A stretch of 64,000 nt of DNA, from positions 1-64,000 of the forward strand of contig LQXN01000066.1 of NCBI GenBank assembly GCA_001648575.1, given 5' to 3'. This DNA comes from Sutcliffiella horikoshii DSM 8719. Its GTDB lineage: Bacteria; Bacillota; Bacilli; Bacillales; Bacillaceae_I. Both the position numbers and the translations under genes were made by a program. Below are positions 1-64,000 of this stretch, one piece after another. The first letter of the stretch is position 1. Each line of letters starts with the position of its first letter. The notes beneath the pieces were generated by a model. It searched no databases, was not told where the DNA came from, and saw only the letters and a list, made by a program, of their open reading frames with translations.

Positions 1-309
1 GTCAAACCTGTCCTCTAGCTAATGATGAGCTTTGCCAAAAAAGTATTTAAAGTAAGGATAACCACAGACCTTAGAAAATACACCGCACCTGCGCGTGGGT
101 CGAAGACCTGGAAGAACATCTTTAAACGGCGAACTGCAGTGGAACGGGTTAATGCATACCTAAAAGAATTTTATCAGCTAAACAATGTTCGTTATCGCAC
201 CGGAAAGCGTGCCAAAGTTCATTTTGATCTCGTAACGTTAGTTTATAACGCTACAAAATTAGCGGCCGATCGTATTAATGCCTTATTAAATAGCCAGCAA
301 GCTGTATAA
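1..309 (+). pseudogene. C-terminal remnant of a DDE transposase
   Basis: The readable frame from about position 22 encodes roughly 95 residues that look like the C-terminal end of a DDE-type transposase. It contains the segment RRTAVERVNAYLKEF, in which the Glu of AVERVN is likely the last catalytic acid, followed by a conserved NVRYRTGKRAK stretch. An in-frame stop at 16-18 precedes it. The upstream coding signal (CPLANDELCQK) continues in another frame (positions 3-38), and the two frames meet at a run of six A at 38-43. This is either a decayed copy with an indel or a slippage site. The rest of the gene lies left of the window. IS family is not certain. The poly-A position and the shift needed (+1 or -2) do not fit a classical -1 slippery heptamer well, so decay is favoured. 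Confidence 0.65.
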
Positions 310-465
310 AACCAAAAAAGTATAAGGAATCATAATTCTGTATGTCTATGATTTTTTTAAAAGAGCAATTATGAAATTGATTCAATTTGTTAAATAAACA
401 AAGGTTTTTGTCCATATCTGTAGAAATAGTAAATGTATGTGAAAGGAGAGAAGGAGGAATCCGTC

Positions 466-693
466 GTGAAAATCACAGAATTTATGGGCAATAAAGTATG
501 CACAATGATGTTGGAATCAGAAGGACATAAAGTGAAGATTGAATTCATGTATTCCGAAATGCATCCAGAAATTCTTGACTACAGTTTCCGAATCAATGGT
601 AATCCTTCCCTACAAACTAGAAATGCAGTAAATAATCTTGCAGAAAAGAAAATGCAGGAGCTATTTCTTCAATTAACGCAAAATGTAATTTAA
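466..693 (+). CDS. Small hypothetical protein (75 aa)
   Basis: This is an uncharacterised, mildly acidic protein of 75 residues with alternating hydrophobic residues and no signal peptide or membrane segment. The GTG at 466 is chosen over the ATG at 433 because a near-perfect Shine-Dalgarno (AAGGAGGA at 451-458) sits 7-8 bases in front of it. The resulting N-terminus is MKITEFMGNKVCTMML. The pattern of a cytosolic beta-rich N-half and a helical C-half (NNLAEKKMQELFLQL) suggests a compact folded domain, but no family is recognised. A terminator hairpin (695-714) follows the stop directly and is separated from its duplicate by a 220-bp repeat element. Likely monocistronic. Confidence 0.55.
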   Translation: MKITEFMGNKVCTMMLESEGHKVKIEFMYSEMHPEILDYSFRINGNPSLQTRNAVNNLAEKKMQELFLQLTQNVI

Positions 694-694
694 T

Positions 695-714
695 GGACTT
701 TTTAAAAGGGTCCT
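695..714 (+). terminator. Terminator hairpin, left duplicate
   Basis: GGACTTTTTAAAAGGGTCC follows the 466-693 gene by two bases. Eighteen of 19 bases recur at 936-954 on the far side of the repeat element, so this is one half of a duplicated terminator. The left copy lacks a T-tract because the element begins there. Confidence 0.6.
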
Positions 715-934
715 CAGTGTGTAGACAAAGTTATTTTATCTTTGAGATATGCAAAACCTATGTAGATCGTAGTGGAAGGCGCGCAGACTTCTGCGGGAGG
801 AAGGGACAAGGAAGACCCCGCAGGGCGTAAGCCCGAGGAGGCTTCCGGACCGCCTGCGAAAAGCGAAGCGCCTGGAACGAAGATCAACAGCAGGATGCAA
901 ATTTAAAAATATTTAGGGCTTTGTCAACAGTCTG
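715..934 (+). repeat. Terminator-associated repeat element, copy 1 (220 bp)
   Basis: Outer ends CAGTGTGTAGACAAAG (715-730) and CTTTGTCAACAGTCTG (919-934) are imperfect inverted repeats. Inside are two AT-rich arms and a GC-rich core bounded by GTAGATCGTAGTGGAAGG and GAACGAAGATCAAC. The core is full of short self-complementary blocks (CTGCGGGAGG, CCCCGCAGGGCG, CCCGAGGAGG). There is no credible reading frame. Related copies lie at 10384, 20065, 35682, 44633, 51984 and 52303. It is flanked by duplicated terminator hairpins at 695-714 and 936-962. Together with them it fills the gap between the 466-693 gene and kynU. Confidence 0.85.
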
Positions 935-935
935 T

Positions 936-962
936 GGACTCTTTAAAAGGGTCCTTTTTTTA
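936..962 (+). terminator. Terminator hairpin, right duplicate
   Basis: GGACTCTTTAAAAGGGTCC followed by a run of seven T. It duplicates 695-713 with one difference and keeps the T-tract. Confidence 0.65.
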
Positions 963-1058
963 TTTTGGCTAAAAGCAATAAAGATTCTTGATGAAACCCT
1001 TTGTCAAACTTTATTGAAAAATGAGATAATACGCATGAAGGTAAAGGGGGAATACATA

Positions 1059-2330
1059 ATGTCGATTATTATGGAACAAATACGAAAATGGGATGAAGAG
1101 GATTCCTTGAAAGAATATCGAAATGAATTTTATATAAAAGAAAACTCTATCTATATGGATGGGAATTCACTTGGACTATTATCGAAAAGAGCGGAATCTT
1201 CGTTATTGAATTTATTGGATTCATGGAAGAATCTTGGGATAGATGGTTGGACAAGTGGGGAGGAGCCTTGGTTTTATTTTGCTGAAAAGCTTGGCGAGTT
1301 AAGTGCACCATTGGTTGGAGCAAAAAAAGAAGAAGTGATGGTAACAGGGTCCACAACGGGTAATTTGCATCAGTTATTGGCAACGTTCTATCAACCAGAA
1401 GGAAAAAAGACAAAAATTGTCGCGGATGAATTAAACTTCCCATCTGACATTTATGCCATCCAGAGTATTTTGAAGTTGAAAGGGCTGGATCCGCAAGAGC
1501 ATCTTATAAGAGTTAAAAGCAGGGACGGGCATACCATCCATGAGGAGGATATTATCCAATCCTTGAATGAAGAGGTTGCTGTTCTAGTGTTACCGACTGT
1601 GCTGTACCGAAGTGGCCAACTTTTTGATATCAAAAAAATAACAAAGGCTGCACATGAAAAAGGGGTTATCGTCGGATGGGATGGTTGCCACTCTGTTGGG
1701 GCCATTCCGCACGAATTCCACAATTGGGGAGTTGATTTTGCATATTGGTGCAATTATAAATACCTAAACGCAGGTCCTGGTGGTGTAGGTGCCCTATTTA
1801 TACATGTAAAGCATTTTGATAGGACACCTGGTTTAACGGGCTGGTTCGGTTCGGATAAACAGAAGCAGTTTGATATGGAACATACTTTTACCGCTGCAGC
1901 TACGAGCGGGGCATATCAAATTGGGACACCTCATATTTTCAGCATGGCACCATTGCTCGGGTCATTACAAATGTTTGGAGAGATAGGGATGGAGAAAATC
2001 CGTAATAAATCCCTGCACCAGACAAGAGTTTTGATGGAACTGATTGTACAAGAGCTTTCCGGATTTGATTTCCGGCTTGCTAACCCAAAAGAGGATGCCC
2101 GCCGTGGAGGTCATGTCAGCCTCGAACATCCTGAGGCAGCCCGAATCTGTAAATCTTTGAAGGAACTGGGAGTTGTACCGGATTTCCGTAAACCGAACAT
2201 TATTCGGCTTGCTCCTGCTGCACTCTATACAACATACAAAGATGTCTATGACACGGTTCAAATAATAAAGCGGATTATGCAAGAAAAACATTATGAAAAG
2301 CACTCGAATGAACGGGAAGTAGTGGCATAA
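1059..2330 (+). CDS. kynU: Kynureninase
   Basis: Cytosolic PLP enzyme that cleaves L-kynurenine (or 3-hydroxykynurenine) to anthranilate (or 3-hydroxyanthranilate) and alanine in tryptophan degradation. The 423-residue product has the family length. Features seen are the N-terminal [10 protein letters not shown], a GSTTGN loop, WDGCHSVGA with the PLP-binding Asp, and the Schiff-base lysine in [12 protein letters not shown] (about K234). The start is the ATG at 1059, preceded by GTAAAGGGGG; longer upstream reading runs into the repeat and terminator. A kynurenine formamidase gene follows after 15 bases, so the two form an operon. Tryptophan 2,3-dioxygenase (kynA), normally the third member in Bacillus kyn clusters, is not next to them. 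Confidence 0.95.
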
Positions 2331-2345
2331 GGGGGATGGGAAACA

Positions 2346-2969
2346 ATGAAAGTATACGATATTTCAAGACCACTAAGTGAGAAAACACCTACATGGCCAG
2401 GGGATACTCCCTTCAGCTATAATGTTAACTGGTCAAAGCAACACACAGGCTCCGTAAATGTCGGGAGTGTAAAGATGAGTGTCCATACGGCAACACATGT
2501 GGATGCACCATATCATTTCGATGATAAAGGCAAAAGGATGGATGAATTGGACCTATCCGTCTTCATTGGTCAAGCCATAGTAGTGGATGTGAGCAAGCAT
2601 CAGTCAGTGGAGTTAGACCATGTAGAGGGGCTGCTCACCCTGCATCCGACAAAGCGGATCCTATTTAAAACGAATGCATGGAAAGAGAAAGAAAAGTTTC
2701 CTACTGACATACCGACTCTATCAGCCGACGTGGTAAGGCTACTAGGGAGTTTACATACACCACTGATCGGTGTAGATCTTCCAAGTGTTGATTATCTGGA
2801 CAGCAAGGAATTGCCGATACACCATGCCCTGCACCAAGCCAACATCTGCATCCTAGAAGGGATAGATTTGTCAGAAGTAGAAGAAGGGGAATACGAGTTG
2901 ATCGCCCTTCCATTAAAGCTCAAAGGAACTGATGGAAGCCCTGTAAGAGCAATACTCGTGAAGAATTAG
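2346..2969 (+). CDS. kynB: Kynurenine formamidase (arylformamidase)
   Basis: Hydrolyses N-formyl-L-kynurenine to kynurenine and formate, the step before KynU. The 207-residue product belongs to the cyclase/formamidase metal-dependent hydrolase family. It opens with YDISRPLSEKTPTWPGD and carries the metal-binding motif HTATHVDAPYHF (His47, His51, Asp53). The C-terminal part has GVDLPSVD and the ILEGIDL stretch typical of bacterial KynB. The ATG is preceded by GGGGGATGGG, and the gene lies 15 bases after kynU in the same operon. No clear terminator is seen in 2970-3169. Without a neighbouring kynA, the supply of N-formylkynurenine must come from a distant gene or another source. Confidence 0.93.
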   Translation: MKVYDISRPLSEKTPTWPGDTPFSYNVNWSKQHTGSVNVGSVKMSVHTATHVDAPYHFDDKGKRMDELDLSVFIGQAIVVDVSKHQSVELDHVEGLLTLHPTKRILFKTNAWKEKEKFPTDIPTLSADVVRLLGSLHTPLIGVDLPSVDYLDSKELPIHHALHQANICILEGIDLSEVEEGEYELIALPLKLKGTDGSPVRAILVKN

Positions 2970-3169
2970 TTTCAAGGAAATAAACCAGCTTCCCTAGTGA
3001 ACAGTGGTGGAGGGTGTTCCACTGACAGTAGGATAGAGGCCCTCATCCCTCGTTAACACAGCGGAAAGCAAACTAACAGAACCGTCAGCAGGAGTTAAAA
3101 CTACCATGATTTGCTTTCCCCTTCATGATTTCATACAATAGACCTAATCTATTTAGGTGAGGGTCAAAG

Positions 3170-3892
3170 ATGAAAAAATGGCAAAAAAACACATTGGTTA
3201 CCATCGGTATCATTTTAAGTGTAGCAGCAGCAGCCTGTCTCTACCTTCTTGCTACACCTTATAAACTAGTCAATCAAGAAAGCATGCAATCAACAGAAAG
3301 TGTAATTGTCAAGGAAGATAGAGGTTGGATTTCTTTTTTTCCAACAGAAGAAAGCGAAGAGACCGGAGTGATTTTCTACCCAGGGGGGAGAGTGGAGGCG
3401 GCAGCATATGCCCCGATTGCAAAAATGGTAGCCGAAGAAGGTGTACCTTTCATTATTGCTAAAATGCCTCTTCATCTCGCAGTTTTAAATCCTGATAAAG
3501 CAGATAAAGTAATCAAGGAGTTTGAGGATAGGGAATGGGTTATTGCGGGTCACTCCCTTGGCGGCGCAATGGCGGCAAGGTATGTGAAAAATAACCCCGA
3601 GAAAGTTACCGGCCTTATTTTGATGGCAGCGTATCCACCAGAAGCAGATGACCTATCTGCCTTTAAAGGGGATGTCATCACGATTGAAGGTCAGCTTGAT
3701 GGAGTGATTGATGAGATTGCCTTGACAGAAGGGGATGCAAGGTTGCCATCCCAGACATATACCATTATCATCCAAGGGGGGAACCATTCTCAGTTTGGTG
3801 ATTATGGATTGCAAAAAGGGGATAATAAAGCGCAGATATCGAAAGAAGAGCAATGGAAACGTGTTGTCCAAGGGATTGTAAGGAGCTTTTAA
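3170..3892 (+). CDS. Membrane-anchored alpha/beta hydrolase
   Basis: A 240-residue protein with one N-terminal membrane segment (about residues 8-28) followed by an extracytoplasmic alpha/beta-hydrolase domain of the Abhydrolase_5 type. Visible motifs are YPGGRVEAAAYAP near the oxyanion region, the nucleophile elbow GHSLGG (Ser about 129), an acid candidate in IEGQLDGVID, and the catalytic His in GGNHSQFGDYG (about 206). It is a hydrolase or esterase of unknown substrate. The ATG has AGGTGAGGG upstream. It is convergent with the germination operon and shares a strong hairpin terminator with it. Confidence 0.85.
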   Translation: MKKWQKNTLVTIGIILSVAAAACLYLLATPYKLVNQESMQSTESVIVKEDRGWISFFPTEESEETGVIFYPGGRVEAAAYAPIAKMVAEEGVPFIIAKMPLHLAVLNPDKADKVIKEFEDREWVIAGHSLGGAMAARYVKNNPEKVTGLILMAAYPPEADDLSAFKGDVITIEGQLDGVIDEIALTEGDARLPSQTYTIIIQGGNHSQFGDYGLQKGDNKAQISKEEQWKRVVQGIVRSF

Positions 3893-3910
3893 ACAAATTT
3901 ACTAATTAAG

Positions 3911-3954
3911 AAAGAGGAGAAGGTTCAGGAATTATCCTGTACCTTCTCCTCTTT
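3911..3954. terminator. Bidirectional terminator
   Basis: Long stem AAAGAGGAGAAGGT / ACCTTCTCCTCTTT with inner CAGGA/TCCTG and an ATTA loop, sitting between the convergent hydrolase and gerC-type genes. A-rich and T-rich flanks on the two sides allow use in both directions. Confidence 0.85.
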
Positions 3955-3983
3955 AATTAAGGCTATTTTCGTAAACATATGGT

Positions 3984-5123
3984 TTAATTTATTATCCCTG
4001 TCCCAGTTATATCCACACTGACAGTTGGGATAATCTCAATGGAAGGGTAGACCTCTCTCCATTTAAGCTCTTTCCATGTTTTATTATGGTGCACTTTCAA
4101 ATGTTGACCTATATGAAGGATGTCACTATTCGCCTCTTGAATAATCTTGATCACTTCTTCTGCCTGTATTTGAATATTCTCAGTCGCTTTTTCTTCTAGT
4201 TCTTTGACAGCTTTTTTATCAACTAGATGATTTTTAGGGTACTCTGCAATTGTCCCGGTTATTTTCATGTCTAGGTGCACTTTTATATCGGAGGGGGAGT
4301 TTACCTCTGCTTTCATTTTTGTTTTTGATTTTACTATATTCAATGTCATATACCGATTTCTAATGTTTTCTTCCTCAGGCTTGACCATCATATTCAATTG
4401 TGCAATTTTTCCTTTTTTATTAGCAAGCATCAATAACACGGTGGAGTGTGCCGCATCCAATGTTACCCCGGTATATTTCCTCTCGCTAATCAGTCCCATT
4501 CCAACTACCTCAATATCATGTGGTTCAATCTTTTTTATGACGGGAAGCGAAAAATCAGCACTAGGATCGAACATGACAGGACAAACGGTCTGAACGGTTT
4601 CATTCTGAAGGATGGTATGATCTTCGGAGTTTTCCAACATGCCGATTATACCCTCAGTCAACATGGTTTCCTTGATTACTTTCATATCAATCACATCTTC
4701 TGCTTTCCCTTGTGCAATGACAAGCTTGGCACCCAATGGGGATTTGGGATCCCGATAAAGAATATCCAAGATAGAGTATATATCTTGCTTCGCCAGTTCT
4801 TCTCCCATCAGATAGACCCGCATCTTACTTGGTGAAAACTCCCCTGGGATCCTCCGGTCTAGCATTAATCTCGTATCTCTGAGTGTAATACCGTCACCTT
4901 CCACAACCACATTGATTTGCTCACCGGGTTTTCCGCCAACGCTAAATTTTTTCGTTTCTCGTAGGGCAACATGGGACCTTATTTCTCCATTTTCAGATAA
5001 ATCAAATCCAACTGTAAATACAAGCTTCAAATCTTTTAATAATCTCTGGTCCCAGCAACCAGTCAAAAGCAATACAGATAAAAGGATACTTATTAAACTG
5101 ATGAATTTACGATGAGGAACCAT
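3984..5123 (-). CDS. Spore germination receptor lipoprotein, GerC family
   Basis: C subunit of a GerA-type nutrient germinant receptor, anchored to the outer face of the spore inner membrane. The 379-residue precursor has a lipoprotein signal ending in LLLTGC (Cys23) followed by WDQRLLKDL, typical of GerAC/GerKC proteins. The family's three-domain body follows, with GDGITLRDTR and PRHDI-like (IEPHDIEV) segments. It is the last gene of an A-B-C operon transcribed leftward, and its start overlaps the end of the B subunit gene by 17 bases, suggesting translational coupling. The germinant cannot be deduced, so the paralog name is left open. Confidence 0.93.
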   Translation of the reverse strand: MVPHRKFISLISILLSVLLLTGCWDQRLLKDLKLVFTVGFDLSENGEIRSHVALRETKKFSVGGKPGEQINVVVEGDGITLRDTRLMLDRRIPGEFSPSKMRVYLMGEELAKQDIYSILDILYRDPKSPLGAKLVIAQGKAEDVIDMKVIKETMLTEGIIGMLENSEDHTILQNETVQTVCPVMFDPSADFSLPVIKKIEPHDIEVVGMGLISERKYTGVTLDAAHSTVLLMLANKKGKIAQLNMMVKPEEENIRNRYMTLNIVKSKTKMKAEVNSPSDIKVHLDMKITGTIAEYPKNHLVDKKAVKELEEKATENIQIQAEEVIKIIQEANSDILHIGQHLKVHHNKTWKELKWREVYPSIEIIPTVSVDITGTGIIN

Positions 5124-6219
5124 GATTGTTTTCCCCCTTTCCGAATTTCTTCTTCACCAAGGCTATCACCAGAAACAGTAGCGGTAAGATAAAGGCAAAT
5201 GAGAACACAATGTATTGAAAAACTTTTCCTATGTCTGCCATAAAAAATTTATCCTGCAAGAAAAATCCCGAAATGAATATCGGAACACAAATTATTGGTA
5301 CAAATGGTGAGTGAGACTCTGTGTGAAACAATTCCTTCAAACCTTTGCTTGCCTGGTACAAATAGATGATAAATGAATTTGTCATCGGGATTACCCAAAT
5401 GGAAAGGAATATGAGATCAAGTCTCTCTATCACTTCAAAAGATATTGCTTTCAGCATGTAAAGTACCGGTTCTGGCACAAGTGTCATTTCTTCCGGGCTG
5501 AAAATAATCAAACTCGTGAAGACAAGAAATGTATAGATGGTAACGGTTGTGATGTTAGCAAGGGTCAATGTTTTCATGGTTCCTTTTGTCTGTTTAAGCA
5601 TCGGGTAAATGATAAGTATTAGTTCAAAGCCGGTTAGGGCTATGAGAACTTCTTTGATAGCCAAAAATATATTTTTCAATCCCCCTTCTCCAACCGGGAG
5701 GATATAAGATAAATTAGTATCTCCATATACAGTGACAACCATGAGGACAAAAAAGACAATGACACCGGTGGACAGGCTGAAAAAGCGGGCAATCATCAGT
5801 ATATTGTCCGTTGCCAAATAGACACTCACGATAATAATCAAAATATAAATCATCCAAAAGGGGGTTAAAGTCAAGATCCAATTGTTAATTATACCTGTCT
5901 GCAAAGCTGCCACTAGTCCTGCAATGGCTATGAAATATATTATATAAAAAACAGTAAATATACTGCCGATAAACCTGCCTAAAAGATGTCTCAGTAGCTG
6001 GTAGAGGTTTTTTTCGGGATAGAACTTAGCAAGCTTTAAAGTAATGAACATCCAAATCTGAATAACAAATCCAGCCAGTATGGTGGAAATCCAGCCGTCC
6101 CCTTTCGCAATACTATGAACGGCGAAAGGCAAAGAGAGGATCCCGACCCCAATTTGAGCTTGCATAATAAGAAAGAACAACTGCCCTTGACTTATGCTTT
6201 TTTCATGGATCTTTAGCAT
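5107..6219 (-). CDS. Spore germination receptor permease subunit, GerB family
   Basis: B subunit of a GerA-type germinant receptor, an APC-superfamily-like integral membrane protein of the spore inner membrane thought to bind the nutrient germinant. The 370-residue protein shows about ten hydrophobic segments. It begins MLKIHEKSISQGQLFFL, with the GVGILSLPF unwound-helix signature of the first transmembrane region. The start at 6219 is chosen because AGGAGG stands five bases upstream, whereas a longer reading would overlap the A subunit gene. The gene starts 11 bases after the A gene and overlaps the C gene. Confidence 0.93.
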   Translation of the reverse strand: MLKIHEKSISQGQLFFLIMQAQIGVGILSLPFAVHSIAKGDGWISTILAGFVIQIWMFITLKLAKFYPEKNLYQLLRHLLGRFIGSIFTVFYIIYFIAIAGLVAALQTGIINNWILTLTPFWMIYILIIIVSVYLATDNILMIARFFSLSTGVIVFFVLMVVTVYGDTNLSYILPVGEGGLKNIFLAIKEVLIALTGFELILIIYPMLKQTKGTMKTLTLANITTVTIYTFLVFTSLIIFSPEEMTLVPEPVLYMLKAISFEVIERLDLIFLSIWVIPMTNSFIIYLYQASKGLKELFHTESHSPFVPIICVPIFISGFFLQDKFFMADIGKVFQYIVFSFAFILPLLFLVIALVKKKFGKGENNHGSSS

Positions 6220-6229
6220 GGGATCCTCC

Positions 6230-7672
6230 TTAATTATTCGTCTTTTTCTTCTTTTGTGGCATGGTGTCATTTGGGCGATTTTTAAAGAAATTCATAGGCA
6301 CCCTGATCAATGTATCTTTCATTTCAGACCATTTCAAGGTTGAAAATGGTGCAAAATACGGTGTTCCAAATGATTCAAGCTTGCATAGGTGAATGAGCAT
6401 AAACATAAATAAAAAGCTCATGCCAATCAACCCGAACATTGCTGCCACCAACATAAATGGAAATCCCAATAACCTGATGGAAGATCCCATTTCTGTAATC
6501 GGTACAATGAAGGAGGAGATGGCGGTAATGGCCACTACTATAATCATGGTGTTGGAAACAAGATTTGCTTCCACAACAGCCGTTCCAATTACTAACCCTC
6601 CTACAACCCCGATGGTCTGACCGATTCTACTGGGGAGTCTGATGGAGGCTTCTCTAAGGATTTCCAAGGTAATTTGCATTGCCAAGGCTTCAATCAATGG
6701 TGGATAGGGAACATATTCCAGAGAAGATTTGATGGAGAAAACGATTTCTGTCGGTAACACTTCATAGTGAAAGGAAACTATGGCAATATATAAAGCTGGA
6801 AGGGCAATTGAAATCAAAAAACCAAGGATTCGCAGAAAACGGATGAATGATCCAAAGTACCACCTACTGTTGTAGTCATCTGGTGATTGATAGAAGGTGA
6901 AGAATGTCGTAGGGGCGATAAGTGCTCCTGGGCTGCTGTCTGCGAAGATGGCTATCCTACCATCCATCAAATTGGCAACTGTCCGATCAACTCTTTCAGT
7001 ACTCAGCATGGTTGGGAAAACAGAGTAGTTATCGCTTATAAATTCTTCGATATGTCCTGGTGCAAGAATAAAGTCGATATCAATATCGGACAGTTTTTGC
7101 TCAATATTTGCCACTGTTTTTTTATTTGCTATATGATCCAGGTAAATCATACCCACTTTGGTATGAGAATCGTTTCCGATGGTGAAATACTTTATTTTCA
7201 AGTTTGAATTACGCAGGCGCTTCCGGATGAGAGAGATGTTTGTTGTCATTGACTCTACAAACCCCTCATGAGACCCCCTGATCACTGCTTCCGTTGCAGG
7301 CTCGGTAATATTTCTGGCTTTAAAGGAAGAAGCATCAAAAATTTGTGCAAGATCTGAATCTTTCTTCAATAAAATACATTTTCCTTGCAATATGCTTTCC
7401 ACTGTTTCTTTGATGCTATTAGTTTCTTGAACCAGTGCCTGGGGAAATAGTTCTTTTTCCGTTGGGAAATCTAACTCCAGCATAGGCTTCACGATTTTAT
7501 CTTCTACCAGCTTTTTATCAATAATTGTCTCGATATAAAGTAAGTAAGCATCCATATTAAAGCGATGGAGAGACTCCACGATGAGATCCTCTGTATCTAC
7601 AAACTTTGTTCTTACTTGTAGCAGATTTTCTTCAAGCTTGGTCGTAAGAACAAGTGGGTCATTGTTCATCAT
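6230..7672 (-). CDS. Spore germination receptor subunit, GerA family
   Basis: A subunit of a GerA-type germinant receptor. The 480-residue product has an N-terminal soluble domain (about residues 1-280) containing the family's RGSHEGFVESMTTNISLIRKR stretch region and GRIAIFADSSPGALIAPTTF. A C-terminal membrane domain with about five or six hydrophobic segments follows, including PPLIEALAMQITLEILREA. A conserved basic tail (FFKNRP) is present. Two ATG codons in tandem (7672 and 7669) are possible; GGAG lies two and five bases upstream respectively, so 7669 may be the functional one. First gene of the A-B-C operon, divergent from the helicase gene. Expected in the forespore under SigG. Confidence 0.94.
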   Translation of the reverse strand: MMNNDPLVLTTKLEENLLQVRTKFVDTEDLIVESLHRFNMDAYLLYIETIIDKKLVEDKIVKPMLELDFPTEKELFPQALVQETNSIKETVESILQGKCILLKKDSDLAQIFDASSFKARNITEPATEAVIRGSHEGFVESMTTNISLIRKRLRNSNLKIKYFTIGNDSHTKVGMIYLDHIANKKTVANIEQKLSDIDIDFILAPGHIEEFISDNYSVFPTMLSTERVDRTVANLMDGRIAIFADSSPGALIAPTTFFTFYQSPDDYNSRWYFGSFIRFLRILGFLISIALPALYIAIVSFHYEVLPTEIVFSIKSSLEYVPYPPLIEALAMQITLEILREASIRLPSRIGQTIGVVGGLVIGTAVVEANLVSNTMIIVVAITAISSFIVPITEMGSSIRLLGFPFMLVAAMFGLIGMSFLFMFMLIHLCKLESFGTPYFAPFSTLKWSEMKDTLIRVPMNFFKNRPNDTMPQKKKKTNN

Positions 7673-7713
7673 TTCTCCATCACATCCTTTAAAAGTGTTT
7701 GTTTACTATATTT

Positions 7714-7742
7714 TCCTATGTAAGAGTCGTAATTATGCATGT
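7714..7742 (-). promoter_or_regulatory. Candidate SigG-type promoter for the ger operon
   Basis: Read on the minus strand, ACATG, a 17-base spacer, then CATAGGA. This partly fits the SigG pattern (GHATR, 17-18 bases, CATnnTA) and lies about 40 bases before the gerA-type start. The -10 departs from consensus at its last bases. Confidence 0.3.
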
Positions 7743-7798
7743 ATGTTGTACTTCTTTTGTTATACTTAAAAACAATAGATATTATCCGGGAGTTTTTG

Positions 7799-10090
7799 AT
7801 GATGAAGAATTTATCCGTTTCGGTTAGAAAGCTAGTAGAGTTCGTGATGATGGGAGGAAGCATCGACAATAGATTTTCAGGTGCAAATGTCATGCAGGAA
7901 GGGACGAAAACCCATCAACGCTTGCAGGGGAGCAGAGGGGAGAACTATGAAAAGGAGGTTTACCTTTCCATTGACATCCCGACAGATGAATATGAATTAC
8001 ATATTGAAGGCAGATGTGACGGAATATACCAGGATGCCGATCATGTGATCATAGAAGAAATCAAGACAACTGCAAGAGATTTGCATACCCTTACGGAACA
8101 GGACTTTCCGACCTATTGGGCACAGCTGAAGGTATACGCTTATATTTACTGCCAACAGCATAGTCTGAATACCATTACCGTGCATATGGTTTATGCAAAA
8201 AGAACGAGTTCCGAGGAAAGGACCTTTCAGAAAACATATGACATGTTAGAGCTCACTTCCTTTATGCAGGAAGTGACAGAAGGATACATGGAATTTCATA
8301 AAAAAATACTGTCACATAGGGAAGCGAGAGGGGAGAGCATCAAGAACCTTACGTTCCCATTTTCGTCTTACCGGACCGGGCAGAGGGATCTTGCCAAAGC
8401 GGTATATAAAACGATCAATGAAGAAAAACGCCTTTTCGCAAAGGCTGCTACTGGAATAGGAAAAACCATTGCCACCATTTTTCCATCTGTCATGTCCCTG
8501 CAGGAAGGAAAGCAGGAAAAGATAATGTATTTGACAGCTAAAACCATCACAAGACAGGTAGCCGAAGAAGCGTTTAAACTGTTGATGGAACATGGGCTGT
8601 CCATAAAAGTAGTGACGATAACAGCAAAGGAGAAAACCTGTTTTCAAGAGGAAACGATATGTCAAAAAGAATTCTGTCCTTTTGCAAATGGTCATTATGA
8701 TAGATTGAAGGTCGGTCTAAATGATATTCTGCAAAATGAAAGCTTGATGAACCGGGAGACGATAGAAGCATATGCCAAAAAACATATGCTTTGCCCGTTT
8801 GAGTTTTCATTAGATTTGGCTATGTTTGCAGACGTTGTCATCTGTGACTACAATTACTTTTTTGACCCGAAAGTGAAATTGCAAAGATGGGGTGACTTTC
8901 ATAAGGAAACCATACTTCTTATTGATGAGGCGCATAATCTCGTGGACCGCTCAAGGGAGATGCTTTCGGCAACATTGACAAAATCACTTTTCCTTCAGGC
9001 GGGCAGGGAAGTGAAAGAGGTGGATGGTGAGCTCTACAAGAAGCTTAAAGGGGTAAATGATGCCCTGCTCACATGGAAAAAAGAAATCATCGCATTAGAC
9101 GAATTTGTGTATGAAGATAAGCCGGTCGAGATCATTCAAGTGCTTCAAGAAGCGGTGGAGGCATGTGAGAAGTGGCTGGTGAATAACCCGTCCGGTATGG
9201 CTCATCAGGAAGTGCTGACCGCTTATTTCGAGGGGCAGGATTTTTTAAGGATTGCCAAGGGGTATGATTCAAGATACAAAACGGTCGTAACAGTATTTAA
9301 AAGTGAAGTGCTGGTGAAGCTTGCGTGCATGGATTCATCTGCTGCAATAAGGAGGATGACGGGTAAGGCTGTATCCACCATTTTCTTTTCGGCCACATTA
9401 CACCCTCTTGGATACTTCCAAACCGTTCTAGGCGGGGAGGAAAAGGATTATCACCTGTCCATCCCGACACCATTCCAACAGGATCAGATTGAGGTTTTTG
9501 CAAAGAAAGTATCGACAAAATACAAGGATCGAGAGTCTTCCATCATCCCGATCATTCGATCGATACAAGAAACGTTTCATTCCAAACAAGGGAACTTTCT
9601 CATTTTTTTCCCTTCCTATGAATATTTGTCGCAGGTTTATGAAATCTACAAGGACTACGCGAGGGAGGATTCCATCGACACCATCGTTCAGTCACCTGTA
9701 ATGACCGAAGAGGAAAGAGAGCAGTTTTTACTGAAGTTCTCCTCTGGCAGGAAAGGTACTTTTATTGCTTTTGCAGTTTTAGGAGGGATTTTCTCTGAGG
9801 GAATTGATTTAAAGGGAGAACGGCTAGGGGGAGTGGGGATCATCGGGGTTGGGTTGCCCAAAATCACACAGGAAAGGAACATCATGAAGGATTACTTTCA
9901 AAAACAGGGCCAAAATGGTTTTGATTTTGCCTATGTTTACCCCGGGATGAACAAAATCCAGCAAGCAGGAGGCAGGCTGATCCGAAGTGAGGAAGATACT
10001 GGTTTCATTTTACTTTTGGATGACCGTTATTTTCAACAAAAATACTGGAATCTGCTACCGCCTGAATGGCAAAACTTCATCGTAAAATAA
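7799..10090 (+). CDS. PD-(D/E)XK nuclease / DinG-XPD-type DNA helicase fusion
   Basis: A 763-residue DNA-processing enzyme. The first about 190 residues resemble a RecB/Cas4-like PD-(D/E)XK nuclease: RCDGIY followed by IIEEIKTT (E86, E87, K89) fits the D...ExK site. The rest is a superfamily 2 XPD/DinG-like helicase with Walker A AATGIGKT (about 216-223), Walker B box DEAHN (about 379) and C-terminal GIFSEGIDL and QAGGRLIRS motifs. Cysteines in TCFQEETICQKEFCPF and MLCPFEF are placed like the iron-sulfur cluster of XPD helicases. The double ATG at 7799 begins MMKNLSVSVRKLVEF; no strong Shine-Dalgarno is visible (CGGGAG 9-14 bases upstream). Probably repair or recombination; the gene stands alone, divergent from the ger operon. 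Confidence 0.85.
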   Translation: MMKNLSVSVRKLVEFVMMGGSIDNRFSGANVMQEGTKTHQRLQGSRGENYEKEVYLSIDIPTDEYELHIEGRCDGIYQDADHVIIEEIKTTARDLHTLTEQDFPTYWAQLKVYAYIYCQQHSLNTITVHMVYAKRTSSEERTFQKTYDMLELTSFMQEVTEGYMEFHKKILSHREARGESIKNLTFPFSSYRTGQRDLAKAVYKTINEEKRLFAKAATGIGKTIATIFPSVMSLQEGKQEKIMYLTAKTITRQVAEEAFKLLMEHGLSIKVVTITAKEKTCFQEETICQKEFCPFANGHYDRLKVGLNDILQNESLMNRETIEAYAKKHMLCPFEFSLDLAMFADVVICDYNYFFDPKVKLQRWGDFHKETILLIDEAHNLVDRSREMLSATLTKSLFLQAGREVKEVDGELYKKLKGVNDALLTWKKEIIALDEFVYEDKPVEIIQVLQEAVEACEKWLVNNPSGMAHQEVLTAYFEGQDFLRIAKGYDSRYKTVVTVFKSEVLVKLACMDSSAAIRRMTGKAVSTIFFSATLHPLGYFQTVLGGEEKDYHLSIPTPFQQDQIEVFAKKVSTKYKDRESSIIPIIRSIQETFHSKQGNFLIFFPSYEYLSQVYEIYKDYAREDSIDTIVQSPVMTEEEREQFLLKFSSGRKGTFIAFAVLGGIFSEGIDLKGERLGGVGIIGVGLPKITQERNIMKDYFQKQGQNGFDFAYVYPGMNKIQQAGGRLIRSEEDTGFILLLDDRYFQQKYWNLLPPEWQNFIVK

Positions 10091-10094
10091 ACTT

Positions 10095-10158
10095 AATAAA
10101 TATTTACAGTAGCTTTATCCCCCATAAATATTTATTGGGTACAATTCTAATAAATATT
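10095..10158 (+). repeat. Three AATAAATATT direct repeats before the FbpA-like gene
   Basis: AATAAATATT at 10095-10104 and 10149-10158 and CATAAATATT at 10123-10132, spaced 28 and 26 bases, in the short leader of the FbpA-like gene. They could be regulator sites or just AT-rich sequence; they do not fit a Fur box. Confidence 0.25.
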
Positions 10159-10180
10159 GAAAAATGGGAGTTGAATGCTG

Positions 10181-10366
10181 ATGAGCAAGAAGCTTCAAAA
10201 GGCTCTTGAGCAACAACGAGAATATTATATTAACAAGCTTCTTTTGATAGGTGTATATGATACCCTTGTTCTTGATGGAATGACCACAACGGAATTAAAA
10301 ACGGAATATCAATACTTCTTTTATGACGTTCCGAGTAAAAAAGCTACTTTAATAAAAAAGGCATGA
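10181..10366 (+). CDS. FbpA-like small basic protein
   Basis: A 61-residue basic peptide (63 if the ATG at 10175 is used) resembling the Fur-regulated basic protein A family: KLQKALEQQREYYINKLLLIGVYD followed by TTTELKTEYQYFF. In B. subtilis, Fbp proteins act with the FsrA small RNA in the iron-sparing response; no Fur box is evident here, so regulation is open. GGGAG lies 10 bases before 10181 and 4 before 10175. Its last codons GCA TGA fall inside the hairpin at 10357-10383, and the same hairpin is repeated beyond a repeat element, where it holds the stop codon of the convergent mscS gene. Confidence 0.7.
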   Translation: MSKKLQKALEQQREYYINKLLLIGVYDTLVLDGMTTTELKTEYQYFFYDVPSKKATLIKKA

Positions 10367-10383
10367 CCTCCCGGGTTATGCCT
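10357..10383. terminator. Terminator hairpin, left duplicate (contains fbpA-like stop)
   Basis: GGCATGACC TCCC GGGTTATGCC stem-loop overlapping the stop codon of the FbpA-like gene. It is near-identical to 10592-10616 on the other side of the inserted element. Confidence 0.75.
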
Positions 10384-10588
10384 CGGACTGATGACAAACT
10401 ATATATTAGTAAGGTTATTTGTTGGAACAGTTGATCTCCGTTGCAGGAGCTTCGCTTTCCAGCGGGCGGTCCGTAAGCCTCCTTACTCCGTTGCGGGGCC
10501 TTACCTGTCCCTTCTTCCCGCAGGAGTCTTCGCTCCTTCCACTACAATCAACAGGGAATTTATAACTCGTAAAGAGCTTTGTCTACAC
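10384..10588 (-). repeat. Terminator-associated repeat element, copy 2
   Basis: Reverse-oriented copy. Left end CGGACTGATGACAAAC, core GTTGATCTCCGTTGCAGG ... CACTACAATCAAC, right end CTTTGTCTACAC. It lies between duplicated copies of the bidirectional terminator shared by the FbpA-like gene and mscS. Confidence 0.85.
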
Positions 10589-10620
10589 AAAAAGGCATAA
10601 CCTCCTGGGTTATGCCTTTT
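10589..10620. terminator. Terminator hairpin, right duplicate (contains mscS stop)
   Basis: AAAGGCATAACC TCCT GGGTTATGCCTTTT. On the minus strand the mscS stop codon TAA (10610-10612) lies within the stem, and a T-run follows on both strands. Confidence 0.85.
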
Positions 10621-11749
10621 CGCCTCTCATGCTGTATTCTTTTACTACTTTCTCTTCTTGAGAGTTTTTCTCAAAATGCAAGGTTCTGGTTGGGAAGGCA
10701 ACGGCAACGTTTTCCTCCTCTAGAATTTCCATGATCTTAAAATTGATATCTTCTTTTACCTCCAAGTATTCTCCCCACATGACGGATTTAGTGAAAAAGT
10801 AAGTGAAAATATCCAAGCTGCTTGCATTAAAGCTATCAAAGCGTACAAGAATGGTCTCCTGGTCGATATCTTTGTGATTGCGAAGCATGTTCTCTATGCG
10901 ACGAACAACTCTTTCGAGGCTTGTTCGGGTGGTATCGTATTGAACACCCAGGTTAAATGTAATCTGACGTTTCCCCATTTTGGACCAGTTCGTGATCGGT
11001 TCATTGGATAAGGTAGCATTCGGTACGGTCACCACTGCCTGAGCAAAGGTTCTGACCTGTGTACTGCGAAAGGAAATATCCTCAACTACCCCTTCCACGC
11101 TTGGAGTCTTGATCCAATCACCCATTGTAAAAGGTTTCTCGGTCACGATGATGAAGCCGCCTAGAAGGTTTTTCAACGATTCCTGGGCAGCAAGCGCAAA
11201 TGCCAGACCGCCAAGTCCAAGACCTGCCACGATTCCGCCTACATCATAGCCCCATACGTCCAGGACGATGCTGAAGGTCAATGCTAGTAAGATAAAACGC
11301 ACTACTTTTGTCACGAATGGCATGACGATTTTATCCACTTCAAATTCAAGGCGATGGGTCAGATTTGTAAACAAATTGGATGAATAGGGGACAAAATTGA
11401 ATATTCCCCATGAAATCAGTCCGATGATCGATGAACGCATCAGCTTTGATAAGGTGGCTGGTTCCATCAATGTAAATGGAGCTGTTTTCAATGCGAAAAA
11501 TATCCCCAGGATCACGAAAAACACTCTGACAGGCTTATCAAAAGCCAGCACTATATAAGTGAATAGGTCAGTCGGTGTTTTTCGTGAGACCGTAAGAATC
11601 CCCTTGAAGAAATACTTGGTGAAAAGCTTTCGCCATAAAAGGAACAATAGCAAAATAAGAAGGGAGACTCCAACATCTAACCAAAAGTTTATGTCAGTCC
11701 AATATTCAGCAGTAATTAGATTGGAAAACCAATCGATTGTTTTGTTCAC
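10610..11749 (-). CDS. Small-conductance mechanosensitive channel (MscS family, YhdY-like)
   Basis: Integral membrane channel that opens on membrane tension to relieve hypo-osmotic stress. The 379-residue protein has about four N-terminal transmembrane segments, then the pore-lining helix region GGLAFALAAQESLKNLLGGFIIV, followed by the beta domain motif EKPFTMGDWIK and FRSTQVRTFAQAVVTVPN. That arrangement is typical of MscS, and the length and extra N-terminal helices resemble B. subtilis YhdY. The start is the GTG at 11749, chosen because AAAGGAGG lies eight bases upstream; the longer reading from 11803 has no ribosome site. The stop lies inside the terminator duplicated around repeat copy 2. 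Confidence 0.92.
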   Translation of the reverse strand: MNKTIDWFSNLITAEYWTDINFWLDVGVSLLILLLFLLWRKLFTKYFFKGILTVSRKTPTDLFTYIVLAFDKPVRVFFVILGIFFALKTAPFTLMEPATLSKLMRSSIIGLISWGIFNFVPYSSNLFTNLTHRLEFEVDKIVMPFVTKVVRFILLALTFSIVLDVWGYDVGGIVAGLGLGGLAFALAAQESLKNLLGGFIIVTEKPFTMGDWIKTPSVEGVVEDISFRSTQVRTFAQAVVTVPNATLSNEPITNWSKMGKRQITFNLGVQYDTTRTSLERVVRRIENMLRNHKDIDQETILVRFDSFNASSLDIFTYFFTKSVMWGEYLEVKEDINFKIMEILEEENVAVAFPTRTLHFEKNSQEEKVVKEYSMRGEKA

Positions 11750-11983
11750 AGCACATACCTCCTTTGGGTGGGTGCATCCATTTATATCTTTGTGAAAATT
11801 CACGAATCTCTTTAAGCCGGTTCATTATCAGGCAACGTTATCATAAATAACTATATTACTACGAAGTTTACTAGATTTCAACGAGTAACCTTTACTGCTA
11901 GCAAAATGTTCTCGACACAAATTTTTAAATTCTATAAAATAGGAGAAGTGTTCATTTACATGAGTTAGTTAGGAGCTAAAATA

Positions 11984-12961
11984 ATGGAAAAAGCTAAAAA
12001 TCTGTTTCCAGGGGTATTTTTGGTGTTTGTAATTGCGGTTATAGCGAAGATCCTTGGTGAATTCTTCCCCTATGTAGGCGGGGTCATATTTGCTCTGTTG
12101 ATCGGTATAACCATCAGAAACAGTTTGAGTATAAATGAAAGATTCATAGAGGGGATTGAAGACGTTGTAAAGAAATGGCTGAAAATAGCCATCATCTTGC
12201 TTGGAGCGACGTTGAGTTTCAGCAGTATCCTGGACATAGGGACCCAATCCATTCTGGTCATTCTATTTGTGGTGACAGGAGGAATTCTGATTACTTTATT
12301 ATTTGGGAAGCTATTAAAAATACACCATACATTAGCTTTGCTGATCGGGGCAGGGACTAGTATTTGCGGAGCTACAGCCATTTCTGTCATAAAAGGTGTC
12401 CTGCAAGCAAAAGAGTCGGTTGTAGCCTATGCCATCTCAACCATTTTCTTCTTTAATATCGTGGCTACTTTTCTGTATCCTGTACTTGGACAATGGATGG
12501 AGCTCTCAGCGCTTCAATTGGGAATATGGGCAGGCGTTTCCATTCATGACACCTCGTCTGTAGTGGCAGTAGGGTATCTACTTGGGGATGATGTAGGGGA
12601 GGTGGCGACAACAGTTAAACTTGTAAGGACATTGTTCATACTGCCGCTCGTACTTGCCATTTCCTTTATCGCTGTCCGCAGAAACGAAGGTGCCGCAAGC
12701 CTGAGGGGGGCTTTTCCGCTATTTGTTCTTGGTTTCTTAGTTATGAGTGGGGCGTATTCATTCGGGATTATTTCAGAAAATATTAGTGTTTCCTTAGGAA
12801 CAACAGCAAAATTCCTGATTGTTATGGTCATGGCGGGAGTGGGTCTCCAGGTGAGATGGGAAAATATCCGCAGCCTTGGCATGAAGCCGTTTGTAGCTGG
12901 TTTAGCAGCCTCCTTGTTTGTCGGTGTCTTCAGTTTGTTATTAATTTTATATTTAGTATGA
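11984..12961 (+). CDS. YeiH/UPF0324 family membrane protein (putative sulfate exporter)
   Basis: A 325-residue integral membrane protein with about ten hydrophobic segments. It has the family's signatures: GGVIFALLIGITIRN, KIAIILLGATLSF, the GAGTSICGATAIS loop in the middle, GIWAGVSIHDTSSVVA, and the C-terminal VGLQVRWENIR. UPF0324 proteins are annotated as putative sulfate exporters, but direct evidence is thin and no sulfur gene is adjacent. The ATG is preceded by AGGAGCTAAAATA. Divergently transcribed from mscS across about 230 bases. Confidence 0.87.
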   Translation: MEKAKNLFPGVFLVFVIAVIAKILGEFFPYVGGVIFALLIGITIRNSLSINERFIEGIEDVVKKWLKIAIILLGATLSFSSILDIGTQSILVILFVVTGGILITLLFGKLLKIHHTLALLIGAGTSICGATAISVIKGVLQAKESVVAYAISTIFFFNIVATFLYPVLGQWMELSALQLGIWAGVSIHDTSSVVAVGYLLGDDVGEVATTVKLVRTLFILPLVLAISFIAVRRNEGAASLRGAFPLFVLGFLVMSGAYSFGIISENISVSLGTTAKFLIVMVMAGVGLQVRWENIRSLGMKPFVAGLAASLFVGVFSLLLILYLV

Positions 12962-13082
12962 AGAACAAATAATCTGAGGGAAGGCTCGCCACCACCAATA
13001 GAAATTAAGGACATGGAAACTAGAGCACCGATGACCATTAATCCGGATGATTTTAGCCCCTGCAACCGGGTTATAGAAACCA

Positions 13083-13367
13083 TTAAGAAATCGCATCTTT
13101 CTTCTCCAGATACTCACCTGTTTGTTCTAATAGCTTTGTTCTCAGAGAAGCGAGATAGAACGGTGATATCATGGAAGTGATATCCTGCCAGTTTTCAAGC
13201 TTTGGACGGTGAACAATCAGTTTTGATGCTTGAAGGGACTGCTTCTCTAAAAACATTCGATACCTGTGACTATCTTCAGGTTCTGTTTCATCTATAAATT
13301 CTATGATGAGGGTGTTTTCCAACTCGACAAGTGGGTGGACAACGGCAAAGGCTTGCACTAAATTCAC
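13083..13367 (-). CDS. Hypothetical protein (about 94 aa)
   Basis: An uncharacterised cytosolic protein of 91-94 residues. GTG codons at 13367 and 13358 are both possible starts, with AAAAGGAAAAGGTG upstream. The product is amphipathic with a beta-like first half (LENTLIIEFIDETEPEDSHR) and a C-terminal helical part ending LEQTGEYLEKKDAIS. No family is recognised. It lies alone between the YeiH-type gene and ligD and is convergent with yeiH. The good ribosome site and coding-like composition support it as real. Confidence 0.55.
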   Translation of the reverse strand: MNLVQAFAVVHPLVELENTLIIEFIDETEPEDSHRYRMFLEKQSLQASKLIVHRPKLENWQDITSMISPFYLASLRTKLLEQTGEYLEKKDAIS

Positions 13368-13437
13368 CTTTTCCTTTTTTAGTCCCCATTTTTACCATTA
13401 GCTTTATATTTTATACATTTTCGCTATTTCCCTTATG

Positions 13438-13500
13438 CTGTTGATATCGTAAAGGGGGTTCAAACTTCCCGCTTAAATCCCTTTTGCTTCGATCAACAGC
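13438..13500. repeat. Short core-repeat remnant
   Basis: GCTGTTGAT ... ATCAACAGC inverted ends with CTTTTGCTTCGATCAACAG, resembling the edges of the element at 62181 with most of the interior missing. It lies just downstream of ligD. Confidence 0.4.
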
Positions 13501-13515
13501 ATATTCATATATTTT

Positions 13516-15354
13516 TTATATTGGATTATTTTCGAGAAAGGCTAACACATTTTCAAATGGCTGATCATCCTTGCATATGGTATATCGTTGAAATGGATCC
13601 TCATACCCCTTCAATCTTTTTGCCACAGTATATATAGTGAAATCTTCCGGCTTTAAGCTCTCTTTGACTTCATTCCAATGGAGAGGAGTAGCTACAGTGG
13701 GCAGCTCATTTCCCCTCAAGGAATATGGAGAGATGATTGTCTTGCCTTCCCCGTGCTGAACATAATCCACGTACACCCTTTCCCCCCGATGCTTTTTCAG
13801 ACGCTCCACTGTAAAGAGGGAGGGTTTATTTGAAACAAGATAGGTTGCAATGAACTCTGTGAACTTACGTGTAGCGTTATAGGAAAATCTACCTTCAGGT
13901 AAAGGAATATAAACTTGCAGCCCTTTTCTTCCGGATGTTTTGATGAATGATTCTAATTTGAGCTGATCAAACACTTCCTTCATCATCAAAGCTCCGGTCA
14001 CTGCCCCTGAAAAATATTCCCTGGATGGAGGGTCCAGGTCAAAAACTATTTCACTTGGGTGGATGGTATGAATCGTTTGAAATGGGACATGAAATTCCAG
14101 TGCAAGTTGATTCCCAAGCCATATTAAAGTTTCCAGATTGTTGCACATCATATAATTGATATCCTGATTTGTGAAAGTCTCTACAAAATCAGGAGCGTAG
14201 TCGGGACAGTTTTTTTGATAAAAGCTTTCTCCGTACATGCCATGGGGATACCTGATAACAGTTAGCAACCTGTTTTTAATGAATGGTAGGAGATATGGTG
14301 CACAGGTTGAAAGATAGTCCAGATAATCTTGTTTAGTGACTAGAGGTTCTTCCCATAAAGGTTTATCAGGATGAGTGATAGTTACGGAAATCGGGAGCTG
14401 TATCTTGCTCATTTGCTCAAAAGTACATTCCTCCACTTCCACATCAAAACGAAATTGCTTGAATTCAGGGTGCCGAAGCTGATTTTGATATAACTCCAAA
14501 TAATATACATCAAGGCAAATTCCGGGTTCGACATAAATATAGTTCGAGTCTTCCTTCATACTATTTTGTTTGATTACAGCAATAAGAGCAGATTTTTCTT
14601 CTGAGGAAAGACCATGAGTGAACAGACCCAGTTCTTGCACTTGGCCTCCGTGGAATACTCCAACATGAAAATATCCGTTTTCTTTTTGGTAGGAGGTAAT
14701 AAAACATGTCACCGTTTTATAGTTTTTCACCTTGATCCAATCAGTGGTCCTTTTTCCAGTGTTGTAAGGACTGCTCAGTTTCTTTGCTATAATCCCTTCA
14801 CCTTGCTCCAATTGAATTTGTGACCATAGTTCATCATGTTTGAAAAAAGTTGGGACATACTGGAACTTGCTCTTTTCTGTAACAGTAGGAGAAAGTGGCA
14901 GGTGAAGTTGCTCAAATAGTTGGAGGAGTTTTTCCTTACGCTCCCTTAAACTCCTTGAATGGAGATTTTCACCCTTGATTGTTAGCAGGTCGAATGCCAA
15001 TAAAGTTGCAGGAAGCTCATAGGTAAGGCTATCAATTTTTTCTTTTGCTTTAGTTCGTCCTCGTTTTTGAATTGCCGCAAAGTTTGCCTTATAAGTAGAA
15101 GTTAGGACAACAAGCTCACAGTCCAATGTCAAAGGAAGCATGGCCAGAAAGTCACTAACTTCGATTTTCTCATTTATGTAGGATATTATGTCTGGAAATG
15201 ATGAATTAAGTTCTTTTCCATTTCTGCTTTGAAGCATGATTGAACCCTGTTCTATCATGACCAAACATCGAAAACCATCATATTTTACTTCATAACCCCA
15301 TTCCTTCCCCATTGGTGCATCGCGGTGAAGAGTGGGTAACATTGGTTTAATCAT
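13516..15354 (-). CDS. ligD: ATP-dependent DNA ligase / polymerase LigD (NHEJ)
   Basis: Multifunctional end-joining enzyme that processes and seals DNA double-strand breaks together with Ku. The 612-residue protein has the Bacillus domain order. The N-terminal ATP-dependent ligase carries motif KYDGFR, with nucleophile Lys24, and RKEKLLQLFEQL plus EGIIAKKL further on. The C-terminal archaeo-eukaryotic primase-type polymerase domain shows LTVIRYPHGMYGESFYQKN and the metal-binding FDLDPPS. There is no 3'-phosphoesterase domain. Length matches B. subtilis YkoU (about 611). The gene follows ku after 126 bases in the same direction, but a hairpin terminator stands between them, so read-through or a separate promoter is implied. 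In B. subtilis this pair protects germinating spores. Confidence 0.96.
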   Translation of the reverse strand: MIKPMLPTLHRDAPMGKEWGYEVKYDGFRCLVMIEQGSIMLQSRNGKELNSSFPDIISYINEKIEVSDFLAMLPLTLDCELVVLTSTYKANFAAIQKRGRTKAKEKIDSLTYELPATLLAFDLLTIKGENLHSRSLRERKEKLLQLFEQLHLPLSPTVTEKSKFQYVPTFFKHDELWSQIQLEQGEGIIAKKLSSPYNTGKRTTDWIKVKNYKTVTCFITSYQKENGYFHVGVFHGGQVQELGLFTHGLSSEEKSALIAVIKQNSMKEDSNYIYVEPGICLDVYYLELYQNQLRHPEFKQFRFDVEVEECTFEQMSKIQLPISVTITHPDKPLWEEPLVTKQDYLDYLSTCAPYLLPFIKNRLLTVIRYPHGMYGESFYQKNCPDYAPDFVETFTNQDINYMMCNNLETLIWLGNQLALEFHVPFQTIHTIHPSEIVFDLDPPSREYFSGAVTGALMMKEVFDQLKLESFIKTSGRKGLQVYIPLPEGRFSYNATRKFTEFIATYLVSNKPSLFTVERLKKHRGERVYVDYVQHGEGKTIISPYSLRGNELPTVATPLHWNEVKESLKPEDFTIYTVAKRLKGYEDPFQRYTICKDDQPFENVLAFLENNPI

Positions 15355-15460
15355 TTAGAGTCACCTCTCTAGTTGAACTTAATTGGAAAAATGGTTCCTG
15401 AATCAGGAGGAGGTTGAGACCTCTGTAGCGTTGTAAATAGGGTGAAGATCTTTAGGAGTT

Positions 15461-15500
15461 AAAAAAGGACATCTAACCTCTTAGCTAGATGCCTTCTTTT
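15461..15500 (-). terminator. Terminator after ku
   Basis: On the minus strand GGCATCTAGC TAAGA GGTTAGATGTCC followed by TTTTTT. The stem (one bulge) overlaps the end of the ku gene. Confidence 0.75.
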
Positions 15501-16371
15501 TTCTAGTTGTCCGCTTTTTCGGTTTCGTATCCTCTGGTTTACTCTCTCCAGATGAAGCTTTTGCTTCCGTTTTCTTTTGGACTGGCTTTTCACCATGACC
15601 CTTAGTACGTTCAATACTGGCCTGGAGGGCACTCATCAAGTCCACCACATTGGATTTATCTGTATCCGTCGGTGTGGTCGTTCCTTCTTCTTTATTGATT
15701 TTCTCCTGAACAAGGTGAAGGACAGCCTCCCGGTAATCATCATGATATTTTTCAGGATCAAATTCAGTTGTTAACTGATCAATCAAGGTAATGGCAGTAT
15801 CAAGTTCCTTCTGATCCACTTCTTTTCTTTCAGGTACGCTCGGTACCTCGGAAACATTGCGTACTTCATCAGGATAATGGACTGTCTCCATAACCAAGCA
15901 GTCCTTATAGACACGTACAATCGCTAGTTGCTGCTTAGAGCGGATGGTGATTTCTGCAACACCGATCTTTTTTGTATCCGCCAATGCTTCTCGTAATAAA
16001 GAATATGCTTTGTTTCCGTTCTCTCCGGGCCCAAGAAAATAAGATCGGTTAAAGTATATGGGATCTATATCTTCGAGTTTAACGAAATCAATGATCTTAA
16101 CACTTTTATCTTCATGCTCCTCTTTTAATTGCTTTAGTTCATCGTCGGATAAAATGACATATTTTCCTTTGACATACTCATATCCTTTTACTAGGTCACT
16201 CTGTTCCACTTCTTTTTCACAGTTAGGACAGACTTTTTCGTATTTAATAGGACTGTGACACTCTTTATGCAATGTTCTGAGCTTGATGTCTTTATCTTCA
16301 GTTGCGGAATACATCTTAATCGGAATATTGACCAAGCCAAAACTGATGGAGCCTTTCCACATAGTGTGCAT
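15481..16371 (-). CDS. ku: Ku protein (NHEJ DNA-end binding)
   Basis: Homodimeric ring protein that binds double-strand break ends and recruits LigD; equivalent of B. subtilis YkoV. The 296-residue product begins MHTMWKGSISFGLVNIPIKMYSA region with the family's WKGSISFGLV and HKECHSPIKY. The Ku core extends to about residue 230, followed by a long charged tail of Lys, Glu, Ser and Thr (KKRTTRKKKASS end) that likely contacts DNA. The ATG at 16371 has AAGGTGAT eight bases upstream. It precedes ligD in the same direction. Confidence 0.96.
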   Translation of the reverse strand: MHTMWKGSISFGLVNIPIKMYSATEDKDIKLRTLHKECHSPIKYEKVCPNCEKEVEQSDLVKGYEYVKGKYVILSDDELKQLKEEHEDKSVKIIDFVKLEDIDPIYFNRSYFLGPGENGNKAYSLLREALADTKKIGVAEITIRSKQQLAIVRVYKDCLVMETVHYPDEVRNVSEVPSVPERKEVDQKELDTAITLIDQLTTEFDPEKYHDDYREAVLHLVQEKINKEEGTTTPTDTDKSNVVDLMSALQASIERTKGHGEKPVQKKTEAKASSGESKPEDTKPKKRTTRKKKASS

Positions 16372-16484
16372 ACATTATCACCTTAATTATCTCAAAATTT
16401 TGACAAAAGCACTTTTCACGTGCTCACTTGTAGTTTATCCTTAATGTAAAAGATAAGTATTATAAATAATGGAAGGGGAGTAAA

Positions 16485-17576
16485 GTGTTGAAAGGATATT
16501 TTTTCACTGGTTTTCCCGGTTTCATCTGTCAGGAATTAGTCCGTGAGCTTTTATCAGTGACAAAGAACATATCGGACGTGTTTTTGTTGGTTCTTCCGAC
16601 GCAAAAAAGTATGTCTCTCCCTATTGTCCAAACCTATCAGCGCCAGTACCCAAATACAAATTTCCATCTGATAGAGGGGGATATTACGCAGCCTGACTTA
16701 ATGATGAAGGCAGAAGACCAGCAAATACTAAGAGAGCGAACAGAATATGCTTTTCATTTAGCAGCAATTTATGATCTAGCAGTTAAAAAAGAAATTGCTT
16801 TTCAAGTAAATGTAAATGGGACAAAGGAAGTCTTAAAATGGTTGAAAAGTGTCCCGAACCTGAAACGCTTCATGTATTTCAGCACCGCCTATGTAGCGGG
16901 AAAAAGAGAAGTGAAGATTTTGGAGAGGGATCTTCTTCATAAAACCTCTTTCAAGAATCATTATGAAGAAACCAAGTACATGGCTGAAGTCTTGGTGGAG
17001 AATGAAAAAGCCAATCTTCCCATTACCATTATCCGTCCGGGGATTGTCAAAGGTCATAGCAAGACAGGTGAAACCACTAAATTCGACGGGCCATACCTGA
17101 TGTTGAATTTTCTTCACTCGCTTCGCTTCCTTCCGTTGATACCGCATTTGGGAAAAGGAGAAGCAGAATTCAATGTGGTCCCAATAGATTACATCGTCAG
17201 AAGTACATGCTTTCTCATCCATTCGGACCGGGCAATGGGAAAGACGCTTCATTTAACCAATCCTCACCCCATCACGATAAGGGAAGCCTATACAGTCTTA
17301 ATGGAAAAATTGTTGAAAAAGGCACCAAAAGGCTCAATACCACTTCCGTTGGCAAAGACCTTTCTTCGTGTGCCAACAGCCAGGAAGTGGTTAAAAGTTG
17401 AGAGGGAAGCATTGGATTACTTTACATGGAAAGGGAGCTTCGATTGTTCCGAGGCAAAAAGCATATTAGAGGAAGCTGGGATTGTTTGTCCACCCTTCCA
17501 TTTAACAGCAGACAATATGGTGAGATATTATAACGAACATAAATACGATGAAATGAAACATATTCATATTTCTTAA
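16485..17576 (+). CDS. SDR-family NAD(P)-binding oxidoreductase (male-sterility/NAD_binding_4 type)
   Basis: An extended short-chain dehydrogenase-like protein of 363 residues. The N-terminal Rossmann motif is TGFPGFIC, FHLAAIYDL is the NNAG equivalent, and YEETKYMAEVLV holds the Tyr-x3-Lys catalytic pair. IIRPGIVKGHSKTG follows, as in the fatty acyl-CoA-reductase/carboxylic-reductase SDR branch. The C-terminal third is variable, so the substrate is unknown. Start is the GTG at 16485 or the TTG at 16488, both behind GGAAGGGGAG. A weak hairpin follows. B. subtilis has ykoW-X-Y at about this place, so this gene is a local replacement. Confidence 0.85.
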   Translation: MLKGYFFTGFPGFICQELVRELLSVTKNISDVFLLVLPTQKSMSLPIVQTYQRQYPNTNFHLIEGDITQPDLMMKAEDQQILRERTEYAFHLAAIYDLAVKKEIAFQVNVNGTKEVLKWLKSVPNLKRFMYFSTAYVAGKREVKILERDLLHKTSFKNHYEETKYMAEVLVENEKANLPITIIRPGIVKGHSKTGETTKFDGPYLMLNFLHSLRFLPLIPHLGKGEAEFNVVPIDYIVRSTCFLIHSDRAMGKTLHLTNPHPITIREAYTVLMEKLLKKAPKGSIPLPLAKTFLRVPTARKWLKVEREALDYFTWKGSFDCSEAKSILEEAGIVCPPFHLTADNMVRYYNEHKYDEMKHIHIS

Positions 17577-17577
17577 A

Positions 17578-17603
17578 GGGAAGCCGATTTGGCTTCTCTT
17601 TCT
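17578..17603 (+). terminator. Terminator after SDR gene
   Basis: GAAGCC GATTT GGCTTC followed by TCTTTCT; a short six-pair stem. Confidence 0.5.
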
Positions 17604-18039
17604 ATTGGATGAATCCCAAACTAAAGAACTAAAAAGGAAAAATATTAGGTATTTCGAAGTATTATAAAAATATTTTTTGTCTCTCCCCCGAAAAAAATGA
17701 AACATTCACGTAACATTTAAATGACTAGTTGATGGGATTTGACTAAATAGCAAAGGAGGAAGGGAGAAAAGCAATAAAAAAGCGGTTTTTATATGAATGA
17801 AGAATATTATTAAAATGACAATAATAATCTCTGTAGTTTTTGCAATGGTATCATATTACTTATTTTTCCTGATAATTACATTTAGAGAGTCCTTAACAGG
17901 TTTTTACATTGACATTTTATAGATAAAAGTACACCTTTATATATAGGATAGGTGACTTTTTCTAAAAATGAAGAAGCCTCCTTCTTAATACATGCTTATA
18001 ATTACTTTAAAAACGAAATTCATATAAGCAGGGGGAGAG
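17604..18039 (+). other. Intergenic region upstream of sigI
   Basis: About 430 AT-rich bases. It holds a possible 41-residue membrane peptide gene (17797-17922), an unused strong Shine-Dalgarno-like AAAGGAGGAAGGGAG at 17752-17766, and the presumed sigI promoter. A SigI-type promoter could not be placed with confidence. Confidence 0.4.
17797..17922 (+). CDS. Possible 41-residue single-span membrane peptide
   Basis: ATG at 17797 opens a 41-codon frame ending TAG at 17922. The product has a basic N-terminus (MKNIIK), one hydrophobic span of about 20 residues (ISVVFAMVSYYLFFL then IITF) and a short tail. There is no ribosome site at the usual distance; the strong AAAGGAGGAAGGGAG at 17752-17766 is about 30 bases away. 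A TGA codon directly precedes the start. It sits just before sigI and could be an unannotated small membrane protein or chance. Confidence 0.25.
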   Translation: MKNIIKMTIIISVVFAMVSYYLFFLIITFRESLTGFYIDIL

Positions 18040-18822
18040 GTGAAGCCAGTGCTGAGCCTACTTTTTAAATTTGGCAAACGACGCACAAAGACTCTTGAAG
18101 ATGAAGTGCTAGAAATACAAGCTGGCAACATTCAACTACAAAACAATCTTATTGATAAATATAAACCTTTTATCGCAAAATCAGTGTCATCCGTGTGCAA
18201 AAGGTACATAAATGAAACGGATGACGAATTCAGTATCGGATTGATTGCATTTAATGAAGCGATTGAGAAATACTCCAAAGACAAAGGGAGCTCCTTGATT
18301 TCTTTTGCAGATCTTATTATTAAGAGAAGGGTCATCGACTATATAAGAAAAGAAAGCAAGAATGCTACCGTCACCATGTCTGAGCAGGAAGTAGAGCAGG
18401 ATGATTATGCGTCCAACAAGATAGAAGCGACGCTGTCTGTGGAAGAATTCAATAAGCAAATTGATCAGGAGCATCGTAAGGAAGAAATCAGTTATTATCA
18501 TACGGTGTTAAAAGAATTTGGCCTGAGCTTTGCCGATCTTCTGGAGTGTTCTCCTAAGCATGCAGATGCCAGACAGAATGCTATTAAGGTTGCACATACA
18601 CTAGTACAAAACCAGGAGCTGAAGACGCATCTATTTGAAAAAAAGATGCTGCCAATGAAGCAGTTGGAAGACCTGGTGGATGTTAGCAGAAAAACAATAG
18701 AACGCAACCGTAAATACATCATTGCAGTTTCCATTATATTATCGGGGGATTATATATATTTGAAAGATTATTTAAAAGGGGCGATTACGAGTGAAAAAAG
18801 GGATTGTGCTCGAAGTTCATGA
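18040..18822 (+). CDS. sigI: RNA polymerase sigma factor SigI
   Basis: Alternative sigma factor of the SigI class, linked to heat and cell-wall stress in Bacillus. The 260-residue protein has sigma region 2 (NLIDKYKPFIAKSVSSVCKR, DDEFSIGLIAFNEAIEKY and the FADLIIKRRVIDYIRKES helix) and a C-terminal SigI-specific domain with an HTH-like MKQLEDLVDVSRKTIERNRKYI. The start GTG at 18040 gives MKPVLSLLFKFGKR, as in B. subtilis; a GTG at 18049 is the alternative. GGGGGAGAGG lies just upstream. The gene overlaps rsgI by 32 bases, the usual sigma/anti-sigma pair. Confidence 0.96.
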   Translation: MKPVLSLLFKFGKRRTKTLEDEVLEIQAGNIQLQNNLIDKYKPFIAKSVSSVCKRYINETDDEFSIGLIAFNEAIEKYSKDKGSSLISFADLIIKRRVIDYIRKESKNATVTMSEQEVEQDDYASNKIEATLSVEEFNKQIDQEHRKEEISYYHTVLKEFGLSFADLLECSPKHADARQNAIKVAHTLVQNQELKTHLFEKKMLPMKQLEDLVDVSRKTIERNRKYIIAVSIILSGDYIYLKDYLKGAITSEKRDCARSS

Positions 18823-19984
18823 TGAACATGTCACTATTCTGACCCCTGAGGGTGAATTTTTAAAGTCAAGAAAACAAAAGGGGCAAGTTGATTTAGGGGA
18901 AGAAATCGTTTTTTTTCCTTTGCATAGGGCAGAGATGAAAAGAAAAGGGAAAATAGGTTCCATATTTCGTGCAAAATGGGCTGTAATCAGTGTATTGACG
19001 GCCATCATTCTGGCATTCTCTCTGTATCCTAAATATGCGAGTAACCAAGTATATGCTTACGTTTCCGTTGATGTAAACCCAAGTATCGAGCTTGGTATAA
19101 ATAAAGACATGAAAGTTATATCAATGGATGCCTATAATAAAGAGGGCAAAGATATCATCAAACAATTAGAGGGCTGGGAAAATAAGGACCTTACCAGCGT
19201 TTCTTCCCAAATCTTTGAAATTTTTCGGGATAATGGATATCTTTCTGAGAACAGCGAAGTACTAATTGCTTCTGTCCTGATGAATCAAAAGAACGATGGT
19301 TGGCATTCTTTAATGCAATCAAAAATCACGACCATCTCAGAAAAAATCCAACAGGACAAAGTTAGTATCACAACAGTGGAAACGACTCTCCAAGAACGCT
19401 CTGATGCCATCAAAGAAGGGATGTCACCTGGGAAGTACATTCAGAAAGAACAAAACACAGAACTGGTGGATAATGAAGATACCTCCAAAACGCACGTGAT
19501 ACCTACCACGCCATTGAATCATAAGCCGCTAGATATTAAACAGGCTAACTCTGATGCGAAGGATAAAGAGCTTGTTGACTCAAAAATGGTGGAGGGTCAA
19601 TTGGAGGATATGAAGGGGAAAGTAGAAAGGGAATCGCGAAAAGAAGAGCTCAAAAAAGAACGAAAAGAAGAACGAAAAGAATATAAAGAGCAACGAAAAC
19701 AAGAGCAAAAGGAACGCAAGGAACACAAAAAGAAAGAACATACAGAATGGAAAGACCAACGCAAAGAAGAAAAAGATAAACAGCCTAACGGTCCACGTAA
19801 AGATGAGAAGCACAATTCTAACCAACATCATCAAAATGGTAAGGGTAAAAGTGAACAAAAAAAGAATGACTCCCCAAAAGGTCATCATGGAAAAGAAAAG
19901 CATAAAGATAACCGGGGAGAAGCTAAAGGCAAAAACAAGCAGGATGAAAAAAAGCAGCATGAAAATAAAAAGGGCAACAATTAA
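18791..19984 (+). CDS. rsgI: Anti-sigma-I factor RsgI
   Basis: Membrane-spanning anti-sigma factor that holds SigI. The 397-residue protein has a cytoplasmic RsgI_N domain (about 1-60, GIVLEVHDEHVTILTPEGEF), one transmembrane segment (about 63-80) and an extracellular juxtamembrane domain starting YVSVDVNPSIELGIN. The Asn-Pro at about 96-97 matches the autoproteolysis site described for RsgI proteins. From about residue 270 the tail is extremely rich in Lys, Glu, Gln and His and low in complexity, with no carbohydrate-binding module of the clostridial type. GTG start at 18791 within the end of sigI. The downstream terminator is duplicated around repeat copy 3. Confidence 0.95.
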   Translation: MKKGIVLEVHDEHVTILTPEGEFLKSRKQKGQVDLGEEIVFFPLHRAEMKRKGKIGSIFRAKWAVISVLTAIILAFSLYPKYASNQVYAYVSVDVNPSIELGINKDMKVISMDAYNKEGKDIIKQLEGWENKDLTSVSSQIFEIFRDNGYLSENSEVLIASVLMNQKNDGWHSLMQSKITTISEKIQQDKVSITTVETTLQERSDAIKEGMSPGKYIQKEQNTELVDNEDTSKTHVIPTTPLNHKPLDIKQANSDAKDKELVDSKMVEGQLEDMKGKVERESRKEELKKERKEERKEYKEQRKQEQKERKEHKKKEHTEWKDQRKEEKDKQPNGPRKDEKHNSNQHHQNGKGKSEQKKNDSPKGHHGKEKHKDNRGEAKGKNKQDEKKQHENKKGNN

Positions 19985-20037
19985 TTATCTCATGCCAGTT
20001 TATTTCCGATTCATGCAACCAGAACATACATAAAAAG

Positions 20038-20064
20038 AACCCAGAGTATCTATACTCTGGGTTT
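20038..20064. terminator. Terminator hairpin, left duplicate
   Basis: AACCCAGAGTA TCTA TACTCTGGGTT, a perfect 11-pair stem, followed by T. All 26 bases recur at 20247-20272 beyond the element. Confidence 0.85.
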
Positions 20065-20246
20065 CAGTGTGTAGACAAAGTTATTTTTTCTTTGAGATAT
20101 ATGAAAAACCTTTGTTGATCGTAGTGGAAGGCGCGCAGACTTCTGCGGGAGGCTTCCGGACCGCCCGCGAAAAGCGAAGCGCCTGGAACGAAGATCAACA
20201 GCAGGATGCAAATTTTAAAATATTTAGGGCTTTGTCAACAATCTTG
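20065..20246 (+). repeat. Terminator-associated repeat element, copy 3 (internally deleted)
   Basis: Ends CAGTGTGTAGACAAAG (20065-20080) and CTTTGTCAACAATCTTG. Compared with copy 1, about 41 bases of the core are missing; the join lies at a repeated GGGAGG/GAGG word (TGCGGGAGGCTTCCGG), suggesting loss by recombination or slippage between short repeats. It lies between exact duplicates of the rsgI/sspD terminator. Confidence 0.85.
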
Positions 20247-20274
20247 AACCCAGAGTATCTATACTCTGGGTTTT
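20247..20274. terminator. Terminator hairpin, right duplicate
   Basis: Same 26-base hairpin as 20038-20063 without a mismatch, followed by TT. On the minus strand it serves the sspD gene. Confidence 0.85.
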
Positions 20275-20290
20275 ATCCATTCGTATTGAA

Positions 20291-20479
20291 TTATTTACCG
20301 TGTAATTGAGATTGTGCTTGAGCTACTAGACGCTTTGTGATTTCTCCACCGACAGAACCATTGGAGCGTGCAGCAGTATCTGAACCAAGGGATACTCCAA
20401 ATTCTTGAGCAATCTCATATTTGATTTGATCAAGAGCCTGTTCGATTCCAGGTACAAGCAATTTGTTGCTACGTGCCAT
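20291..20479 (-). CDS. sspD: Alpha/beta-type small acid-soluble spore protein
   Basis: Spore DNA-coating protein made in the forespore, which protects DNA from UV and heat and is an amino-acid source on germination. The 62-residue product has the family core: the GPR protease site YEIAQEFGV (cleavage after Glu22), [22 protein letters not shown] and a C-terminal AQAQSQL. AAAAAAGGAGTGATAT stands before the ATG. A good SigG-type promoter lies about 75-100 bases upstream (20552-20580). The symbol sspD is inferred from position next to sigI-rsgI and ktrD as in B. subtilis; alpha/beta SASPs are too alike to separate by sequence alone. Confidence 0.95.
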
Positions 20480-20551
20480 TTATATCACTCCTTTTTTAGT
20501 TCAGCTTAAGAAAAGAAACTTAAAGGAACCTTTCTTTAAAAGCTGTAAAGT

Positions 20552-20580
20552 TAGTATGAGATTTTCTTTCTAAACCATAC
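20552..20580 (-). promoter_or_regulatory. SigG-type promoter for sspD
   Basis: Minus strand GTATG, 17-base spacer, CATACTA; this fits the forespore SigG pattern (GHATR, 17-18, CATnnTA) closely and lies upstream of a SASP gene. Confidence 0.7.
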
Positions 20581-20693
20581 TGGAAAGTCTTAGTCAAATA
20601 CTGTAATATAAGTGAGAAATAAATAATCTGTCTATACATTCAAAGAGCGAATAGCTTAAGTAATTTTATCCAAAGATAGTTGAGAGGAAACCT

Positions 20694-22052
20694 ATGATTA
20701 AATTTAGAAATTCATTCAGTAAAAAAGTACATAACCTATCTCCTGCTCAGCTCATTGTCAGCTTCTATTTCATTGCTGTCCTTGTGGCGGTATCCTTATT
20801 GAGCCTGCCTGTAGCCAGATTTGATGGAGTCGATTGGAGTTTCATCAATGCTCTTTTCACAGCTGTAAGTGCAGTAAGCGTCACAGGGCTGACAGTAATA
20901 AATCCAGTTGAAACATTCACAGTCCCAGGTATTTTCATACTAGCTTTTGTACTCCAATTCGGGGGAGTTGGTGTCATGGCTGTGGGTACTTTCATCTGGC
21001 TCCTTCTAGGGAGAAAAATCGGACTTCGTGAGAGAAGGCTGATGATGATTGATCAGAATCAGTCCAACCTTTCTGGAATTGTAAAGCTGATTAAACAAAT
21101 TCTGGTTTTAATTTTAACGATTGAATTATTAGGTGCTATCATTTTGGGAACTTATTTTCTTTCCTATTATGATACATGGCAGGAGGCTTTCTTCCATGGT
21201 TTTTTTGCCTCTGTCAGTGCTACTACAAATGGCGGTTTTGATATCACCGGTCAATCGCTTGTTCCTTTTGCAAACGATTATTTTGTACAATTCATCGTCA
21301 TGATACTGATTACGGCAGGAGCGATAGGTTTCCCTGTCCTAGTGGAAGTAAAGCAGTTCATCGTCCATAAGAATGGACGGTTCCGCTTTTCATTATTCAC
21401 TAAAATTACAAGCATCACTTTTGCTTGTTTGATTACACTTGGAACGGTCGCCATTCTCATTTTGGAATTTAATTCTTTTTTCAAAGGGATGACTTGGCAT
21501 GAATCTCTTTTTTATGCGCTGTTTCAATCTGTCACCACAAGGAGCGGCGGACTCGCAACGATGGATGTCAGCGAATTCACCATGCCGACTTTACTAGTGA
21601 TGTGCGGTCTTATGTTCATCGGGGCATCACCTAGCTCTGTAGGTGGGGGTATCAGAACGACGACATTCGCATTGAATATTCTCTTTCTCTTCCACTTTGC
21701 AAGAGGGAATAAGAATATCAAATTATTTGGACGCGAAATCCATGAGGAAGACATCATCAAATCGCTGGTCGTATTGCTATTGGCCATCCTTATTTGCTTT
21801 TCGTCCATTATCATTCTCAGTGTGACAGAAGAATTTGAGTTGATACAGATTATTTTTGAAGTTTGTTCAGCCTTTGGTACAACAGGCTTGTCAATGGGCA
21901 TTACTCCTGATCTGTCCACTTTCGGGAAACTGATCATCATGTGTTTGATGTTTATCGGGCGGGTAGGACTATTGACATTCCTATTTATTCTTGAAAGTAA
22001 ACAAAAGCCGCCTAAATACCATTATCCTGTTGAGCGGGTCATCATCGGCTAA
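20694..22052 (+). CDS. ktrD: Ktr-type potassium transporter membrane subunit KtrD
   Basis: Membrane subunit of a low-affinity K+ uptake system that works with a cytosolic RCK partner (KtrC), encoded elsewhere. The 452-residue protein has the four-fold M1-P-M2 layout of the TrkH/KtrB superfamily. Selectivity-filter-like segments are AVSAVSVTGLTV, SVSATTNGGFDI, SVTTRSGGLATM and CSAFGTTGLSMG. The length agrees with B. subtilis KtrD (about 449). ATG at 20694 with GAGAGGAAACC just upstream. Monocistronic, located as ykrM in B. subtilis. Confidence 0.94.
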   Translation: MIKFRNSFSKKVHNLSPAQLIVSFYFIAVLVAVSLLSLPVARFDGVDWSFINALFTAVSAVSVTGLTVINPVETFTVPGIFILAFVLQFGGVGVMAVGTFIWLLLGRKIGLRERRLMMIDQNQSNLSGIVKLIKQILVLILTIELLGAIILGTYFLSYYDTWQEAFFHGFFASVSATTNGGFDITGQSLVPFANDYFVQFIVMILITAGAIGFPVLVEVKQFIVHKNGRFRFSLFTKITSITFACLITLGTVAILILEFNSFFKGMTWHESLFYALFQSVTTRSGGLATMDVSEFTMPTLLVMCGLMFIGASPSSVGGGIRTTTFALNILFLFHFARGNKNIKLFGREIHEEDIIKSLVVLLLAILICFSSIIILSVTEEFELIQIIFEVCSAFGTTGLSMGITPDLSTFGKLIIMCLMFIGRVGLLTFLFILESKQKPPKYHYPVERVIIG

Positions 22053-22130
22053 TTAGATTTGTTGTGGGAGGGACTTTATGGTCTCTCTTTTATTTTTGGA
22101 TTTAAATTATAAGAATTTTTAAGAAATATA

Positions 22131-22145
22131 TTGCAATCGCTTACA
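22131..22145 (+). promoter_or_regulatory. Catabolite-responsive element (cre) candidate
   Basis: TTGCAATCGCTTACA matches every fixed position of the cre consensus WTGNAANCGNWNNCW. It lies 55-69 bases before the lacI-type start, a position suited to CcpA repression of the sugar island. Confidence 0.6.
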
Positions 22146-22176
22146 AGCTCGTGTTACTCTTCTTATAAGAAGTTTT

Positions 22177-22190
22177 CCGAAACGTTTTGG
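22177..22190 (+). promoter_or_regulatory. LacI-type operator 1
   Basis: CCGAAACGTTTTGG, a palindrome with the central CG typical of LacI/GalR operators. It ends nine bases before the regulator's start codon and recurs twice before the glycosidase gene, implying autoregulation. Confidence 0.7.
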
Positions 22191-22199
22191 GAGGATGCC

Positions 22200-23201
22200 A
22201 TGACAACGATAAAAGATATAGCAAGGGTGGCTGGTGTTTCTGTCACGACTGTTTCAAGAGCACTAAACGGTTATTCTGATGTAAATCAAAAAACGAGGAA
22301 AAGAATTGAAGAAGTAGCAAAGGAATTGAATTACAGTCCCAACACGGTTGCCAGAAGCCTTGTGATGAAAAAGTCCAAAACGATTGGACTCCTTGTTTCT
22401 GATATGAACAGGGAAGGCGTAAAGGATAATTTCACTTTCGAGGTACTCTGTGGAATCAATGAAGCTTCAGCGAATTCAGATTATGATCTTGTACTTTTCA
22501 GCACTACATCCACTAAGCAGAGTCAAAAAACATACACTCAACTTTGTAGGGAAAGACGAGTGGATGGGGTTATTTTACAAGGTATCAAGACAAATGATCC
22601 TTATCTGCAAGAGGTAGTGGAAAGCGACATCCCTTGTGTATTGATAGATATCCCGCAGGAGTCCGATACTGTCGGCTATGTCACGACAGATAATGTGGAT
22701 GGTGCAAAAAAAGCGGTGGCCCACTTGATTGAACGGGGACATACCAATATTGCCATGATAAACGGACATGAGAAAGCGGATGTAAGCATTAGGCGATTGC
22801 AAGGTTATCTTGAAGCGATCAATGAGAAGGAACTGACAATGCGACAGGATTGGATCCGAAATGGTGACTTCAAAGAAAAAGTCGCAGAAGAAGTGGCAAT
22901 GGAGCTTTTAGCTGACAATCCAGAAATTACAGCTGTTTTCTGTGCTAGTGACTTGATGGCATTAGGGGTTATGAGAGCTGTGAAGGCACTTGGTAAAAAA
23001 GTACCGGAGGATATTGCAGTGATTGGATATGATGACATTATGCTTGCATCTTATTCGAATCCAAGCTTGTCGACTATTCGTCAAGACAAATTTAATCTTG
23101 GGCATGAGGCGGCGATTCTTCTAATTGAGATGTTGGAAGGAAAAGAAAAATCGCATGCAAGGATAATTGACACAACACTCATCATAAGAGAGTCCACATA
23201 A
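22200..23201 (+). CDS. LacI-family transcriptional regulator
   Basis: DNA-binding regulator of 333 residues. The N-terminal helix-turn-helix IKDIARVAGVSVTTVSRALNG is followed by the hinge YSPNTVARSLVMKKSKTIG, then a periplasmic-binding-protein-like effector domain (about 60-333) with GVILQGIK, AMINGH and AVIGYDDIMLASYSNPSLSTIRQD. ATG at 22200 is preceded by GGGAGG. It opens a sugar-use island, and palindromes CCGAAACGTTTTGG stand before it and twice before the next gene, so it likely represses itself and the glycosidase/ABC operon until an oligosaccharide effector binds. A cre site upstream suggests CcpA control as well. The ligand cannot be read from the sequence. Confidence 0.93.
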   Translation: MTTIKDIARVAGVSVTTVSRALNGYSDVNQKTRKRIEEVAKELNYSPNTVARSLVMKKSKTIGLLVSDMNREGVKDNFTFEVLCGINEASANSDYDLVLFSTTSTKQSQKTYTQLCRERRVDGVILQGIKTNDPYLQEVVESDIPCVLIDIPQESDTVGYVTTDNVDGAKKAVAHLIERGHTNIAMINGHEKADVSIRRLQGYLEAINEKELTMRQDWIRNGDFKEKVAEEVAMELLADNPEITAVFCASDLMALGVMRAVKALGKKVPEDIAVIGYDDIMLASYSNPSLSTIRQDKFNLGHEAAILLIEMLEGKEKSHARIIDTTLIIREST

Positions 23202-23237
23202 ATAAGGCACTATACGAGTGCTTTTTTACAACCAGAA

Positions 23238-23257
23238 TTTCCGAAACGTTTTGGAAA
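23238..23257 (+). promoter_or_regulatory. LacI-type operator 2
   Basis: CCGAAACGTTTTGG at 23241-23254, identical to operator 1 and extended to TTTCC...GGAAA, a 20-base near-palindrome. Its centre is 44 bases from operator 3. Confidence 0.7.
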
Positions 23258-23284
23258 AAAGAAGTAAACAGATTTACCTTAAAA

Positions 23285-23298
23285 CCAAAACGTTTCGG
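23285..23298 (+). promoter_or_regulatory. LacI-type operator 3
   Basis: CCAAAACGTTTCGG, the reverse complement of the other two operators, 27 bases before the glycosidase start. Confidence 0.7.
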
Positions 23299-23325
23299 AT
23301 CCATACTAGCTTAGGAGGTATAACT

Positions 23326-25428
23326 ATGGATTATAGAGTGATAAAAGAAAATGATTTGTTTTTGCTTACTGACAAGAATGGGAATATCCCAGAAAATCAC
23401 CCATATGGGTTGGGGCTATATACAAAGGATACCCGGTTCTTAAGTAAACTAGATGTGAAAATCAATGGGGAAGAGCCTATTCTACTGCATTCAGATGCAG
23501 CTGATAACTATATGGCGACCATTTTGATGACAAACCCTCATATGGAGGAAAACGGTGAACTTATTTTATGGAGGGAGTCAGTGGAAATCAAAAGGACCCG
23601 CTTCATCTACAATGATGTTTTCTATGAAACACTAACAGTTAAAAACTATTTTCCGAAAAGTGTTAGTTTTGATTTAAGTGTGCACGTGGATGTGGATTTT
23701 TCGGATATGTTCATCGTCCGCGGTTTTCAGAATGGAGAAATAGGAAAAAGAACCGGTCAGACAGCAGAAGAAAACTCGTTGACATTCCATTACGATGGAG
23801 CAGATGATCTATCGCGCCGGACGTATATGGAATGGGACAAGAAAGCAAAATCCATAGATCCGGAATCAGGGGCACTTCATTTCCGCTTCGAGTTGGAACA
23901 TGAAGAAGAACAGTCGATAACGTTAAAGGTACAACCACAACATGGAAAGCAAGAGGGGAACAGTATTCTATCTGCACCAGTCGCTTTGGAGGAATTAAAG
24001 AAATCCTATGATGGCTGGAATACAGATATCACAAAAGTGAAAACCGATTGCCTCCCGTTACAACGATTGGTGGACCGGGGGTTAAGCGACCTACGCGTGT
24101 TGTTAACAGATCTTGGGTTCGGTAAGTTCCCTGTTGCTGGATTACCTTGGTTTGGTGTTCCTTTTGGAAGAGATAGTCTGATCGCCGCGCTTCAGATGAT
24201 GGCTTTTCAGCCGGAAGTGGCTAAAGGAACCCTTTACACTATGGCAAATAAACAAGGGACAAAAGTGGATCCTTGGAGGGATGAACAACCTGGTAAAATC
24301 ATGCATGAGATTCGCTTTGGAGAACTTGCGACTACCGAGCAAATCCCTTTTACGCCATATTACGGTACGATCGATGCAACTCCATTATTCTTAATTCTTT
24401 TGACCGAGTATGTTAAATGGACTGGTGATCTTCAAGTGGTAAAGGATCTGGAAACAAATATTGAAGCGGCATTGATATGGATAGATGAGCATGGGGATAG
24501 AGATGGAGATTTGTTTGTGGAATACCACCAAGAAGCGAGTAAAGGGATTGCCAATCAAGGTTGGAAGGATTCAGGAGACTCCATTGTCCATCGCAATGGT
24601 GATTATGCTACTACCCCAATAGCCCTTTCCGAAGTACAGGGCTATGTTTTCCAAGCGAAAACGGGATTGGCTTCGATATTCGACAAGCTTGGAAATCAAG
24701 AAAAGGCAGAAGCATTGAGAGAACAAAGTCAAAAGCTGAAGAAAAAATTTGATGATGAATTCTGGATGGATGATGTGAATTACTATGCGATTGCTTTGGA
24801 TCGCGATAAACAACAAGTAGGAACGATAACATCCAATCCTGGCCATATACTATTTTCTGAAATGCTGGATGAAGATAAAGCGAGAGCAGTCATTGAGACG
24901 CTCATTTCCCCTAAAATGTTCTCAGGGTTTGGAATTCGTACGATGGGAATTGGGGAAGCAGGTTATAATCCGATGAGTTATCACGATGGAAGCATCTGGC
25001 CGCACGACAACAGCATGGTACTGCTGGGAATGTCGAAAATCAAGGAGCAGGAAGCTGCGAATATCGTTATTGAAGGGCTCATCGAAGCAGCATCACATTT
25101 CGAGTATGATCGTCTGCCTGAGTTATTCTGCGGTTATGATCGTTCAGTAGGAAAAGCGGTGAAGTATCCTGTTGCATGTTCACCGCAGGCTTGGGCCGCA
25201 GGGACACCACTTGTTATTGTACAAACGATACTAGGGCTTTTCCCGGATGCCCTAGAAGAAAAGATAGTATTGTCTCCGGTATTCCCGAATGGGATGGATG
25301 TATTGGAAGTGGAGAAGGTCAAAATAGGTAAAGGGCATTTATCCGTCACAGCTTTAAGGAATGTGAGTGGGATAGTGGAGCTCACCATCAAGGAAAACAC
25401 TACTGGGTATGAGGTTGTTCAAAATTAG
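23326..25428 (+). CDS. Amylo-alpha-1,6-glucosidase-like glycoside hydrolase
   Basis: A cytosolic 700-residue enzyme of the glycogen-debranching/six-hairpin type. The N-terminal beta domain (about 1-200, GDE_N_bis type, DLFLLTDKNGNI and YTKDTRFLSKLDVKI) is followed by an (alpha/alpha)6 catalytic barrel with GLPWFGVPFGRDSLIAALQMM, EIRFGELA, GWKDSGDSIV and YHDGSIWPHDNSMVLLG. Likely acids are in the GWKDSGD and GSIWPHDN regions. No secretion signal. The ATG at 23326 has TTAGGAGG eight bases upstream, so a longer reading is rejected. It leads an operon with an oligosaccharide ABC importer, pointing to breakdown of imported alpha-glucan-type or similar oligosaccharides. The exact linkage is not proven. 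Confidence 0.85.
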   Translation: MDYRVIKENDLFLLTDKNGNIPENHPYGLGLYTKDTRFLSKLDVKINGEEPILLHSDAADNYMATILMTNPHMEENGELILWRESVEIKRTRFIYNDVFYETLTVKNYFPKSVSFDLSVHVDVDFSDMFIVRGFQNGEIGKRTGQTAEENSLTFHYDGADDLSRRTYMEWDKKAKSIDPESGALHFRFELEHEEEQSITLKVQPQHGKQEGNSILSAPVALEELKKSYDGWNTDITKVKTDCLPLQRLVDRGLSDLRVLLTDLGFGKFPVAGLPWFGVPFGRDSLIAALQMMAFQPEVAKGTLYTMANKQGTKVDPWRDEQPGKIMHEIRFGELATTEQIPFTPYYGTIDATPLFLILLTEYVKWTGDLQVVKDLETNIEAALIWIDEHGDRDGDLFVEYHQEASKGIANQGWKDSGDSIVHRNGDYATTPIALSEVQGYVFQAKTGLASIFDKLGNQEKAEALREQSQKLKKKFDDEFWMDDVNYYAIALDRDKQQVGTITSNPGHILFSEMLDEDKARAVIETLISPKMFSGFGIRTMGIGEAGYNPMSYHDGSIWPHDNSMVLLGMSKIKEQEAANIVIEGLIEAASHFEYDRLPELFCGYDRSVGKAVKYPVACSPQAWAAGTPLVIVQTILGLFPDALEEKIVLSPVFPNGMDVLEVEKVKIGKGHLSVTALRNVSGIVELTIKENTTGYEVVQN

Positions 25429-25475
25429 TTTTTTAAAGCTACAAAAAATAAAGCAAAAGGAAGAGGGGTATTAAG

Positions 25476-26723
25476 ATGAAAGCAAAAAAATGGTTGGCAG
25501 CATTAGGTGTTACGACAATGCTTGTTGGTGGTGTATTGTCAGGTTGTAGCGGTGGGAGCAACGGTTCAACGGAGGATTCCGGTGATACAGTGGAGATAAC
25601 CTTGGCGGGATGGGGCGGTAATCCATCCGAAACCAGACTTTTAAAGGAAGCCTTAGATGCATTTGAAGAAAAAAACCCGACGATCAAGGTCAAGCATGAA
25701 GTTATTTCAGATCAGTATATGGATGTCATGAAAACACGCCTTATAGGTGGGGAAGCACCAGATGTTTTCTATTTAGATGCTTTTGAAGCCCCTGCACTCA
25801 TTGAAACTGGAGTACTTGAACCGCTTGATGACTATGTGACAGAGGAATTTGATGTAGAAGATTTTGAACAACCGCTTTTGGAAGCTTTCCAAAAGGATGG
25901 AGTAACATATGGTTTCCCGAAGGACTATTCTACGCTGGCGTTATTTTACAACAAAAAGATGTTCGATGAAGCAGGCGTAGAAGTTCCGACGACATGGGAT
26001 GAGGTCCGTGAAGTTTCCAAGGAATTGACTAAAGACGGTGTGGTTGGTCTTGGTGTGGCACCAGAGCTTGCAAGAATGTACTATATTGCTGAATCCCTGG
26101 GCGGGGAAGTGGTGAAAGATGATAAAGCTAACTTTGGAGATGACAAAGTCATTGAAGCCTTACAACCGATCATCGACCAGCGAAACGAAGATAAAACCGC
26201 CGCTCAAGCTACAGATGTAGGCGCAAACTGGGGTGGAGAAATGTTCGGCCAGGAAAAAGCGGCAATGGTAATTGAGGGGAACTGGGTAATTCCTTTTCTT
26301 GAAGATACCTTCCCTAATGTAGATTATGGAACGGCTGAACTTCCAACGATCAACGGCGAACAATCCACCATGGCATACACAGTATCTTACGTAATGAATG
26401 CAGGAACTGAGAAAAAAGAAGCGTCTTGGAAATTGATTGAATTCTTGACTGGTCCTGAAGGCATGGAAATTTGGACGTCCAAAGGGTTTGCATTGCCGAC
26501 AAGGAAGTCTGTAGCAGAGAAGCTTGGCTTTGATCAGGATGAGAAACGTGCAGCCCTTGTTTCTGGAGCATCTTATGCAACGGTTTGGGCTAATGGAGTG
26601 AATCTACCGACGATCATGAATAATTTTAACAACCAATTTGTATCTGCCTTCCTTGGACAGCGACCACTTGATGAGGCGTTGAAAGAAGCTGAAGAACAAG
26701 CAAACAGGGAAATTGGCGAGTGA
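25476..26723 (+). CDS. Sugar ABC transporter substrate-binding lipoprotein
   Basis: Extracytoplasmic solute-binding protein of family 1 (maltose/oligosaccharide type), 415 residues. The lipoprotein signal ends VLSGC (Cys24), followed by a Gly/Ser/Asp-rich linker. Then come ITLAGWGGNPSE, YGFPKDYSTLALFYNKKMFDEAG and a C-terminal NFNNQFVSAFLGQRPLDEALKEAEEQ, all standard for the family. It lies 47 bases after the glycosidase. A hairpin (26746-26774) separates it from the permease genes, which may stabilise this transcript segment so that the binding protein is made in excess. Confidence 0.93.
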   Translation: MKAKKWLAALGVTTMLVGGVLSGCSGGSNGSTEDSGDTVEITLAGWGGNPSETRLLKEALDAFEEKNPTIKVKHEVISDQYMDVMKTRLIGGEAPDVFYLDAFEAPALIETGVLEPLDDYVTEEFDVEDFEQPLLEAFQKDGVTYGFPKDYSTLALFYNKKMFDEAGVEVPTTWDEVREVSKELTKDGVVGLGVAPELARMYYIAESLGGEVVKDDKANFGDDKVIEALQPIIDQRNEDKTAAQATDVGANWGGEMFGQEKAAMVIEGNWVIPFLEDTFPNVDYGTAELPTINGEQSTMAYTVSYVMNAGTEKKEASWKLIEFLTGPEGMEIWTSKGFALPTRKSVAEKLGFDQDEKRAALVSGASYATVWANGVNLPTIMNNFNNQFVSAFLGQRPLDEALKEAEEQANREIGE

Positions 26724-26745
26724 TTATTTTTTGACCTATGTGCCT

Positions 26746-26774
26746 GGCTGTCTGTTAATCTTTGACGGACAGCC
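26746..26774 (+). other. Intercistronic hairpin
   Basis: GGCTGTC ... GACAGCC stem of seven pairs between the binding-protein and permease genes. The downstream TTGCATTT is too poor in T to be a strong terminator; an mRNA-stabilising or partially terminating structure is more likely. Confidence 0.5.
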
Positions 26775-26897
26775 TTGCATTTAACTTGTGGTGTCTCTAC
26801 TGACTTCTTTGTGAAGAGGAAATGAGCGGGTGTTCCTCTTCAGAAAAGAGTTCATGTAGATAAATAGAACTCTTGGAAGGGAAAAGGAGTGAATAAA

Positions 26898-27803
26898 ATG
26901 AAGAAAAAACGTACCTATTCAAAGCGGACATTACGAGAGGCTACACAGGGTTATTCTTTTATGGCCCCAACGATTTTCGTACTCGCATTATTCATTATCG
27001 GACCAATAATTTATGCATTTTTCTTATCTTTCCATAAGGTACAGCTATTAGGTACGGCGACATATGATTTTGTAGGATTAAGCAATTTTACAAATATAAC
27101 GGATGATGGTCGGGCTTTACGGGCCCTTTGGAATACTTTCAAATACGTTATTATCGTTGTGCCGATTCAGACATTACTGGCACTTATTCTTGCAGCAACG
27201 CTTAACGCGGGCTTGAAAGGGCAAAGTATTTTCCGGATTGTCTACTTCCTGCCGACATTGACATCATCTGCAGTATTAACGTTGATTTTCATGTGGATGT
27301 ACAATCAGAATGGACTTGTAAATGAAATCTTATCTACAGTCGGACTCCCTACATATAACTGGATAGGGGATCCCAGTGTAGCATTGATAGCAATCATGAT
27401 AATGAACATTTGGGCCACGGCACCGTTCTTCATGGTCATCTATCTTGCTGCCCTTCAAGATATTCCTGAATCTTTATATGAAGCGGCGGAACTCGATGGA
27501 GCCAATGCTTTCAAAAAGTTTATATATATAACGGTTCCCAATTTACGACCGGTGACATCCTTTGTTGTCATCATGGGCTTGATCGGGACATTCCAGCTGT
27601 TCGATCAGTCCTTCATTTTCTCCGGGGGGTCAGGGGGACCGGATAACTCTACATTGACAGTTGTGTTATTGATCTATCAATATGCATTCAAGAGCCTTGG
27701 CACCATGGGTTATGCGGCGGCGATTGCTGTAATGCTATCTCTTGTCATCCTTGTCGCAACATTATTGCAACGTAAATTTTCTAAAGAAGAATCTCTATAT
27801 TAA
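26898..27803 (+). CDS. Sugar ABC transporter permease (MalF/UgpA type)
   Basis: Inner-membrane permease of a carbohydrate uptake-1 ABC system, 301 residues with six transmembrane segments. It begins with the conserved YSFMAPTIFVLALFIIGP. The EAA loop contacting the ATPase is seen as YEAAELDGANAFKKFIYIT. ATG at 26898 is chosen because AAGGAG lies eight bases upstream; the GTG at 26889 overlaps that site. No ATPase gene follows, so a shared MsmX-type ATPase is expected to energise the importer. Followed after 12 bases by the partner permease. Confidence 0.93.
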   Translation: MKKKRTYSKRTLREATQGYSFMAPTIFVLALFIIGPIIYAFFLSFHKVQLLGTATYDFVGLSNFTNITDDGRALRALWNTFKYVIIVVPIQTLLALILAATLNAGLKGQSIFRIVYFLPTLTSSAVLTLIFMWMYNQNGLVNEILSTVGLPTYNWIGDPSVALIAIMIMNIWATAPFFMVIYLAALQDIPESLYEAAELDGANAFKKFIYITVPNLRPVTSFVVIMGLIGTFQLFDQSFIFSGGSGGPDNSTLTVVLLIYQYAFKSLGTMGYAAAIAVMLSLVILVATLLQRKFSKEESLY

Positions 27804-27815
27804 GGGGGCTGCATC

Positions 27816-28643
27816 ATGAAGAAGAAGCTTAGTATCGGAAAAGCATTTTTATATGGTATTCTCGTTCTGTATGCGGTTATTACCCTTGTTCCATTTCTAT
27901 GGGCTGTCTCTTCTTCGTTTAAAACGTTGGAAGAAATCGTGAGTGGGACGATTAATTTTATACCAAGGAATTTCACTTTTGATAATTATAAACAAATTTT
28001 CTTAGAACAGGAGTTATTCCCACGTTGGTTGTTGAACAGTTTGATTATAGGAGTGGCAGGTACCTCGCTGAATCTTTTATTCAACTCCATGGCAGGGTAT
28101 GCCCTGGCTAGGCTCAGCTTTCCGGGACGGAAAACATTATTCATCATTGTACTAGCAGTCTTGATGATCCCGGCACAGGTAACGATGATTCCTAACTATT
28201 TGATTCTTCGTGAATTGGGCTGGTTAAATTCTTATCAAGGCATGATTGTACCGGCAATGATCAATGCCACCTTCATTTTTATGATGAGGCAATTTTTCAT
28301 CAACTTCCCGAAGGAACTGGAAGAGGCGGCAGAAATGGATGGACTCAGCCGGTTTGGTACATTCTTTAAAATTGTACTCCCATTGGCCAAACCAGCCCTT
28401 GCTGCACAGGCAATATTCGTATTCATGGGCTTTTGGAACGACTTTATGCGTCCGTTGATCATTCTGTCAGATCCATCCATGTTCACATTACCACTAGGAT
28501 TGAACACCTTCAAAGGACAATACATCAGCTACTGGAACTACATCATGGCAGCATCCATGGTATTCACCCTCCCAGTACTGCTCATCTACGGCTTCTTTAA
28601 CCGCTACTTCATAAAAGGAATCTCCTTTACCGGGGGCAAGTAA
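27816..28643 (+). CDS. Sugar ABC transporter permease (MalG type)
   Basis: Second permease of the importer, 275 residues, six transmembrane segments, with the EAA motif EEAAEMDGLSRFGTFFKIVLP and the C-terminal YFIKGISFTGGK that is near-invariant in MalG/AraQ-type permeases. AAGGGGGC precedes the ATG. Last gene of the glycosidase/ABC operon; a strong terminator lies about 95 bases downstream. Confidence 0.94.
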   Translation: MKKKLSIGKAFLYGILVLYAVITLVPFLWAVSSSFKTLEEIVSGTINFIPRNFTFDNYKQIFLEQELFPRWLLNSLIIGVAGTSLNLLFNSMAGYALARLSFPGRKTLFIIVLAVLMIPAQVTMIPNYLILRELGWLNSYQGMIVPAMINATFIFMMRQFFINFPKELEEAAEMDGLSRFGTFFKIVLPLAKPALAAQAIFVFMGFWNDFMRPLIILSDPSMFTLPLGLNTFKGQYISYWNYIMAASMVFTLPVLLIYGFFNRYFIKGISFTGGK

Positions 28644-28736
28644 CAAGAGGCTAAAGCACAAGAGCGCGCTACCACAGCAAACAAACGATCATAAGAGACC
28701 TGCGTCTGAAGAGATGGGGTTTCGACGTAAGAGCGA

Positions 28737-28778
28737 AAATTCCTTTGGGGGTCTGACCCCCAAAGGAATTTTTTTTGA
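28737..28778 (+). terminator. Terminator with GGGGTCTGACCCC core
   Basis: AATTCCTTTGGGGGTC TGAC CCCCAAAGGAATT followed by eight T. It ends the sugar operon and, read backward, may also serve the convergent gene at 28782. Its core word recurs at 50112-50124. Confidence 0.85.
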
Positions 28779-28781
28779 TCT

Positions 28782-29129
28782 TCAATCTCTGCCATAACTC
28801 ACATCTTTATCGGGATGTGTAAAGGGAACTCCTTGTGGTTTTTTGGATTTTTCGATGAGTTCTTTGTTTTCTGTTGAGTTCCATCCGATGTCATTTGTTG
28901 GATGCACCCATTGGTCCCCTGCCATGACTGCCGGGTCAACGTCGTCACTCCAATTATTTAATGGGGATTCCTCGGAATTGTATTTGCTGTCCCCGATGAC
29001 AATTCCGTATTCATTGACAAACGGTGGCTGCATTTTCATATTGGAGCCTTTGAAAGAAGGGGAATTGATTTGATGCGGCATCGTTTCCTCCAGATAAGGT
29101 ACTTCCAGTGATTCATCTTTTTCTTTCAT
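28782..29129 (-). CDS. DUF3905-like protein
   Basis: A 115-residue hydrophilic protein that fits, from memory, the Bacillus DUF3905 family: HQINSPSFKGSNMKMQPPFV, NEYGIVIGDSKYNSEESPL, NNWSDDVDPAVMAGDQWVHP and TNDIGWNSTENKEL. Function is unknown. The start at 29129 is preferred because GGAGGTGAAAGGT precedes it; the longer reading from 29165 has no ribosome site. Convergent with the sugar operon and divergent from three tiny genes. No signal peptide or membrane segment. Confidence 0.75.
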   Translation of the reverse strand: MKEKDESLEVPYLEETMPHQINSPSFKGSNMKMQPPFVNEYGIVIGDSKYNSEESPLNNWSDDVDPAVMAGDQWVHPTNDIGWNSTENKELIEKSKKPQGVPFTHPDKDVSYGRD

Positions 29130-29212
29130 ACCTTTCACCTCCATGGGGATGTATAGTTTTAGCATTTCTTTAAAATAAATAAGTATGTACCAAGAAAAAG
29201 GAGGAAGATAAA

Positions 29213-29344
29213 ATGGCTAAAAGATTTGAGATTGCACATCTTTCACAGGACAAACTCGAACAGATCACGAAGTATGAGCAAAAATTACGGGAGGAAATCG
29301 GGGAGGAAATTGTTTTAATCGCTTATGAAGAATGTGAAAAATGA
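29213..29344 (+). CDS. Small hypothetical protein (43 aa)
   Basis: A 43-residue charged, helical peptide starting MAKRFEIAHLSQDKLEQ and ending IAYEECEK. An excellent AAAGGAGGAAGATAAA ribosome site precedes the ATG, which strongly supports expression. No family is recognised. First of three short genes in a row (29213, 29380, 29550), each with its own ribosome site, which look like a transcription unit. Confidence 0.6.
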   Translation: MAKRFEIAHLSQDKLEQITKYEQKLREEIGEEIVLIAYEECEK

Positions 29345-29379
29345 CATAAGGGTAATCTAATTTCATGGGGGTGATAGAA

Positions 29380-29535
29380 ATGGCAAAAAGAAAAGTTGCC
29401 CACGATGCTGCGAACAATAATAACAAAACACCTAAGGAAAGCTTGCCTGATACGGAGTTTTCTGCAGCATATCAACAAGAGGACATGATCCGGGGTGCCA
29501 ACCGCAATTCAAAAAAAGGTCGACAAGGGAAGTAA
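29380..29535 (+). CDS. Small hydrophilic protein (51 aa)
   Basis: A 51-residue basic, Asn- and Lys-rich peptide (MAKRKVAHDAANNNNKTPK ... RNSKKGRQGK), with ATGGGGGTGATAG before the ATG. Composition resembles minor spore proteins such as the small Ssp or Yfh-type families, but a specific match is not claimed. It lies 35 bases after the preceding small gene and 14 before the next. Confidence 0.55.
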   Translation: MAKRKVAHDAANNNNKTPKESLPDTEFSAAYQQEDMIRGANRNSKKGRQGK

Positions 29536-29549
29536 AGGGGGATTTTCGG

Positions 29550-29735
29550 ATGGATAAAAAGACAAAGAAGAAAAAGCAGAAGCAAGCACATGAAGAGGAA
29601 CATGCAATTTCACATGACAGCTTGAACGAGGAGTTTGGTCCTGAATTCGGAGACCCTAATGCTGCGAAAGCTTTTGAGAATGCAATTGAATCAAACAATA
29701 AAAAGAACAAAAAAGGTAAAAAGAAAAACTGCTAG
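29550..29735 (+). CDS. Small Lys/Glu-rich protein (61 aa)
   Basis: A 61-residue very hydrophilic peptide (MDKKTKKKKQKQAHEEEHAI ... and a C-terminal run of Asn and Lys ending in Cys). AAAGGGGGAT lies before the ATG. A central part SLNEEFGPEFGDPNAAKAFE looks like a conserved short motif. Function unknown; probably co-transcribed with the two small genes before it. A shared bidirectional terminator follows directly. Confidence 0.55.
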   Translation: MDKKTKKKKQKQAHEEEHAISHDSLNEEFGPEFGDPNAAKAFENAIESNNKKNKKGKKKNC

Positions 29736-29760
29736 CTGAAATCAGCTGGCAGTTTTTCTT
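29725..29760. terminator. Bidirectional terminator
   Basis: AACTGCTAGCTGA AA TCAGCTGGCAGTT followed by TTTCTT. It overlaps the 3' end of the convergent radical SAM gene. Confidence 0.8.
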
Positions 29761-31505
29761 GTTTTTGAAGCAATGGGAAAGATCTCTGTCTTGTTTGTTG
29801 TCTGATTGAAATAGACAAGAACAAAACTTTCTTCTTCCTTTATCTGTCCTTTTTCCAAGTATCGGGACAAGTCAAAATGGATTGTTTCAACCATTGTATG
29901 TTTATATAGTTCTTTTTCATTCAATTGCAAATTAGTAAATGCTTCACCCATCATATCGGGAGTTTGTATGATTTGTTTGTAAATGCCTGTACGTACATCT
30001 TTATCCAGACGATCCTGCCACCATGGTTTACGGGGCTTGAATTTCTGGTGGCGCAAGTAATCATATTTCATCAGACTCTCTACAACGCTAAGAGTCGCAA
30101 CGCTTTCCTCTTGTAAAAAAGCATAAAGGCGTTTGTACAGGTCTTCCAGTTGATGACCGATTCTGGACCAGCCTTGGTTGTCCCAATATGATCCGAAATC
30201 CTGGAAGAAATCGAATGGCGTTTCAAATACTCCCGATACCAGGTGCTCGACTGTCGCATCCATTCTATGGTCGTTCCAATACTTCTCAAGGACGTCTTCC
30301 ACCTGTTTGATGCGGATGATATCATCAAAACTCAAGATGTTGTTGCCGAGTATTTCATACGGTGCATGGTCCATATAGATGTAATCATGTTCTTTAGAGC
30401 GTATTCTAAGACCTGTCCCGCGCAGCATTTTTAAAAAGCCAAGTTGAAGCTCTTCAGGTCGCAATGCAAAGACATCGTTAAAAGTTTTCTTGAAGGAATG
30501 ATAATCCTCTTCTGGCAATCCTGCGATCAAGTCAAGATGCTGATCTATTTTTCCTCCGTCTTTCACCATGGTCACTGTACGGGAGAGCTTAGAGAAATTC
30601 TGTTTCCGCATGACAAGCTCGTTTGTCGCATCATTGGTTGACTGTACGCCGATCTCAAAACGGAATAAGCCTGGAGGAGCTTCCTGATTCAAGAATTCGA
30701 TGACTTCCGGTCGCATGATGTCCGCTGTGATTTCAAATTGGAAAACAGTACCCGGCAAATGCTCATCGATTAGGAAGCGGAACATTTCCATGGCGTAGCT
30801 GCGACTGATGTTGAAGGTGCGGTCCACAAATTTAATGGTCTTTGCCCCATTGTTCATCAGGAACCGTATATCCTCCTTCACTTTTTCGCGGTCAAAATAG
30901 CGTACGCCAACTTCAATGGAAGACAGGCAGAACTGACAGCTGAACGGACAACCCCTGCTCGTTTCAAAGTAGGTCACACGTTTGCCAAGCTGTATTAGAT
31001 CCTCTTCAAATCGGTAAGGAGAAGGAAGTTCTTTTAAATCCACTTTGTTTCGTTGGGGGGATATTTTCTTTTCAGTGCCATCCCGGTATGCTAAGCCGCT
31101 GATGTTGGCAAAGTCCTTATCCCCTTCTAGTTCCTGCAGAAGCTGTTTGAAAGTGATTTCTCCTTCACCTAACACGATGAAATCCACGTCTGTAAGTCGT
31201 TCCAGCCATTCTGAGACATCATATGTCACTTCAGGGCCACCAAGGACAAGGATCAGGTCAGGGTTGATCTTTTTCAACATGCTCATAACCTTTATCGTCT
31301 CTTCTATGTTCCATATATAACAACTGAATCCTATGACATCAGGTTTTCGCTGTATCAGATCAGCTACAATATTCATTACTGGATCTTTGATGGTATATTC
31401 AACAAGATCCACTTTATATTCCGGTTCCGCATATGCCTTTAAGTAACGGATGGCAAGATTGGTATGGATGTATTTTGCATTTAGTGTTGCAGCAATTATT
31501 TTCAT
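29742..31505 (-). CDS. B12-binding-domain radical SAM protein (DUF4080 C-terminus)
   Basis: A 587-residue enzyme with an N-terminal cobalamin-binding-type domain (about 1-135; LNAKYIHTNLAIRYLKAY, GGPEVTYDV). A radical SAM core follows, with the 4Fe-4S motif CPFSCQFC (about 185-192), GVRYFDREKVKEDI and ETSRG just before the cysteines. A C-terminal extension of the DUF4080 type is fairly common in Firmicutes. Cytosolic; the substrate is unknown. Members of this architecture typically methylate or rearrange small molecules or RNA, but no neighbour hints at the substrate. The ATG at 31505 has a weak upstream ribosome site (CTAGGAG on the minus strand). Confidence 0.88.
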   Translation of the reverse strand: MKIIAATLNAKYIHTNLAIRYLKAYAEPEYKVDLVEYTIKDPVMNIVADLIQRKPDVIGFSCYIWNIEETIKVMSMLKKINPDLILVLGGPEVTYDVSEWLERLTDVDFIVLGEGEITFKQLLQELEGDKDFANISGLAYRDGTEKKISPQRNKVDLKELPSPYRFEEDLIQLGKRVTYFETSRGCPFSCQFCLSSIEVGVRYFDREKVKEDIRFLMNNGAKTIKFVDRTFNISRSYAMEMFRFLIDEHLPGTVFQFEITADIMRPEVIEFLNQEAPPGLFRFEIGVQSTNDATNELVMRKQNFSKLSRTVTMVKDGGKIDQHLDLIAGLPEEDYHSFKKTFNDVFALRPEELQLGFLKMLRGTGLRIRSKEHDYIYMDHAPYEILGNNILSFDDIIRIKQVEDVLEKYWNDHRMDATVEHLVSGVFETPFDFFQDFGSYWDNQGWSRIGHQLEDLYKRLYAFLQEESVATLSVVESLMKYDYLRHQKFKPRKPWWQDRLDKDVRTGIYKQIIQTPDMMGEAFTNLQLNEKELYKHTMVETIHFDLSRYLEKGQIKEEESFVLVYFNQTTNKTEIFPIASKTRKTAS

Positions 31506-31746
31506 GGTAAATCCATCAAACTCCTAGTGAAAAAATTCTATAACTAATACATTTTATCATACTTAAAATATGGGAGTCATGATTTTGTGGTATTTTTATC
31601 AACCTAGCAAAATTTCCCTTATTACTCCATTATCAACAGAAAAATAGTAAATATTACAAAATGATTTCTGAAATGACTTTTTTATTGCGTTAAATGTAGA
31701 AGAAAGGATTTTAACGGTTGAATGGAGAAGTTTATGGAGTACAAGC

Positions 31747-31836
31747 ATGAGAGTTTTTAAAGGGAAATTAACAGGGATTTGTACGGAGTGCTTAGATCCC
31801 GAAGAAAAAGCGAAGTTGCTTGCATTAATTTTATAG
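31747..31836 (+). CDS. Possible 29-residue peptide in the kinE leader
   Basis: In the 398-base gap 31506-31903 between the divergent radical SAM and kinase genes, an ATG with TGGAG seven bases upstream opens a 29-codon frame, MRVFKGKLTGICTECLDPEE and onwards, containing a CxxC pair. It could be a leader peptide, a remnant of a longer gene, or chance. The rest of the gap is AT-rich and holds no other recognisable feature; the kinase promoter must lie here. Confidence 0.2.
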   Translation: MRVFKGKLTGICTECLDPEEKAKLLALIL

Positions 31837-31903
31837 AACTTACTAAGGAAATTAAGTTGAAAATAGATCGCAATGGAAAATAAATGATAAGTGGGGTAAA
31901 GGT

Positions 31904-34114
31904 ATGATCCAACACATGGTAAAGGAAGAAACCAAAAAGTTGGAGGTAGAGATAGAGACTCTGACAAAGAAGCTTCATCAGCTTGAGAAAGAAAACAAAT
32001 TCTTACAGCTGACTTTTGAGCATGCCAATGATGCCATCATTTTGTTCAATGAGAACGTAGAGTTTTTTCAAGTGAACCAAAAGGCATGTGAGCTGTTTGA
32101 ATTATCAAGGGAAGACCTTTTGAAAAGAAAGCTGCATGATTTTCTTGATTTGATGTCAAAAGAGGAAGTGGAGCTCCAAGAAGCACAGTTGGATGAATTA
32201 GGCGAATTGAAAAATGAATTGATTGTGCGCTTAGACAATGGCAATATTAAGCATGTGGAATATTCAGCAGTCCGTAACCCCGATGAAAGCGGTCTGGATA
32301 TATGCATAATACGTGATATCACAGCTAGGAAGAAACTGGAGCAAGAGTCCAATAAAAGCAAACAGATGTATCATGACGTCATAAATCGTGCGGTCGATGG
32401 GATTGTTGTATTTGATAGGGAGGGGTATTTCATTGATGTCAACCCTGCATTCTGTTCGAATTTCGCCATGCCCAAACTCGATTTACTAGAGTCCAAGCTT
32501 GATGATTTTGTAGAAGAGGATTTTCAATACAAAATGAAGAACATCTGGACTTTACTTGATAATCACGGAAGAGTGAGGGGAGAGCTTCCGGTCATTCTCC
32601 ACACCGGTGAACGGAAAACATTCGAGGTGACGATTACCGCTAACATTTATGATGACTATTATCTGGCCATCATGAGAGATGTAACGGAAAAGCGTAACAT
32701 GGAGCTTCAGCTTCAGAAGAGTGAGGAAAGATTCCGTGAGATGTTCCAACATGCCTTGGATGCGATAGTATTGGTAGATAATAGCGGTGTGATCATGCGG
32801 GCGAATCCGGCTGCAAGCAGGGCCTTCGAGTTGCCGTTGGATGAGCTCATCCATTCAAAGCTTCATTGTTTTGTCCCAAGGGAAAATAAGAGAGTGTTTT
32901 CGATCGTGAAACAGTTCGTTGCCAATGGTGAGATCAGGGAAGAATTGGAATTCCATATGCCGAATGGCCAGAGGAAGCTGCTTGAATTTACTGCCAATAA
33001 AGGGATTATTGATGGATTTAATATGATTATTTTCCGGAACGTCAGTGAGCGCAGGAAAATGGAGAAGGATCTTAGAGAAAGTGAACAGAAATTCCGGAAG
33101 ATTTTTGATAATGCCATGGATGGTATCATTTTGTGGGATAACAGATGTAATATCATTGATGCAAATCCGAACGCCAGGAAGGTCTTGAAACTTTCAAAAG
33201 AGGAATTGATGGAAAATTATCTGGAGAACTTCATTCGCTATAATCAACTCCAAGTATTAAAAGATCATTGGAGGGAATGTCCGGATAGTGAAGAACTGAG
33301 TGGAGAAGTGAGTGTCGAGGATGATGGTGGTATGCAAATCATTGAATACTCCGCGAAGAAAAATGTTATTGAAGGGCTCCACATGACCATTTTTCGAAAC
33401 ATCACGGAAAAAAGGGAAATGGAGGATCAGCTTAGAAAATCCGATACCCTGACAGTTGTAGGGGAACTTGCTGCGGGGATTGCCCATGAAATCAGAAATC
33501 CGATGACAGCATTGAAGGGCTTTATTCAACTTCTGCAAAATAGTATGAAGGATGAGCAATATGCCATGTATTTCGATGTCATCACTTCTGAGCTTAAAAG
33601 GATCGAATCTATCATAACCGAGTTTCTTGTATTAGCTAAACCACAAGCCATCTCTTATCAAAGAAAAAGTGTGACTGTGATTATGAAGGAAACACTGGAC
33701 CTATTAAGTGCACAGGCTTCCCTGGATAATGTTCAGTTTGAAACATCGATTGAAAATGGACTTCCGGAAATTTACTGTGAACCCAACCAATTGAAACAGG
33801 TGTTTATCAATATACTGAAAAACGCAATCGAAGTAATGCCTAAAGGTGGAACGGTCTCTGTATTGCTTTCGAAAGTGGAGGAAGAGCAGGTGCTCATATC
33901 CATTATGGATGAAGGGAGTGGAATTCCAGAGGACAAGCTGAAGAAACTTGGTGAACCATTCTATACGACAAAGGACCGTGGAACAGGCCTTGGGCTTATG
34001 GTAAGCTATAAAATAGTAGAAGAACACAATGGCACCATTGAGGTGAACAGCGAGCTTGGCAAAGGGACGACTTTTCATATAAAGCTTCCGATCGGTACAC
34101 CGTCAGTGCATTGA
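31904..34114 (+). CDS. kinE: Sporulation sensor histidine kinase (KinE-like, four PAS domains)
   Basis: Soluble orphan histidine kinase, 736 residues, matching B. subtilis KinE (about 738) in size and chromosomal place. After an N-terminal coiled coil (about 5-32) come four PAS repeats at about 35-145, 155-265, 275-390 and 400-510. The HisKA domain carries the phospho-acceptor His in GELAAGIAHEIRNP (about 527), and the HATPase domain shows NILKNAIEVMPKGG, MDEGSGIPEDKL and TGLGLMVSYKIVEEHNG. No transmembrane segment and no adjacent response regulator, so it probably feeds the Spo0F-Spo0B-Spo0A phosphorelay. ATG at 31904 has GTGGGGTAAAGGT upstream. Followed 49 bases later by ogt, possibly in one unit. 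Confidence 0.92.
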   Translation: MIQHMVKEETKKLEVEIETLTKKLHQLEKENKFLQLTFEHANDAIILFNENVEFFQVNQKACELFELSREDLLKRKLHDFLDLMSKEEVELQEAQLDELGELKNELIVRLDNGNIKHVEYSAVRNPDESGLDICIIRDITARKKLEQESNKSKQMYHDVINRAVDGIVVFDREGYFIDVNPAFCSNFAMPKLDLLESKLDDFVEEDFQYKMKNIWTLLDNHGRVRGELPVILHTGERKTFEVTITANIYDDYYLAIMRDVTEKRNMELQLQKSEERFREMFQHALDAIVLVDNSGVIMRANPAASRAFELPLDELIHSKLHCFVPRENKRVFSIVKQFVANGEIREELEFHMPNGQRKLLEFTANKGIIDGFNMIIFRNVSERRKMEKDLRESEQKFRKIFDNAMDGIILWDNRCNIIDANPNARKVLKLSKEELMENYLENFIRYNQLQVLKDHWRECPDSEELSGEVSVEDDGGMQIIEYSAKKNVIEGLHMTIFRNITEKREMEDQLRKSDTLTVVGELAAGIAHEIRNPMTALKGFIQLLQNSMKDEQYAMYFDVITSELKRIESIITEFLVLAKPQAISYQRKSVTVIMKETLDLLSAQASLDNVQFETSIENGLPEIYCEPNQLKQVFINILKNAIEVMPKGGTVSVLLSKVEEEQVLISIMDEGSGIPEDKLKKLGEPFYTTKDRGTGLGLMVSYKIVEEHNGTIEVNSELGKGTTFHIKLPIGTPSVH

Positions 34115-34163
34115 TAGCTCTATGGGTAACATATTTTTTAGCGCGAAAAAAGGGGAATCAAGT

Positions 34164-34652
34164 ATGTATTATTACACTAGGATGAACACAGAAATTGGTG
34201 AGATTTATATAATCTGCGATGATGAATATCTTATGAGGATTGATTTCAATGATGACTTTTTGAAAATTGATTCTAAGCATCACCGTTATAAACATGATCC
34301 TGATCACCCTATTTGCAAGCTAGTGGCAAATCAGATGAATGAATACTTTCAGGGAAGACGATCCACCTTTGCAGTTCCATATAAAATGACTGGGACAGAT
34401 TTCCAGATGGAGGTTTGGGAAGCATTGGGGAATATTTCCTATGGAGAAGTAAAATGCTATCAAGATATTGCAAGAGAGATAAATAGGCCGCTGGCGGTCA
34501 GGGCCATAGGACAGGCAAACAGAAGGAACCCATTGCCGATTGTTATTCCATGTCATCGTGTGATCGGGAAAAATAAAGAGCTTGTCGGGTATGCAGGAGA
34601 CAAGATCGGTATGAAGGAACAGCTTTTGAAACTAGAAGGTGTTTTGGCTTAG
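34164..34652 (+). CDS. ogt: Methylated-DNA-protein-cysteine methyltransferase
   Basis: Suicide repair enzyme that removes methyl groups from O6-methylguanine. The 162-residue product has the active-site motif IPCHRVIG (Cys about 130), the Arg-finger helix AVRAIGQANRRNPLPI, GYAGD and a C-terminal helix. AGGGGAATCAAGT precedes the ATG at 34164. It sits between kinE and the methionine salvage cluster as in B. subtilis. A strong terminator follows. Confidence 0.95.
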   Translation: MYYYTRMNTEIGEIYIICDDEYLMRIDFNDDFLKIDSKHHRYKHDPDHPICKLVANQMNEYFQGRRSTFAVPYKMTGTDFQMEVWEALGNISYGEVKCYQDIAREINRPLAVRAIGQANRRNPLPIVIPCHRVIGKNKELVGYAGDKIGMKEQLLKLEGVLA

Positions 34653-34678
34653 CAAGCAAAAGAGTACTTATAATGAAT

Positions 34679-34713
34679 GGTACGGTAGACTATAAAACTA
34701 TCGTACTTTTTTT
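34679..34713 (+). terminator. Terminator after ogt
   Basis: GTACGGTAG ACTATAAAA CTATCGTAC followed by seven T. Confidence 0.85.
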
Positions 34714-34812
34714 GCGTTCATTCGGCTCTAATCAGTATCAACTCTACTTATTCTTCATATAATTTACTAAGACAAAAAAAGTTGCTCAAGGGCAAAACAG
34801 GAGAGGATCACA

Positions 34813-34923
34813 GTGGGGAGAACGAACAAACTGATTTTTTATACAGAGATACTTACAAAGTTAAATATCATCAGTGAACAAGATAAAGAATCAATATTAA
34901 AAAAGAGAAAGAAAAAGGGTTGA
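34813..34923 (+). CDS. Possible 36-residue basic peptide
   Basis: GTG at 34813 with AGGAGAGG six bases upstream opens a 36-codon frame. The product starts with GRTNKLIFYTEILTKLNIIS and ends in a basic LKKRKKKG tail. No family is recognised. It lies just before the repeat array of the ArsR gene. Ribosome-site quality supports it, but size makes it uncertain. Confidence 0.4.
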   Translation: MGRTNKLIFYTEILTKLNIISEQDKESILKKRKKKG

Positions 34924-34934
34924 AAATATAAAGA

Positions 34935-34990
34935 GATTAGATTATTATCTAATTAGATGTAAATAAAATTAGATATACATCAAATTAGAT
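34935..34990 (+). repeat. Four RATTAGAT repeats at exact 16-bp intervals
   Basis: GATTAGAT at 34935 and AATTAGAT at 34951, 34967 and 34983, each start exactly 16 bases after the previous one. The second is part of a perfect palindrome ATCTAATTAGAT (34947-34958). The array ends 15 bases before the ArsR-type start and is probably its operator. Confidence 0.75.
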
Positions 34991-35005
34991 GAAGGATGTG
35001 TGCCT

Positions 35006-35587
35006 GTGCAATTAGATAAACTGGTGAATTTTTATAAGGTGATGGGGGATAAGACCAGAATCAAGCTATTGGTGCTCTTGGCCTCGGAAGAGAACCCTTT
35101 AAGTGGACAAGAACTAGCGGAAAGGCTAGGTGTAAAACCGCCTACCATATCCCATCACATATCAAAGCTGAAAGAGATTAGTGCGGTATATGAAAGAAGA
35201 GAAAAAAATACGGTCTATTACTACTTAAACCAAAAGGCCTTGGAGGTTCATCACGATGGTCTGTTTGTAGTATTGAGTAGAAGTGGAAAAGGGGAAAAGT
35301 CAATGGATGAGCTGAAAGAAAGGGAGCAGATCCTACAAAACTTCTTAAAACAGGATGGGACATTAAAAACCATTCCTGCTCAAAGGAAGAAGAAATTGAT
35401 TATCTTTGAACATATTGTAAAAGATTTGGAACTTGGGAAGAAGTATAGTGAAAAAGAAATAAATGAGCATATCAAACTGTTTCATGAGGATTACGCGACA
35501 ATCAGAAGAGAATTTATCATCAATCATTATATGTACCGGGAAGCTGGCATTTATGAATTGAACCCAAGGGAGATGTGGGCAAAATAA
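35006..35587 (+). CDS. ArsR-family regulator with DUF2087 domain
   Basis: A 193-residue two-domain regulator. Residues 1-95 form an ArsR winged helix (VMGDKTRIKLLVLLASEENPL, ELAERLGVKPPTISHHISKL), without the metal-binding CVC of metal sensors. Residues 105-193 are a DUF2087 domain (IPAQRKKKLIIFEHIVKDLE, YSEKEINEHIKLFHEDYATIRR, YMYREAGIYELNP). The GTG at 35006 is preferred because GAAGGA is nine bases upstream; 35000 is the alternative. The four 16-bp-spaced repeats in front imply autoregulation. The signal is unknown. The stop codon is followed within two bases by a truncated repeat element. Confidence 0.85.
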   Translation: MQLDKLVNFYKVMGDKTRIKLLVLLASEENPLSGQELAERLGVKPPTISHHISKLKEISAVYERREKNTVYYYLNQKALEVHHDGLFVVLSRSGKGEKSMDELKEREQILQNFLKQDGTLKTIPAQRKKKLIIFEHIVKDLELGKKYSEKEINEHIKLFHEDYATIRREFIINHYMYREAGIYELNPREMWAK

Positions 35588-35650
35588 CCCCTGGAACGAT
35601 AATCAACTGTTCCAACAGATAACTTAACTATTTATAGTTTGTCAACAGTG
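35588..35650 (+). repeat. Right-end remnant of a terminator-associated repeat element
   Basis: CCTGGAACGATAATCAAC, an AT-rich arm and GTTTGTCAACAGTG match the last about 60 bases of full copies. The left part is missing, so the ArsR-type stop codon abuts the truncated core. Confidence 0.7.
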
Positions 35651-35681
35651 AAAAGAATCCATCATCCACTAATGGATCCTT
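35651..35681. terminator. Terminator hairpin, left duplicate
   Basis: AGAATCCATCATCCACTAAT followed by GGATCCTT; 28 of 31 bases match 35889-35919. It lies between the remnant and copy 4, so three element/terminator junctions are stacked here. Confidence 0.65.
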
Positions 35682-35888
35682 CAGTGTGTAGACAAAGTAC
35701 AGTAATAAAAAAACCTAGTTGATCGTAGTGGAAGGAGCGGAGACTCCTGCGGGAGGAAAGGACATGGAAGACCCCGCAGGGCGTAAGCCCGAGGAGGCTT
35801 CCGGACTGCCCGCGGAAAGCGAAGCTCCTGCAACGAAGATCAACTGTCCCAGCAGATACTCTAACTAAAGTAGAGTTTGTCAACAGTG
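35682..35888 (+). repeat. Terminator-associated repeat element, copy 4
   Basis: Ends CAGTGTGTAGACAAAG (35682-35697) and GTTTGTCAACAGTG (35875-35888), core GTTGATCGTAGTGGAAGG ... GCAACGAAGATCAAC. Flanked by terminator duplicates and preceded by a truncated older copy. Confidence 0.85.
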
Positions 35889-35921
35889 AAAAGGATCCAT
35901 TATCCATTAATGGATCCTTTT
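35889..35921. terminator. Terminator hairpin, right duplicate
   Basis: AAAAGGATCCATTA TCCA TTAATGGATCCTTTT, an almost perfect palindrome with A and T runs on both sides, serving the ArsR gene and the convergent mtnA. Confidence 0.8.
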
Positions 35922-35927
35922 CATGCA

Positions 35928-36977
35928 CTAACCTTCGAATAACGCTTGTATCGCTTGGACGTAGTTGCCTTTGATGATTCCTTTTTCCGTTACGATGCCG
36001 GTAATGAATTCATTTGGAGTCACATCGAATGCCGGATTGAAAACGGCTATATCTTCCGGAGCGATGGCTTGACCATTGAGGTGAGTGACTTCCTTTGCAT
36101 CTCTTTCTTCAATCACAATCTCTTCCCCAGTTCTTTTGGACAAATCAAAGGTGGATAATGGAGCAGCAACATAAAACGGAATGCCAAAGGATTTTGCAAG
36201 GATGGCAAGACCGTATGTACCAATCTTGTTTGCTGTATCTCCATTAGCTGTAATTCGGTCCGCGCCGACGATGATCGCATCAATGCCCTTTGTTTTAATC
36301 GTATGTGCTGCCATATTATCGGTGATTAAAGTGACATCCACACCTGATTGTTGCAACTCCCATGCAGTTAAACGAGATCCTTGGAGTACAGGTCTTGTTT
36401 CGCTTGCATAAACACTGATTGGAAAGTCCAGTTCCTTTGCAAGATGGAAAGGAGCCAGTGCTGTTCCGTATTTCGCTGTTGCAATGGAACCAGCATTGCA
36501 GATCGTAAGAACCTTATCGTTCTTTTGAAAGAGTGAGAGGGCGTATTCTCCGATATTTCGACAAGTTGCTTCATCCTCAAGTTGAATGTGAATGGCTTCA
36601 TGAATGAGATTTGTTTTCGCTTCGTTTACAGATGAAGCAGTCAATGAGACCTGTATAAGGCGGTCGATAGCCCAAAATAGATTGACGGCTGTTGGTCTGG
36701 AGGTTGCCAAGTAGTCCCTATCTCTTTTCAAGAAGGTTTGAAACTCCTCAAGCTTTTCAGTCTGATAGGTACTTGCAGCCAGTGCAAGACCATATGCAGC
36801 AGTGATCCCGATCGCAGGTGCGCCTCTTACTTTTAACGTGACAATAGCGTCATGGACATCATCAATGGATTTCAGGTCAAGGTATACGGTATCATGTGGC
36901 AGTTTCTGTTGATCCAATAAGCGAATATATGTATCCTTCCACTCGACAGAAAGTGGAAGGCCGGTAGTTACAGTCAT
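35928..36977 (-). CDS. mtnA: S-methyl-5-thioribose-1-phosphate isomerase
   Basis: Second committed step of methionine salvage: converts 5-methylthioribose-1-phosphate to methylthioribulose-1-phosphate in the cytosol. The 349-residue protein is in the eIF2B-alpha-like family, with [34 protein letters not shown] region (catalytic Cys in ICNAGS), [19 protein letters not shown] and the catalytic Asp in [20 protein letters not shown]. It lies three bases after mtnK in one leftward operon under an S-box leader, so it should be expressed when SAM is low. Confidence 0.97.
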
Positions 36978-36980
36978 AAT

Positions 36981-38177
36981 TTAAAAATTCTCCTTTATAA
37001 CTTTTTCTAGTAATAGTTCAATTTCTTTGGTGTTCTTAAAACTTTCAGCTTCCGAGATAAGTAGCTTTCCAAGTTTAAGGGCTTTTTGTTTTGTGGTGAT
37101 GCGCTTTGCATAGGGTTGGATGGTGTCCAGATCTGCTACGTGTGCCAAACCAATGGTTCGCCTGATTACTTCACAACCTGCAAAACCGATACTTTCTGCA
37201 AACACCTTCTTTAACACATAATCCAGATAACCCGGAGTAGTCGTGAACTTCTCCACACTGGCTGTCTTCCACAGGTCGGAAAATGTGGTGGTGAACGACT
37301 CCCAGACTTGATGGAGATGAGATATAATAACACTCCGCTTTTCTTCTTCCCTAGTGATGGCTTGCAATAAAATATTGGCAAAGAACTGACCAACATCAAA
37401 GCCAATCGGGCCAAAATAAGCAAATTCCGGATCAATTACCTTTGTATCTATCTCATTGGCAAATATGCTGCCGGTATGAAGATCTCCATGAAGGAGTGCT
37501 TCCCCGTCCGTCAAAAATTTATACTTTAGTTTAGCGACCTCAAGCTTTAGTTGCTCATCGTTCCAAAGTGATTCCACTTCTTCCAGAAGTTCTGGTTCAA
37601 AGTTGTTTGTCTCACTATCGAAGAATGGGTCTGTGAAAACAAGATCTTCGGTAATCTTACATAGCTCAGGATTGGTGAATTTCTGGTGCAGTTTCTTCTT
37701 TTCCTGTTGGTTCAATCCAAAATCGGAAGTGTAGAATAAAGTTTTGGCCAAGTATTCCCCTATATGCTTGGAAAGCAGCGGATAGTCCTTTCCATGGTTG
37801 AACCCGTTTCTTACGATTTCAAGATGAGAGAGATCTTCCATGATCGTAATCGCCAAAGTTTCGTTTGTGTAATATACTTTTGGAACTAAATTGGGAACAA
37901 GTGCAGCCGCATTCTTAAGATAATTTCCTTCAATTGTTGCCCTGTGCAAGGTAAGTGGCCAGCTTTCTCCGACCACTTTTGCATAAGGCAGGGCCTGCTT
38001 GATAATGATGCCTGTTTTATTTTCATCTCTTATATGAAAAACTAAATTCAGATTTCCATCTCCAATTTCATGGCATTGAAGAAGTGCACCTTCTTTAAAG
38101 AATTGTAGGTCTCTTGCTAAGGAAACGGCTGTAGTTTCAGTTAATGGTTCATAGCTTGTAGTCGCTGCAGTTGTCAT
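36981..38177 (-). CDS. mtnK: 5-methylthioribose kinase
   Basis: Phosphorylates 5-methylthioribose using ATP, the entry to the salvage pathway. The 398-residue protein belongs to the choline-kinase-like phosphotransferase fold. Signatures are GDGNLNLVFHI in the glycine-rich loop, LLHGDLHTGSIFA with catalytic Asp, and the DPEFAYFGPIGFDVGQ metal motif. ATG at 38177 preceded by GGGGGTAT. First gene of the mtnKA operon, about 60 bases downstream (on the minus strand) of the S-box terminator. Confidence 0.97.
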   Translation of the reverse strand: MTTAATTSYEPLTETTAVSLARDLQFFKEGALLQCHEIGDGNLNLVFHIRDENKTGIIIKQALPYAKVVGESWPLTLHRATIEGNYLKNAAALVPNLVPKVYYTNETLAITIMEDLSHLEIVRNGFNHGKDYPLLSKHIGEYLAKTLFYTSDFGLNQQEKKKLHQKFTNPELCKITEDLVFTDPFFDSETNNFEPELLEEVESLWNDEQLKLEVAKLKYKFLTDGEALLHGDLHTGSIFANEIDTKVIDPEFAYFGPIGFDVGQFFANILLQAITREEEKRSVIISHLHQVWESFTTTFSDLWKTASVEKFTTTPGYLDYVLKKVFAESIGFAGCEVIRRTIGLAHVADLDTIQPYAKRITTKQKALKLGKLLISEAESFKNTKEIELLLEKVIKENF

Positions 38178-38234
38178 TTTTATACCCCCGAGTCATTATT
38201 TGAAGTCAAAATATGAGAGCGGGGCGATTATTTC

Positions 38235-38444
38235 AAAAATAAAAGCCCCTTTCCATAAGAAAGAGGCTTGAAGCTTTAACTTCTCCCCTCTTATCTGCCA
38301 GAAGTCACTTCTGCTGGAATTAGCACCGTGCCTTATGAACGATTACGTTCGGCGTCACAATTGTAACGCCCTGTCTCACAACAGTATTACGGTCGGTTGC
38401 TGGGTTTCATCGGGCCAAATCCCTCCACCTGCTCTTGATAAGAG
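38235..38444 (-). promoter_or_regulatory. SAM-I (S-box) riboswitch of mtnKA
   Basis: On the minus strand the P1 strands CTCTTATC and GATAAGAG enclose the S-box core: AGCAGGTGGAGGGA, GGCCCGATGAAACCCAGCAA and GGTGCTAATTCC. An extended P3/P4 region makes the aptamer about 157 bases (38288-38444). The expression platform is a terminator AAGCCTCTTTC TTATG GAAAGGGGCTTTT (38235-38269). A 21-base palindrome lies just upstream of P1 (38446-38466). Confidence 0.95.
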
Positions 38445-38466
38445 ATCGCAATAATATATATTGCGA

Positions 38467-38949
<483 letters not shown>

Positions 38950-38963
38950 TGCTAGCCAAATAG

Positions 38964-38991
38964 AAAAGGACTCCATTTCGGGGTCCTTTTT
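38964..38991 (+). terminator. Terminator after csp
   Basis: AAAGGACTCC ATTTC GGGGTCCTTTTT, a strong stem with T-tract. Confidence 0.9.
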
Positions 38992-39001
38992 GTTATGAGA
39001 A

Positions 39002-39784
39002 TTAATAGTATTGCGGTCTTCTGTCTTCGAAGATCGGTATTCTTTTTCTGACTTCGTCCACTTTAGCCAAATCAATTTCAGCAGTAATGATTTCTTCGGA
39101 TTCTCCTGCTTCCGCTAATATCTCTCCCCAAGGATCGATAATCATAGAATGTCCAGCAAAGGCATTCTTCGGGTCAGCACCAGAGCGGTTACATGCAATC
39201 ACGTAGCACTGATTTTCGATGGCCCGTGCAATTAGGAGTGTGCGCCAATGATCTACCCTTGCTAACGGCCATTCTGCCACGACGAATATCGCTTTTGCAT
39301 TTTTTGTGGTGTGGGCACGGATCCATTCAGGGAAACGGATATCATAGCAAATGAAACTTGCACATGCTTCTCCGTCAAGCTCAAACATCCCATCCGTTTT
39401 TCCCGGTTGAAGGAAGTGGTGTTCATCCATTAAACGGAAAAGGTGAAGTTTGCTATATTCACCGGCAACCTCTCCATTGTTGTTGACGGTGATCATTGTA
39501 TTATAGATTCCTTTGTTCGTTTTTTTTGCAATCGATCCACCTACAATGTGACTATTCAACTCTTTTGCTGCGGACTTAAGAAACTTGGTCGTGACAAAGC
39601 CGCCTGAATCTGCGATCTTATCAAGGCGTCCAAGGTCATAACCTGTAGACCATAGCTCTGGAAGAACGATGATATCAGGACGATCCTTGCCTGCTACTGT
39701 CAAAAGTTCGCAGACTTTTTCTATATTTGCTTCGGGGTCACCGAAGGCTACATCAAATTGAATACATGCTATTTTCCATTTCAT
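39002..39784 (-). CDS. mtnU: Carbon-nitrogen hydrolase family protein MtnU
   Basis: Nitrilase-superfamily amidase of 260 residues, likely the omega-amidase that hydrolyses the 2-oxo acid amide made when MtnE uses glutamine as amino donor. The Glu-Lys-Cys triad is visible as VLPELWSTGY (Glu), YSKLHLF (Lys) and SFICYDIRFPEW (Cys). The start at 39784 has GGAGGGATGATCCT upstream; a longer reading from 39832 is rejected. It is divergent from mtnE, as in B. subtilis ykrU/ykrV. Confidence 0.93.
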   Translation of the reverse strand: MKWKIACIQFDVAFGDPEANIEKVCELLTVAGKDRPDIIVLPELWSTGYDLGRLDKIADSGGFVTTKFLKSAAKELNSHIVGGSIAKKTNKGIYNTMITVNNNGEVAGEYSKLHLFRLMDEHHFLQPGKTDGMFELDGEACASFICYDIRFPEWIRAHTTKNAKAIFVVAEWPLARVDHWRTLLIARAIENQCYVIACNRSGADPKNAFAGHSMIIDPWGEILAEAGESEEIITAEIDLAKVDEVRKRIPIFEDRRPQYY

Positions 39785-39881
39785 AGGATCATCCCTCCGT
39801 TGAAAAAATACTTTACAAGTTGAATCTAACACTATATGATTTGTGACTAGGATTTCAAGAAATTTAAAGTAGGTGAACTAG

Positions 39882-41054
39882 TTGAAACACTTCGAACAAT
39901 CAAAATTATTGAATAAACTGCCTAAACAATTTTTTGCTTCTTTGGTTAAAAAGGTGGGGGAGGTTGTGGCTCAAGGACATGATGTCATCAATCTTGGACA
40001 AGGGAACCCTGATCAACCCACTCCTGACCATATTGTGAAATCATTGCAGGATGCTGCCGGTAACCCGAGTCATCACAAATATTCACCATTTCAAGGTCAT
40101 TCATTTTTTAAAGAAGCGATTTCGACTTTTTATAAAAGAGAATATGATGTTGATATAAATCCGGATACTGAAGTAGCCATCCTCTTTGGGGGGAAGGCAG
40201 GTCTTGTAGAGATTCCACAATGTTTATTGAATGAAGGGGACACAGTCCTTGTCCCAGATCCAGGCTATCCAGATTATTGGTCGGGAGTTGCACTGGCAAA
40301 AGCCAAAATGGAATATATGCCATTAAAAGAAGTATATCATTTTTTACCAAACTATGAAGCTATCAATCCGGAAATTTTAGCAGATGCAAAGCTCATGTTC
40401 CTTAATTATCCCAATAATCCGACAGGCGCTGTGGCGAATTCTGACTTTTTCAGAAAAACCGTAGAGCTAGCAAATCAGCATGATATTTGTGTGGTGCATG
40501 ACTTTGCCTATGGTGCAATTGGATTTGAAGGCAAGAAGCCGCTTAGCTTCCTTCAAACTCCAGGTGCAAAAGATGTCGGCATTGAGATCTATACATTGTC
40601 GAAAACTTTTAATATGGCTGGATGGCGGGTAGGCTTTGCAGTTGGCAATGAAAGTGTCATTAAAGCAATAAATTTACTGCAGGACCATATGTATGTTAGT
40701 ATTTTTGGTGCGATACAGGAAGCGGCAGCAACGGCATTGCTCGATCCTCAATCATGTGTGGATGACTTGGTGGAATTGTATGAGGAACGACGTAATATCC
40801 TTGTACAGGGCTTGCATGAGATCGGCTGGGAGGTAACGTCACCCATGGGTTCTTTCTTCGCGTGGCTTAAAGTGCCAGATGGTTTTACCTCAGAGCAGTT
40901 TGCAGACAAACTCCTATATGAAGCACATGTAGTCGTGGCCCCGGGAATTGGGTTCGGTTCTTACGGCGAAGGATATGTACGAGTTGGTTTGCTGACAAGT
41001 ACAGATAGACTGAAGGAGGCAGTTCGACGGATCAGCGAATTAAAGATTTTCTGA
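39882..41054 (+). CDS. mtnE: Methionine salvage aminotransferase MtnE
   Basis: PLP class I aminotransferase that converts 2-oxo-4-methylthiobutyrate to methionine, the last step of salvage. The 390-residue protein shows INLGQGNPDQPTP, NYPNNPTGAVA, the Asp/Tyr pair in VHDFAYGAIGFE, the PLP lysine in YTLSKTFNMAGWRVGFAVGN, and the carboxylate-binding Arg in GYVRVGLL. It starts with TTG at 39882, behind GTAGGTGAACTA. It is not behind the S-box itself; an S-box starts downstream for mtnW. Confidence 0.94.
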   Translation: MKHFEQSKLLNKLPKQFFASLVKKVGEVVAQGHDVINLGQGNPDQPTPDHIVKSLQDAAGNPSHHKYSPFQGHSFFKEAISTFYKREYDVDINPDTEVAILFGGKAGLVEIPQCLLNEGDTVLVPDPGYPDYWSGVALAKAKMEYMPLKEVYHFLPNYEAINPEILADAKLMFLNYPNNPTGAVANSDFFRKTVELANQHDICVVHDFAYGAIGFEGKKPLSFLQTPGAKDVGIEIYTLSKTFNMAGWRVGFAVGNESVIKAINLLQDHMYVSIFGAIQEAAATALLDPQSCVDDLVELYEERRNILVQGLHEIGWEVTSPMGSFFAWLKVPDGFTSEQFADKLLYEAHVVVAPGIGFGSYGEGYVRVGLLTSTDRLKEAVRRISELKIF

Positions 41055-41062
41055 ATAGTCTG

Positions 41063-41091
41063 TTGACAACCTAACGAAAAAATGGCATAAT
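41063..41091 (+). promoter_or_regulatory. SigA-type promoter of mtnWXBD
   Basis: TTGACA (41063-41068), 17-base spacer, CATAAT (41086-41091), placed about 40 bases before the S-box aptamer. Confidence 0.8.
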
Positions 41092-41134
41092 CTCAACTAG
41101 AATTTATTGAATTTTATATTAATGATAATCCAAT

Positions 41135-41284
41135 CTTATCAAGAGCAGGTGGAGGGACTAGCCCGATGAAACCCGGCAACCGACTTAACCAAGTTAAGCA
41201 CGGTGCTAAATCTTGCAGCATGAAGCTGATAGATAAGAGGAAGTTAGATATAGACTAACCTCTTCTAATCGAAGGGGTTATTTG
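41135..41284 (+). promoter_or_regulatory. SAM-I (S-box) riboswitch of mtnWXBD
   Basis: Aptamer 41135-41237 with CTTATC/GATAAG P1, AGCAGGTGGAGGGA, GCCCGATGAAACCCGGCAAC and GGTGCTAAATC; terminator AACCTCTTC TAATC GAAGGGGTT at 41257-41282. Transcription should continue when SAM is scarce. Confidence 0.96.
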
Positions 41285-41316
41285 CGTTCTTATCACCGAA
41301 GGAAAGGGTGTACATA

Positions 41317-42561
41317 ATGTCAGAGATTCTAGCAACCTATCTGGTTCATGATCATAAAGGCAATCTCGAAAAAAAAGCGGAAGGGATCGCACTCGGACTC
41401 ACCATCGGATCTTGGACCGATCTCCCGCAGCTTGAACAGGAGCAACTGAAGAAGCATAAAGGCAGAGTTGTGAGCGTGAAAGAGCTCTCATCAAGTGACA
41501 GAGTGGATGCTTATTTTGAAAAAACAGTAACAAGAGGCATCATCCAAATTGCGTATCCTGGTTTCAATTTCAGCAACGACCTTCCAGCCATACTAACCAC
41601 TGTATTTGGCAAACTTTCGCTGGACGGGGAGATAAAATTGATGGATCTTGCTTTCAGTAATGAGTTGAAGGTGGCATATAAAGGACCGAAATTTGGAATA
41701 GAGGGACTTCGATCCATCACTGGCATTCATGATAGACCGTTTGTCATGAGCATTTTCAAAGGGGTGATAGGCAGGGACCTTGCATATCTTACTGATCAAT
41801 TAAGGGAACAGGCGATCGGTGGAGTGGATTTCATCAAGGATGACGAAATATTGTTTGAAAATGAACTTACCCCATTTGAAAAGAGAATCACCAATGGCAG
41901 AAGGATCCTAGAGGAAGTGAAAGAGGAGACAGGCCTCCGTGCAAGATATGCGGTAAACCTGACAGGCCGTACATTAGACCTTAAAGATAAAGCAAAAAGG
42001 GCTGTCGAATTAGGTGCTGATTTTCTCCTGTTCAATGTTTTTGCTTATGGTCTTGATACACTGCAAAGTTTGGCGGAAGACAAAGAAGTATCAATTCCGA
42101 TCATGGCGCATCCTGCTGTGAGCGGAGCGGTTACCCCATCAGAATTTTATGGTATTTCCAATGAATTGCTGTTAGGGAAACTATTAAGGTATGCAGGAGC
42201 TGACTTTTCTTTATTCCCTTCCCCATACGGAAGTGTCGCGTTGCCAAAGGAACAAGCGCTAGGTATCCGTGATGCCCTGACAACAACGGACAGTCAGATA
42301 AAAGCAACGCTGCCTGTGCCATCAGCTGGGATACACCCCGGTCTTGTACCGATTCTTTACCAGGATTTCGGCAATGATGCAGTCATTAACGCAGGAGGCG
42401 GCGTCCACGGGCATGAGCTTGGCGGTGCAGCCGGGGCGAAAGCTTTCCGTCAAGCAGTAGATGCGGTCAGGGCAGGGGAATCATTGACAGCTTATGCACA
42501 AAAGCATCCTGAGTTGGAAGTTGCCCTGAAGCAGTGGGGAAGTGTGGAGGTTACAACATGA
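41317..42561 (+). CDS. mtnW: 2,3-diketo-5-methylthiopentyl-1-phosphate enolase (RuBisCO-like)
   Basis: Enolises 2,3-diketo-5-methylthiopentyl-1-phosphate in methionine salvage. The 414-residue protein equals B. subtilis MtnW in length. It is a form IV RuBisCO-like protein: it keeps the Mg2+/carbamate segment GVDFIKDDE (Lys about 174), while the rest diverges from true RuBisCO. HPAVSGA and [20 protein letters not shown] are the phosphate and substrate loops. ATG at 41317 with GGAAAGGG nine bases upstream. Its stop overlaps the mtnX start in ATGA. Confidence 0.97.
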
Positions 42562-43223
42562 CAGTAAGAAAACCAATGATATTTTGTGATTTTGATGGAA
42601 CCATCACCAATAGTGACAATATCATTGCCATCATGAAGAAATTCGCCCCGGAAGAATGGGACGAAATTAAAAACAAGGTACTATCTCAGGAGATTTCGAT
42701 CAAGGAAGGAGTAGGGAGGATGTTTGCCCTTCTACCTTCTGAGAGGAAAGAGGATATCTCTGAATATATAATAAATCACGCTAAAATACGGGATGGCTTC
42801 AAAGAATTTGTAACTTTCACTAAGGAAGAGGGTATTCCCCTTTATATCGTCTCTGGTGGTATCGACTTCTTTGTAGAACCACTTTTGCAAGGATTGGTGG
42901 AGGAAGGGAACATTTATTGCAACGGCTCCGACTTTTCAGGGGGGAAAATAAACATCCTATGGCCATATAGTTGTGATGAAAAGTGTGACAACGACTGTGG
43001 CTGTTGTAAGCCAAGCATAATCAGAAAGCTTGCTGATTCCAACAGCCATAAAATTGTCATTGGAGATTCCATCACAGATCTTGAAGCTGCCAAACTAGCG
43101 GATCAAGTCATCGCAAGGAATTTCTTGATTAAAAAGTGCGAGGAGCACGCCATTGTCTATTCTCCTTTTGAGACCTTTTACGATGTAATGGAGATTTTGA
43201 AAAAAAGGGAGGTGATTGCATGA
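42558..43223 (+). CDS. mtnX: 2-hydroxy-3-keto-5-methylthiopentenyl-1-phosphate phosphatase
   Basis: HAD-superfamily phosphatase that dephosphorylates the MtnW product. The 221-residue protein has motif I DFDGT (Asp11, Asp13), motif [10 protein letters not shown], a lysine-bearing region and motif [14 protein letters not shown] Cys-rich loop [15 protein letters not shown], conserved among MtnX proteins, is present. ATG overlaps the mtnW stop by four bases, so translation is coupled; its own stop overlaps mtnB the same way. Confidence 0.96.
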
Positions 43224-43858
43224 GTCAGTATGCAACAAAATGGACAGAGCTTTCTGAGGTGAAAGAAGAGCTTGCTGCACGCGATTGGTTTTATGGCACA
43301 AGTGGAAATCTTTCTATTAAAGTGTCAGATTCACCGCTGAGATTTCTGGTTTCTTCTAGTGGAAAAGACAAGAGAAAGAAAACTTCAGAAGATTTTCTGC
43401 TTGTGGATGAGTTAGGAAAACCAGCCGAGGCCACAGCCTCCAAGCCCTCAGCAGAAACATTGCTGCATCTGGAAGTTTATCACAGGACGAAAGCAGGTTG
43501 TTCTTTGCATATCCATACCATAGATAATAATGTCATATCTGAGCTGTACGGTGATCACGGTGAAATTAGATTCAAAGGTCAGGAAATCATAAAGGCGTTC
43601 GGGATATGGGAGGAAGATGCAGAAGTAAGAATACCAATCATAAGGAACCATGCAGATATCCCAACACTTGCTGAGGAATTCTCTCATTTTATTGATGGGG
43701 ATGCGGGAGCTGTCCTCATTAGGAATCATGGAATCACCGTCTGGGGAAAAAGCGCCTTTGAAGCGAAAAAACAGCTGGAGGCCTGGGAGTTTCTATTTTC
43801 CTACCATCTAAAGCTCCTTAGCTTAAAAAATTCAGTCCAACCGAAAATATCTATTTGA
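43220..43858 (+). CDS. mtnB: Methylthioribulose-1-phosphate dehydratase
   Basis: Zn2+-dependent class II aldolase-like enzyme that dehydrates methylthioribulose-1-phosphate. The 212-residue protein has [18 protein letters not shown], the Zn ligands in [11 protein letters not shown], and a third His in [17 protein letters not shown]. Start ATG overlaps the mtnX stop (ATGA). Followed by an 89-base gap before mtnD. Confidence 0.97.
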
Positions 43859-43947
43859 ATCATAGGTAAAAATGATTTCCCATTGAAAGCGAAATCCATC
43901 AATAGCGATGTTTAACAGAAACAAAAAGATAAGAGGAGGAACTAAAC

Positions 43948-44481
43948 ATGGCAGAAATCAGATTGCACGAAACAAATGAAAGAATCAGTGGAAAAGAAAA
44001 TGTAGAAAACTTTCTAAACGAAAATGAAGTAATTTACGAAAACTGGGACATTGCAAAACTCCCTGAACATCTCCAGGAGAACTTTTCATTATCAGATGAA
44101 AACAAAGAAGAAATCCTGACAGTCTTCAAAGAGGAGATAGCCGCTATATCCTTAAAGAGAGGCTACAAAGCTCAAGACGTCATTTCATTATCTGACTCCA
44201 CCCCAAACCTTGAGCAACTTTTACAAAACTTCAATAAAGAACATCATCATACAGATGATGAGGTGAGATTTATCGTAAGCGGTCACGGGATCTTCGTTAT
44301 TCAAGGCAAAGATGGTTCATTCTTTGATGTAGAGCTTGAACCAGGTGATTTGATTTCTGTTCCACCAAATGTTCGCCACTATTTCACCCTGATGGATGAC
44401 CGTAAAGTGGTTGCAGTTCGAATCTTCGTAACAACTGAAGGTTGGGTACCAATCTATGAACAGGAAGAAGTAAAGAATTAA
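43948..44481 (+). CDS. mtnD: Acireductone dioxygenase
   Basis: Cupin-fold metal dioxygenase that turns acireductone into 2-oxo-4-methylthiobutyrate and formate (Fe form). The 177-residue protein has metal ligands in EHHHTDDEVRFIVSG (His, His, Glu) and the fourth His in PPNVRHYFTL. AAGAGGAGGAACTAAAC precedes the ATG. It ends the mtnWXBD operon; the terminator follows about 130 bases on and is duplicated around repeat copy 5. Confidence 0.97.
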   Translation: MAEIRLHETNERISGKENVENFLNENEVIYENWDIAKLPEHLQENFSLSDENKEEILTVFKEEIAAISLKRGYKAQDVISLSDSTPNLEQLLQNFNKEHHHTDDEVRFIVSGHGIFVIQGKDGSFFDVELEPGDLISVPPNVRHYFTLMDDRKVVAVRIFVTTEGWVPIYEQEEVKN

Positions 44482-44608
44482 GTAAATATTAAAGGCTGTT
44501 TTCCCTGTTGTGCTAAGAATGCGACTTGCAGAATATAATCAATAAAAAGCCCAAATGCCGACTTTTTACATGCGAATAGCAACAATCTTTGAGAAAAGAG
44601 CTTTATTA

Positions 44609-44632
44609 AAAGATGATCCTTTGGGGTCATCT
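44609..44632. terminator. Terminator hairpin, left duplicate
   Basis: AGATGATCC TTTG GGGTCATCT (44611-44632), identical over 22 bases to 44853-44874. Confidence 0.75.
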
Positions 44633-44852
44633 CAGACTGTTGACAAAGCCCTAAATATTCTTATATTTGCATCCTGCTGTTGATCTTCGTTCCAGGCGCT
44701 TCGCTTTTCGCGGGCATCCCGGAAGCCTCCTCGGGCTTACGCCCTGCGGGATCTTCCCTGTCCCTTCCTCCCGCAGAAGTCTGCGCGCCTTCCACTACGA
44801 TCAACACAGGTTTTGCATATCTCTAAGATAAAAAAACTTTGTCTACACACTG
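44633..44852 (-). repeat. Terminator-associated repeat element, copy 5 (220 bp)
   Basis: Reverse-oriented full-length copy: left end CAGACTGTTGACAAAG (44633-44648), core GTTGATCTTCGTTCCAGGCG ... CACTACGATCAAC, right end CTTTGTCTACACACTG (44837-44852). Same length as copy 1. Exact 22-base terminator duplicates flank it. Confidence 0.9.
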
Positions 44853-44880
44853 AGATGATCCTTTGGGGTCATCTTTTTTT
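44853..44880. terminator. Terminator hairpin, right duplicate
   Basis: AGATGATCC TTTG GGGTCATCT followed by a run of T. Exact repeat of 44611-44632. Confidence 0.85.
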
Positions 44881-44904
44881 ATAAGATAAAAAATATAAAA
44901 AAAT

Positions 44905-44990
44905 GTTGATTTCCGTGCCAGGGGCTTCGATTATCCGAAGGGCTCAAGGTCGCCCCGCGGAAAGCTAGCCATTTGCGGAAAGGAACAGCG
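44905..44990. repeat. Degenerate core-repeat remnant
   Basis: GTTGATTTCCGTGCCAGGGG ... CGCCCCGCGGAAAGC resembles the core of the 62181 element and of widespread Bacillaceae repeats, but lacks the right end. The rest of 44881-45204 shows no other feature except the ribosome site of the next gene. Confidence 0.4.
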
Positions 44991-45204
44991 GCCTATAACA
45001 AACTATGAAGTATTAAGGACCGGGCGGTTTTCACCCGGATTTTCTTATTGAGAAAATTAGAAATGGATGTAGGGTTTTCTTAATAAGCTTTAAAGTTTCT
45101 GGAACAAAAAGCTGCAGGAGTCAAAGTTTTGATGACTATTTTCATATACAAGAGGGAATATAATGGTAGATAATGCAGTTATAACATCACTAGGAGGAAA
45201 CTCA

Positions 45205-46551
45205 ATGGAGCACGTAGTTATAATAGGCGGTATAGCCGGAGGGATGAGCGCAGCCTCCAAGTTAAGGCGTCTGGATGAAAAGGTGAAAATCAGCGTGTTT
45301 GAAATGGATTCGCACATATCCTACGGTGCCTGTGGCCTGCCTTATTACATATCGGGAGTTACAAAATCCCATGAAGACCTGCTGGCAAGGACAGTGGAAG
45401 ATTTTGAAAAACGCAATATTCAAGTATATTTACACCATGAAGCAATCAGTGTCGATTCGGAAAATAAATGCGTGAATGTAAAAAACCTTCAGACTGGTGA
45501 GGAAACAGAAGTCAGCTATGATAAATTGCTAATTGCTACAGGATCTAGACCAATAGTCCCGACTTTCGTTCCAGAAAACACCACAAATGTTCATACGCTA
45601 AAAACACTAAATGATGGAATGAAAATGCGGGAGTATTTCTCAGATAAGGCAATAAAGAAAGTCGGAATCATCGGCGGGGGCTACATCGGAATGGAGCTTT
45701 TAGAGAGCATGCTGGAGCTTAGAAAAGAGGTTGTGGTCATCGAGCTTCAGGACCATATACTGCCCAATTATGATAAGGAGATCGCCAATATAATTTCAGA
45801 TTCATTGAATGCCTCAGAAAGCACTTCCATCCGAACTGGGGAAGAAGTAAAGGAACTTAAGGTCTCGGGTGATAGGGTGACACATATTGTGACTGATAAA
45901 GGCTCGATCGAAGTGGATGCTGTGATTGTCAACATCGGCAATAAACCGAACACACAGTTTGTCGATGATCTCGGCATGAAAATGCTGGAAAACGGTGCAA
46001 TCGTCGTAGACAAACACCAGGCAACAAGCATACCATTCATTTATGCAGCAGGTGACTGTGCAACAAGTAACCATCTCATCTTAAACAGACCGGTCAATAT
46101 TGCATTGGGAACAACGGCGAATAAGCATGGAAGGGTGGCAGCTGATAACCTTGCTGGCATTCCATCTGAATTTGCCGGGATACTTGGCACAAATGTGGTA
46201 AAAGTGATGGAGTGGACAGCAGCTATGACTGGATTGACAGAAAAAGAGGCCAAGGAAGAAGAATTCAACTATAAGAGTGTAGTCGTTGAAACAAATAACC
46301 ATGCATCCTATTATCCTGATGTTGAATCAATCCATATCAAGCTTGTTTTTGAAAAAGAATCTCAAAAGCTGTTAGGAGCTCAGATGGTAGGTAAGGATGA
46401 CTCCATTGCCAAACGCATAGATGTCTATGCTACGGCCATCACTTGCGGATTGACCACCAAGGAAATTGGGATGCTCGATCTCAGTTATGCACCGCCATAT
46501 GCTACCGTATGGGATGCCGTCCAGGTCGCAGCAAATGTAGCAAACAGGTAG
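45205..46551 (+). CDS. cdr: CoA-disulfide reductase
   Basis: FAD/NAD(P)-dependent pyridine nucleotide-disulfide oxidoreductase of 448 residues. It has the FAD Rossmann motif VVIIGGIAGGMSAASKLRR and a single redox Cys43 in SYGACGLPYY, the position known for coenzyme-A-disulfide reductase. A second dinucleotide motif GIIGGGYIGMELLESM, IYAAGDC, and a dimerisation domain with SYAPPYATVWDAVQVAANV follow. No C-terminal rhodanese domain is fused. It keeps the CoA pool reduced or handles polysulfide-like substrates. ATG at 45205 with TAGGAGGAAACTC upstream; the longer frame lacks a ribosome site. Monocistronic. Confidence 0.92.
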   Translation: MEHVVIIGGIAGGMSAASKLRRLDEKVKISVFEMDSHISYGACGLPYYISGVTKSHEDLLARTVEDFEKRNIQVYLHHEAISVDSENKCVNVKNLQTGEETEVSYDKLLIATGSRPIVPTFVPENTTNVHTLKTLNDGMKMREYFSDKAIKKVGIIGGGYIGMELLESMLELRKEVVVIELQDHILPNYDKEIANIISDSLNASESTSIRTGEEVKELKVSGDRVTHIVTDKGSIEVDAVIVNIGNKPNTQFVDDLGMKMLENGAIVVDKHQATSIPFIYAAGDCATSNHLILNRPVNIALGTTANKHGRVAADNLAGIPSEFAGILGTNVVKVMEWTAAMTGLTEKEAKEEEFNYKSVVVETNNHASYYPDVESIHIKLVFEKESQKLLGAQMVGKDDSIAKRIDVYATAITCGLTTKEIGMLDLSYAPPYATVWDAVQVAANVANR

Positions 46552-46655
46552 CTTCGAAAGTAGTTAAAATATTATGAATTTTCTTTACCCATTATGTCAA
46601 ATATGCTAATGTAAAAGTAGCTTTATACATACATATCGTTGAAGGAGTGAAAGAG

Positions 46656-47294
46656 ATGAAGGTCCGCTACAATTTCGTGCCCAAGCATGATGTACAGTAC
46701 TGTGAACCAACTTATACAATAAAACAGGCATACGATAAGATCAAGAATACCGGTTATCGGTGCATTCCTATACTTTCTAACGATGGCCATGACTTCCTGG
46801 GGCTTGTTTACAAAGTTCATTTGCTGGATTACCTTTATGAACAAAAGGGCAGTGAAGAGGATTCCATAGAAGTATTGATTAAAAATCAAGATGCATTCAT
46901 CTTTGAAGAAGACTCCTTTTTTAAGGCTTTCTTTACAATCAAACGCCTGCCGTTTATTGCAGTGTTGAATGAAGAGAATGAGTTTCTGGGGATATTGACA
47001 CATGCAAATGTCATGGATGTGCTGGCAGATTCTTTCGGCATGAAGACAGGAGGATACACCCTTACCATTGCAACAATTGAACATAAAGGAGCCATCAAAG
47101 ATCTCGTATCCATGTTGAAGGATATCAATATTGACGGTATGCTCACACTGGATAACGGAGAAAAATATTTAAGACGTATCATCGTGAATCTTCCAGCTGA
47201 ATTGCCTGAAGAGAAATTAAACAAAGTGGTAAAAAAGCTTGGAGAGAAAGAATTTAGAGTTACTCACGTAGACCAAATTGATGTGCATAAATAA
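46656..47294 (+). CDS. CBS-CBS-ACT domain protein (CbpA-like, possible c-di-AMP binder)
   Basis: A 212-residue cytosolic protein with two CBS motifs (about 1-55 and 75-130; GYRCIPILSNDGHDFLGLVY and LPFIAVLNEENEFLGILTHANVMDVL) and a C-terminal ACT-like domain (about 135-205; YTLTIATIEHKGAIKDLVSML). The arrangement matches proteins named CbpA that bind cyclic di-AMP in Listeria and relatives; binding here is inference. ATG at 46656 has GAAGGAG eight bases upstream. A terminator shared with the convergent deacetylase follows. Confidence 0.82.
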   Translation: MKVRYNFVPKHDVQYCEPTYTIKQAYDKIKNTGYRCIPILSNDGHDFLGLVYKVHLLDYLYEQKGSEEDSIEVLIKNQDAFIFEEDSFFKAFFTIKRLPFIAVLNEENEFLGILTHANVMDVLADSFGMKTGGYTLTIATIEHKGAIKDLVSMLKDINIDGMLTLDNGEKYLRRIIVNLPAELPEEKLNKVVKKLGEKEFRVTHVDQIDVHK

Positions 47295-47301
47295 AATGAC
47301 G

Positions 47302-47337
47302 CGAGCGGACCCCTAAAATGGAGACCGCTCGTTTTTT
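47302..47337. terminator. Bidirectional terminator
   Basis: CGAGCGG(AC) ... (GA)CCGCTCG followed by TTTTTT, between the CBS-ACT gene and the convergent deacetylase-like gene. Confidence 0.8.
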
Positions 47338-48118
47338 AGTGCAGCAAAATTTCCTTGTCGATTAAAATATTTGATAAAGTGACTATTTCCGCCTTATCCC
47401 TTAATTTGGGTATATATTGCTTCAAAACGCTTGCAGTCTTTTCGCCTACCACCCCAACATGGCCGATTGCAATGATGGAGTCATCGACTTCCGTTTTTTT
47501 TATCAACTGAGTAGTTTGCTTTACGATGTGGTTGGTGGTGAAAACTTCGTCAAAGAATAGTTCGTTTTCTAAAAAAGGCACACCAATTTCTGTTGCCAAT
47601 TCAGCTACTACGCTCTTTTTTGAAGTTTTGCTGTCAAGGTAATAAAGGTTTCTCTCCTTGCATATCTCCAAGATGACCCTCATGATCCGTTTATCTGCTG
47701 TAATTTTAGAACCCATATGATTATTTATCCCGACTGCATGTGGAACAGAATCAATGGCATCATTCACCCTGGTGTATATTTCTTCATTTGATAGGTTGGA
47801 TGTAATGGCTCCAGGACCAAGCCAGCTCTTCTTACCCTTTAATGGCTCCATTGGAAGATGCAATATCACCTCATGGCCTAAACTATGTGCCATTTCAGCA
47901 TCTTTTTGGGTGGTGGATAGAAACGGCATCACCGCCACTGTCAGTGTTGCAGGTAAGCGAAGTATCTCTTCTGTGCCTTTCATGTTATTGCCGAGATCAT
48001 CAATTACAATCGCGACTTTATTACTGTTATGTTCTTCAGCTGAAGAAATTTGACTAAAGAAACTAAAAAAAATGGAACAACTAATTATCAGTACCAACGA
48101 TCTTTTCAAAATATCCAC
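47336..48118 (-). CDS. Divergent polysaccharide deacetylase family protein (YibQ-like)
   Basis: Exported protein of 260 residues with an N-terminal signal peptide (about 1-27, SLVLIISCSIFFSFF, cleavage near SSAEE). A divergent polysaccharide-deacetylase domain (PF04748 type) follows: VAIVIDDLGNN with the metal-binding Asp pair, GHEVILHLPMEP with His, GINNHMGSKIT, YYLDSKTS and AIGHVGVV. These proteins have a NodB-like barrel but unproven activity. Substrate unknown, presumably cell-envelope glycan. Confidence 0.88.
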   Translation of the reverse strand: MDILKRSLVLIISCSIFFSFFSQISSAEEHNSNKVAIVIDDLGNNMKGTEEILRLPATLTVAVMPFLSTTQKDAEMAHSLGHEVILHLPMEPLKGKKSWLGPGAITSNLSNEEIYTRVNDAIDSVPHAVGINNHMGSKITADKRIMRVILEICKERNLYYLDSKTSKKSVVAELATEIGVPFLENELFFDEVFTTNHIVKQTTQLIKKTEVDDSIIAIGHVGVVGEKTASVLKQYIPKLRDKAEIVTLSNILIDKEILLH

Positions 48119-48325
48119 CCACTTCGATTTAATTCGACAAATATTGTATAGGTATAATAATGGGAATAAACTTATAACCTTACTCTGTCAGGTAGCTTTA
48201 TATTATTTTCATCTTTAATGAAAAATAAATTCAATGAAAAAAATGTCTAATTTTGCGATTCTATTTACAAAAATAGAAATTATTGTAATAATTTTTAAAG
48301 TGTATTAAAGAGAGAGAAGGGGCGA

Positions 48326-48505
48326 ATGACATTGTCATATGAAGGGTATGTAGATCAATTGTTATTGCTTATAAAAGAAAAAAGGGACAATATGATCACC
48401 GTTGCAAATAAAACTGGATATGTTAGTGACCAGACGGTGAAATGCAGTCAGGATTTAGACAAGCTGATTTATAAATATCAGGAAATGATATATGAAAAGA
48501 AATAA
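48326..48505 (+). CDS. Spo0E-like aspartyl-phosphate phosphatase
   Basis: A 59-residue helical-hairpin protein with the Spo0E-family signature CSQDLDKLIYKYQ (SQxLD motif) near the C-terminus, preceded by an N-terminal helix DQLLLLIKEKRDNMITVA. Such proteins dephosphorylate Spo0A-P and restrain sporulation. GAGAGAAGGGGCG lies just before the ATG at 48326. It is shorter than many annotation cut-offs and easily missed. It opposes the output of the KinE-like kinase also found in this window. Confidence 0.85.
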   Translation: MTLSYEGYVDQLLLLIKEKRDNMITVANKTGYVSDQTVKCSQDLDKLIYKYQEMIYEKK

Positions 48506-48551
48506 AGTGTTTATCTATAGGCTGACCACTATTGTAATAAAGAGTCCAAAT

Positions 48552-48584
48552 AAAAAAAGCCGCCCACAAAGAACGGCTAAAAAA
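48552..48584 (-). terminator. Terminator after ZIP transporter
   Basis: On the minus strand AGCCGTTC TTTGT GGGCGGCT followed by seven T; it starts within the stop codon of the gene. Confidence 0.85.
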
Positions 48585-49308
48585 TCTGGATTAAAAATAT
48601 CATAAACAATATACCGATAATAAAAGAATATGTAGATGACGTTTCGTGTCCATCCCCATGACTTTCGGGAATCAGTTCCTTATATATGATATACAGCATG
48701 GCCCCTGCAGCAAATGCAAGTCCATACGGTACAAGAGAGGCAACAACCGAAGTCAAATAGAAGCCGAGAATTGCCATCGGTACTTCCACTGCACCAGTTA
48801 ATGTAGCAACCAAAAACGCCTTTAACCTGGTTATTTTTTGATTGATTAGAAATAATGCCACTAAAAAACCCTCGGGAGCATTTTGTAACCCTATCGCAAA
48901 TGCAATCAGATTTCCTGTATCTGCCGTATCAGAAGCATAACTAACTCCAACAGAAAGACCTTCTGGAATATTGTGCAGCGTAATAGCAGCTACAATTAGC
49001 ATTGCTTTCTGATCAAAAGCAATACCTCTTCTATTGTGCTCAAGATCTATATGTGGAATGGACTTTTCAAGCAACGTCAGAACTATGACGCCAAAAAGCA
49101 ACCCTACCCCCAAAGGAAGAAAACCCCCATAAGCCAATGCTTCCGGTATCAAGCTTAAAGTTGCTGCAGCCATCATGATCCCTGCAGTAAAAGCTAGCAA
49201 CGTGTCTTTCCATCTATGCGATAATGAGTTCTTTAAAAAGAGGATAGGCAAGGCTCCCACACCAGTAGACATGGCAGCAAGGACACTTCCAAGTAAAGCT
49301 TCTTTCAT
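48577..49308 (-). CDS. ZIP-family metal transporter
   Basis: Integral membrane divalent metal transporter of 243 residues with about eight transmembrane segments. The signature helices are AAITLHNIPEGLSVGVSYA and AIGLQNAPEGFLVALFL, carrying the conserved His/Asn-x-x-x-Glu metal site of ZIP proteins. A short histidine-containing loop (ESHGDGHETS) precedes the last helix. Likely Zn2+ or Mn2+/Fe2+ transport; direction and metal are not decided by sequence. Monocistronic. Confidence 0.92.
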   Translation of the reverse strand: MKEALLGSVLAAMSTGVGALPILFLKNSLSHRWKDTLLAFTAGIMMAAATLSLIPEALAYGGFLPLGVGLLFGVIVLTLLEKSIPHIDLEHNRRGIAFDQKAMLIVAAITLHNIPEGLSVGVSYASDTADTGNLIAFAIGLQNAPEGFLVALFLINQKITRLKAFLVATLTGAVEVPMAILGFYLTSVVASLVPYGLAFAAGAMLYIIYKELIPESHGDGHETSSTYSFIIGILFMIFLIQIF

Positions 49309-49511
49309 TTCGATAATTCCTTTCTGTCTCTATTCCCTCAAGAAGCAGGTATCACTAATGTATTAAAGATATTGTACCAATATTACTGGCATATACAAAG
49401 GGATAGATATATATATAGTCGATTTGATATTGCATGGTTGCTCTTCGTGACCAGTCCTTTATTGCTATTGTAATTCAAATTCAGCAGGTTAGGGATCTAT
49501 GATTGACAAAA

Positions 49512-49578
49512 TCTAGAATATACATTGACGAAAGCTTTAGATTGCTATACCATTAGTTTTAATTCAAGATATTCTAGA
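49512..49578 (+). promoter_or_regulatory. Inverted repeat TCTAGAATAT / ATATTCTAGA before the MarR gene
   Basis: Ten-base arms at 49512-49521 and 49569-49578, perfectly complementary and 47 bases apart, flank the probable promoter (TTGACG at 49525). The second arm ends 22 bases before the start codon. Possibly paired half-sites of an autoregulated MarR operator. Confidence 0.4.
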
Positions 49579-49600
49579 AAAAATAAAAGGAATGACTATA

Positions 49601-50050
49601 ATGGCAGAAAGACACGAGCTCGATACTTCATTAAAACTTTTTATCGTCCTGTCCAGAGCTTTTCGTGCAATAAACGATCAAGCAAACCAATCCATTCAAA
49701 GTTTTCAATTAAACCCGACTGAGTTTGCCGTCCTTGAACTACTCTATCATAAAGGCGACCAACCATTGCAACAGATCGGCGGGAAAATATTGTTGGCAAG
49801 CGGAAGCATCACCTATGTAGTGGACAAACTCGAAAGTAAAGGACTACTGGCCCGCAAGGCCTGTCCAAAAGACAGAAGGGTAACCTATGCCCAAATCACC
49901 GACGATGGGAAAAAACTGCTCCAAGAAATCTTCCCTAAACATGAACAACATATCCACGGATTAATGGACGGCCTGACACACCAAGAAAAAGAACAAGCCA
50001 TCCAACTCATCAAAAAACTCGGCCTAAACGTAAAAGCCACCAAAAAATGA
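49601..50050 (+). CDS. mhqR: MarR-family regulator, MhqR-like
   Basis: Winged-helix repressor of 149 residues. It begins MAERHELDTSLKLFIVLSRAF and has the DNA-recognition part PLQQIGGKILLASGSITYVVDK and wing CPKDRRVTYAQITDDGKK. Sequence style and chromosomal place (between the mtn cluster and clpE) match B. subtilis MhqR (YkvE), which controls azoreductase and dioxygenase genes in the quinone stress response; the symbol rests on that. ATG at 49601 is preferred over 49592 since AAAAGGA is nine bases before it. A terminator overlaps the stop. Confidence 0.8.
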   Translation: MAERHELDTSLKLFIVLSRAFRAINDQANQSIQSFQLNPTEFAVLELLYHKGDQPLQQIGGKILLASGSITYVVDKLESKGLLARKACPKDRRVTYAQITDDGKKLLQEIFPKHEQHIHGLMDGLTHQEKEQAIQLIKKLGLNVKATKK

Positions 50051-50077
50051 CCTTCCCACCGCGGAGGTCATTTTTTG
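50042..50077 (+). terminator. Terminator after mhqR
   Basis: AAAAATGACCT (loop CCACCGC region) AGGTCATTTTTT, overlapping the gene end. Confidence 0.8.
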
Positions 50078-50111
50078 TGTTTAGGGAGGGGGTGAAAAAA
50101 ATGTTGAAAAG

Positions 50112-50124
50112 GGGGTCAGACCCC
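50112..50124. repeat. GGGGTCAGACCCC palindromic word
   Basis: Perfect short hairpin followed by CACAAGGAATTT. The companion at 28748-28760 (GGGGTCTGACCCC, followed by CAAAGGAATTT) shares both the palindrome and the 3' word, suggesting a small dispersed repeat. Confidence 0.45.
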
Positions 50125-50193
50125 ACAAGGAATTTCGTCAAACATGTCGAATACATTATAGGTTAGTAATGTTTTGTAAGGGGGAAAATACAT

Positions 50194-51888
50194 ATGAGAT
50201 TTGAGGATTTTAGTTATACTCGTCCGAATGTGGATGAGGTGGAGAAGATGTTTATGGCTGCTTTGGAGAGCTTTGAGGCGGCAGGTTCTGTTGGGGAGCA
50301 GGAGAAGGCTATTCAAGCTATCAATGATGTCCGCAATAATTTAAGTTCGGACTTTAATTTGGTGTATATACGCCATTCCATTGATACGAATGATGAGTTT
50401 TACAAGCAGGAACAGGATTTCCTGGATGAAATTGAGCCTTTGACGAAATCATGGGATACAAAATTTTATAAAGCGCTCGTTAAGTCACCTTACCGCAAGG
50501 AACTGGAAGCTAAGTGGGGAACTCAGCTCTTCGCATTGGCGGAATGTGAACTAAAGACGTTTGATGATTCGATAATAGAAGACTTGCAGCTTGAAAACAA
50601 ATTATCTACAAAATACTCTAAGCTGGTCGCTTCTGCAAAAATTGATTTCAATGGCGAAGAGCTGACCCTTGCGCAATTGGATCCTTATACTGAATCAGAA
50701 GACAGGGAAGTCCGCAAAAAAGCAAGTGAAGCGAAATTCGGCTTTTTCCAGGAAAACCATCAAGAATTCGATGATATTTTCGATCAGCTTGTTAAAGTAA
50801 GAACGAAAATGGCAAAAAAACTAGGTTATGATAACTTTATTGAGCTTGGCTACGCACGGATGACAAGAACGGACTATAATGCAGAAATGGTTGCGAAATT
50901 CCGTAATCAAGTAAAGGATTCAATTGTTCCACTGGTAGAAAAGCTGGCTGAAAGGCAACAGGAACGTATTGGTGTCGATTCCCTGAAGTATTATGACGAA
51001 GGTTTTAAGTTCCAGTCTGGAAACGCAAAACCTAAAGGATCACCTGAATGGATTATCGAAAACGGAAAACAAATGTATGAAGAGCTTTCTGTGGAAACGA
51101 AAGAATTCTTCCAATTTATGATTGATAAGAATTTGATGGACCTTGTTGCGAAAAAAGGGAAGGAAGCAGGGGGCTATTGCACCTATATCCCAACCTACAA
51201 GTCACCATATATTTTCTCTAACTTCAATGGTACAAGTGGTGATATTGACGTTCTGACACATGAAGCCGGACATGCTTTCCAAGTATATATGAGTCGTGAT
51301 TTTGATGTGCCGGAATACAACTGGCCAACTTATGAAGCATGTGAGATTCACTCGATGAGCATGGAATTCTTTACATGGCCGTGGATGCAGTTGTTCTTCA
51401 AGGAGGACACAGAAAAGTACAAGTTTTCACATCTTAGTGGGGCGATTTCATTCCTTCCGTATGGTGTAGCAGTTGATGAATTCCAACATTTCGTATACGA
51501 AAATCCGGAAGCGACTCCAGTGGAAAGAAATAAGGCTTGGAGAGAAATAGAGAAGAAATATTTGCCAGGTCGCAATTATGATGGAAACTCTTACTTAGAG
51601 GCGGGTGGCTTCTGGCAACGCCAAGGTCATATCTACCGTTCACCGTTCTACTATATTGATTACACACTTGCTCAAATTTGTGCATTACAATATTGGAAGC
51701 TTGCACAAGAGAATCCAGAAACAGCGTGGAAATCCTACTTGGAGCTATGTAAGCAAGGTGGAAGCAAGTCATTTGTAAACTTGGTGAAATTCGCTGGACT
51801 TCGCTCTCCATTTGAAGATGGATGTGTAGAGTCGGTAGTTGGCGAAATCGAGTCATATTTAAATGATGTCAACGATAAAGCTCTATAA
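50194..51888 (+). CDS. M3-family oligoendopeptidase (PepF-like)
   Basis: Cytosolic zinc oligopeptidase of 564 residues. The metal motif HEAGHAFQ starts at about His356, with the third ligand Glu in EACEIHSMSMEFFTWPW. LPGRNYDGNSYLEAGGFWQRQGHIYRSPFYYIDY near the C-terminus is the substrate-binding region typical of M3B proteins. It processes short peptides. GTAAGGGGGAAAATACAT precedes the ATG. Its terminator is duplicated around repeat copy 6. Confidence 0.93.
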   Translation: MRFEDFSYTRPNVDEVEKMFMAALESFEAAGSVGEQEKAIQAINDVRNNLSSDFNLVYIRHSIDTNDEFYKQEQDFLDEIEPLTKSWDTKFYKALVKSPYRKELEAKWGTQLFALAECELKTFDDSIIEDLQLENKLSTKYSKLVASAKIDFNGEELTLAQLDPYTESEDREVRKKASEAKFGFFQENHQEFDDIFDQLVKVRTKMAKKLGYDNFIELGYARMTRTDYNAEMVAKFRNQVKDSIVPLVEKLAERQQERIGVDSLKYYDEGFKFQSGNAKPKGSPEWIIENGKQMYEELSVETKEFFQFMIDKNLMDLVAKKGKEAGGYCTYIPTYKSPYIFSNFNGTSGDIDVLTHEAGHAFQVYMSRDFDVPEYNWPTYEACEIHSMSMEFFTWPWMQLFFKEDTEKYKFSHLSGAISFLPYGVAVDEFQHFVYENPEATPVERNKAWREIEKKYLPGRNYDGNSYLEAGGFWQRQGHIYRSPFYYIDYTLAQICALQYWKLAQENPETAWKSYLELCKQGGSKSFVNLVKFAGLRSPFEDGCVESVVGEIESYLNDVNDKAL

Positions 51889-51954
51889 GCAACAAGTTTA
51901 AATTAAATAATTAAATGCATATTTTTAAGTAACTAAATATTTTCAATGAGAGTG

Positions 51955-51983
51955 AAGCTGCCGTATTCAGATACGGCAGCTTT
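51955..51983. terminator. Terminator hairpin, left duplicate
   Basis: AAGCTGCCGTAT TCAG ATACGGCAGCTTT; 27 of 29 bases match 52193-52221. Confidence 0.8.
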
Positions 51984-52192
51984 CAGTGTGTAGACAAAGG
52001 TTAAAATAATGAAATTTCCTAGTTGATCGCAGTGGAAGGAGCGAAGACTCCCGCGGGAGGAAGGGACATGTAAGACCCCGCAGGCGAAGCCGAGGAGGCT
52101 TACGGACCGCCCGCAGAAAAGCGAAGCTCCTGCAACGGAGATCAACTGTTCCAACAGATAACTTAACTTATGTATAGTTTGTCTACAAGCTG
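51984..52192 (+). repeat. Terminator-associated repeat element, copy 6
   Basis: Left end CAGTGTGTAGACAAAG (51984-51999), core GTTGATCGCAGTGGAAGG ... GCAACGGAGATCAAC, right end GTTTGTCTACAAGCTG (52177-52192). Flanked by duplicated terminators of the M3 peptidase gene. Confidence 0.88.
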
Positions 52193-52221
52193 AAGCTGCC
52201 GTATTCAGCTGCGGCAGCTTT
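52193..52221. terminator. Terminator hairpin, right duplicate
   Basis: AAGCTGCCGTATTCAG followed by CTGCGGCAGCTTT. Two mismatches to the left copy, one of them weakening the stem. Confidence 0.7.
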
Positions 52222-52302
52222 AACATGGCTTTTTCTTTCACTTTCAAGTCAAATTTTGTAGAATAGAGGATGTAGTATAATGAAAAAATGATGTAAATCA
52301 TT

Positions 52303-52511
52303 CCAGAGTATAGATAAAGCTTAAAATAATGATAATCCCTAGTTGATCGCAGGGGAAGGCGCGCAACCTCCCGCGGGAGGAAGGGACATATTAGACCCCG
52401 CATGCAAAGCTGAGGAGGCTTACGTACCGCCTTCGGATAAGCGAAGCGCCTGGAACAAAGATCAACTGTTCCAACAGACAACTTAACAAATTTTTAGTTT
52501 TTAACAATCTG
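52303..52511 (+). repeat. Terminator-associated repeat element, copy 7 (degenerate)
   Basis: Ends CAGAGTATAGATAAAG (from 52304) and GTTTTTAACAATCTG (to 52511) are decayed versions of the family ends. The core keeps GTTGATCGCAGGGGAAGG and GGAACAAAGATCAAC. It is flanked by AAATGATGTAAATCATT (52286-52302) and AAATGATGCAAATCATT (52512-52528), again a duplicated palindrome. It lies in the leader of the MurE-like gene, behind a TATAAT at 52275. Confidence 0.8.
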
Positions 52512-52622
52512 AAATGATGCAAATCATTCACTATATTAATGGGAAAAATCGGTAATATACATAAAGATTTAAATGAAGATACTATCATTAACATTTTAGT
52601 ATCAGAAAAGGAAGTGGCCATA

Positions 52623-54113
52623 TTGAAGACTAATGTATTATTTTCCAATGTTTCAACTATAAAAGTGCACGGGGAGCTTCCGATTTCCGTTTCTAATATT
52701 TTTTCTGATTCTAGAGAGGTGACTACGGATTCCGTTTTTGTTTGTATTAAAGGGTATACAGTGGACGGACATCGCTACATTTCATCTGCTATTGATAAAG
52801 GTGCCAGTGTCATTGTTGTACAGGATCTGCCAAATGAATTGGATGAGAGAGTATGTTATGTCCATGTAAGGGATACTGAGCGGGCACTAGGGCAACTTGC
52901 AAATGTTTTCTTTGATTATCCTTCCACCAAACTGCGTATCATCGGTGTCACAGGTACCAATGGTAAAACAACAGTATCAAGTGTCATCAATAATGTCATG
53001 AGGAGAGAAGGGTATAAAACCGGCCTGAGCGGGACGATTGAAATTGATATAGATGGAGAGAAATTTGAGAGCAAGAACACAACTAGCGATGTGCTTACAA
53101 TGCAACGGATGCTGAAGGATATGGTGGAAGCTGGCGTGACTGACGTAGTGATGGAGGTTTCATCTCATGGTTTGGTCCTTGGTCGTCTTGCAGGAGTTGA
53201 ATTCCAGAACGGTGTATTCACGAACCTAACACAGGATCATCTCGATTTCCATGGCACCATGGAACATTATAAAAACGCAAAAGGATTACTTTTTGCTCAG
53301 TTGGGACAAGACCTTCGCAAGGATAAGGCAGCAATTCTTAACTCGGATGATGACGCAAGCAATGATTACATCACCATGACCAGTGCCAGAATCATCACTT
53401 ATGGGATCAAGAATGATGCGGACTTTAAGGCAAAGGATATTAAGTTCTATGAAAATAAAACAAGTTTCACACTTGAAACAAATTTCGGTGTGTTTGAAAT
53501 GGAAATACCTTTCGTCGGCGAATTCAATGTGTATAACGTTCTTTCCGTCATTTGTGTCCTTTGGGATAAAGGAATGCCGTTTGAAAGGATTTTGAACCAT
53601 CTAAGAGAAACACCTCCACCAAGCGGGCGTATGCAAACCTTGGAAACAGGTGATAAGCGGAACGTGATTATTGACTATGCACACACTGAAGATGCAATAG
53701 GAAAAGTATTGGACAGCATCCGAATGTTCTCCACCAACAAAATCATTTCCATTATTGGTACAGGTGGAGGAAGAGATAAAGACAAGCGTCCAAAGATGGG
53801 AAGGATTGCAACAGAAAAATCAGAGTATGTCATATTTACGACAGACAATCCCCTTGATGAACCAGGCGAGGAGATTGTTCAAGGTTTGGCTGCAGGAGCT
53901 ATTCATGATGAATTTGAGTGCATCCCAGACCGTGAGAAGGCGATTATCCGCGCTGTGGAAATTGCAGGAGAAGGGGATGTCATCCTTATCGCAGGGAAAG
54001 GGCATGAAAATTACCAATTAATCGGGAAAGAATCAGTACCGTTTGATGAAAAAGAAATCACATTAAATGCTGTGAAAACCTATCCATTAACAGAATCCAT
54101 TCCAACAACATAG
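52623..54113 (+). CDS. MurE-type UDP-MurNAc-tripeptide ligase paralog
   Basis: Cytosolic Mur ligase of 496 residues with the three domains of MurE: the N-terminal UDP-binding part (SNIFSDSREVTTDSVFVCIKG), the ATP-binding centre GVTGTNGKTTVSSVI (GTNGKT at 111-116), TSDVLTMQRML, MEVSSHGL and the C-terminal GTGGGRDKDKRPKMG. The amino-acid selectivity motif reads DNPLDEP (408-414), where meso-diaminopimelate enzymes have DNPR. The gene lies far from any dcw cluster, so it is a second MurE whose substrate is uncertain. TTG start at 52623 behind AAAAGGAAG; the upstream ATG at 52539 lacks a ribosome site. Confidence 0.88.
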   Translation: MKTNVLFSNVSTIKVHGELPISVSNIFSDSREVTTDSVFVCIKGYTVDGHRYISSAIDKGASVIVVQDLPNELDERVCYVHVRDTERALGQLANVFFDYPSTKLRIIGVTGTNGKTTVSSVINNVMRREGYKTGLSGTIEIDIDGEKFESKNTTSDVLTMQRMLKDMVEAGVTDVVMEVSSHGLVLGRLAGVEFQNGVFTNLTQDHLDFHGTMEHYKNAKGLLFAQLGQDLRKDKAAILNSDDDASNDYITMTSARIITYGIKNDADFKAKDIKFYENKTSFTLETNFGVFEMEIPFVGEFNVYNVLSVICVLWDKGMPFERILNHLRETPPPSGRMQTLETGDKRNVIIDYAHTEDAIGKVLDSIRMFSTNKIISIIGTGGGRDKDKRPKMGRIATEKSEYVIFTTDNPLDEPGEEIVQGLAAGAIHDEFECIPDREKAIIRAVEIAGEGDVILIAGKGHENYQLIGKESVPFDEKEITLNAVKTYPLTESIPTT

Positions 54114-54125
54114 AGACAGGTTACA

Positions 54126-54188
54126 GGCTGACTATTTGGTGCTCACCTATTATAAGTGTGTGGGTTTCCTGCTAGTCGCCTTTTTTTG
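54126..54188 (+). terminator. Terminator after the MurE paralog
   Basis: GGC-GACTA pairing with TAGTC-GCC (one bulge) around a long loop, followed by seven T. Confidence 0.55.
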
Positions 54189-54247
54189 GACAATAAAGTA
54201 TTTCTTTGGAAATATAATGTCGAATTAGAAAAGGGGATATGAGATAG

Positions 54248-55147
54248 ATGGGGAAAAGGTCGGGGGTCGTCTATTTATTCATGGTTTTGTTGATGGTTGG
54301 TTGTACAAGCAATTCTTCCATAAGTGGCGTTTCTAATGAGAAAAGCAACATAGAGGAAAATAAGGTGGAAACTAAAGAAATAGAGGAAATAACAGAATTA
54401 GAGGAACAAGAGATCGTTCCTGAAAAAAGAAATGAGCTTGAGAAGCTTGCAGTTGAAGTAAACGGGAAGGTGTATGAAGAATCGTCCCAATTTTCTGAGT
54501 ATGTAAGTGGTGTTAAAACAAGATTAAATACCGATGATAAAGTTATATCACTTACCCTGGATGCTTGCGGTGGAGAGTTTGGAAGCGGGTATGACAATGA
54601 TTTAATATCCTTTCTTATTGAACAGAATATAAAGGCAGATCTATTCGTCAATGCCAGGTGGGTAGAAGCCCAATATGATACATTTATGGAACTGTCTCAA
54701 AACCCGTTGTTCACCATTCAAAATCATGGGACAGAGCATAAACCATTATCTTTGACCCCGAGGAGTGCGTGGGGGATATCGAGTACTTCCACACAATCAG
54801 AAATCATAGATGAAATCATGGAAAACCAACTGAAAATTTATGATGCAACCGGAACAATCCCTAAATACTTCCGGTCCGGCACAGCATTCTATGATGAGAC
54901 ATCTGTTGAAATTGCAGAAGATTTAGGCTTGCAGGTAGTTAATTTCGATGTGATAGGGGATGGTGGGGCAACCTTTACTAAAGGTGAAGTGGTGCAGGAA
55001 ATGCTTAAAGCGCAGCCGGGTTCCATCGTCATCCTTCACATGAATCAACCTGATAGCGAGACGGCGGAAGGGGTAAAAGAAGCTGTTCTCTCTTTATTGG
55101 AACAAGGGTTCAGCTTTGTACACCTTCAAGAATATGAATTGCACTAA
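54248..55147 (+). CDS. Polysaccharide deacetylase lipoprotein
   Basis: Exported NodB-like protein of 299 residues with a lipoprotein signal (LLMVGC, Cys about 19) and a Glu-rich linker. The deacetylase domain carries motif 1 as SLTLDACGG, in place of the usual TFDDG, then FVNARW, NHGTEHKPLS with His ligands, FRSGTAFYDETS and a C-terminal VILHMNQPDSETAEG. The LDACGG variant defines a peptidoglycan- or glycan-deacetylase subgroup seen in Firmicutes; activity is probable but not proven. It lies shortly after the MurE paralog, so a joint role in wall modification is conceivable. Confidence 0.87.
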   Translation: MGKRSGVVYLFMVLLMVGCTSNSSISGVSNEKSNIEENKVETKEIEEITELEEQEIVPEKRNELEKLAVEVNGKVYEESSQFSEYVSGVKTRLNTDDKVISLTLDACGGEFGSGYDNDLISFLIEQNIKADLFVNARWVEAQYDTFMELSQNPLFTIQNHGTEHKPLSLTPRSAWGISSTSTQSEIIDEIMENQLKIYDATGTIPKYFRSGTAFYDETSVEIAEDLGLQVVNFDVIGDGGATFTKGEVVQEMLKAQPGSIVILHMNQPDSETAEGVKEAVLSLLEQGFSFVHLQEYELH

Positions 55148-55226
55148 ATTACAATTATGTAACAAAAGAGCAGAATACACATATTGAAAAATGAACAGGT
55201 CACGATAAGTATGGGAGGTTAGTTTC

Positions 55227-55559
55227 GTGGCTTGTATGTTTCATGTGATGTTTTCCTTTGTTCTTTTATTTAATGTTTCTGCATGTCAATCAAAATCCAA
55301 GGTGGAATCTGCCATTTCATTGATGCAGGAACAGATGATCAAACAGGAAAAAGTTGATGTGATAGTGGAAGTATTGGATGAGGTTGATGAAGTTCTCAGA
55401 TTTTATAATCTGCAGGGGTTAACAAAATATAATTTGATATTTATCGGAAAATCCCGAGATGATAAAATGAAGTTCTATATTCCGGAGTTTAAAAGCAGGG
55501 GTTTCCGTCTCTACCGCCGTGGAATTGGATTGGACTTAAATAAAGAATTGGATATATAA
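55227..55559 (+). CDS. Hypothetical exported or lipoprotein-like protein (110 aa)
   Basis: A 110-residue protein with a hydrophobic N-terminus and a lipobox-like VSAC (Cys about 20), then a charged helical part (MQEQMIKQEKVDVIVEVLDE) and a basic C-terminal region (SRGFRLYRRGIGLD). GTG start at 55227 with GGGAGG seven bases upstream. No family is recognised. It is convergent with clpE over a strong hairpin. Confidence 0.6.
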   Translation: MACMFHVMFSFVLLFNVSACQSKSKVESAISLMQEQMIKQEKVDVIVEVLDEVDEVLRFYNLQGLTKYNLIFIGKSRDDKMKFYIPEFKSRGFRLYRRGIGLDLNKELDI

Positions 55560-55587
55560 GATGGAGGCTTAGACTGCTTCATTAAAG

Positions 55588-55618
55588 AAAAGAAGCAAGG
55601 GGATTCCTTGCTTCTTTC
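55588..55618. terminator. Bidirectional terminator
   Basis: AAAAGAAGCAAGG GGATT CCTTGCTTCTTT between the 55227 gene and clpE. Confidence 0.88.
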
Positions 55619-55620
55619 CA

Positions 55621-57762
55621 TTATGCTTTTACTTCAATTTTATCTTGAACCACATCCACTTGAATGGTCTGTATTGCATTATCCTCTAGCAATAAATCCG
55701 TAATAGGGTCTTCAATGTGCTCCTGGATGACACGGCGCAATGGACGTGCCCCGTATGCAGGGTGGTAACCGAGTTCTGTAAGTTTTTCTTTCGCCGCTGC
55801 AGACACTTTCAGTGAACAGTTACGTTCCTCTTTTAACATGCCATTTAGTTCATTCAACATTATATCGACGATTTCAATTAGATGATCTTTTTCAAGCTGG
55901 GAGAACTCGATGATATTGTCAAAACGGTTTAAGAATTCCGGTTTGAAATAAGTGGAGAGACTATTGACAATAGAGTTCGTTTCAGGCGAAACCAGCTTTT
56001 CAAAGCCAACAGTGATTCTCTTATCTGTCACCCCAGCATTGCTTGTCATGATGATTACCGTGTCTTTGAAGCTCACAGTTCGTCCTTGGCTATCCGTTAA
56101 TCTGCCATCTTCCATCACTTGAAGGAATAGATGCAATACATCAGGATGTGCTTTTTCCATTTCATCAAGCAGGATGATGCTATAAGGGTTTCTCCGGACT
56201 TTTTCTGTCAACTGTCCGGCTTCATCATGTCCAATATATCCAGGAGGTGAGCCGATTAGCTTGGACACCGCATGTTTTTCCATGTATTCACTCATGTCAA
56301 AACGAATATAGGCATCCTTGGTTCCAAACAATTCTTCTGCCAGTGATTTGGTAAGCTCGGTTTTCCCTACTCCTGTTGGGCCGACAAACAAGAATGCCCC
56401 GATAGGACGCTCTTTTCTCTTCAAACCTGCTCGACTTCTGCGTATCGCTTTCGTGATTTTGCTCACAGCTTCCTGTTGTCCTATCACTTTCTTATTTAAA
56501 TTTGTTTCTAAGTTTTTTAATTTCTCTTGTTCATCAAGCTGTAGTTTTCCGATAGGGATCCCAGACATCTCTTCCATGATCATTTGGATATCATCTACCG
56601 TAACTTCAATTTTCTCTTCTTCTTTTAATGTGTCCGAATTTCTTTGTGTTTCCAGTTTTTCTTCTTCATCTCGCAATTTTGCAGCAGTTTCATATTCTTC
56701 TTTTGAGAGGGCCAATTGTTTTTCTTTTTCAATCTGTGCAAGGCGGGCATCTATTTGTTCTAGGTCAACAGTGGTTAAGGTCAAATTTTTTCTTGATCCT
56801 GCTTCATCCAATAAATCAATGGCCTTGTCTGGTAAAAAGCGATCCTGGATATAACGATGGGAAAGCTCGACACATGCTTTTATAGCGTCTTCTGTATACA
56901 CCACTTGGTGGTATTCCTCATACTTTGATTGAATTCCTTTTATTATTTTCAGTGCTTCAAATGTAGTCGGTTCTTTCACTGTAACAGGTTGAAAACGACG
57001 TTCCAGTGCTGCATCTTTCTCAATCTGACGGTATTCTTTCAAAGTAGTTGCACCAACCAGTTGCAACTCTCCTCTTGCCAAAGCCGGTTTGAGAATATTG
57101 CCGGCATCCATGGACCCTTCAGCTGATCCAGCACCGACAATCAGGTGTAGCTCATCCACGAACAGGATAACGTTCTTTCTTTGTTGTAATTCTGCAATTA
57201 TTTGGTTCATGCGTTCCTCAAATTGACCGCGAATACCTGTGTTGGCAACAAGCGAAGCCACATCCAATAAGTAAATTTCTTTGTTTCTCAGTTTAGTTGG
57301 AACATCGCCTTCTGCAATTTTCAAGGCAAGCCCTTCGACTATTGCGGTTTTACCGACTCCTGGCTCTCCTATAAGAACCGGGTTATTTTTATTTCTTCTA
57401 TTTAATATTTCTATTACTCGTTTTATTTCCTTATCTCGTCCAATTACTGGATCAATCAGCCCTGCTTTGGCTATATTGGTGATGTTCTTACCAAGTTCAT
57501 CCAATATCCCGCCACCATTTCCTCTTGATTGTTGGTGTGCAGCTGATTGTGGAGAATTACCAAATGAAGGGGCTTCTTCATTTGACATGCCTTTCATAAA
57601 CGGAAAATCAGAGAAGAATCCGCTTGGAGATGGTGAATTTAAGTTCGCTCTTACTTCTTGAAAGCAGGAAGAGCACAAGACAAGTTCTGTTTGTTCATTG
57701 TTGGAACGAAATTTGAATTGAATAGTTGCCTGATTCACGCTACATTTTTGACATTTCATCAT
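55621..57762 (-). CDS. clpE: ATP-dependent Clp protease ATPase subunit ClpE
   Basis: Hsp100 unfoldase of 713 residues that partners ClpP. The N-terminal zinc finger (CQKCSVNQ ... CSSC) marks ClpE, followed by two AAA+ modules. The first has Walker A GEPGVGKT; the second has [12 protein letters not shown], with the Clp signature [28 protein letters not shown]-like coiled region ([17 protein letters not shown]) lies between. The double ATG at 57762 has AGGAGG seven bases upstream; a longer frame to 57858 would run through the promoter and is rejected. Two CtsR boxes overlap the promoter, indicating heat-shock control. Confidence 0.96.
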
Positions 57763-57794
57763 TATGCTACCTCCTAATGGTATTTGAATAAAAG

Positions 57795-57858
57795 TTTGAC
57801 TTATTTTGACCTTTAAAGGTTGTAAGCCTATTATACTTTGACCTTTTTTGACTTTCAA
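57795..57858 (-). promoter_or_regulatory. clpE promoter with two CtsR boxes
   Basis: Minus strand: -35 TTGAAA (57853-57858), 17-base spacer, -10 TATAAT (57830-57835). Box 1, AGTCAAAAAAGGTCAAAG (57836-57853), fills the spacer; box 2, AAAGGTCAAAATAAGTCAAA (57795-57814), lies downstream of the start. Both fit the CtsR heptad pattern RGTCAAA nnn RGTCAAA. Confidence 0.9.
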
Positions 57859-57930
57859 GTAGTTTGCTTATTGGTGATGGTTAGTAAAAGTTTGAATATA
57901 AAAATTGATGAAAAATTTCAGAATACTTCA

Positions 57931-57960
57931 TTGACTTTTATCCCGTTAGGTTGCTATAAT
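57931..57960 (+). promoter_or_regulatory. SigA-type promoter of metY-metX-hom
   Basis: TTGACT (57931-57936), 18-base spacer, TATAAT (57955-57960), 50 bases before the first S-box aptamer. Confidence 0.8.
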
Positions 57961-58009
57961 TGCAAAAAGTGAAACAATGAACATAACTTTATAGCAACAC
58001 TTCTTATTT

Positions 58010-58148
58010 AGAGTGGCGGAGGGACAGACCCTATGAAGCCCGGCAACCTGCAAGTATGTTTGATAAGGTGCTAATTTCTGCAGATTTTGAATCTGAAAGA
58101 TAAGAAGAGGGATATGAATGAAACCTCTTCTTATGAAGAGGTTTTTAT
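58010..58148 (+). promoter_or_regulatory. SAM-I riboswitch, first of a tandem pair
   Basis: Aptamer 58010-58107: P1 CTTCTTAT/ATAAGAAG, then GAGTGGCGGAGGGA, CCTATGAAGCCCGGCAAC, GGTGCTAATTTC. Terminator AACCTCTTC TTAT GAAGAGGTTTTT at 58122-58147. About 100 bases separate it from the second riboswitch. Confidence 0.92.
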
Positions 58149-58249
58149 ATTTTTTAGAAAGGAATGAAAAAATTAGTTATATTTGGCCATGTTGCAAAAT
58201 AACGTAGATTAAATACTATATCAGATTAATGTATTACTTAACTAAATAA

Positions 58250-58401
58250 CTCTTATCCAGAGTGACTGAGGGATCAGGCCCGATGAAGTCCGGCAACCTT
58301 CAAGTATCAATATGATTCTTGAGTGGTGCTAATTCCTGCAGGCGAAGTAGCCTGAGAGATAAGAGGAGGAATATCAACCTCTTCTTAGGAAGGGTTTTTT
58401 G
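58250..58401 (+). promoter_or_regulatory. SAM-I riboswitch, second of a tandem pair
   Basis: Aptamer 58250-58365: P1 CTCTTATC/GATAAGAG, then AGAGTGACTGAGGGA, GGCCCGATGAAGTCCGGCAA, GGTGCTAATTCC. Terminator AACCTCTTC TTAG GAAGGGTTTTTT at 58376-58400, 40 bases before metY. A separate promoter is possible in front of it (TTGCAA 58192, TACTAT 58214). Confidence 0.94.
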
Positions 58402-58441
58402 TTTTTCCATTAGCTAAATCAAAAAATCGGAGGTATTCAAT

Positions 58442-59761
58442 ATGAGTAACCAAAATTATGAGTTAGAAACCTTATTATTACACGGAGGACAAACGCCTGA
58501 TCCAACTACAGGTTCCCGGGCGGTCCCGATCTACCAAACAACTTCCTATGTATTCGACAACACCGATCATGCCCAAAATCTATTTGCACTTAATGAATTC
58601 GGAAATATTTATACTCGTATCATGAACCCGACAGTGGATGTGTTGGAGCAAAGACTTGCTTTACTTGAAGGCGGAGCTGCAGCAGTGGCCACAAGTTCCG
58701 GAATGTCCGCGATTGCTTTTGCCATACTGAATATTGCACATGCCGGAGATGAAATTGTTGCTGCTGAAAACCTGTACGGCGGCACATATAATCTCTTTGC
58801 AGTCACACTTCCGAAATACGGGATTAAAGTCAAGTTTGTGGATGCAACTGATCCGGAAAACTTCCGAAATGCCATTACACCAAAAACAAAAGCATTGTTC
58901 GGCGAAATCATCGGAAATCCAAGTCTTCGGGTGCTGGATGTAGAGGCGGTAGCCAAAGTTGCCCATGATAATTCCATACCACTTATCATTGATAATACAT
59001 TTGCTTCCCCCTACCTATGCAACCCGATTAAATGGGGAGCAGATATCGTGGTCCACTCTGCAACCAAGTGGATCGGAGGTCATGGGACGACTATCGGGGG
59101 AGTGGTAGTAGATGGTGGAAAGTTCAATTGGGATCACCCCAATTTTCCTGGGTTTACAGAACCCGATGAGAGCTATAACGGGATTAAATATGCTCAAACC
59201 TTCGGAAATCTTGCATTTGCAGTGAAGCTCCGAGTTCAATTATTAAGAGATTTTGGAGCTTGCCTGAGTCCTCAAAATGCATTTTTATTATTGCAAGGAC
59301 TTGAAACCTTGCATTTGAGAGTGGAAAAGCATAATGCAAATGCGCTGGAGCTTGCGCAGTATTTGCAGGATCATCCTGCAGTAGAGTGGGTTTCCTATCC
59401 TGGACTTCCTGATCATCCAGCACATGCACTTGCCCGAAAATATTTAGGTGACGGAAATGGATCAATTGTCAATTTTGGAATTAAAGGTGGAAGGGATGCA
59501 GGCAGGAAAGCTATTGATAGCATTAAACTCTGGTCACATGTGGCAAATGTGGGGGATGCCAAATCCCTTATCATCCACCCAGCTTCCACCACACACCAGC
59601 AGCTGACAGGGGACGATCTGAAAAAATCCGGAGTGACCGAAGACCTTATCCGCCTGTCTGTTGGAATTGAATCCTTGAACGATTTGAAAAAGGATCTTGA
59701 TCAGGCCTTATTCATCGCTACCGGGAAGTCCCCAAATGCTGTAGTGAGTCAAAATATATAG
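58442..59761 (+). CDS. metY: O-acetylhomoserine sulfhydrylase (aminocarboxypropyltransferase)
   Basis: PLP enzyme that makes homocysteine from O-acetylhomoserine and sulfide. The 439-residue length, the insertion relative to cystathionine gamma-synthase, and GSRAVPIYQTTSYVFDNTDHA point to the MetY branch. The PLP lysine is in HSATKWIGGHGTTIGG (Lys209), with IDNTFASPYLCNPIKWGADI just before. CGGAGG precedes the ATG. First gene of metY-metX-hom; expression should rise when SAM falls because two riboswitches gate it. Confidence 0.96.
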   Translation: MSNQNYELETLLLHGGQTPDPTTGSRAVPIYQTTSYVFDNTDHAQNLFALNEFGNIYTRIMNPTVDVLEQRLALLEGGAAAVATSSGMSAIAFAILNIAHAGDEIVAAENLYGGTYNLFAVTLPKYGIKVKFVDATDPENFRNAITPKTKALFGEIIGNPSLRVLDVEAVAKVAHDNSIPLIIDNTFASPYLCNPIKWGADIVVHSATKWIGGHGTTIGGVVVDGGKFNWDHPNFPGFTEPDESYNGIKYAQTFGNLAFAVKLRVQLLRDFGACLSPQNAFLLLQGLETLHLRVEKHNANALELAQYLQDHPAVEWVSYPGLPDHPAHALARKYLGDGNGSIVNFGIKGGRDAGRKAIDSIKLWSHVANVGDAKSLIIHPASTTHQQLTGDDLKKSGVTEDLIRLSVGIESLNDLKKDLDQALFIATGKSPNAVVSQNI

Positions 59762-59767
59762 AAAAGA

Positions 59768-60874
59768 GTGGGAAACGTGAGCTGTCAATCAAAACAAACC
59801 TATGTTAATAAAGTGTCAATAGGTGCACTTTTATTAGAAAATGGGGAAAAGCTCCCAAATGTAGAAATCGCCTACGAAAGGGTCGGTAACCCGGATGGGG
59901 AAGTGGTTGTGGTGTGCCATGCCCTTACCGGAAATCATGAAACTGTAGGTTCGGAAGCTGACCCTGGTTGGTGGAGCTCATTCATCGGACCTGATCTATA
60001 TATAGATACCAATAGATTTCAAGTGATTACCATGAATGTAATAGGAGGGTGCAATGGTTCCACAGGCCCGCTTAGTATAAATCCCAGTACAGGGAAGGCT
60101 TATGGTGCTGGCTTTCCTGCTGTCACAATAAGGGATATGGTTCATTCACAATATAAAGCACTTGAAATACTTGGGATTAACAGAGCAAGAGCCATCATCG
60201 GGGGTTCACTTGGAGGCATGCAAGTATTAGAGTGGGGAATCCTTTACCCGCACTTTGCAGAAATCTTGGTCCCAATGGCAGTCACCCCTTATTTTACAGA
60301 TTACGCACTAGCCTTCAACTCTATTGGCAGGCATGCGATAATTTCTGACCCTGAATGGAAAAACGGGAATTATCCGGATGGTGCCAAATTAAAAGGACTG
60401 GAAACTGCCAGAATGGTTGGGCTTGTGACATATCGATCGCAATCATTATTCAATGACAGGTTTAACAGAGAACGGAAAAACGGAGAAAACATTGAATATC
60501 AAGTGGATTCGTACATGAAATACCAAGGGGAAAAATTTTCCCGACGGTTTGATGCAAATAGCTATCTTGTTCTGCTTCAGGCAATGGATCAATTTGATAT
60601 TGGCTATGGAAGAGGCGGTTGGGAAAAAGCCCTTCTGAAGGTAGAAGCACATGTGTGTATGTTCTGTTTTAATGGAGACCTCCTTTATCCACCCGGGCTC
60701 GCAAAAAATACAACTGATTTTCTAAAAGGCGCAAAGAAGCAGGTAAATTATATAGAAGTAGATACAAAGTTTGGGCACGATGGCTTCCTCGTCGAATTTG
60801 AAAAGTGGGGGCAGAAAGTGAAAAACTTGTTGGAGAAGGCCCTTTGCTCAAAGATTGTTGCTATTCAAAAATGA
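59768..60874 (+). CDS. metX: Homoserine O-acetyltransferase
   Basis: Alpha/beta-hydrolase-fold acyltransferase that activates homoserine with acetyl-CoA, giving the MetY substrate. The 368-residue protein has VVCHALTGNHET, WWSSFIGPDLYIDTNRFQVI, the nucleophile elbow GGSLGGMQVLEW (Ser about 147), the acid in FNGDLLYPP and the catalytic His in KFGHDGFLVEF. The GTG at 59768 is used; GTG at 59777 is an alternative and neither has a strong ribosome site, so coupling to metY (six bases upstream) is likely. Confidence 0.95.
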   Translation: MGNVSCQSKQTYVNKVSIGALLLENGEKLPNVEIAYERVGNPDGEVVVVCHALTGNHETVGSEADPGWWSSFIGPDLYIDTNRFQVITMNVIGGCNGSTGPLSINPSTGKAYGAGFPAVTIRDMVHSQYKALEILGINRARAIIGGSLGGMQVLEWGILYPHFAEILVPMAVTPYFTDYALAFNSIGRHAIISDPEWKNGNYPDGAKLKGLETARMVGLVTYRSQSLFNDRFNRERKNGENIEYQVDSYMKYQGEKFSRRFDANSYLVLLQAMDQFDIGYGRGGWEKALLKVEAHVCMFCFNGDLLYPPGLAKNTTDFLKGAKKQVNYIEVDTKFGHDGFLVEFEKWGQKVKNLLEKALCSKIVAIQK

Positions 60875-60973
60875 AAATCCGCTAATCGGTATTTCACCAA
60901 ATACCTACTATAGAGGAAAGAATGAGCAACAAAGTATAAGAAAACAGCCCTTAAAGAAAAAGGAAGTGATACG

Positions 60974-62179
60974 ATGTCTTGCATAAATGTAGCATTACTT
61001 GGATTTGGGACAGTAGGTAAGGGAGTTTATCAGTCCATTGATTCCCATCAAACCAGGCTGGAAAAAGTGCTGGGAAAAAGAGTGAAGGTTATTGCGGTTT
61101 TAGTGGAAAATCTTGAAAAGCATAAGAACTTTAAAGAAGAAGGAGTGTTGCTGACTGACAGATTCGAAGATATCTTGGCATTACCGGATTTACAAGTAGT
61201 GGTGGATGCGATTGTTGGCTGCGAACCAGGAAATACCTATTTGAAAAAAGTAATCAAAAAAGGATGCCATGTTGTAACGGCCAACAAAGAAATGTTTGCA
61301 CAACATGGGGAGGAACTAATAGTATTGGCAAAGGAGAACCATGTTACCATTGGGTTTGAAGCAACAGTTGGTGGAGGGATACCTGTCATTCAAACCATCA
61401 AGCAGTTACTGCAAGTGAACCGGGTCAAAAAGATAGAGGCCATATTGAATGGTACCTCGAATTTCATCCTTACGAGCATGAGGAAGGATGGACATTCATT
61501 TGATGTCACCTTAGAGCTCGCTCAACAAAATGGCTATGCAGAATCAGATCCGAGTAATGATATTGAGGGATATGATGCCTTCTACAAAGGTTTGGTCCTC
61601 AGTCAGCTCATTTATGGTGAGACACCTGAAAATAAAACAACCATAAGAAGAGGGATTACAAATATAACATCTGATTTTATTCAAAGAGTCAATGAACTTG
61701 GCTTGCGTTTCAGACATATAGTAACGCTCTATAAGGCAAGCGGGCAAATATATTGTAAGTCAGAGCCGGCCTTGGTTTCATCCGAGCATCCATTTTATCA
61801 AGTGGAGGGGGTGCAGAACGGAGTCTCCATTTACACTGATCTTGTCGGGAATATCCAGCTGAATGGACCAGGAGCAGGTATGTTCCCTACGGCAAGCGCC
61901 ATTCTAGAGGACATAATTCAAATAAATCGCGAAGTGTCGGCTGAACCTTCATTCATAGAATTCCAAGAGGACGGTGAGGACACTTCCAACTGGGTTTTGT
62001 TGAGTGATAAGACAGATATTAAACTTCCTTATGAGACCAAGGTCTTAGCCCGTTCGGACGAAAAAACAATAATTTTGGCAACAGACAATATCGAAAAAAT
62101 CCTTACTGAAAACCCGCTTGCTTCATGCTTTGCTTTAAAAGGTGCTTTTCAACATACTCCTGAAAAAGTAATAATATAA
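60974..62179 (+). CDS. hom: Homoserine dehydrogenase
   Basis: NAD(P)-dependent oxidoreductase giving homoserine from aspartate semialdehyde, the substrate of MetX. The 401-residue protein has the nucleotide motif LLGFGTVGKGVYQ, ANKEMFAQHGEEL, the substrate region EATVGGGIPVIQ and ILNGTSNFILT, and GYAESDPSNDIEGYDA with the catalytic Asp/Lys region. The C-terminal part is shorter than in enzymes with an ACT domain, so threonine feedback may be absent; a second hom in the threonine operon would be expected. AAAGGAAGTGATAC precedes the ATG. Confidence 0.95.
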   Translation: MSCINVALLGFGTVGKGVYQSIDSHQTRLEKVLGKRVKVIAVLVENLEKHKNFKEEGVLLTDRFEDILALPDLQVVVDAIVGCEPGNTYLKKVIKKGCHVVTANKEMFAQHGEELIVLAKENHVTIGFEATVGGGIPVIQTIKQLLQVNRVKKIEAILNGTSNFILTSMRKDGHSFDVTLELAQQNGYAESDPSNDIEGYDAFYKGLVLSQLIYGETPENKTTIRRGITNITSDFIQRVNELGLRFRHIVTLYKASGQIYCKSEPALVSSEHPFYQVEGVQNGVSIYTDLVGNIQLNGPGAGMFPTASAILEDIIQINREVSAEPSFIEFQEDGEDTSNWVLLSDKTDIKLPYETKVLARSDEKTIILATDNIEKILTENPLASCFALKGAFQHTPEKVII

Positions 62180-62180
62180 A

Positions 62181-62367
62181 GGCTCTGTTGAACACCGCTG
62201 TTGATTTCCGCAATAGTCTTCGCTTTCCGCGGGGCGACAATCTTGAGCCTCCTCACAACGTTTGGGGGTGTCAAGATTGTCGCTATTCTCCCGCTGGAGT
62301 CTACGCCTTTTGCTTCAATCAACAGCTGGAAATCTACTCATTATCAACAGTAAACTTTAACAGAGCC
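62181..62367 (+). mobile_element. Non-autonomous IS6-like element (187 bp)
   Basis: Terminal inverted repeats GGCTCTGTTGAA (62181-62192) and TTTAACAGAGCC (62356-62367) match at 11 of 12 positions and resemble IS6-family ends. Flanking 8-mers AATATAAA and GATATAAA agree at seven of eight positions, the target duplication size of IS6 elements. Inside is a GTTGATTTCCGC ... GCTTCAATCAACAG core of the Bacillaceae repeat type with a GACAATCTTGAG / TCAAGATTGTC inverted repeat. No transposase is encoded. Confidence 0.75.
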
Positions 62368-62392
62368 GATATAAAAAAACACTCTTCTTTCT

Positions 62393-62432
62393 AACCAGCT
62401 TGTCTCATATATATGTGACAAGCTGGTTTTTT
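62393..62432 (+). terminator. Terminator of the metY-metX-hom operon
   Basis: AACCAGCTTGTC ... GACAAGCTGGTT followed by TTTT. It lies beyond the inserted mobile element, which probably separates hom from its original terminator. Confidence 0.85.
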
Positions 62433-62467
62433 ATAGGAAACACTGGAAAGAAGAGGGTGGGGAGATC

Positions 62468-63490
62468 GTGAAACGCAGTTGGATGAGTGCTTGTCAAATC
62501 GGAGCGGTGTATGTGGGTACGATAGTGGGAGCCGGATTTGCCACAGGGAAAGAGATAGTTCAGTTTTTTACCCAATATGGCTGGATCGGTTTTTTTACAA
62601 TATTACTTAGCGGATTTCTGTTTATATGGTTAGGAACTAAAATGATGTTGATTTCTAAACGTATAAAAGCAAATTCCTATAAAGAATTCAATGAATATCT
62701 CTTTGGGGCTTCAGCCGGGACCGCTGTGAATATATTTATGTTGGTCATCCTCATTTGTGTCGGGGCAGTCATGCTTTCCGGGGCAGGAGCGGTGTTTGAG
62801 GAACAGCTTGGATGGTCGTTTCAACTGGGGTTGTTGGTCACTGTTATATTGTCAGTGAGTGTCGTCCTCTTTGGGGTGAGAGGGCTTGTTGGAGTCAATA
62901 TTATTGTCGTTCCTGTAATGGTTATCTTTAGTTTTATCATAGCCGGAAACGCCATATTGGAGAATGGTTTTTCCTTTATGGATCTAAACCCAGTCAGCAC
63001 TAGTGTGAAGGGCTGGCTTGCACCTTTTATGTACGTATCGTTCAATCTAGCCATGGCACAACCTGTGTTGGTTCCTTTGGCGGTTGAAGCAAACGATGAC
63101 TGGGTGATCAAGCGCGGCGGTTACATTGGTGGTGCAGTCTTATGTTTTATTTTATTGACCTGCCATATTTCTTTAGCTTCGCTTCCAAATTTTTCATCTT
63201 TTGAAATTCCAATGGCGGAAGTGGTTAAATTGAGTATGCTTTCTTTCTTCGGGATATATGTGTTCGTCATTTATGGAGAGATATTCACATCTGTTGTAAG
63301 TGATATCTTTGGTTTGCAAAGACAATTGGAGAGTATGCTGAACGTTTCCAGGTATGTCATTACAATGGTACTAATCAGCATCATTTATATGATAAGTCAA
63401 ATCGGCTATGGTAGTTTGATTGAGCATTTATATCCTCTTTTTGGCTATGTAAGTATGGCGTTTCTTCTGCTGTTGATTATTAGAAAATGA
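62468..63490 (+). CDS. ykvI: YkvI-type membrane protein (APC-like transporter)
   Basis: Integral membrane protein of 340 residues with about ten hydrophobic segments. It begins SACQIGAVYVGTIVGAGFATGKEIVQFF, whose TIVGAGFATGKE resembles the unwound first helix of APC-superfamily transporters, so an amino-acid-like substrate is plausible but unknown. Length and place downstream of clpE match B. subtilis YkvI (about 347). GTG start at 62468 with GGGGAGATC upstream. Confidence 0.85.
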   Translation: MKRSWMSACQIGAVYVGTIVGAGFATGKEIVQFFTQYGWIGFFTILLSGFLFIWLGTKMMLISKRIKANSYKEFNEYLFGASAGTAVNIFMLVILICVGAVMLSGAGAVFEEQLGWSFQLGLLVTVILSVSVVLFGVRGLVGVNIIVVPVMVIFSFIIAGNAILENGFSFMDLNPVSTSVKGWLAPFMYVSFNLAMAQPVLVPLAVEANDDWVIKRGGYIGGAVLCFILLTCHISLASLPNFSSFEIPMAEVVKLSMLSFFGIYVFVIYGEIFTSVVSDIFGLQRQLESMLNVSRYVITMVLISIIYMISQIGYGSLIEHLYPLFGYVSMAFLLLLIIRK

Positions 63491-63615
63491 AAATGATCTG
63501 TTAATTGGAGCGGAGGCTAAGCTTTTGATAAAAGGCGATGTTTTTGTTGGTAGTAATCCGTGGGGCTTAAGGCCGCCCCACAGATAGCGCATCTGTTCAT
63601 CAGCTGCACACGAAC

Positions 63616-64000
63616 TTATCGTATGAAGGTAGCAACCACAGCCACAATTGGAATGGCAGTCATCAAGACATTTCCCATTAAAAAGAAAGTCATTAATTTC
63701 ACTTTAAGATCTGGTGCCTGACTTTCCAGTGCGGACTTCTTCATTAAATTCATGATGAAATTAACCAGAACACTTGCACCTATAATAACTAGTGGTATGA
63801 TGACGTCAATAGTAGAATCCATCAAGTTAATAAAACCAAAAACAATAAGTATGATCGGCAATGCTTCAATTACGGCGACGTAAATAAAAAACTTTGTCTG
63901 GATCTGAGACAAAGAGCCCGGCTCAACAACAAGTTTCTCCATGCTTGATCTTAGGGCAATTGAAATACCAAAGCTTGCAATCACAGCAGCTAACACAAAT
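63616..64000 (-). CDS. ATP-synthase c-subunit-like double-hairpin membrane protein (partial)
   Basis: The N-terminus is cut by the right edge; 128 codons of the 3' part are visible. The first part, ASFGISIALRSSMEKLVVEP then FFIYVAVIEALPIILIVFGFI, resembles the F0 c subunit: glycine-bearing helix 1, short polar loop, and helix 2 with the proton-binding Glu in IEALPI. A second, similar hairpin follows (GASVLVNFIMNLMKKSALES ... MGNVLMTAIPIVAVVATFI) in which the Glu position is Thr. No atp genes are near, and it is convergent with ykvI. It may be an internal duplication like V-type proteolipids or an unrelated membrane family; function unknown. Confidence 0.6.
   Translation of the reverse strand, partial: FVLAAVIASFGISIALRSSMEKLVVEPGSLSQIQTKFFIYVAVIEALPIILIVFGFINLMDSTIDVIIPLVIIGASVLVNFIMNLMKKSALESQAPDLKVKLMTFFLMGNVLMTAIPIVAVVATFIR

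What the first reader, a model, noticed from the sequence alone, without database searches (positions are those of the whole stretch)
695..52528. Non-coding elements that always sit between two copies of the host gene's own hairpin
Seven roughly 180-220-bp elements (715, 10384, 20065, 35682, 44633, 51984, 52303) share imperfect terminal inverted repeats of the type CAGTGTGTAGACAAAG and a GTTGATC...GATCAAC GC-rich core. Each is bracketed by direct copies of a palindrome unique to that locus: 18/19, about 23/25, 26/26, 28/31, 22/22, 27/29 and 16/17 identical bases. Six are Rho-independent terminators. Since the flanks differ between copies but match within a copy, the element does not carry the hairpin; insertion seems to duplicate the whole target hairpin. 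That would be a safe-site strategy: each insertion leaves a working terminator on both sides. IS1182-type elements are, as I recall, reported to target inverted repeats with long variable duplications, so a non-autonomous relative is one explanation.
Basis: partly seen in the sequence, partly recalled or inferred. Interest (0 to 1): 0.88.

Follow-up and report, generated by a model that had tools for sequence, protein, structure and literature searches.

The report
Mobile elements that duplicate terminator hairpins
Short mobile DNA elements in a relative of Bacillus insert at the hairpins found at gene ends and copy the whole hairpin, so that nearly every element examined sits between two copies of its own target, which suggests that the fold of the DNA rather than its letters marks the target.

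Summary
All seven window elements are bracketed by direct copies of a locus-specific hairpin. In the stretches examined, 99 of 103 end-pairs show such a duplication, against 0.8% of 5,104 mismatched flank pairs. It is 17-38 bp long, abuts the element ends, and is symmetric about the hairpin dyad (71 of 87 exactly). Orthologous sites in relatives mostly carry one hairpin and no element. Full-length IS1182-family elements with similar ends do the same: four identical IS copies in a congener have perfect hairpin duplications of 24, 20, 22 and 27 bp. I conclude: IS1182-type MITEs that duplicate the whole target hairpin. Wan et al. 2017 (PMC5678879) drew this outcome as a possibility; their IS1272 deletes the hairpin. 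Another IS1182 clade appears to duplicate 8-9 bp at the hairpin apex (suggestive). The GC-rich core is a separate repeat. Cruciform targeting is inferred, not shown.

The parts
694..714 (.). left hairpin copy of element 1 (duplicated target)
   Evidence: 20/21 identical to right copy
715..934 (+). element 1 (IS1182-type ends, GC-rich core)
935..955 (+). right hairpin copy of element 1; terminator-like, followed by T-tract
10355..10383 (.). left hairpin copy of element 2
   Evidence: 27/29 identical to right copy; single hairpin in 5 of 5 relatives
10384..10588 (-). element 2 (reverse orientation; its CAGTGTG-type end lies at the right and has decayed)
10589..10617 (.). right hairpin copy of element 2
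20037..20064 (-). left hairpin copy of element 3; terminator-like on the - strand
   Evidence: 28/28
20065..20245 (+). element 3 (short variant)
20246..20273 (.). right hairpin copy of element 3
   Evidence: single hairpin in 5 of 5 relatives
35588..35650 (+). truncated right part of an earlier element copy at the same site (nest)
   Evidence: read by eye; an element with its own duplicated hairpin stands at this site in G014
35651..35681 (.). left hairpin copy of element 4
35682..35888 (+). element 4
35889..35919 (.). right hairpin copy of element 4
44611..44632 (.). left hairpin copy of element 5
   Evidence: 22/22
44633..44852 (-). element 5 (reverse orientation)
44853..44874 (+). right hairpin copy of element 5; terminator-like
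51955..51983 (.). left hairpin copy of element 6
   Evidence: 27/29 (without the chance TG)
51984..52192 (+). element 6; its right end read inwards (CAGCTTGTAGACAAAC) agrees in 15 of 16 bases with the left end of the IS in L098
52193..52221 (.). right hairpin copy of element 6
   Evidence: single hairpin in 5 of 5 relatives
52286..52303 (.). left copy of a weak palindrome at element 7
   Evidence: 17/18
52304..52511 (+). element 7 (degenerate ends)
52512..52529 (.). right copy of the weak palindrome at element 7

Best explanation
The elements are non-autonomous relatives (MITEs) of one clade of IS1182-family insertion sequences. The transposase recognises a stem-loop, most often one just past a stop codon. 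It joins the element's two 3' ends to the two strands at the 5' foot of the hairpin on each strand. Gap repair then copies the whole hairpin on both sides, so the target duplication is as long as the hairpin. Shown by sequence: duplication of the hairpin, symmetry about the dyad, variable length, single hairpin at empty sites, the same habit in full-length IS. Inferred: that the hairpin is extruded (cruciform or single-stranded stem-loop) when attacked, that strand transfer is at the 5' foot, and that an L098-type transposase moved these MITEs.
For: Duplication in 99 of 103 pairs. Dyad-to-junction distance equal in left and right copies in 71 of 87 of the 98 copies tried, r=0.948; 81 of 87 within 1 bp against a shuffled mean of 35 and maximum of 49. 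Length 17-38 bp, so not a fixed stagger. Single hairpin at orthologous sites. Intact IS in L098 with a perfect 30-bp hairpin duplication; four copies of one IS in G011, identical over 1,565 bp, with 24, 20, 22 and 27 bp. Named genomes: 34 of 47 scored loci give a direct repeat; 30 of the 34 hold a contiguous stem of >=6 pairs, against 10% of shuffles. L098 transposase meets NF033551 IS1182 at 477.4 bits, cut-off 270. Other species of the genus: 15 of 20 fetched places show the duplication. Position: 50 tandem, 42 convergent, 2 divergent, 2 at stretch edges, 1 inside a frame, of 97; background gaps 171, 81, 72. Nests hairpin-element-hairpin-element-hairpin at four places, three with elements only 74-80% alike.
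Against: The copies are often imperfect: 38 of 99 are identical. Duplication length correlates only moderately with the hairpin or stem length that I could call (r=0.33, 0.49). Stems often run on beyond the duplication, mostly by A-T pairs (116 of 127 such pairs), so the cut is at the base of the GC-rich stem rather than always at the outermost pair. 4 of 103 pairs, 5 of 20 places in other species and 13 of 47 named loci lack a duplication that I could find. Duplications start with A in 79 and end with T in 84 of 97, so some sequence preference is possible. The only relative with such ends found in this genome is decayed. No transposition assay exists here.
Confidence: 0.82

Rival explanations
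1. The transposase recognises a palindromic sequence in duplex DNA, with cut points measured from sequence cues at the edge of the stem, and no extruded hairpin is needed.
For: Duplications begin with A in 79 and end with T in 84 of 97; the edge is an A-T pair in 60 of 76 symmetric cases.
Against: The distance between the cut points varies, 17-38 bp in the MITE set and 20-27 bp for identical IS copies, which a rigid duplex dimer would not give; the printed hairpins differ freely in sequence.
Confidence: 0.15
2. The elements entered between two hairpins that were already there, or carry the hairpin with them.
For: Double hairpins are what is seen today.
Against: Orthologous sites have one hairpin; hairpins differ between sites and match within a site.
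Confidence: 0.02
3. The elements are functional 3'-end RNA modules kept by the host, and mobility is incidental.
For: Stems diverge less than loops between the two copies (46 of 1,720 stem sites, 48 of 460 loop sites); the core also exists without these ends.
Against: The stem-loop contrast needs only selection on the terminator. Of 44 changed stem pairs none is compensatory and 28 are not a standard pair in at least one copy. End counts (up to 1 mismatch) range from 145 in this genome to none in 8 of 16 genomes of the genus. No Rfam family matches.
Confidence: 0.06

Closest known systems
IS1272 (PMC5678879: abstract, passages and part 1 of the discussion read) and TnSha1 (PMC4923244: passages read), IS1182 family
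   Same: IS1182-family transposase; targets are stem-loops of unrelated sequence, some of them terminators
   Different: The hairpin is deleted wholly or in part and no target duplication is made; here the whole hairpin is duplicated
Model of Wan et al. 2017, Fig 13 pathways b and c (legend and discussion read in PMC5678879)
   Same: Pathway b (strand transfer at the 5' feet, whole stem-loop duplicated) is what is seen here; pathway c (loop duplicated) resembles the L096/L097/L100 clade
   Different: Drawn there as possibilities; no data for b or c in the parts that I read
IS1182 family in general: PMC12056078 (passages), PMC3196728 (passages); Siguier et al. 2015 known only as cited in the papers above
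   Same: Members said to act with or without duplication, on a sequence or a structure; some said to target palindromes
   Different: Not family-wide: ISCaa15 is listed with 4-bp direct repeats in 2 copies (PMC3196728). No detail on whole-hairpin duplication in the passages seen
IS elements in REP palindromes (PMC1525189: search listing and start of abstract only)
   Same: Insertion in extragenic palindromes
   Different: Those targets are a repeated sequence family; here each hairpin is its own

Membership tests
IS1182 family (the presumed partner IS, L098) | Transposase meets the family model | tested here: met
   NF033551 477.4 bits, cut-off 270; PF13751, PF05598, PF01609 over cut-off
IS1182 family (the presumed partner IS, L098) | Conserved acidic catalytic residues and RNase H-type DDE fold | tested here: inconclusive
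   D150, D277, E404 invariant in 13 aligned sequences; that these are the triad is recalled, not assayed. Model pLDDT 81.9; best PDB matches are piggyBac and Tn5 transposases, at TM-scores of only 0.3-0.4
MITE of an IS1182-type element (window elements) | Short, with terminal inverted repeats like those of an IS and no room for a transposase gene | tested here: met
   87 of 103 pairs are 205-224 bp; left end agrees with the L098 left end in 14 of 16 bases (read)
MITE of an IS1182-type element (window elements) | Same kind of target duplication as the parent IS | tested here: met
MITE of an IS1182-type element (window elements) | Mobilised by that IS's transposase | not testable with these tools
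   needs a transposition assay
IS1272-type stem-loop replacement | Target hairpin removed, no duplication | tested here: not met
   flank duplication in 99 of 103 pairs
Rfam RNA family | Match to a curated family | tested here: not met
   no window element matched at gathering scores; element 4 alone was searched below them, only sub-threshold matches

The most novel reading that the evidence does not exclude
Target duplication length in a DDE transposon is not fixed by the geometry of the transposase complex but read off the secondary structure of the target. IS1182 clades attack different points of an extruded hairpin (5' foot, apex, or, as proposed for IS1272, 3' foot), giving whole-hairpin duplication, apex duplication or hairpin deletion. 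In the first mode each insertion makes one more target, so a site can be hit again without losing its gene-end hairpin.
Probability: 0.6. Interest if true: 0.82.

Novelty: new variant of a known kind. Interest (0 to 1): 0.68.

Why it matters
Most DDE transposases leave a duplication of fixed length (general knowledge, no call). A clade in which the length follows the target's fold gives a direct handle on whether and when hairpins are extruded in bacterial chromosomes. It would also explain how a repeat reaches about a hundred copies in gene-dense DNA: it goes to gene ends and multiplies its own targets. Insertion that keeps a hairpin could be useful as a neutral landing site.

Tried and rejected
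Pre-existing tandem hairpins: rejected by empty sites. Element carries the hairpin: rejected by mismatched flank pairs. IS1272-type replacement: not met. A closer intact partner in this genome: PF13751 gave 5 matches, of which only the decayed L009 has these ends within the fetched stretch; L010 has an open 466-aa frame but no such end; L011-L013 are cut by contig edges. The core as a known RNA: no Rfam match. Hairpin boundaries from a first caller were noisy (r=0.33), so I measured dyad-to-junction distances. The null was inflated by tandem nests and that script crashed while saving; one search replaced it. A third IS1182 clade (L092, L093) was looked at; no duplication was recognised and it was not scored.

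Prior reports: ten paper searches. No title or abstract start in the listings told of whole-hairpin duplication by an IS1182 member. Listings were capped (12-20 papers of up to 1,011), four papers were opened, and ISfinder and most subscription journals are not held, so this is no proof that it is unpublished.

Full report
What was examined. The window is part of a 4.68-Mb draft genome of 67 contigs. Its genus is probably Sutcliffiella: the intact transposase of congener G007 (L098) is identical over 448 residues to one on a Sutcliffiella horikoshii plasmid at the same coordinates.

The observation. The seven elements and their bracketing hairpins are as described. The end motif is strongly enriched: 141+130 matches within 3 mismatches, reversed control 12+14. 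I fetched 78 stretches around listed ends; with the window and L009 they held 103 end-pairs, with 33 end-like matches unpaired and unscored. Window elements at 35682 and 52304 are among the unpaired and were checked by hand. The sample favours well-preserved ends. In 99 of 103 the two flanks align with score >=13; 0.8% of 5,104 shuffled pairs do. The duplication touches the left end in 92 of 99 and the right end in 86 of 99. It is 17-38 bp long, mean identity 95%, 38 of 99 identical.

It is the hairpin that is duplicated. A dyad could be called on both sides in 87 of 98 copies. The distance from dyad to element is the same in left and right copy in 71 of 87 (r=0.948; 81 within 1 bp, shuffled maximum 49). 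In 76 symmetric cases the edge of the duplication is an A-T pair in 60, and pairs that run on outside are mostly A-T (116 of 127), so the cut lies at the base of the GC-rich stem. Between the two copies, in 86 of 97 that aligned without gaps and folded, loops differ at 48 of 460 sites and stems at 46 of 1,720. Of 44 changed stem pairs, 16 stay a standard pair by a one-sided change, 28 are not a standard pair in at least one copy and none is compensatory.

Empty sites. For the seven window sites I compared five relatives. At 715, 10384, 20065, 44633 and 51984 all five show one hairpin and no such element. At 35682, G008 and G003 show one hairpin, G014 an element between two copies of its own hairpin, and G005 and G007 are uninformative. 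At 52304 none has the element and the palindrome is weak or absent. Intervals over 420 bases were printed only at their ends. In the window, site 35682 also holds the truncated right part of an earlier element, so this site shows one hairpin, then two, then a nest. Of ten further element sites on the same contig, five gave a single hairpin in the printed interval of G003; five could not be placed.

Re-use of targets. Four places show hairpin-element-hairpin-element-hairpin; in three the two elements are only 74-80% alike, so a second insertion fits better than tandem duplication. L037:10576 and L047:5015 have different hairpins on the two sides; recombination between copies is a possible cause, untested.

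Where they lie. Of 97 copies, 50 are between tandem frames, 42 between converging, 2 between diverging, 2 at stretch edges and 1 within a frame that spans two window elements and is probably spurious. Gaps over 40 bases in the same stretches, element sites included, are 171, 81 and 72. Genes here are mechanical open frames of >=100 aa. Median distance to the facing stop codon is 39 bp (n=92).

Polarity. An outer T- or A-tract (>=5 of 8) is present in 83 of 97. The inner side of the left copy is T-rich in 1 of 97, the outer side of the right copy in 68 of 97. The strict scan found terminators at three of seven window sites, each facing outward. So a transcript would normally pass the first hairpin and the element before meeting a hairpin with a U-tract. 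Whether it ends there is untested.

The partner IS. L009 in this genome is a decayed IS1182-type element with ends CAGCTTGTAGACAAAG and GTTTGTCTACGGTCTG between imperfect copies of a hairpin. L098 in G007 is intact, with a perfect 30-bp hairpin duplication. Four copies of a related IS in G011, identical over 1,565 bp, have perfect duplications of 24, 20, 22 and 27 bp. A scan of named genomes gave 57 loci, of which I scored 47: 34 show a direct repeat, 13 none. Of the 34, 30 hold a contiguous stem of >=6 pairs, against 10% of shuffles; four are not clean junctions (L188, L195, L197, L200). Copies of what looks like one IS, by length and ends, give different lengths in Sporosarcina globispora (23, 21, 20), Bacillus mediterraneensis (16, 19, 21), Paenibacillus apiarius (21, 30) and P. 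glycinis (32, 26). In other species of the genus, 15 of 20 fetched places have the duplicated hairpin.

A second mode. Another IS1182 clade in the genus (L096, L097, L100; 20-23% identical to L098) has ends GAGGCCACTGAAAAA. Seven of ten loci could be paired; all seven give 8-9 bp duplications whose centre is within 1 bp of the called dyad. Six of the seven lie in the core repeat, five are copies of one IS, some stems are weak and the dyad was sought only near the duplication, so this is suggestive. PMC3196728 lists an IS1182 member with 4-bp repeats, so hairpin duplication is not a family-wide trait.

The core. The ~125-bp GTTGAT..ATCAAC core lies between both ends in 103 of 127 full-length matches in the own stretches, which were chosen for such ends. 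In the relatives' stretches 66 of 77 have neither end, several beside terminators and with other flanks. It is thus a dispersed repeat of its own that these ends have picked up. It matches no Rfam family.

Known and new. Terminator hairpins as targets of an IS1182 member are known from IS1272 and TnSha1, which delete the hairpin (PMC4923244, PMC5678879). Wan et al. drew whole-hairpin and loop duplication as alternative outcomes. The present data fit the first in nature, at scale, and hint at the second. I found no report of it in ten capped searches of an open-licence library that lacks ISfinder and most subscription papers.

Noticed in passing
L096, L101, L103, L106, L109, L097, L100: IS1182-family elements with ends GAGGCCACTGAAAAA give 8-9 bp duplications near hairpin apices, six of these seven inside the core repeat.
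   Followed up: partly
window elements; relatives' stretches such as L114, L119, L126: The ~125-bp GC-rich core is a dispersed repeat of its own with several kinds of flanks, not in Rfam; how it moves is unexplained.
   Followed up: partly
L037:10576-10872, L047:5015-5234: Elements with a different hairpin on each side, possibly products of recombination between copies.
   Followed up: no
L213, L217, L218 (G008): Longer element variants of 380-441 bp with duplicated hairpins.
   Followed up: no
window 58-261: PF13751 transposase match near the start of the contig.
   Followed up: no
window 38288-38444, 41133-41239, 58001-58106, 58250-58365: Four SAM riboswitches, two of them in tandem, and a cspA-type match at 38668-38993.
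   Followed up: no
NZ_CP082921.1:65472-66815: An identical copy of the L098 transposase is on a Sutcliffiella horikoshii plasmid, a possible route of spread.
   Followed up: no
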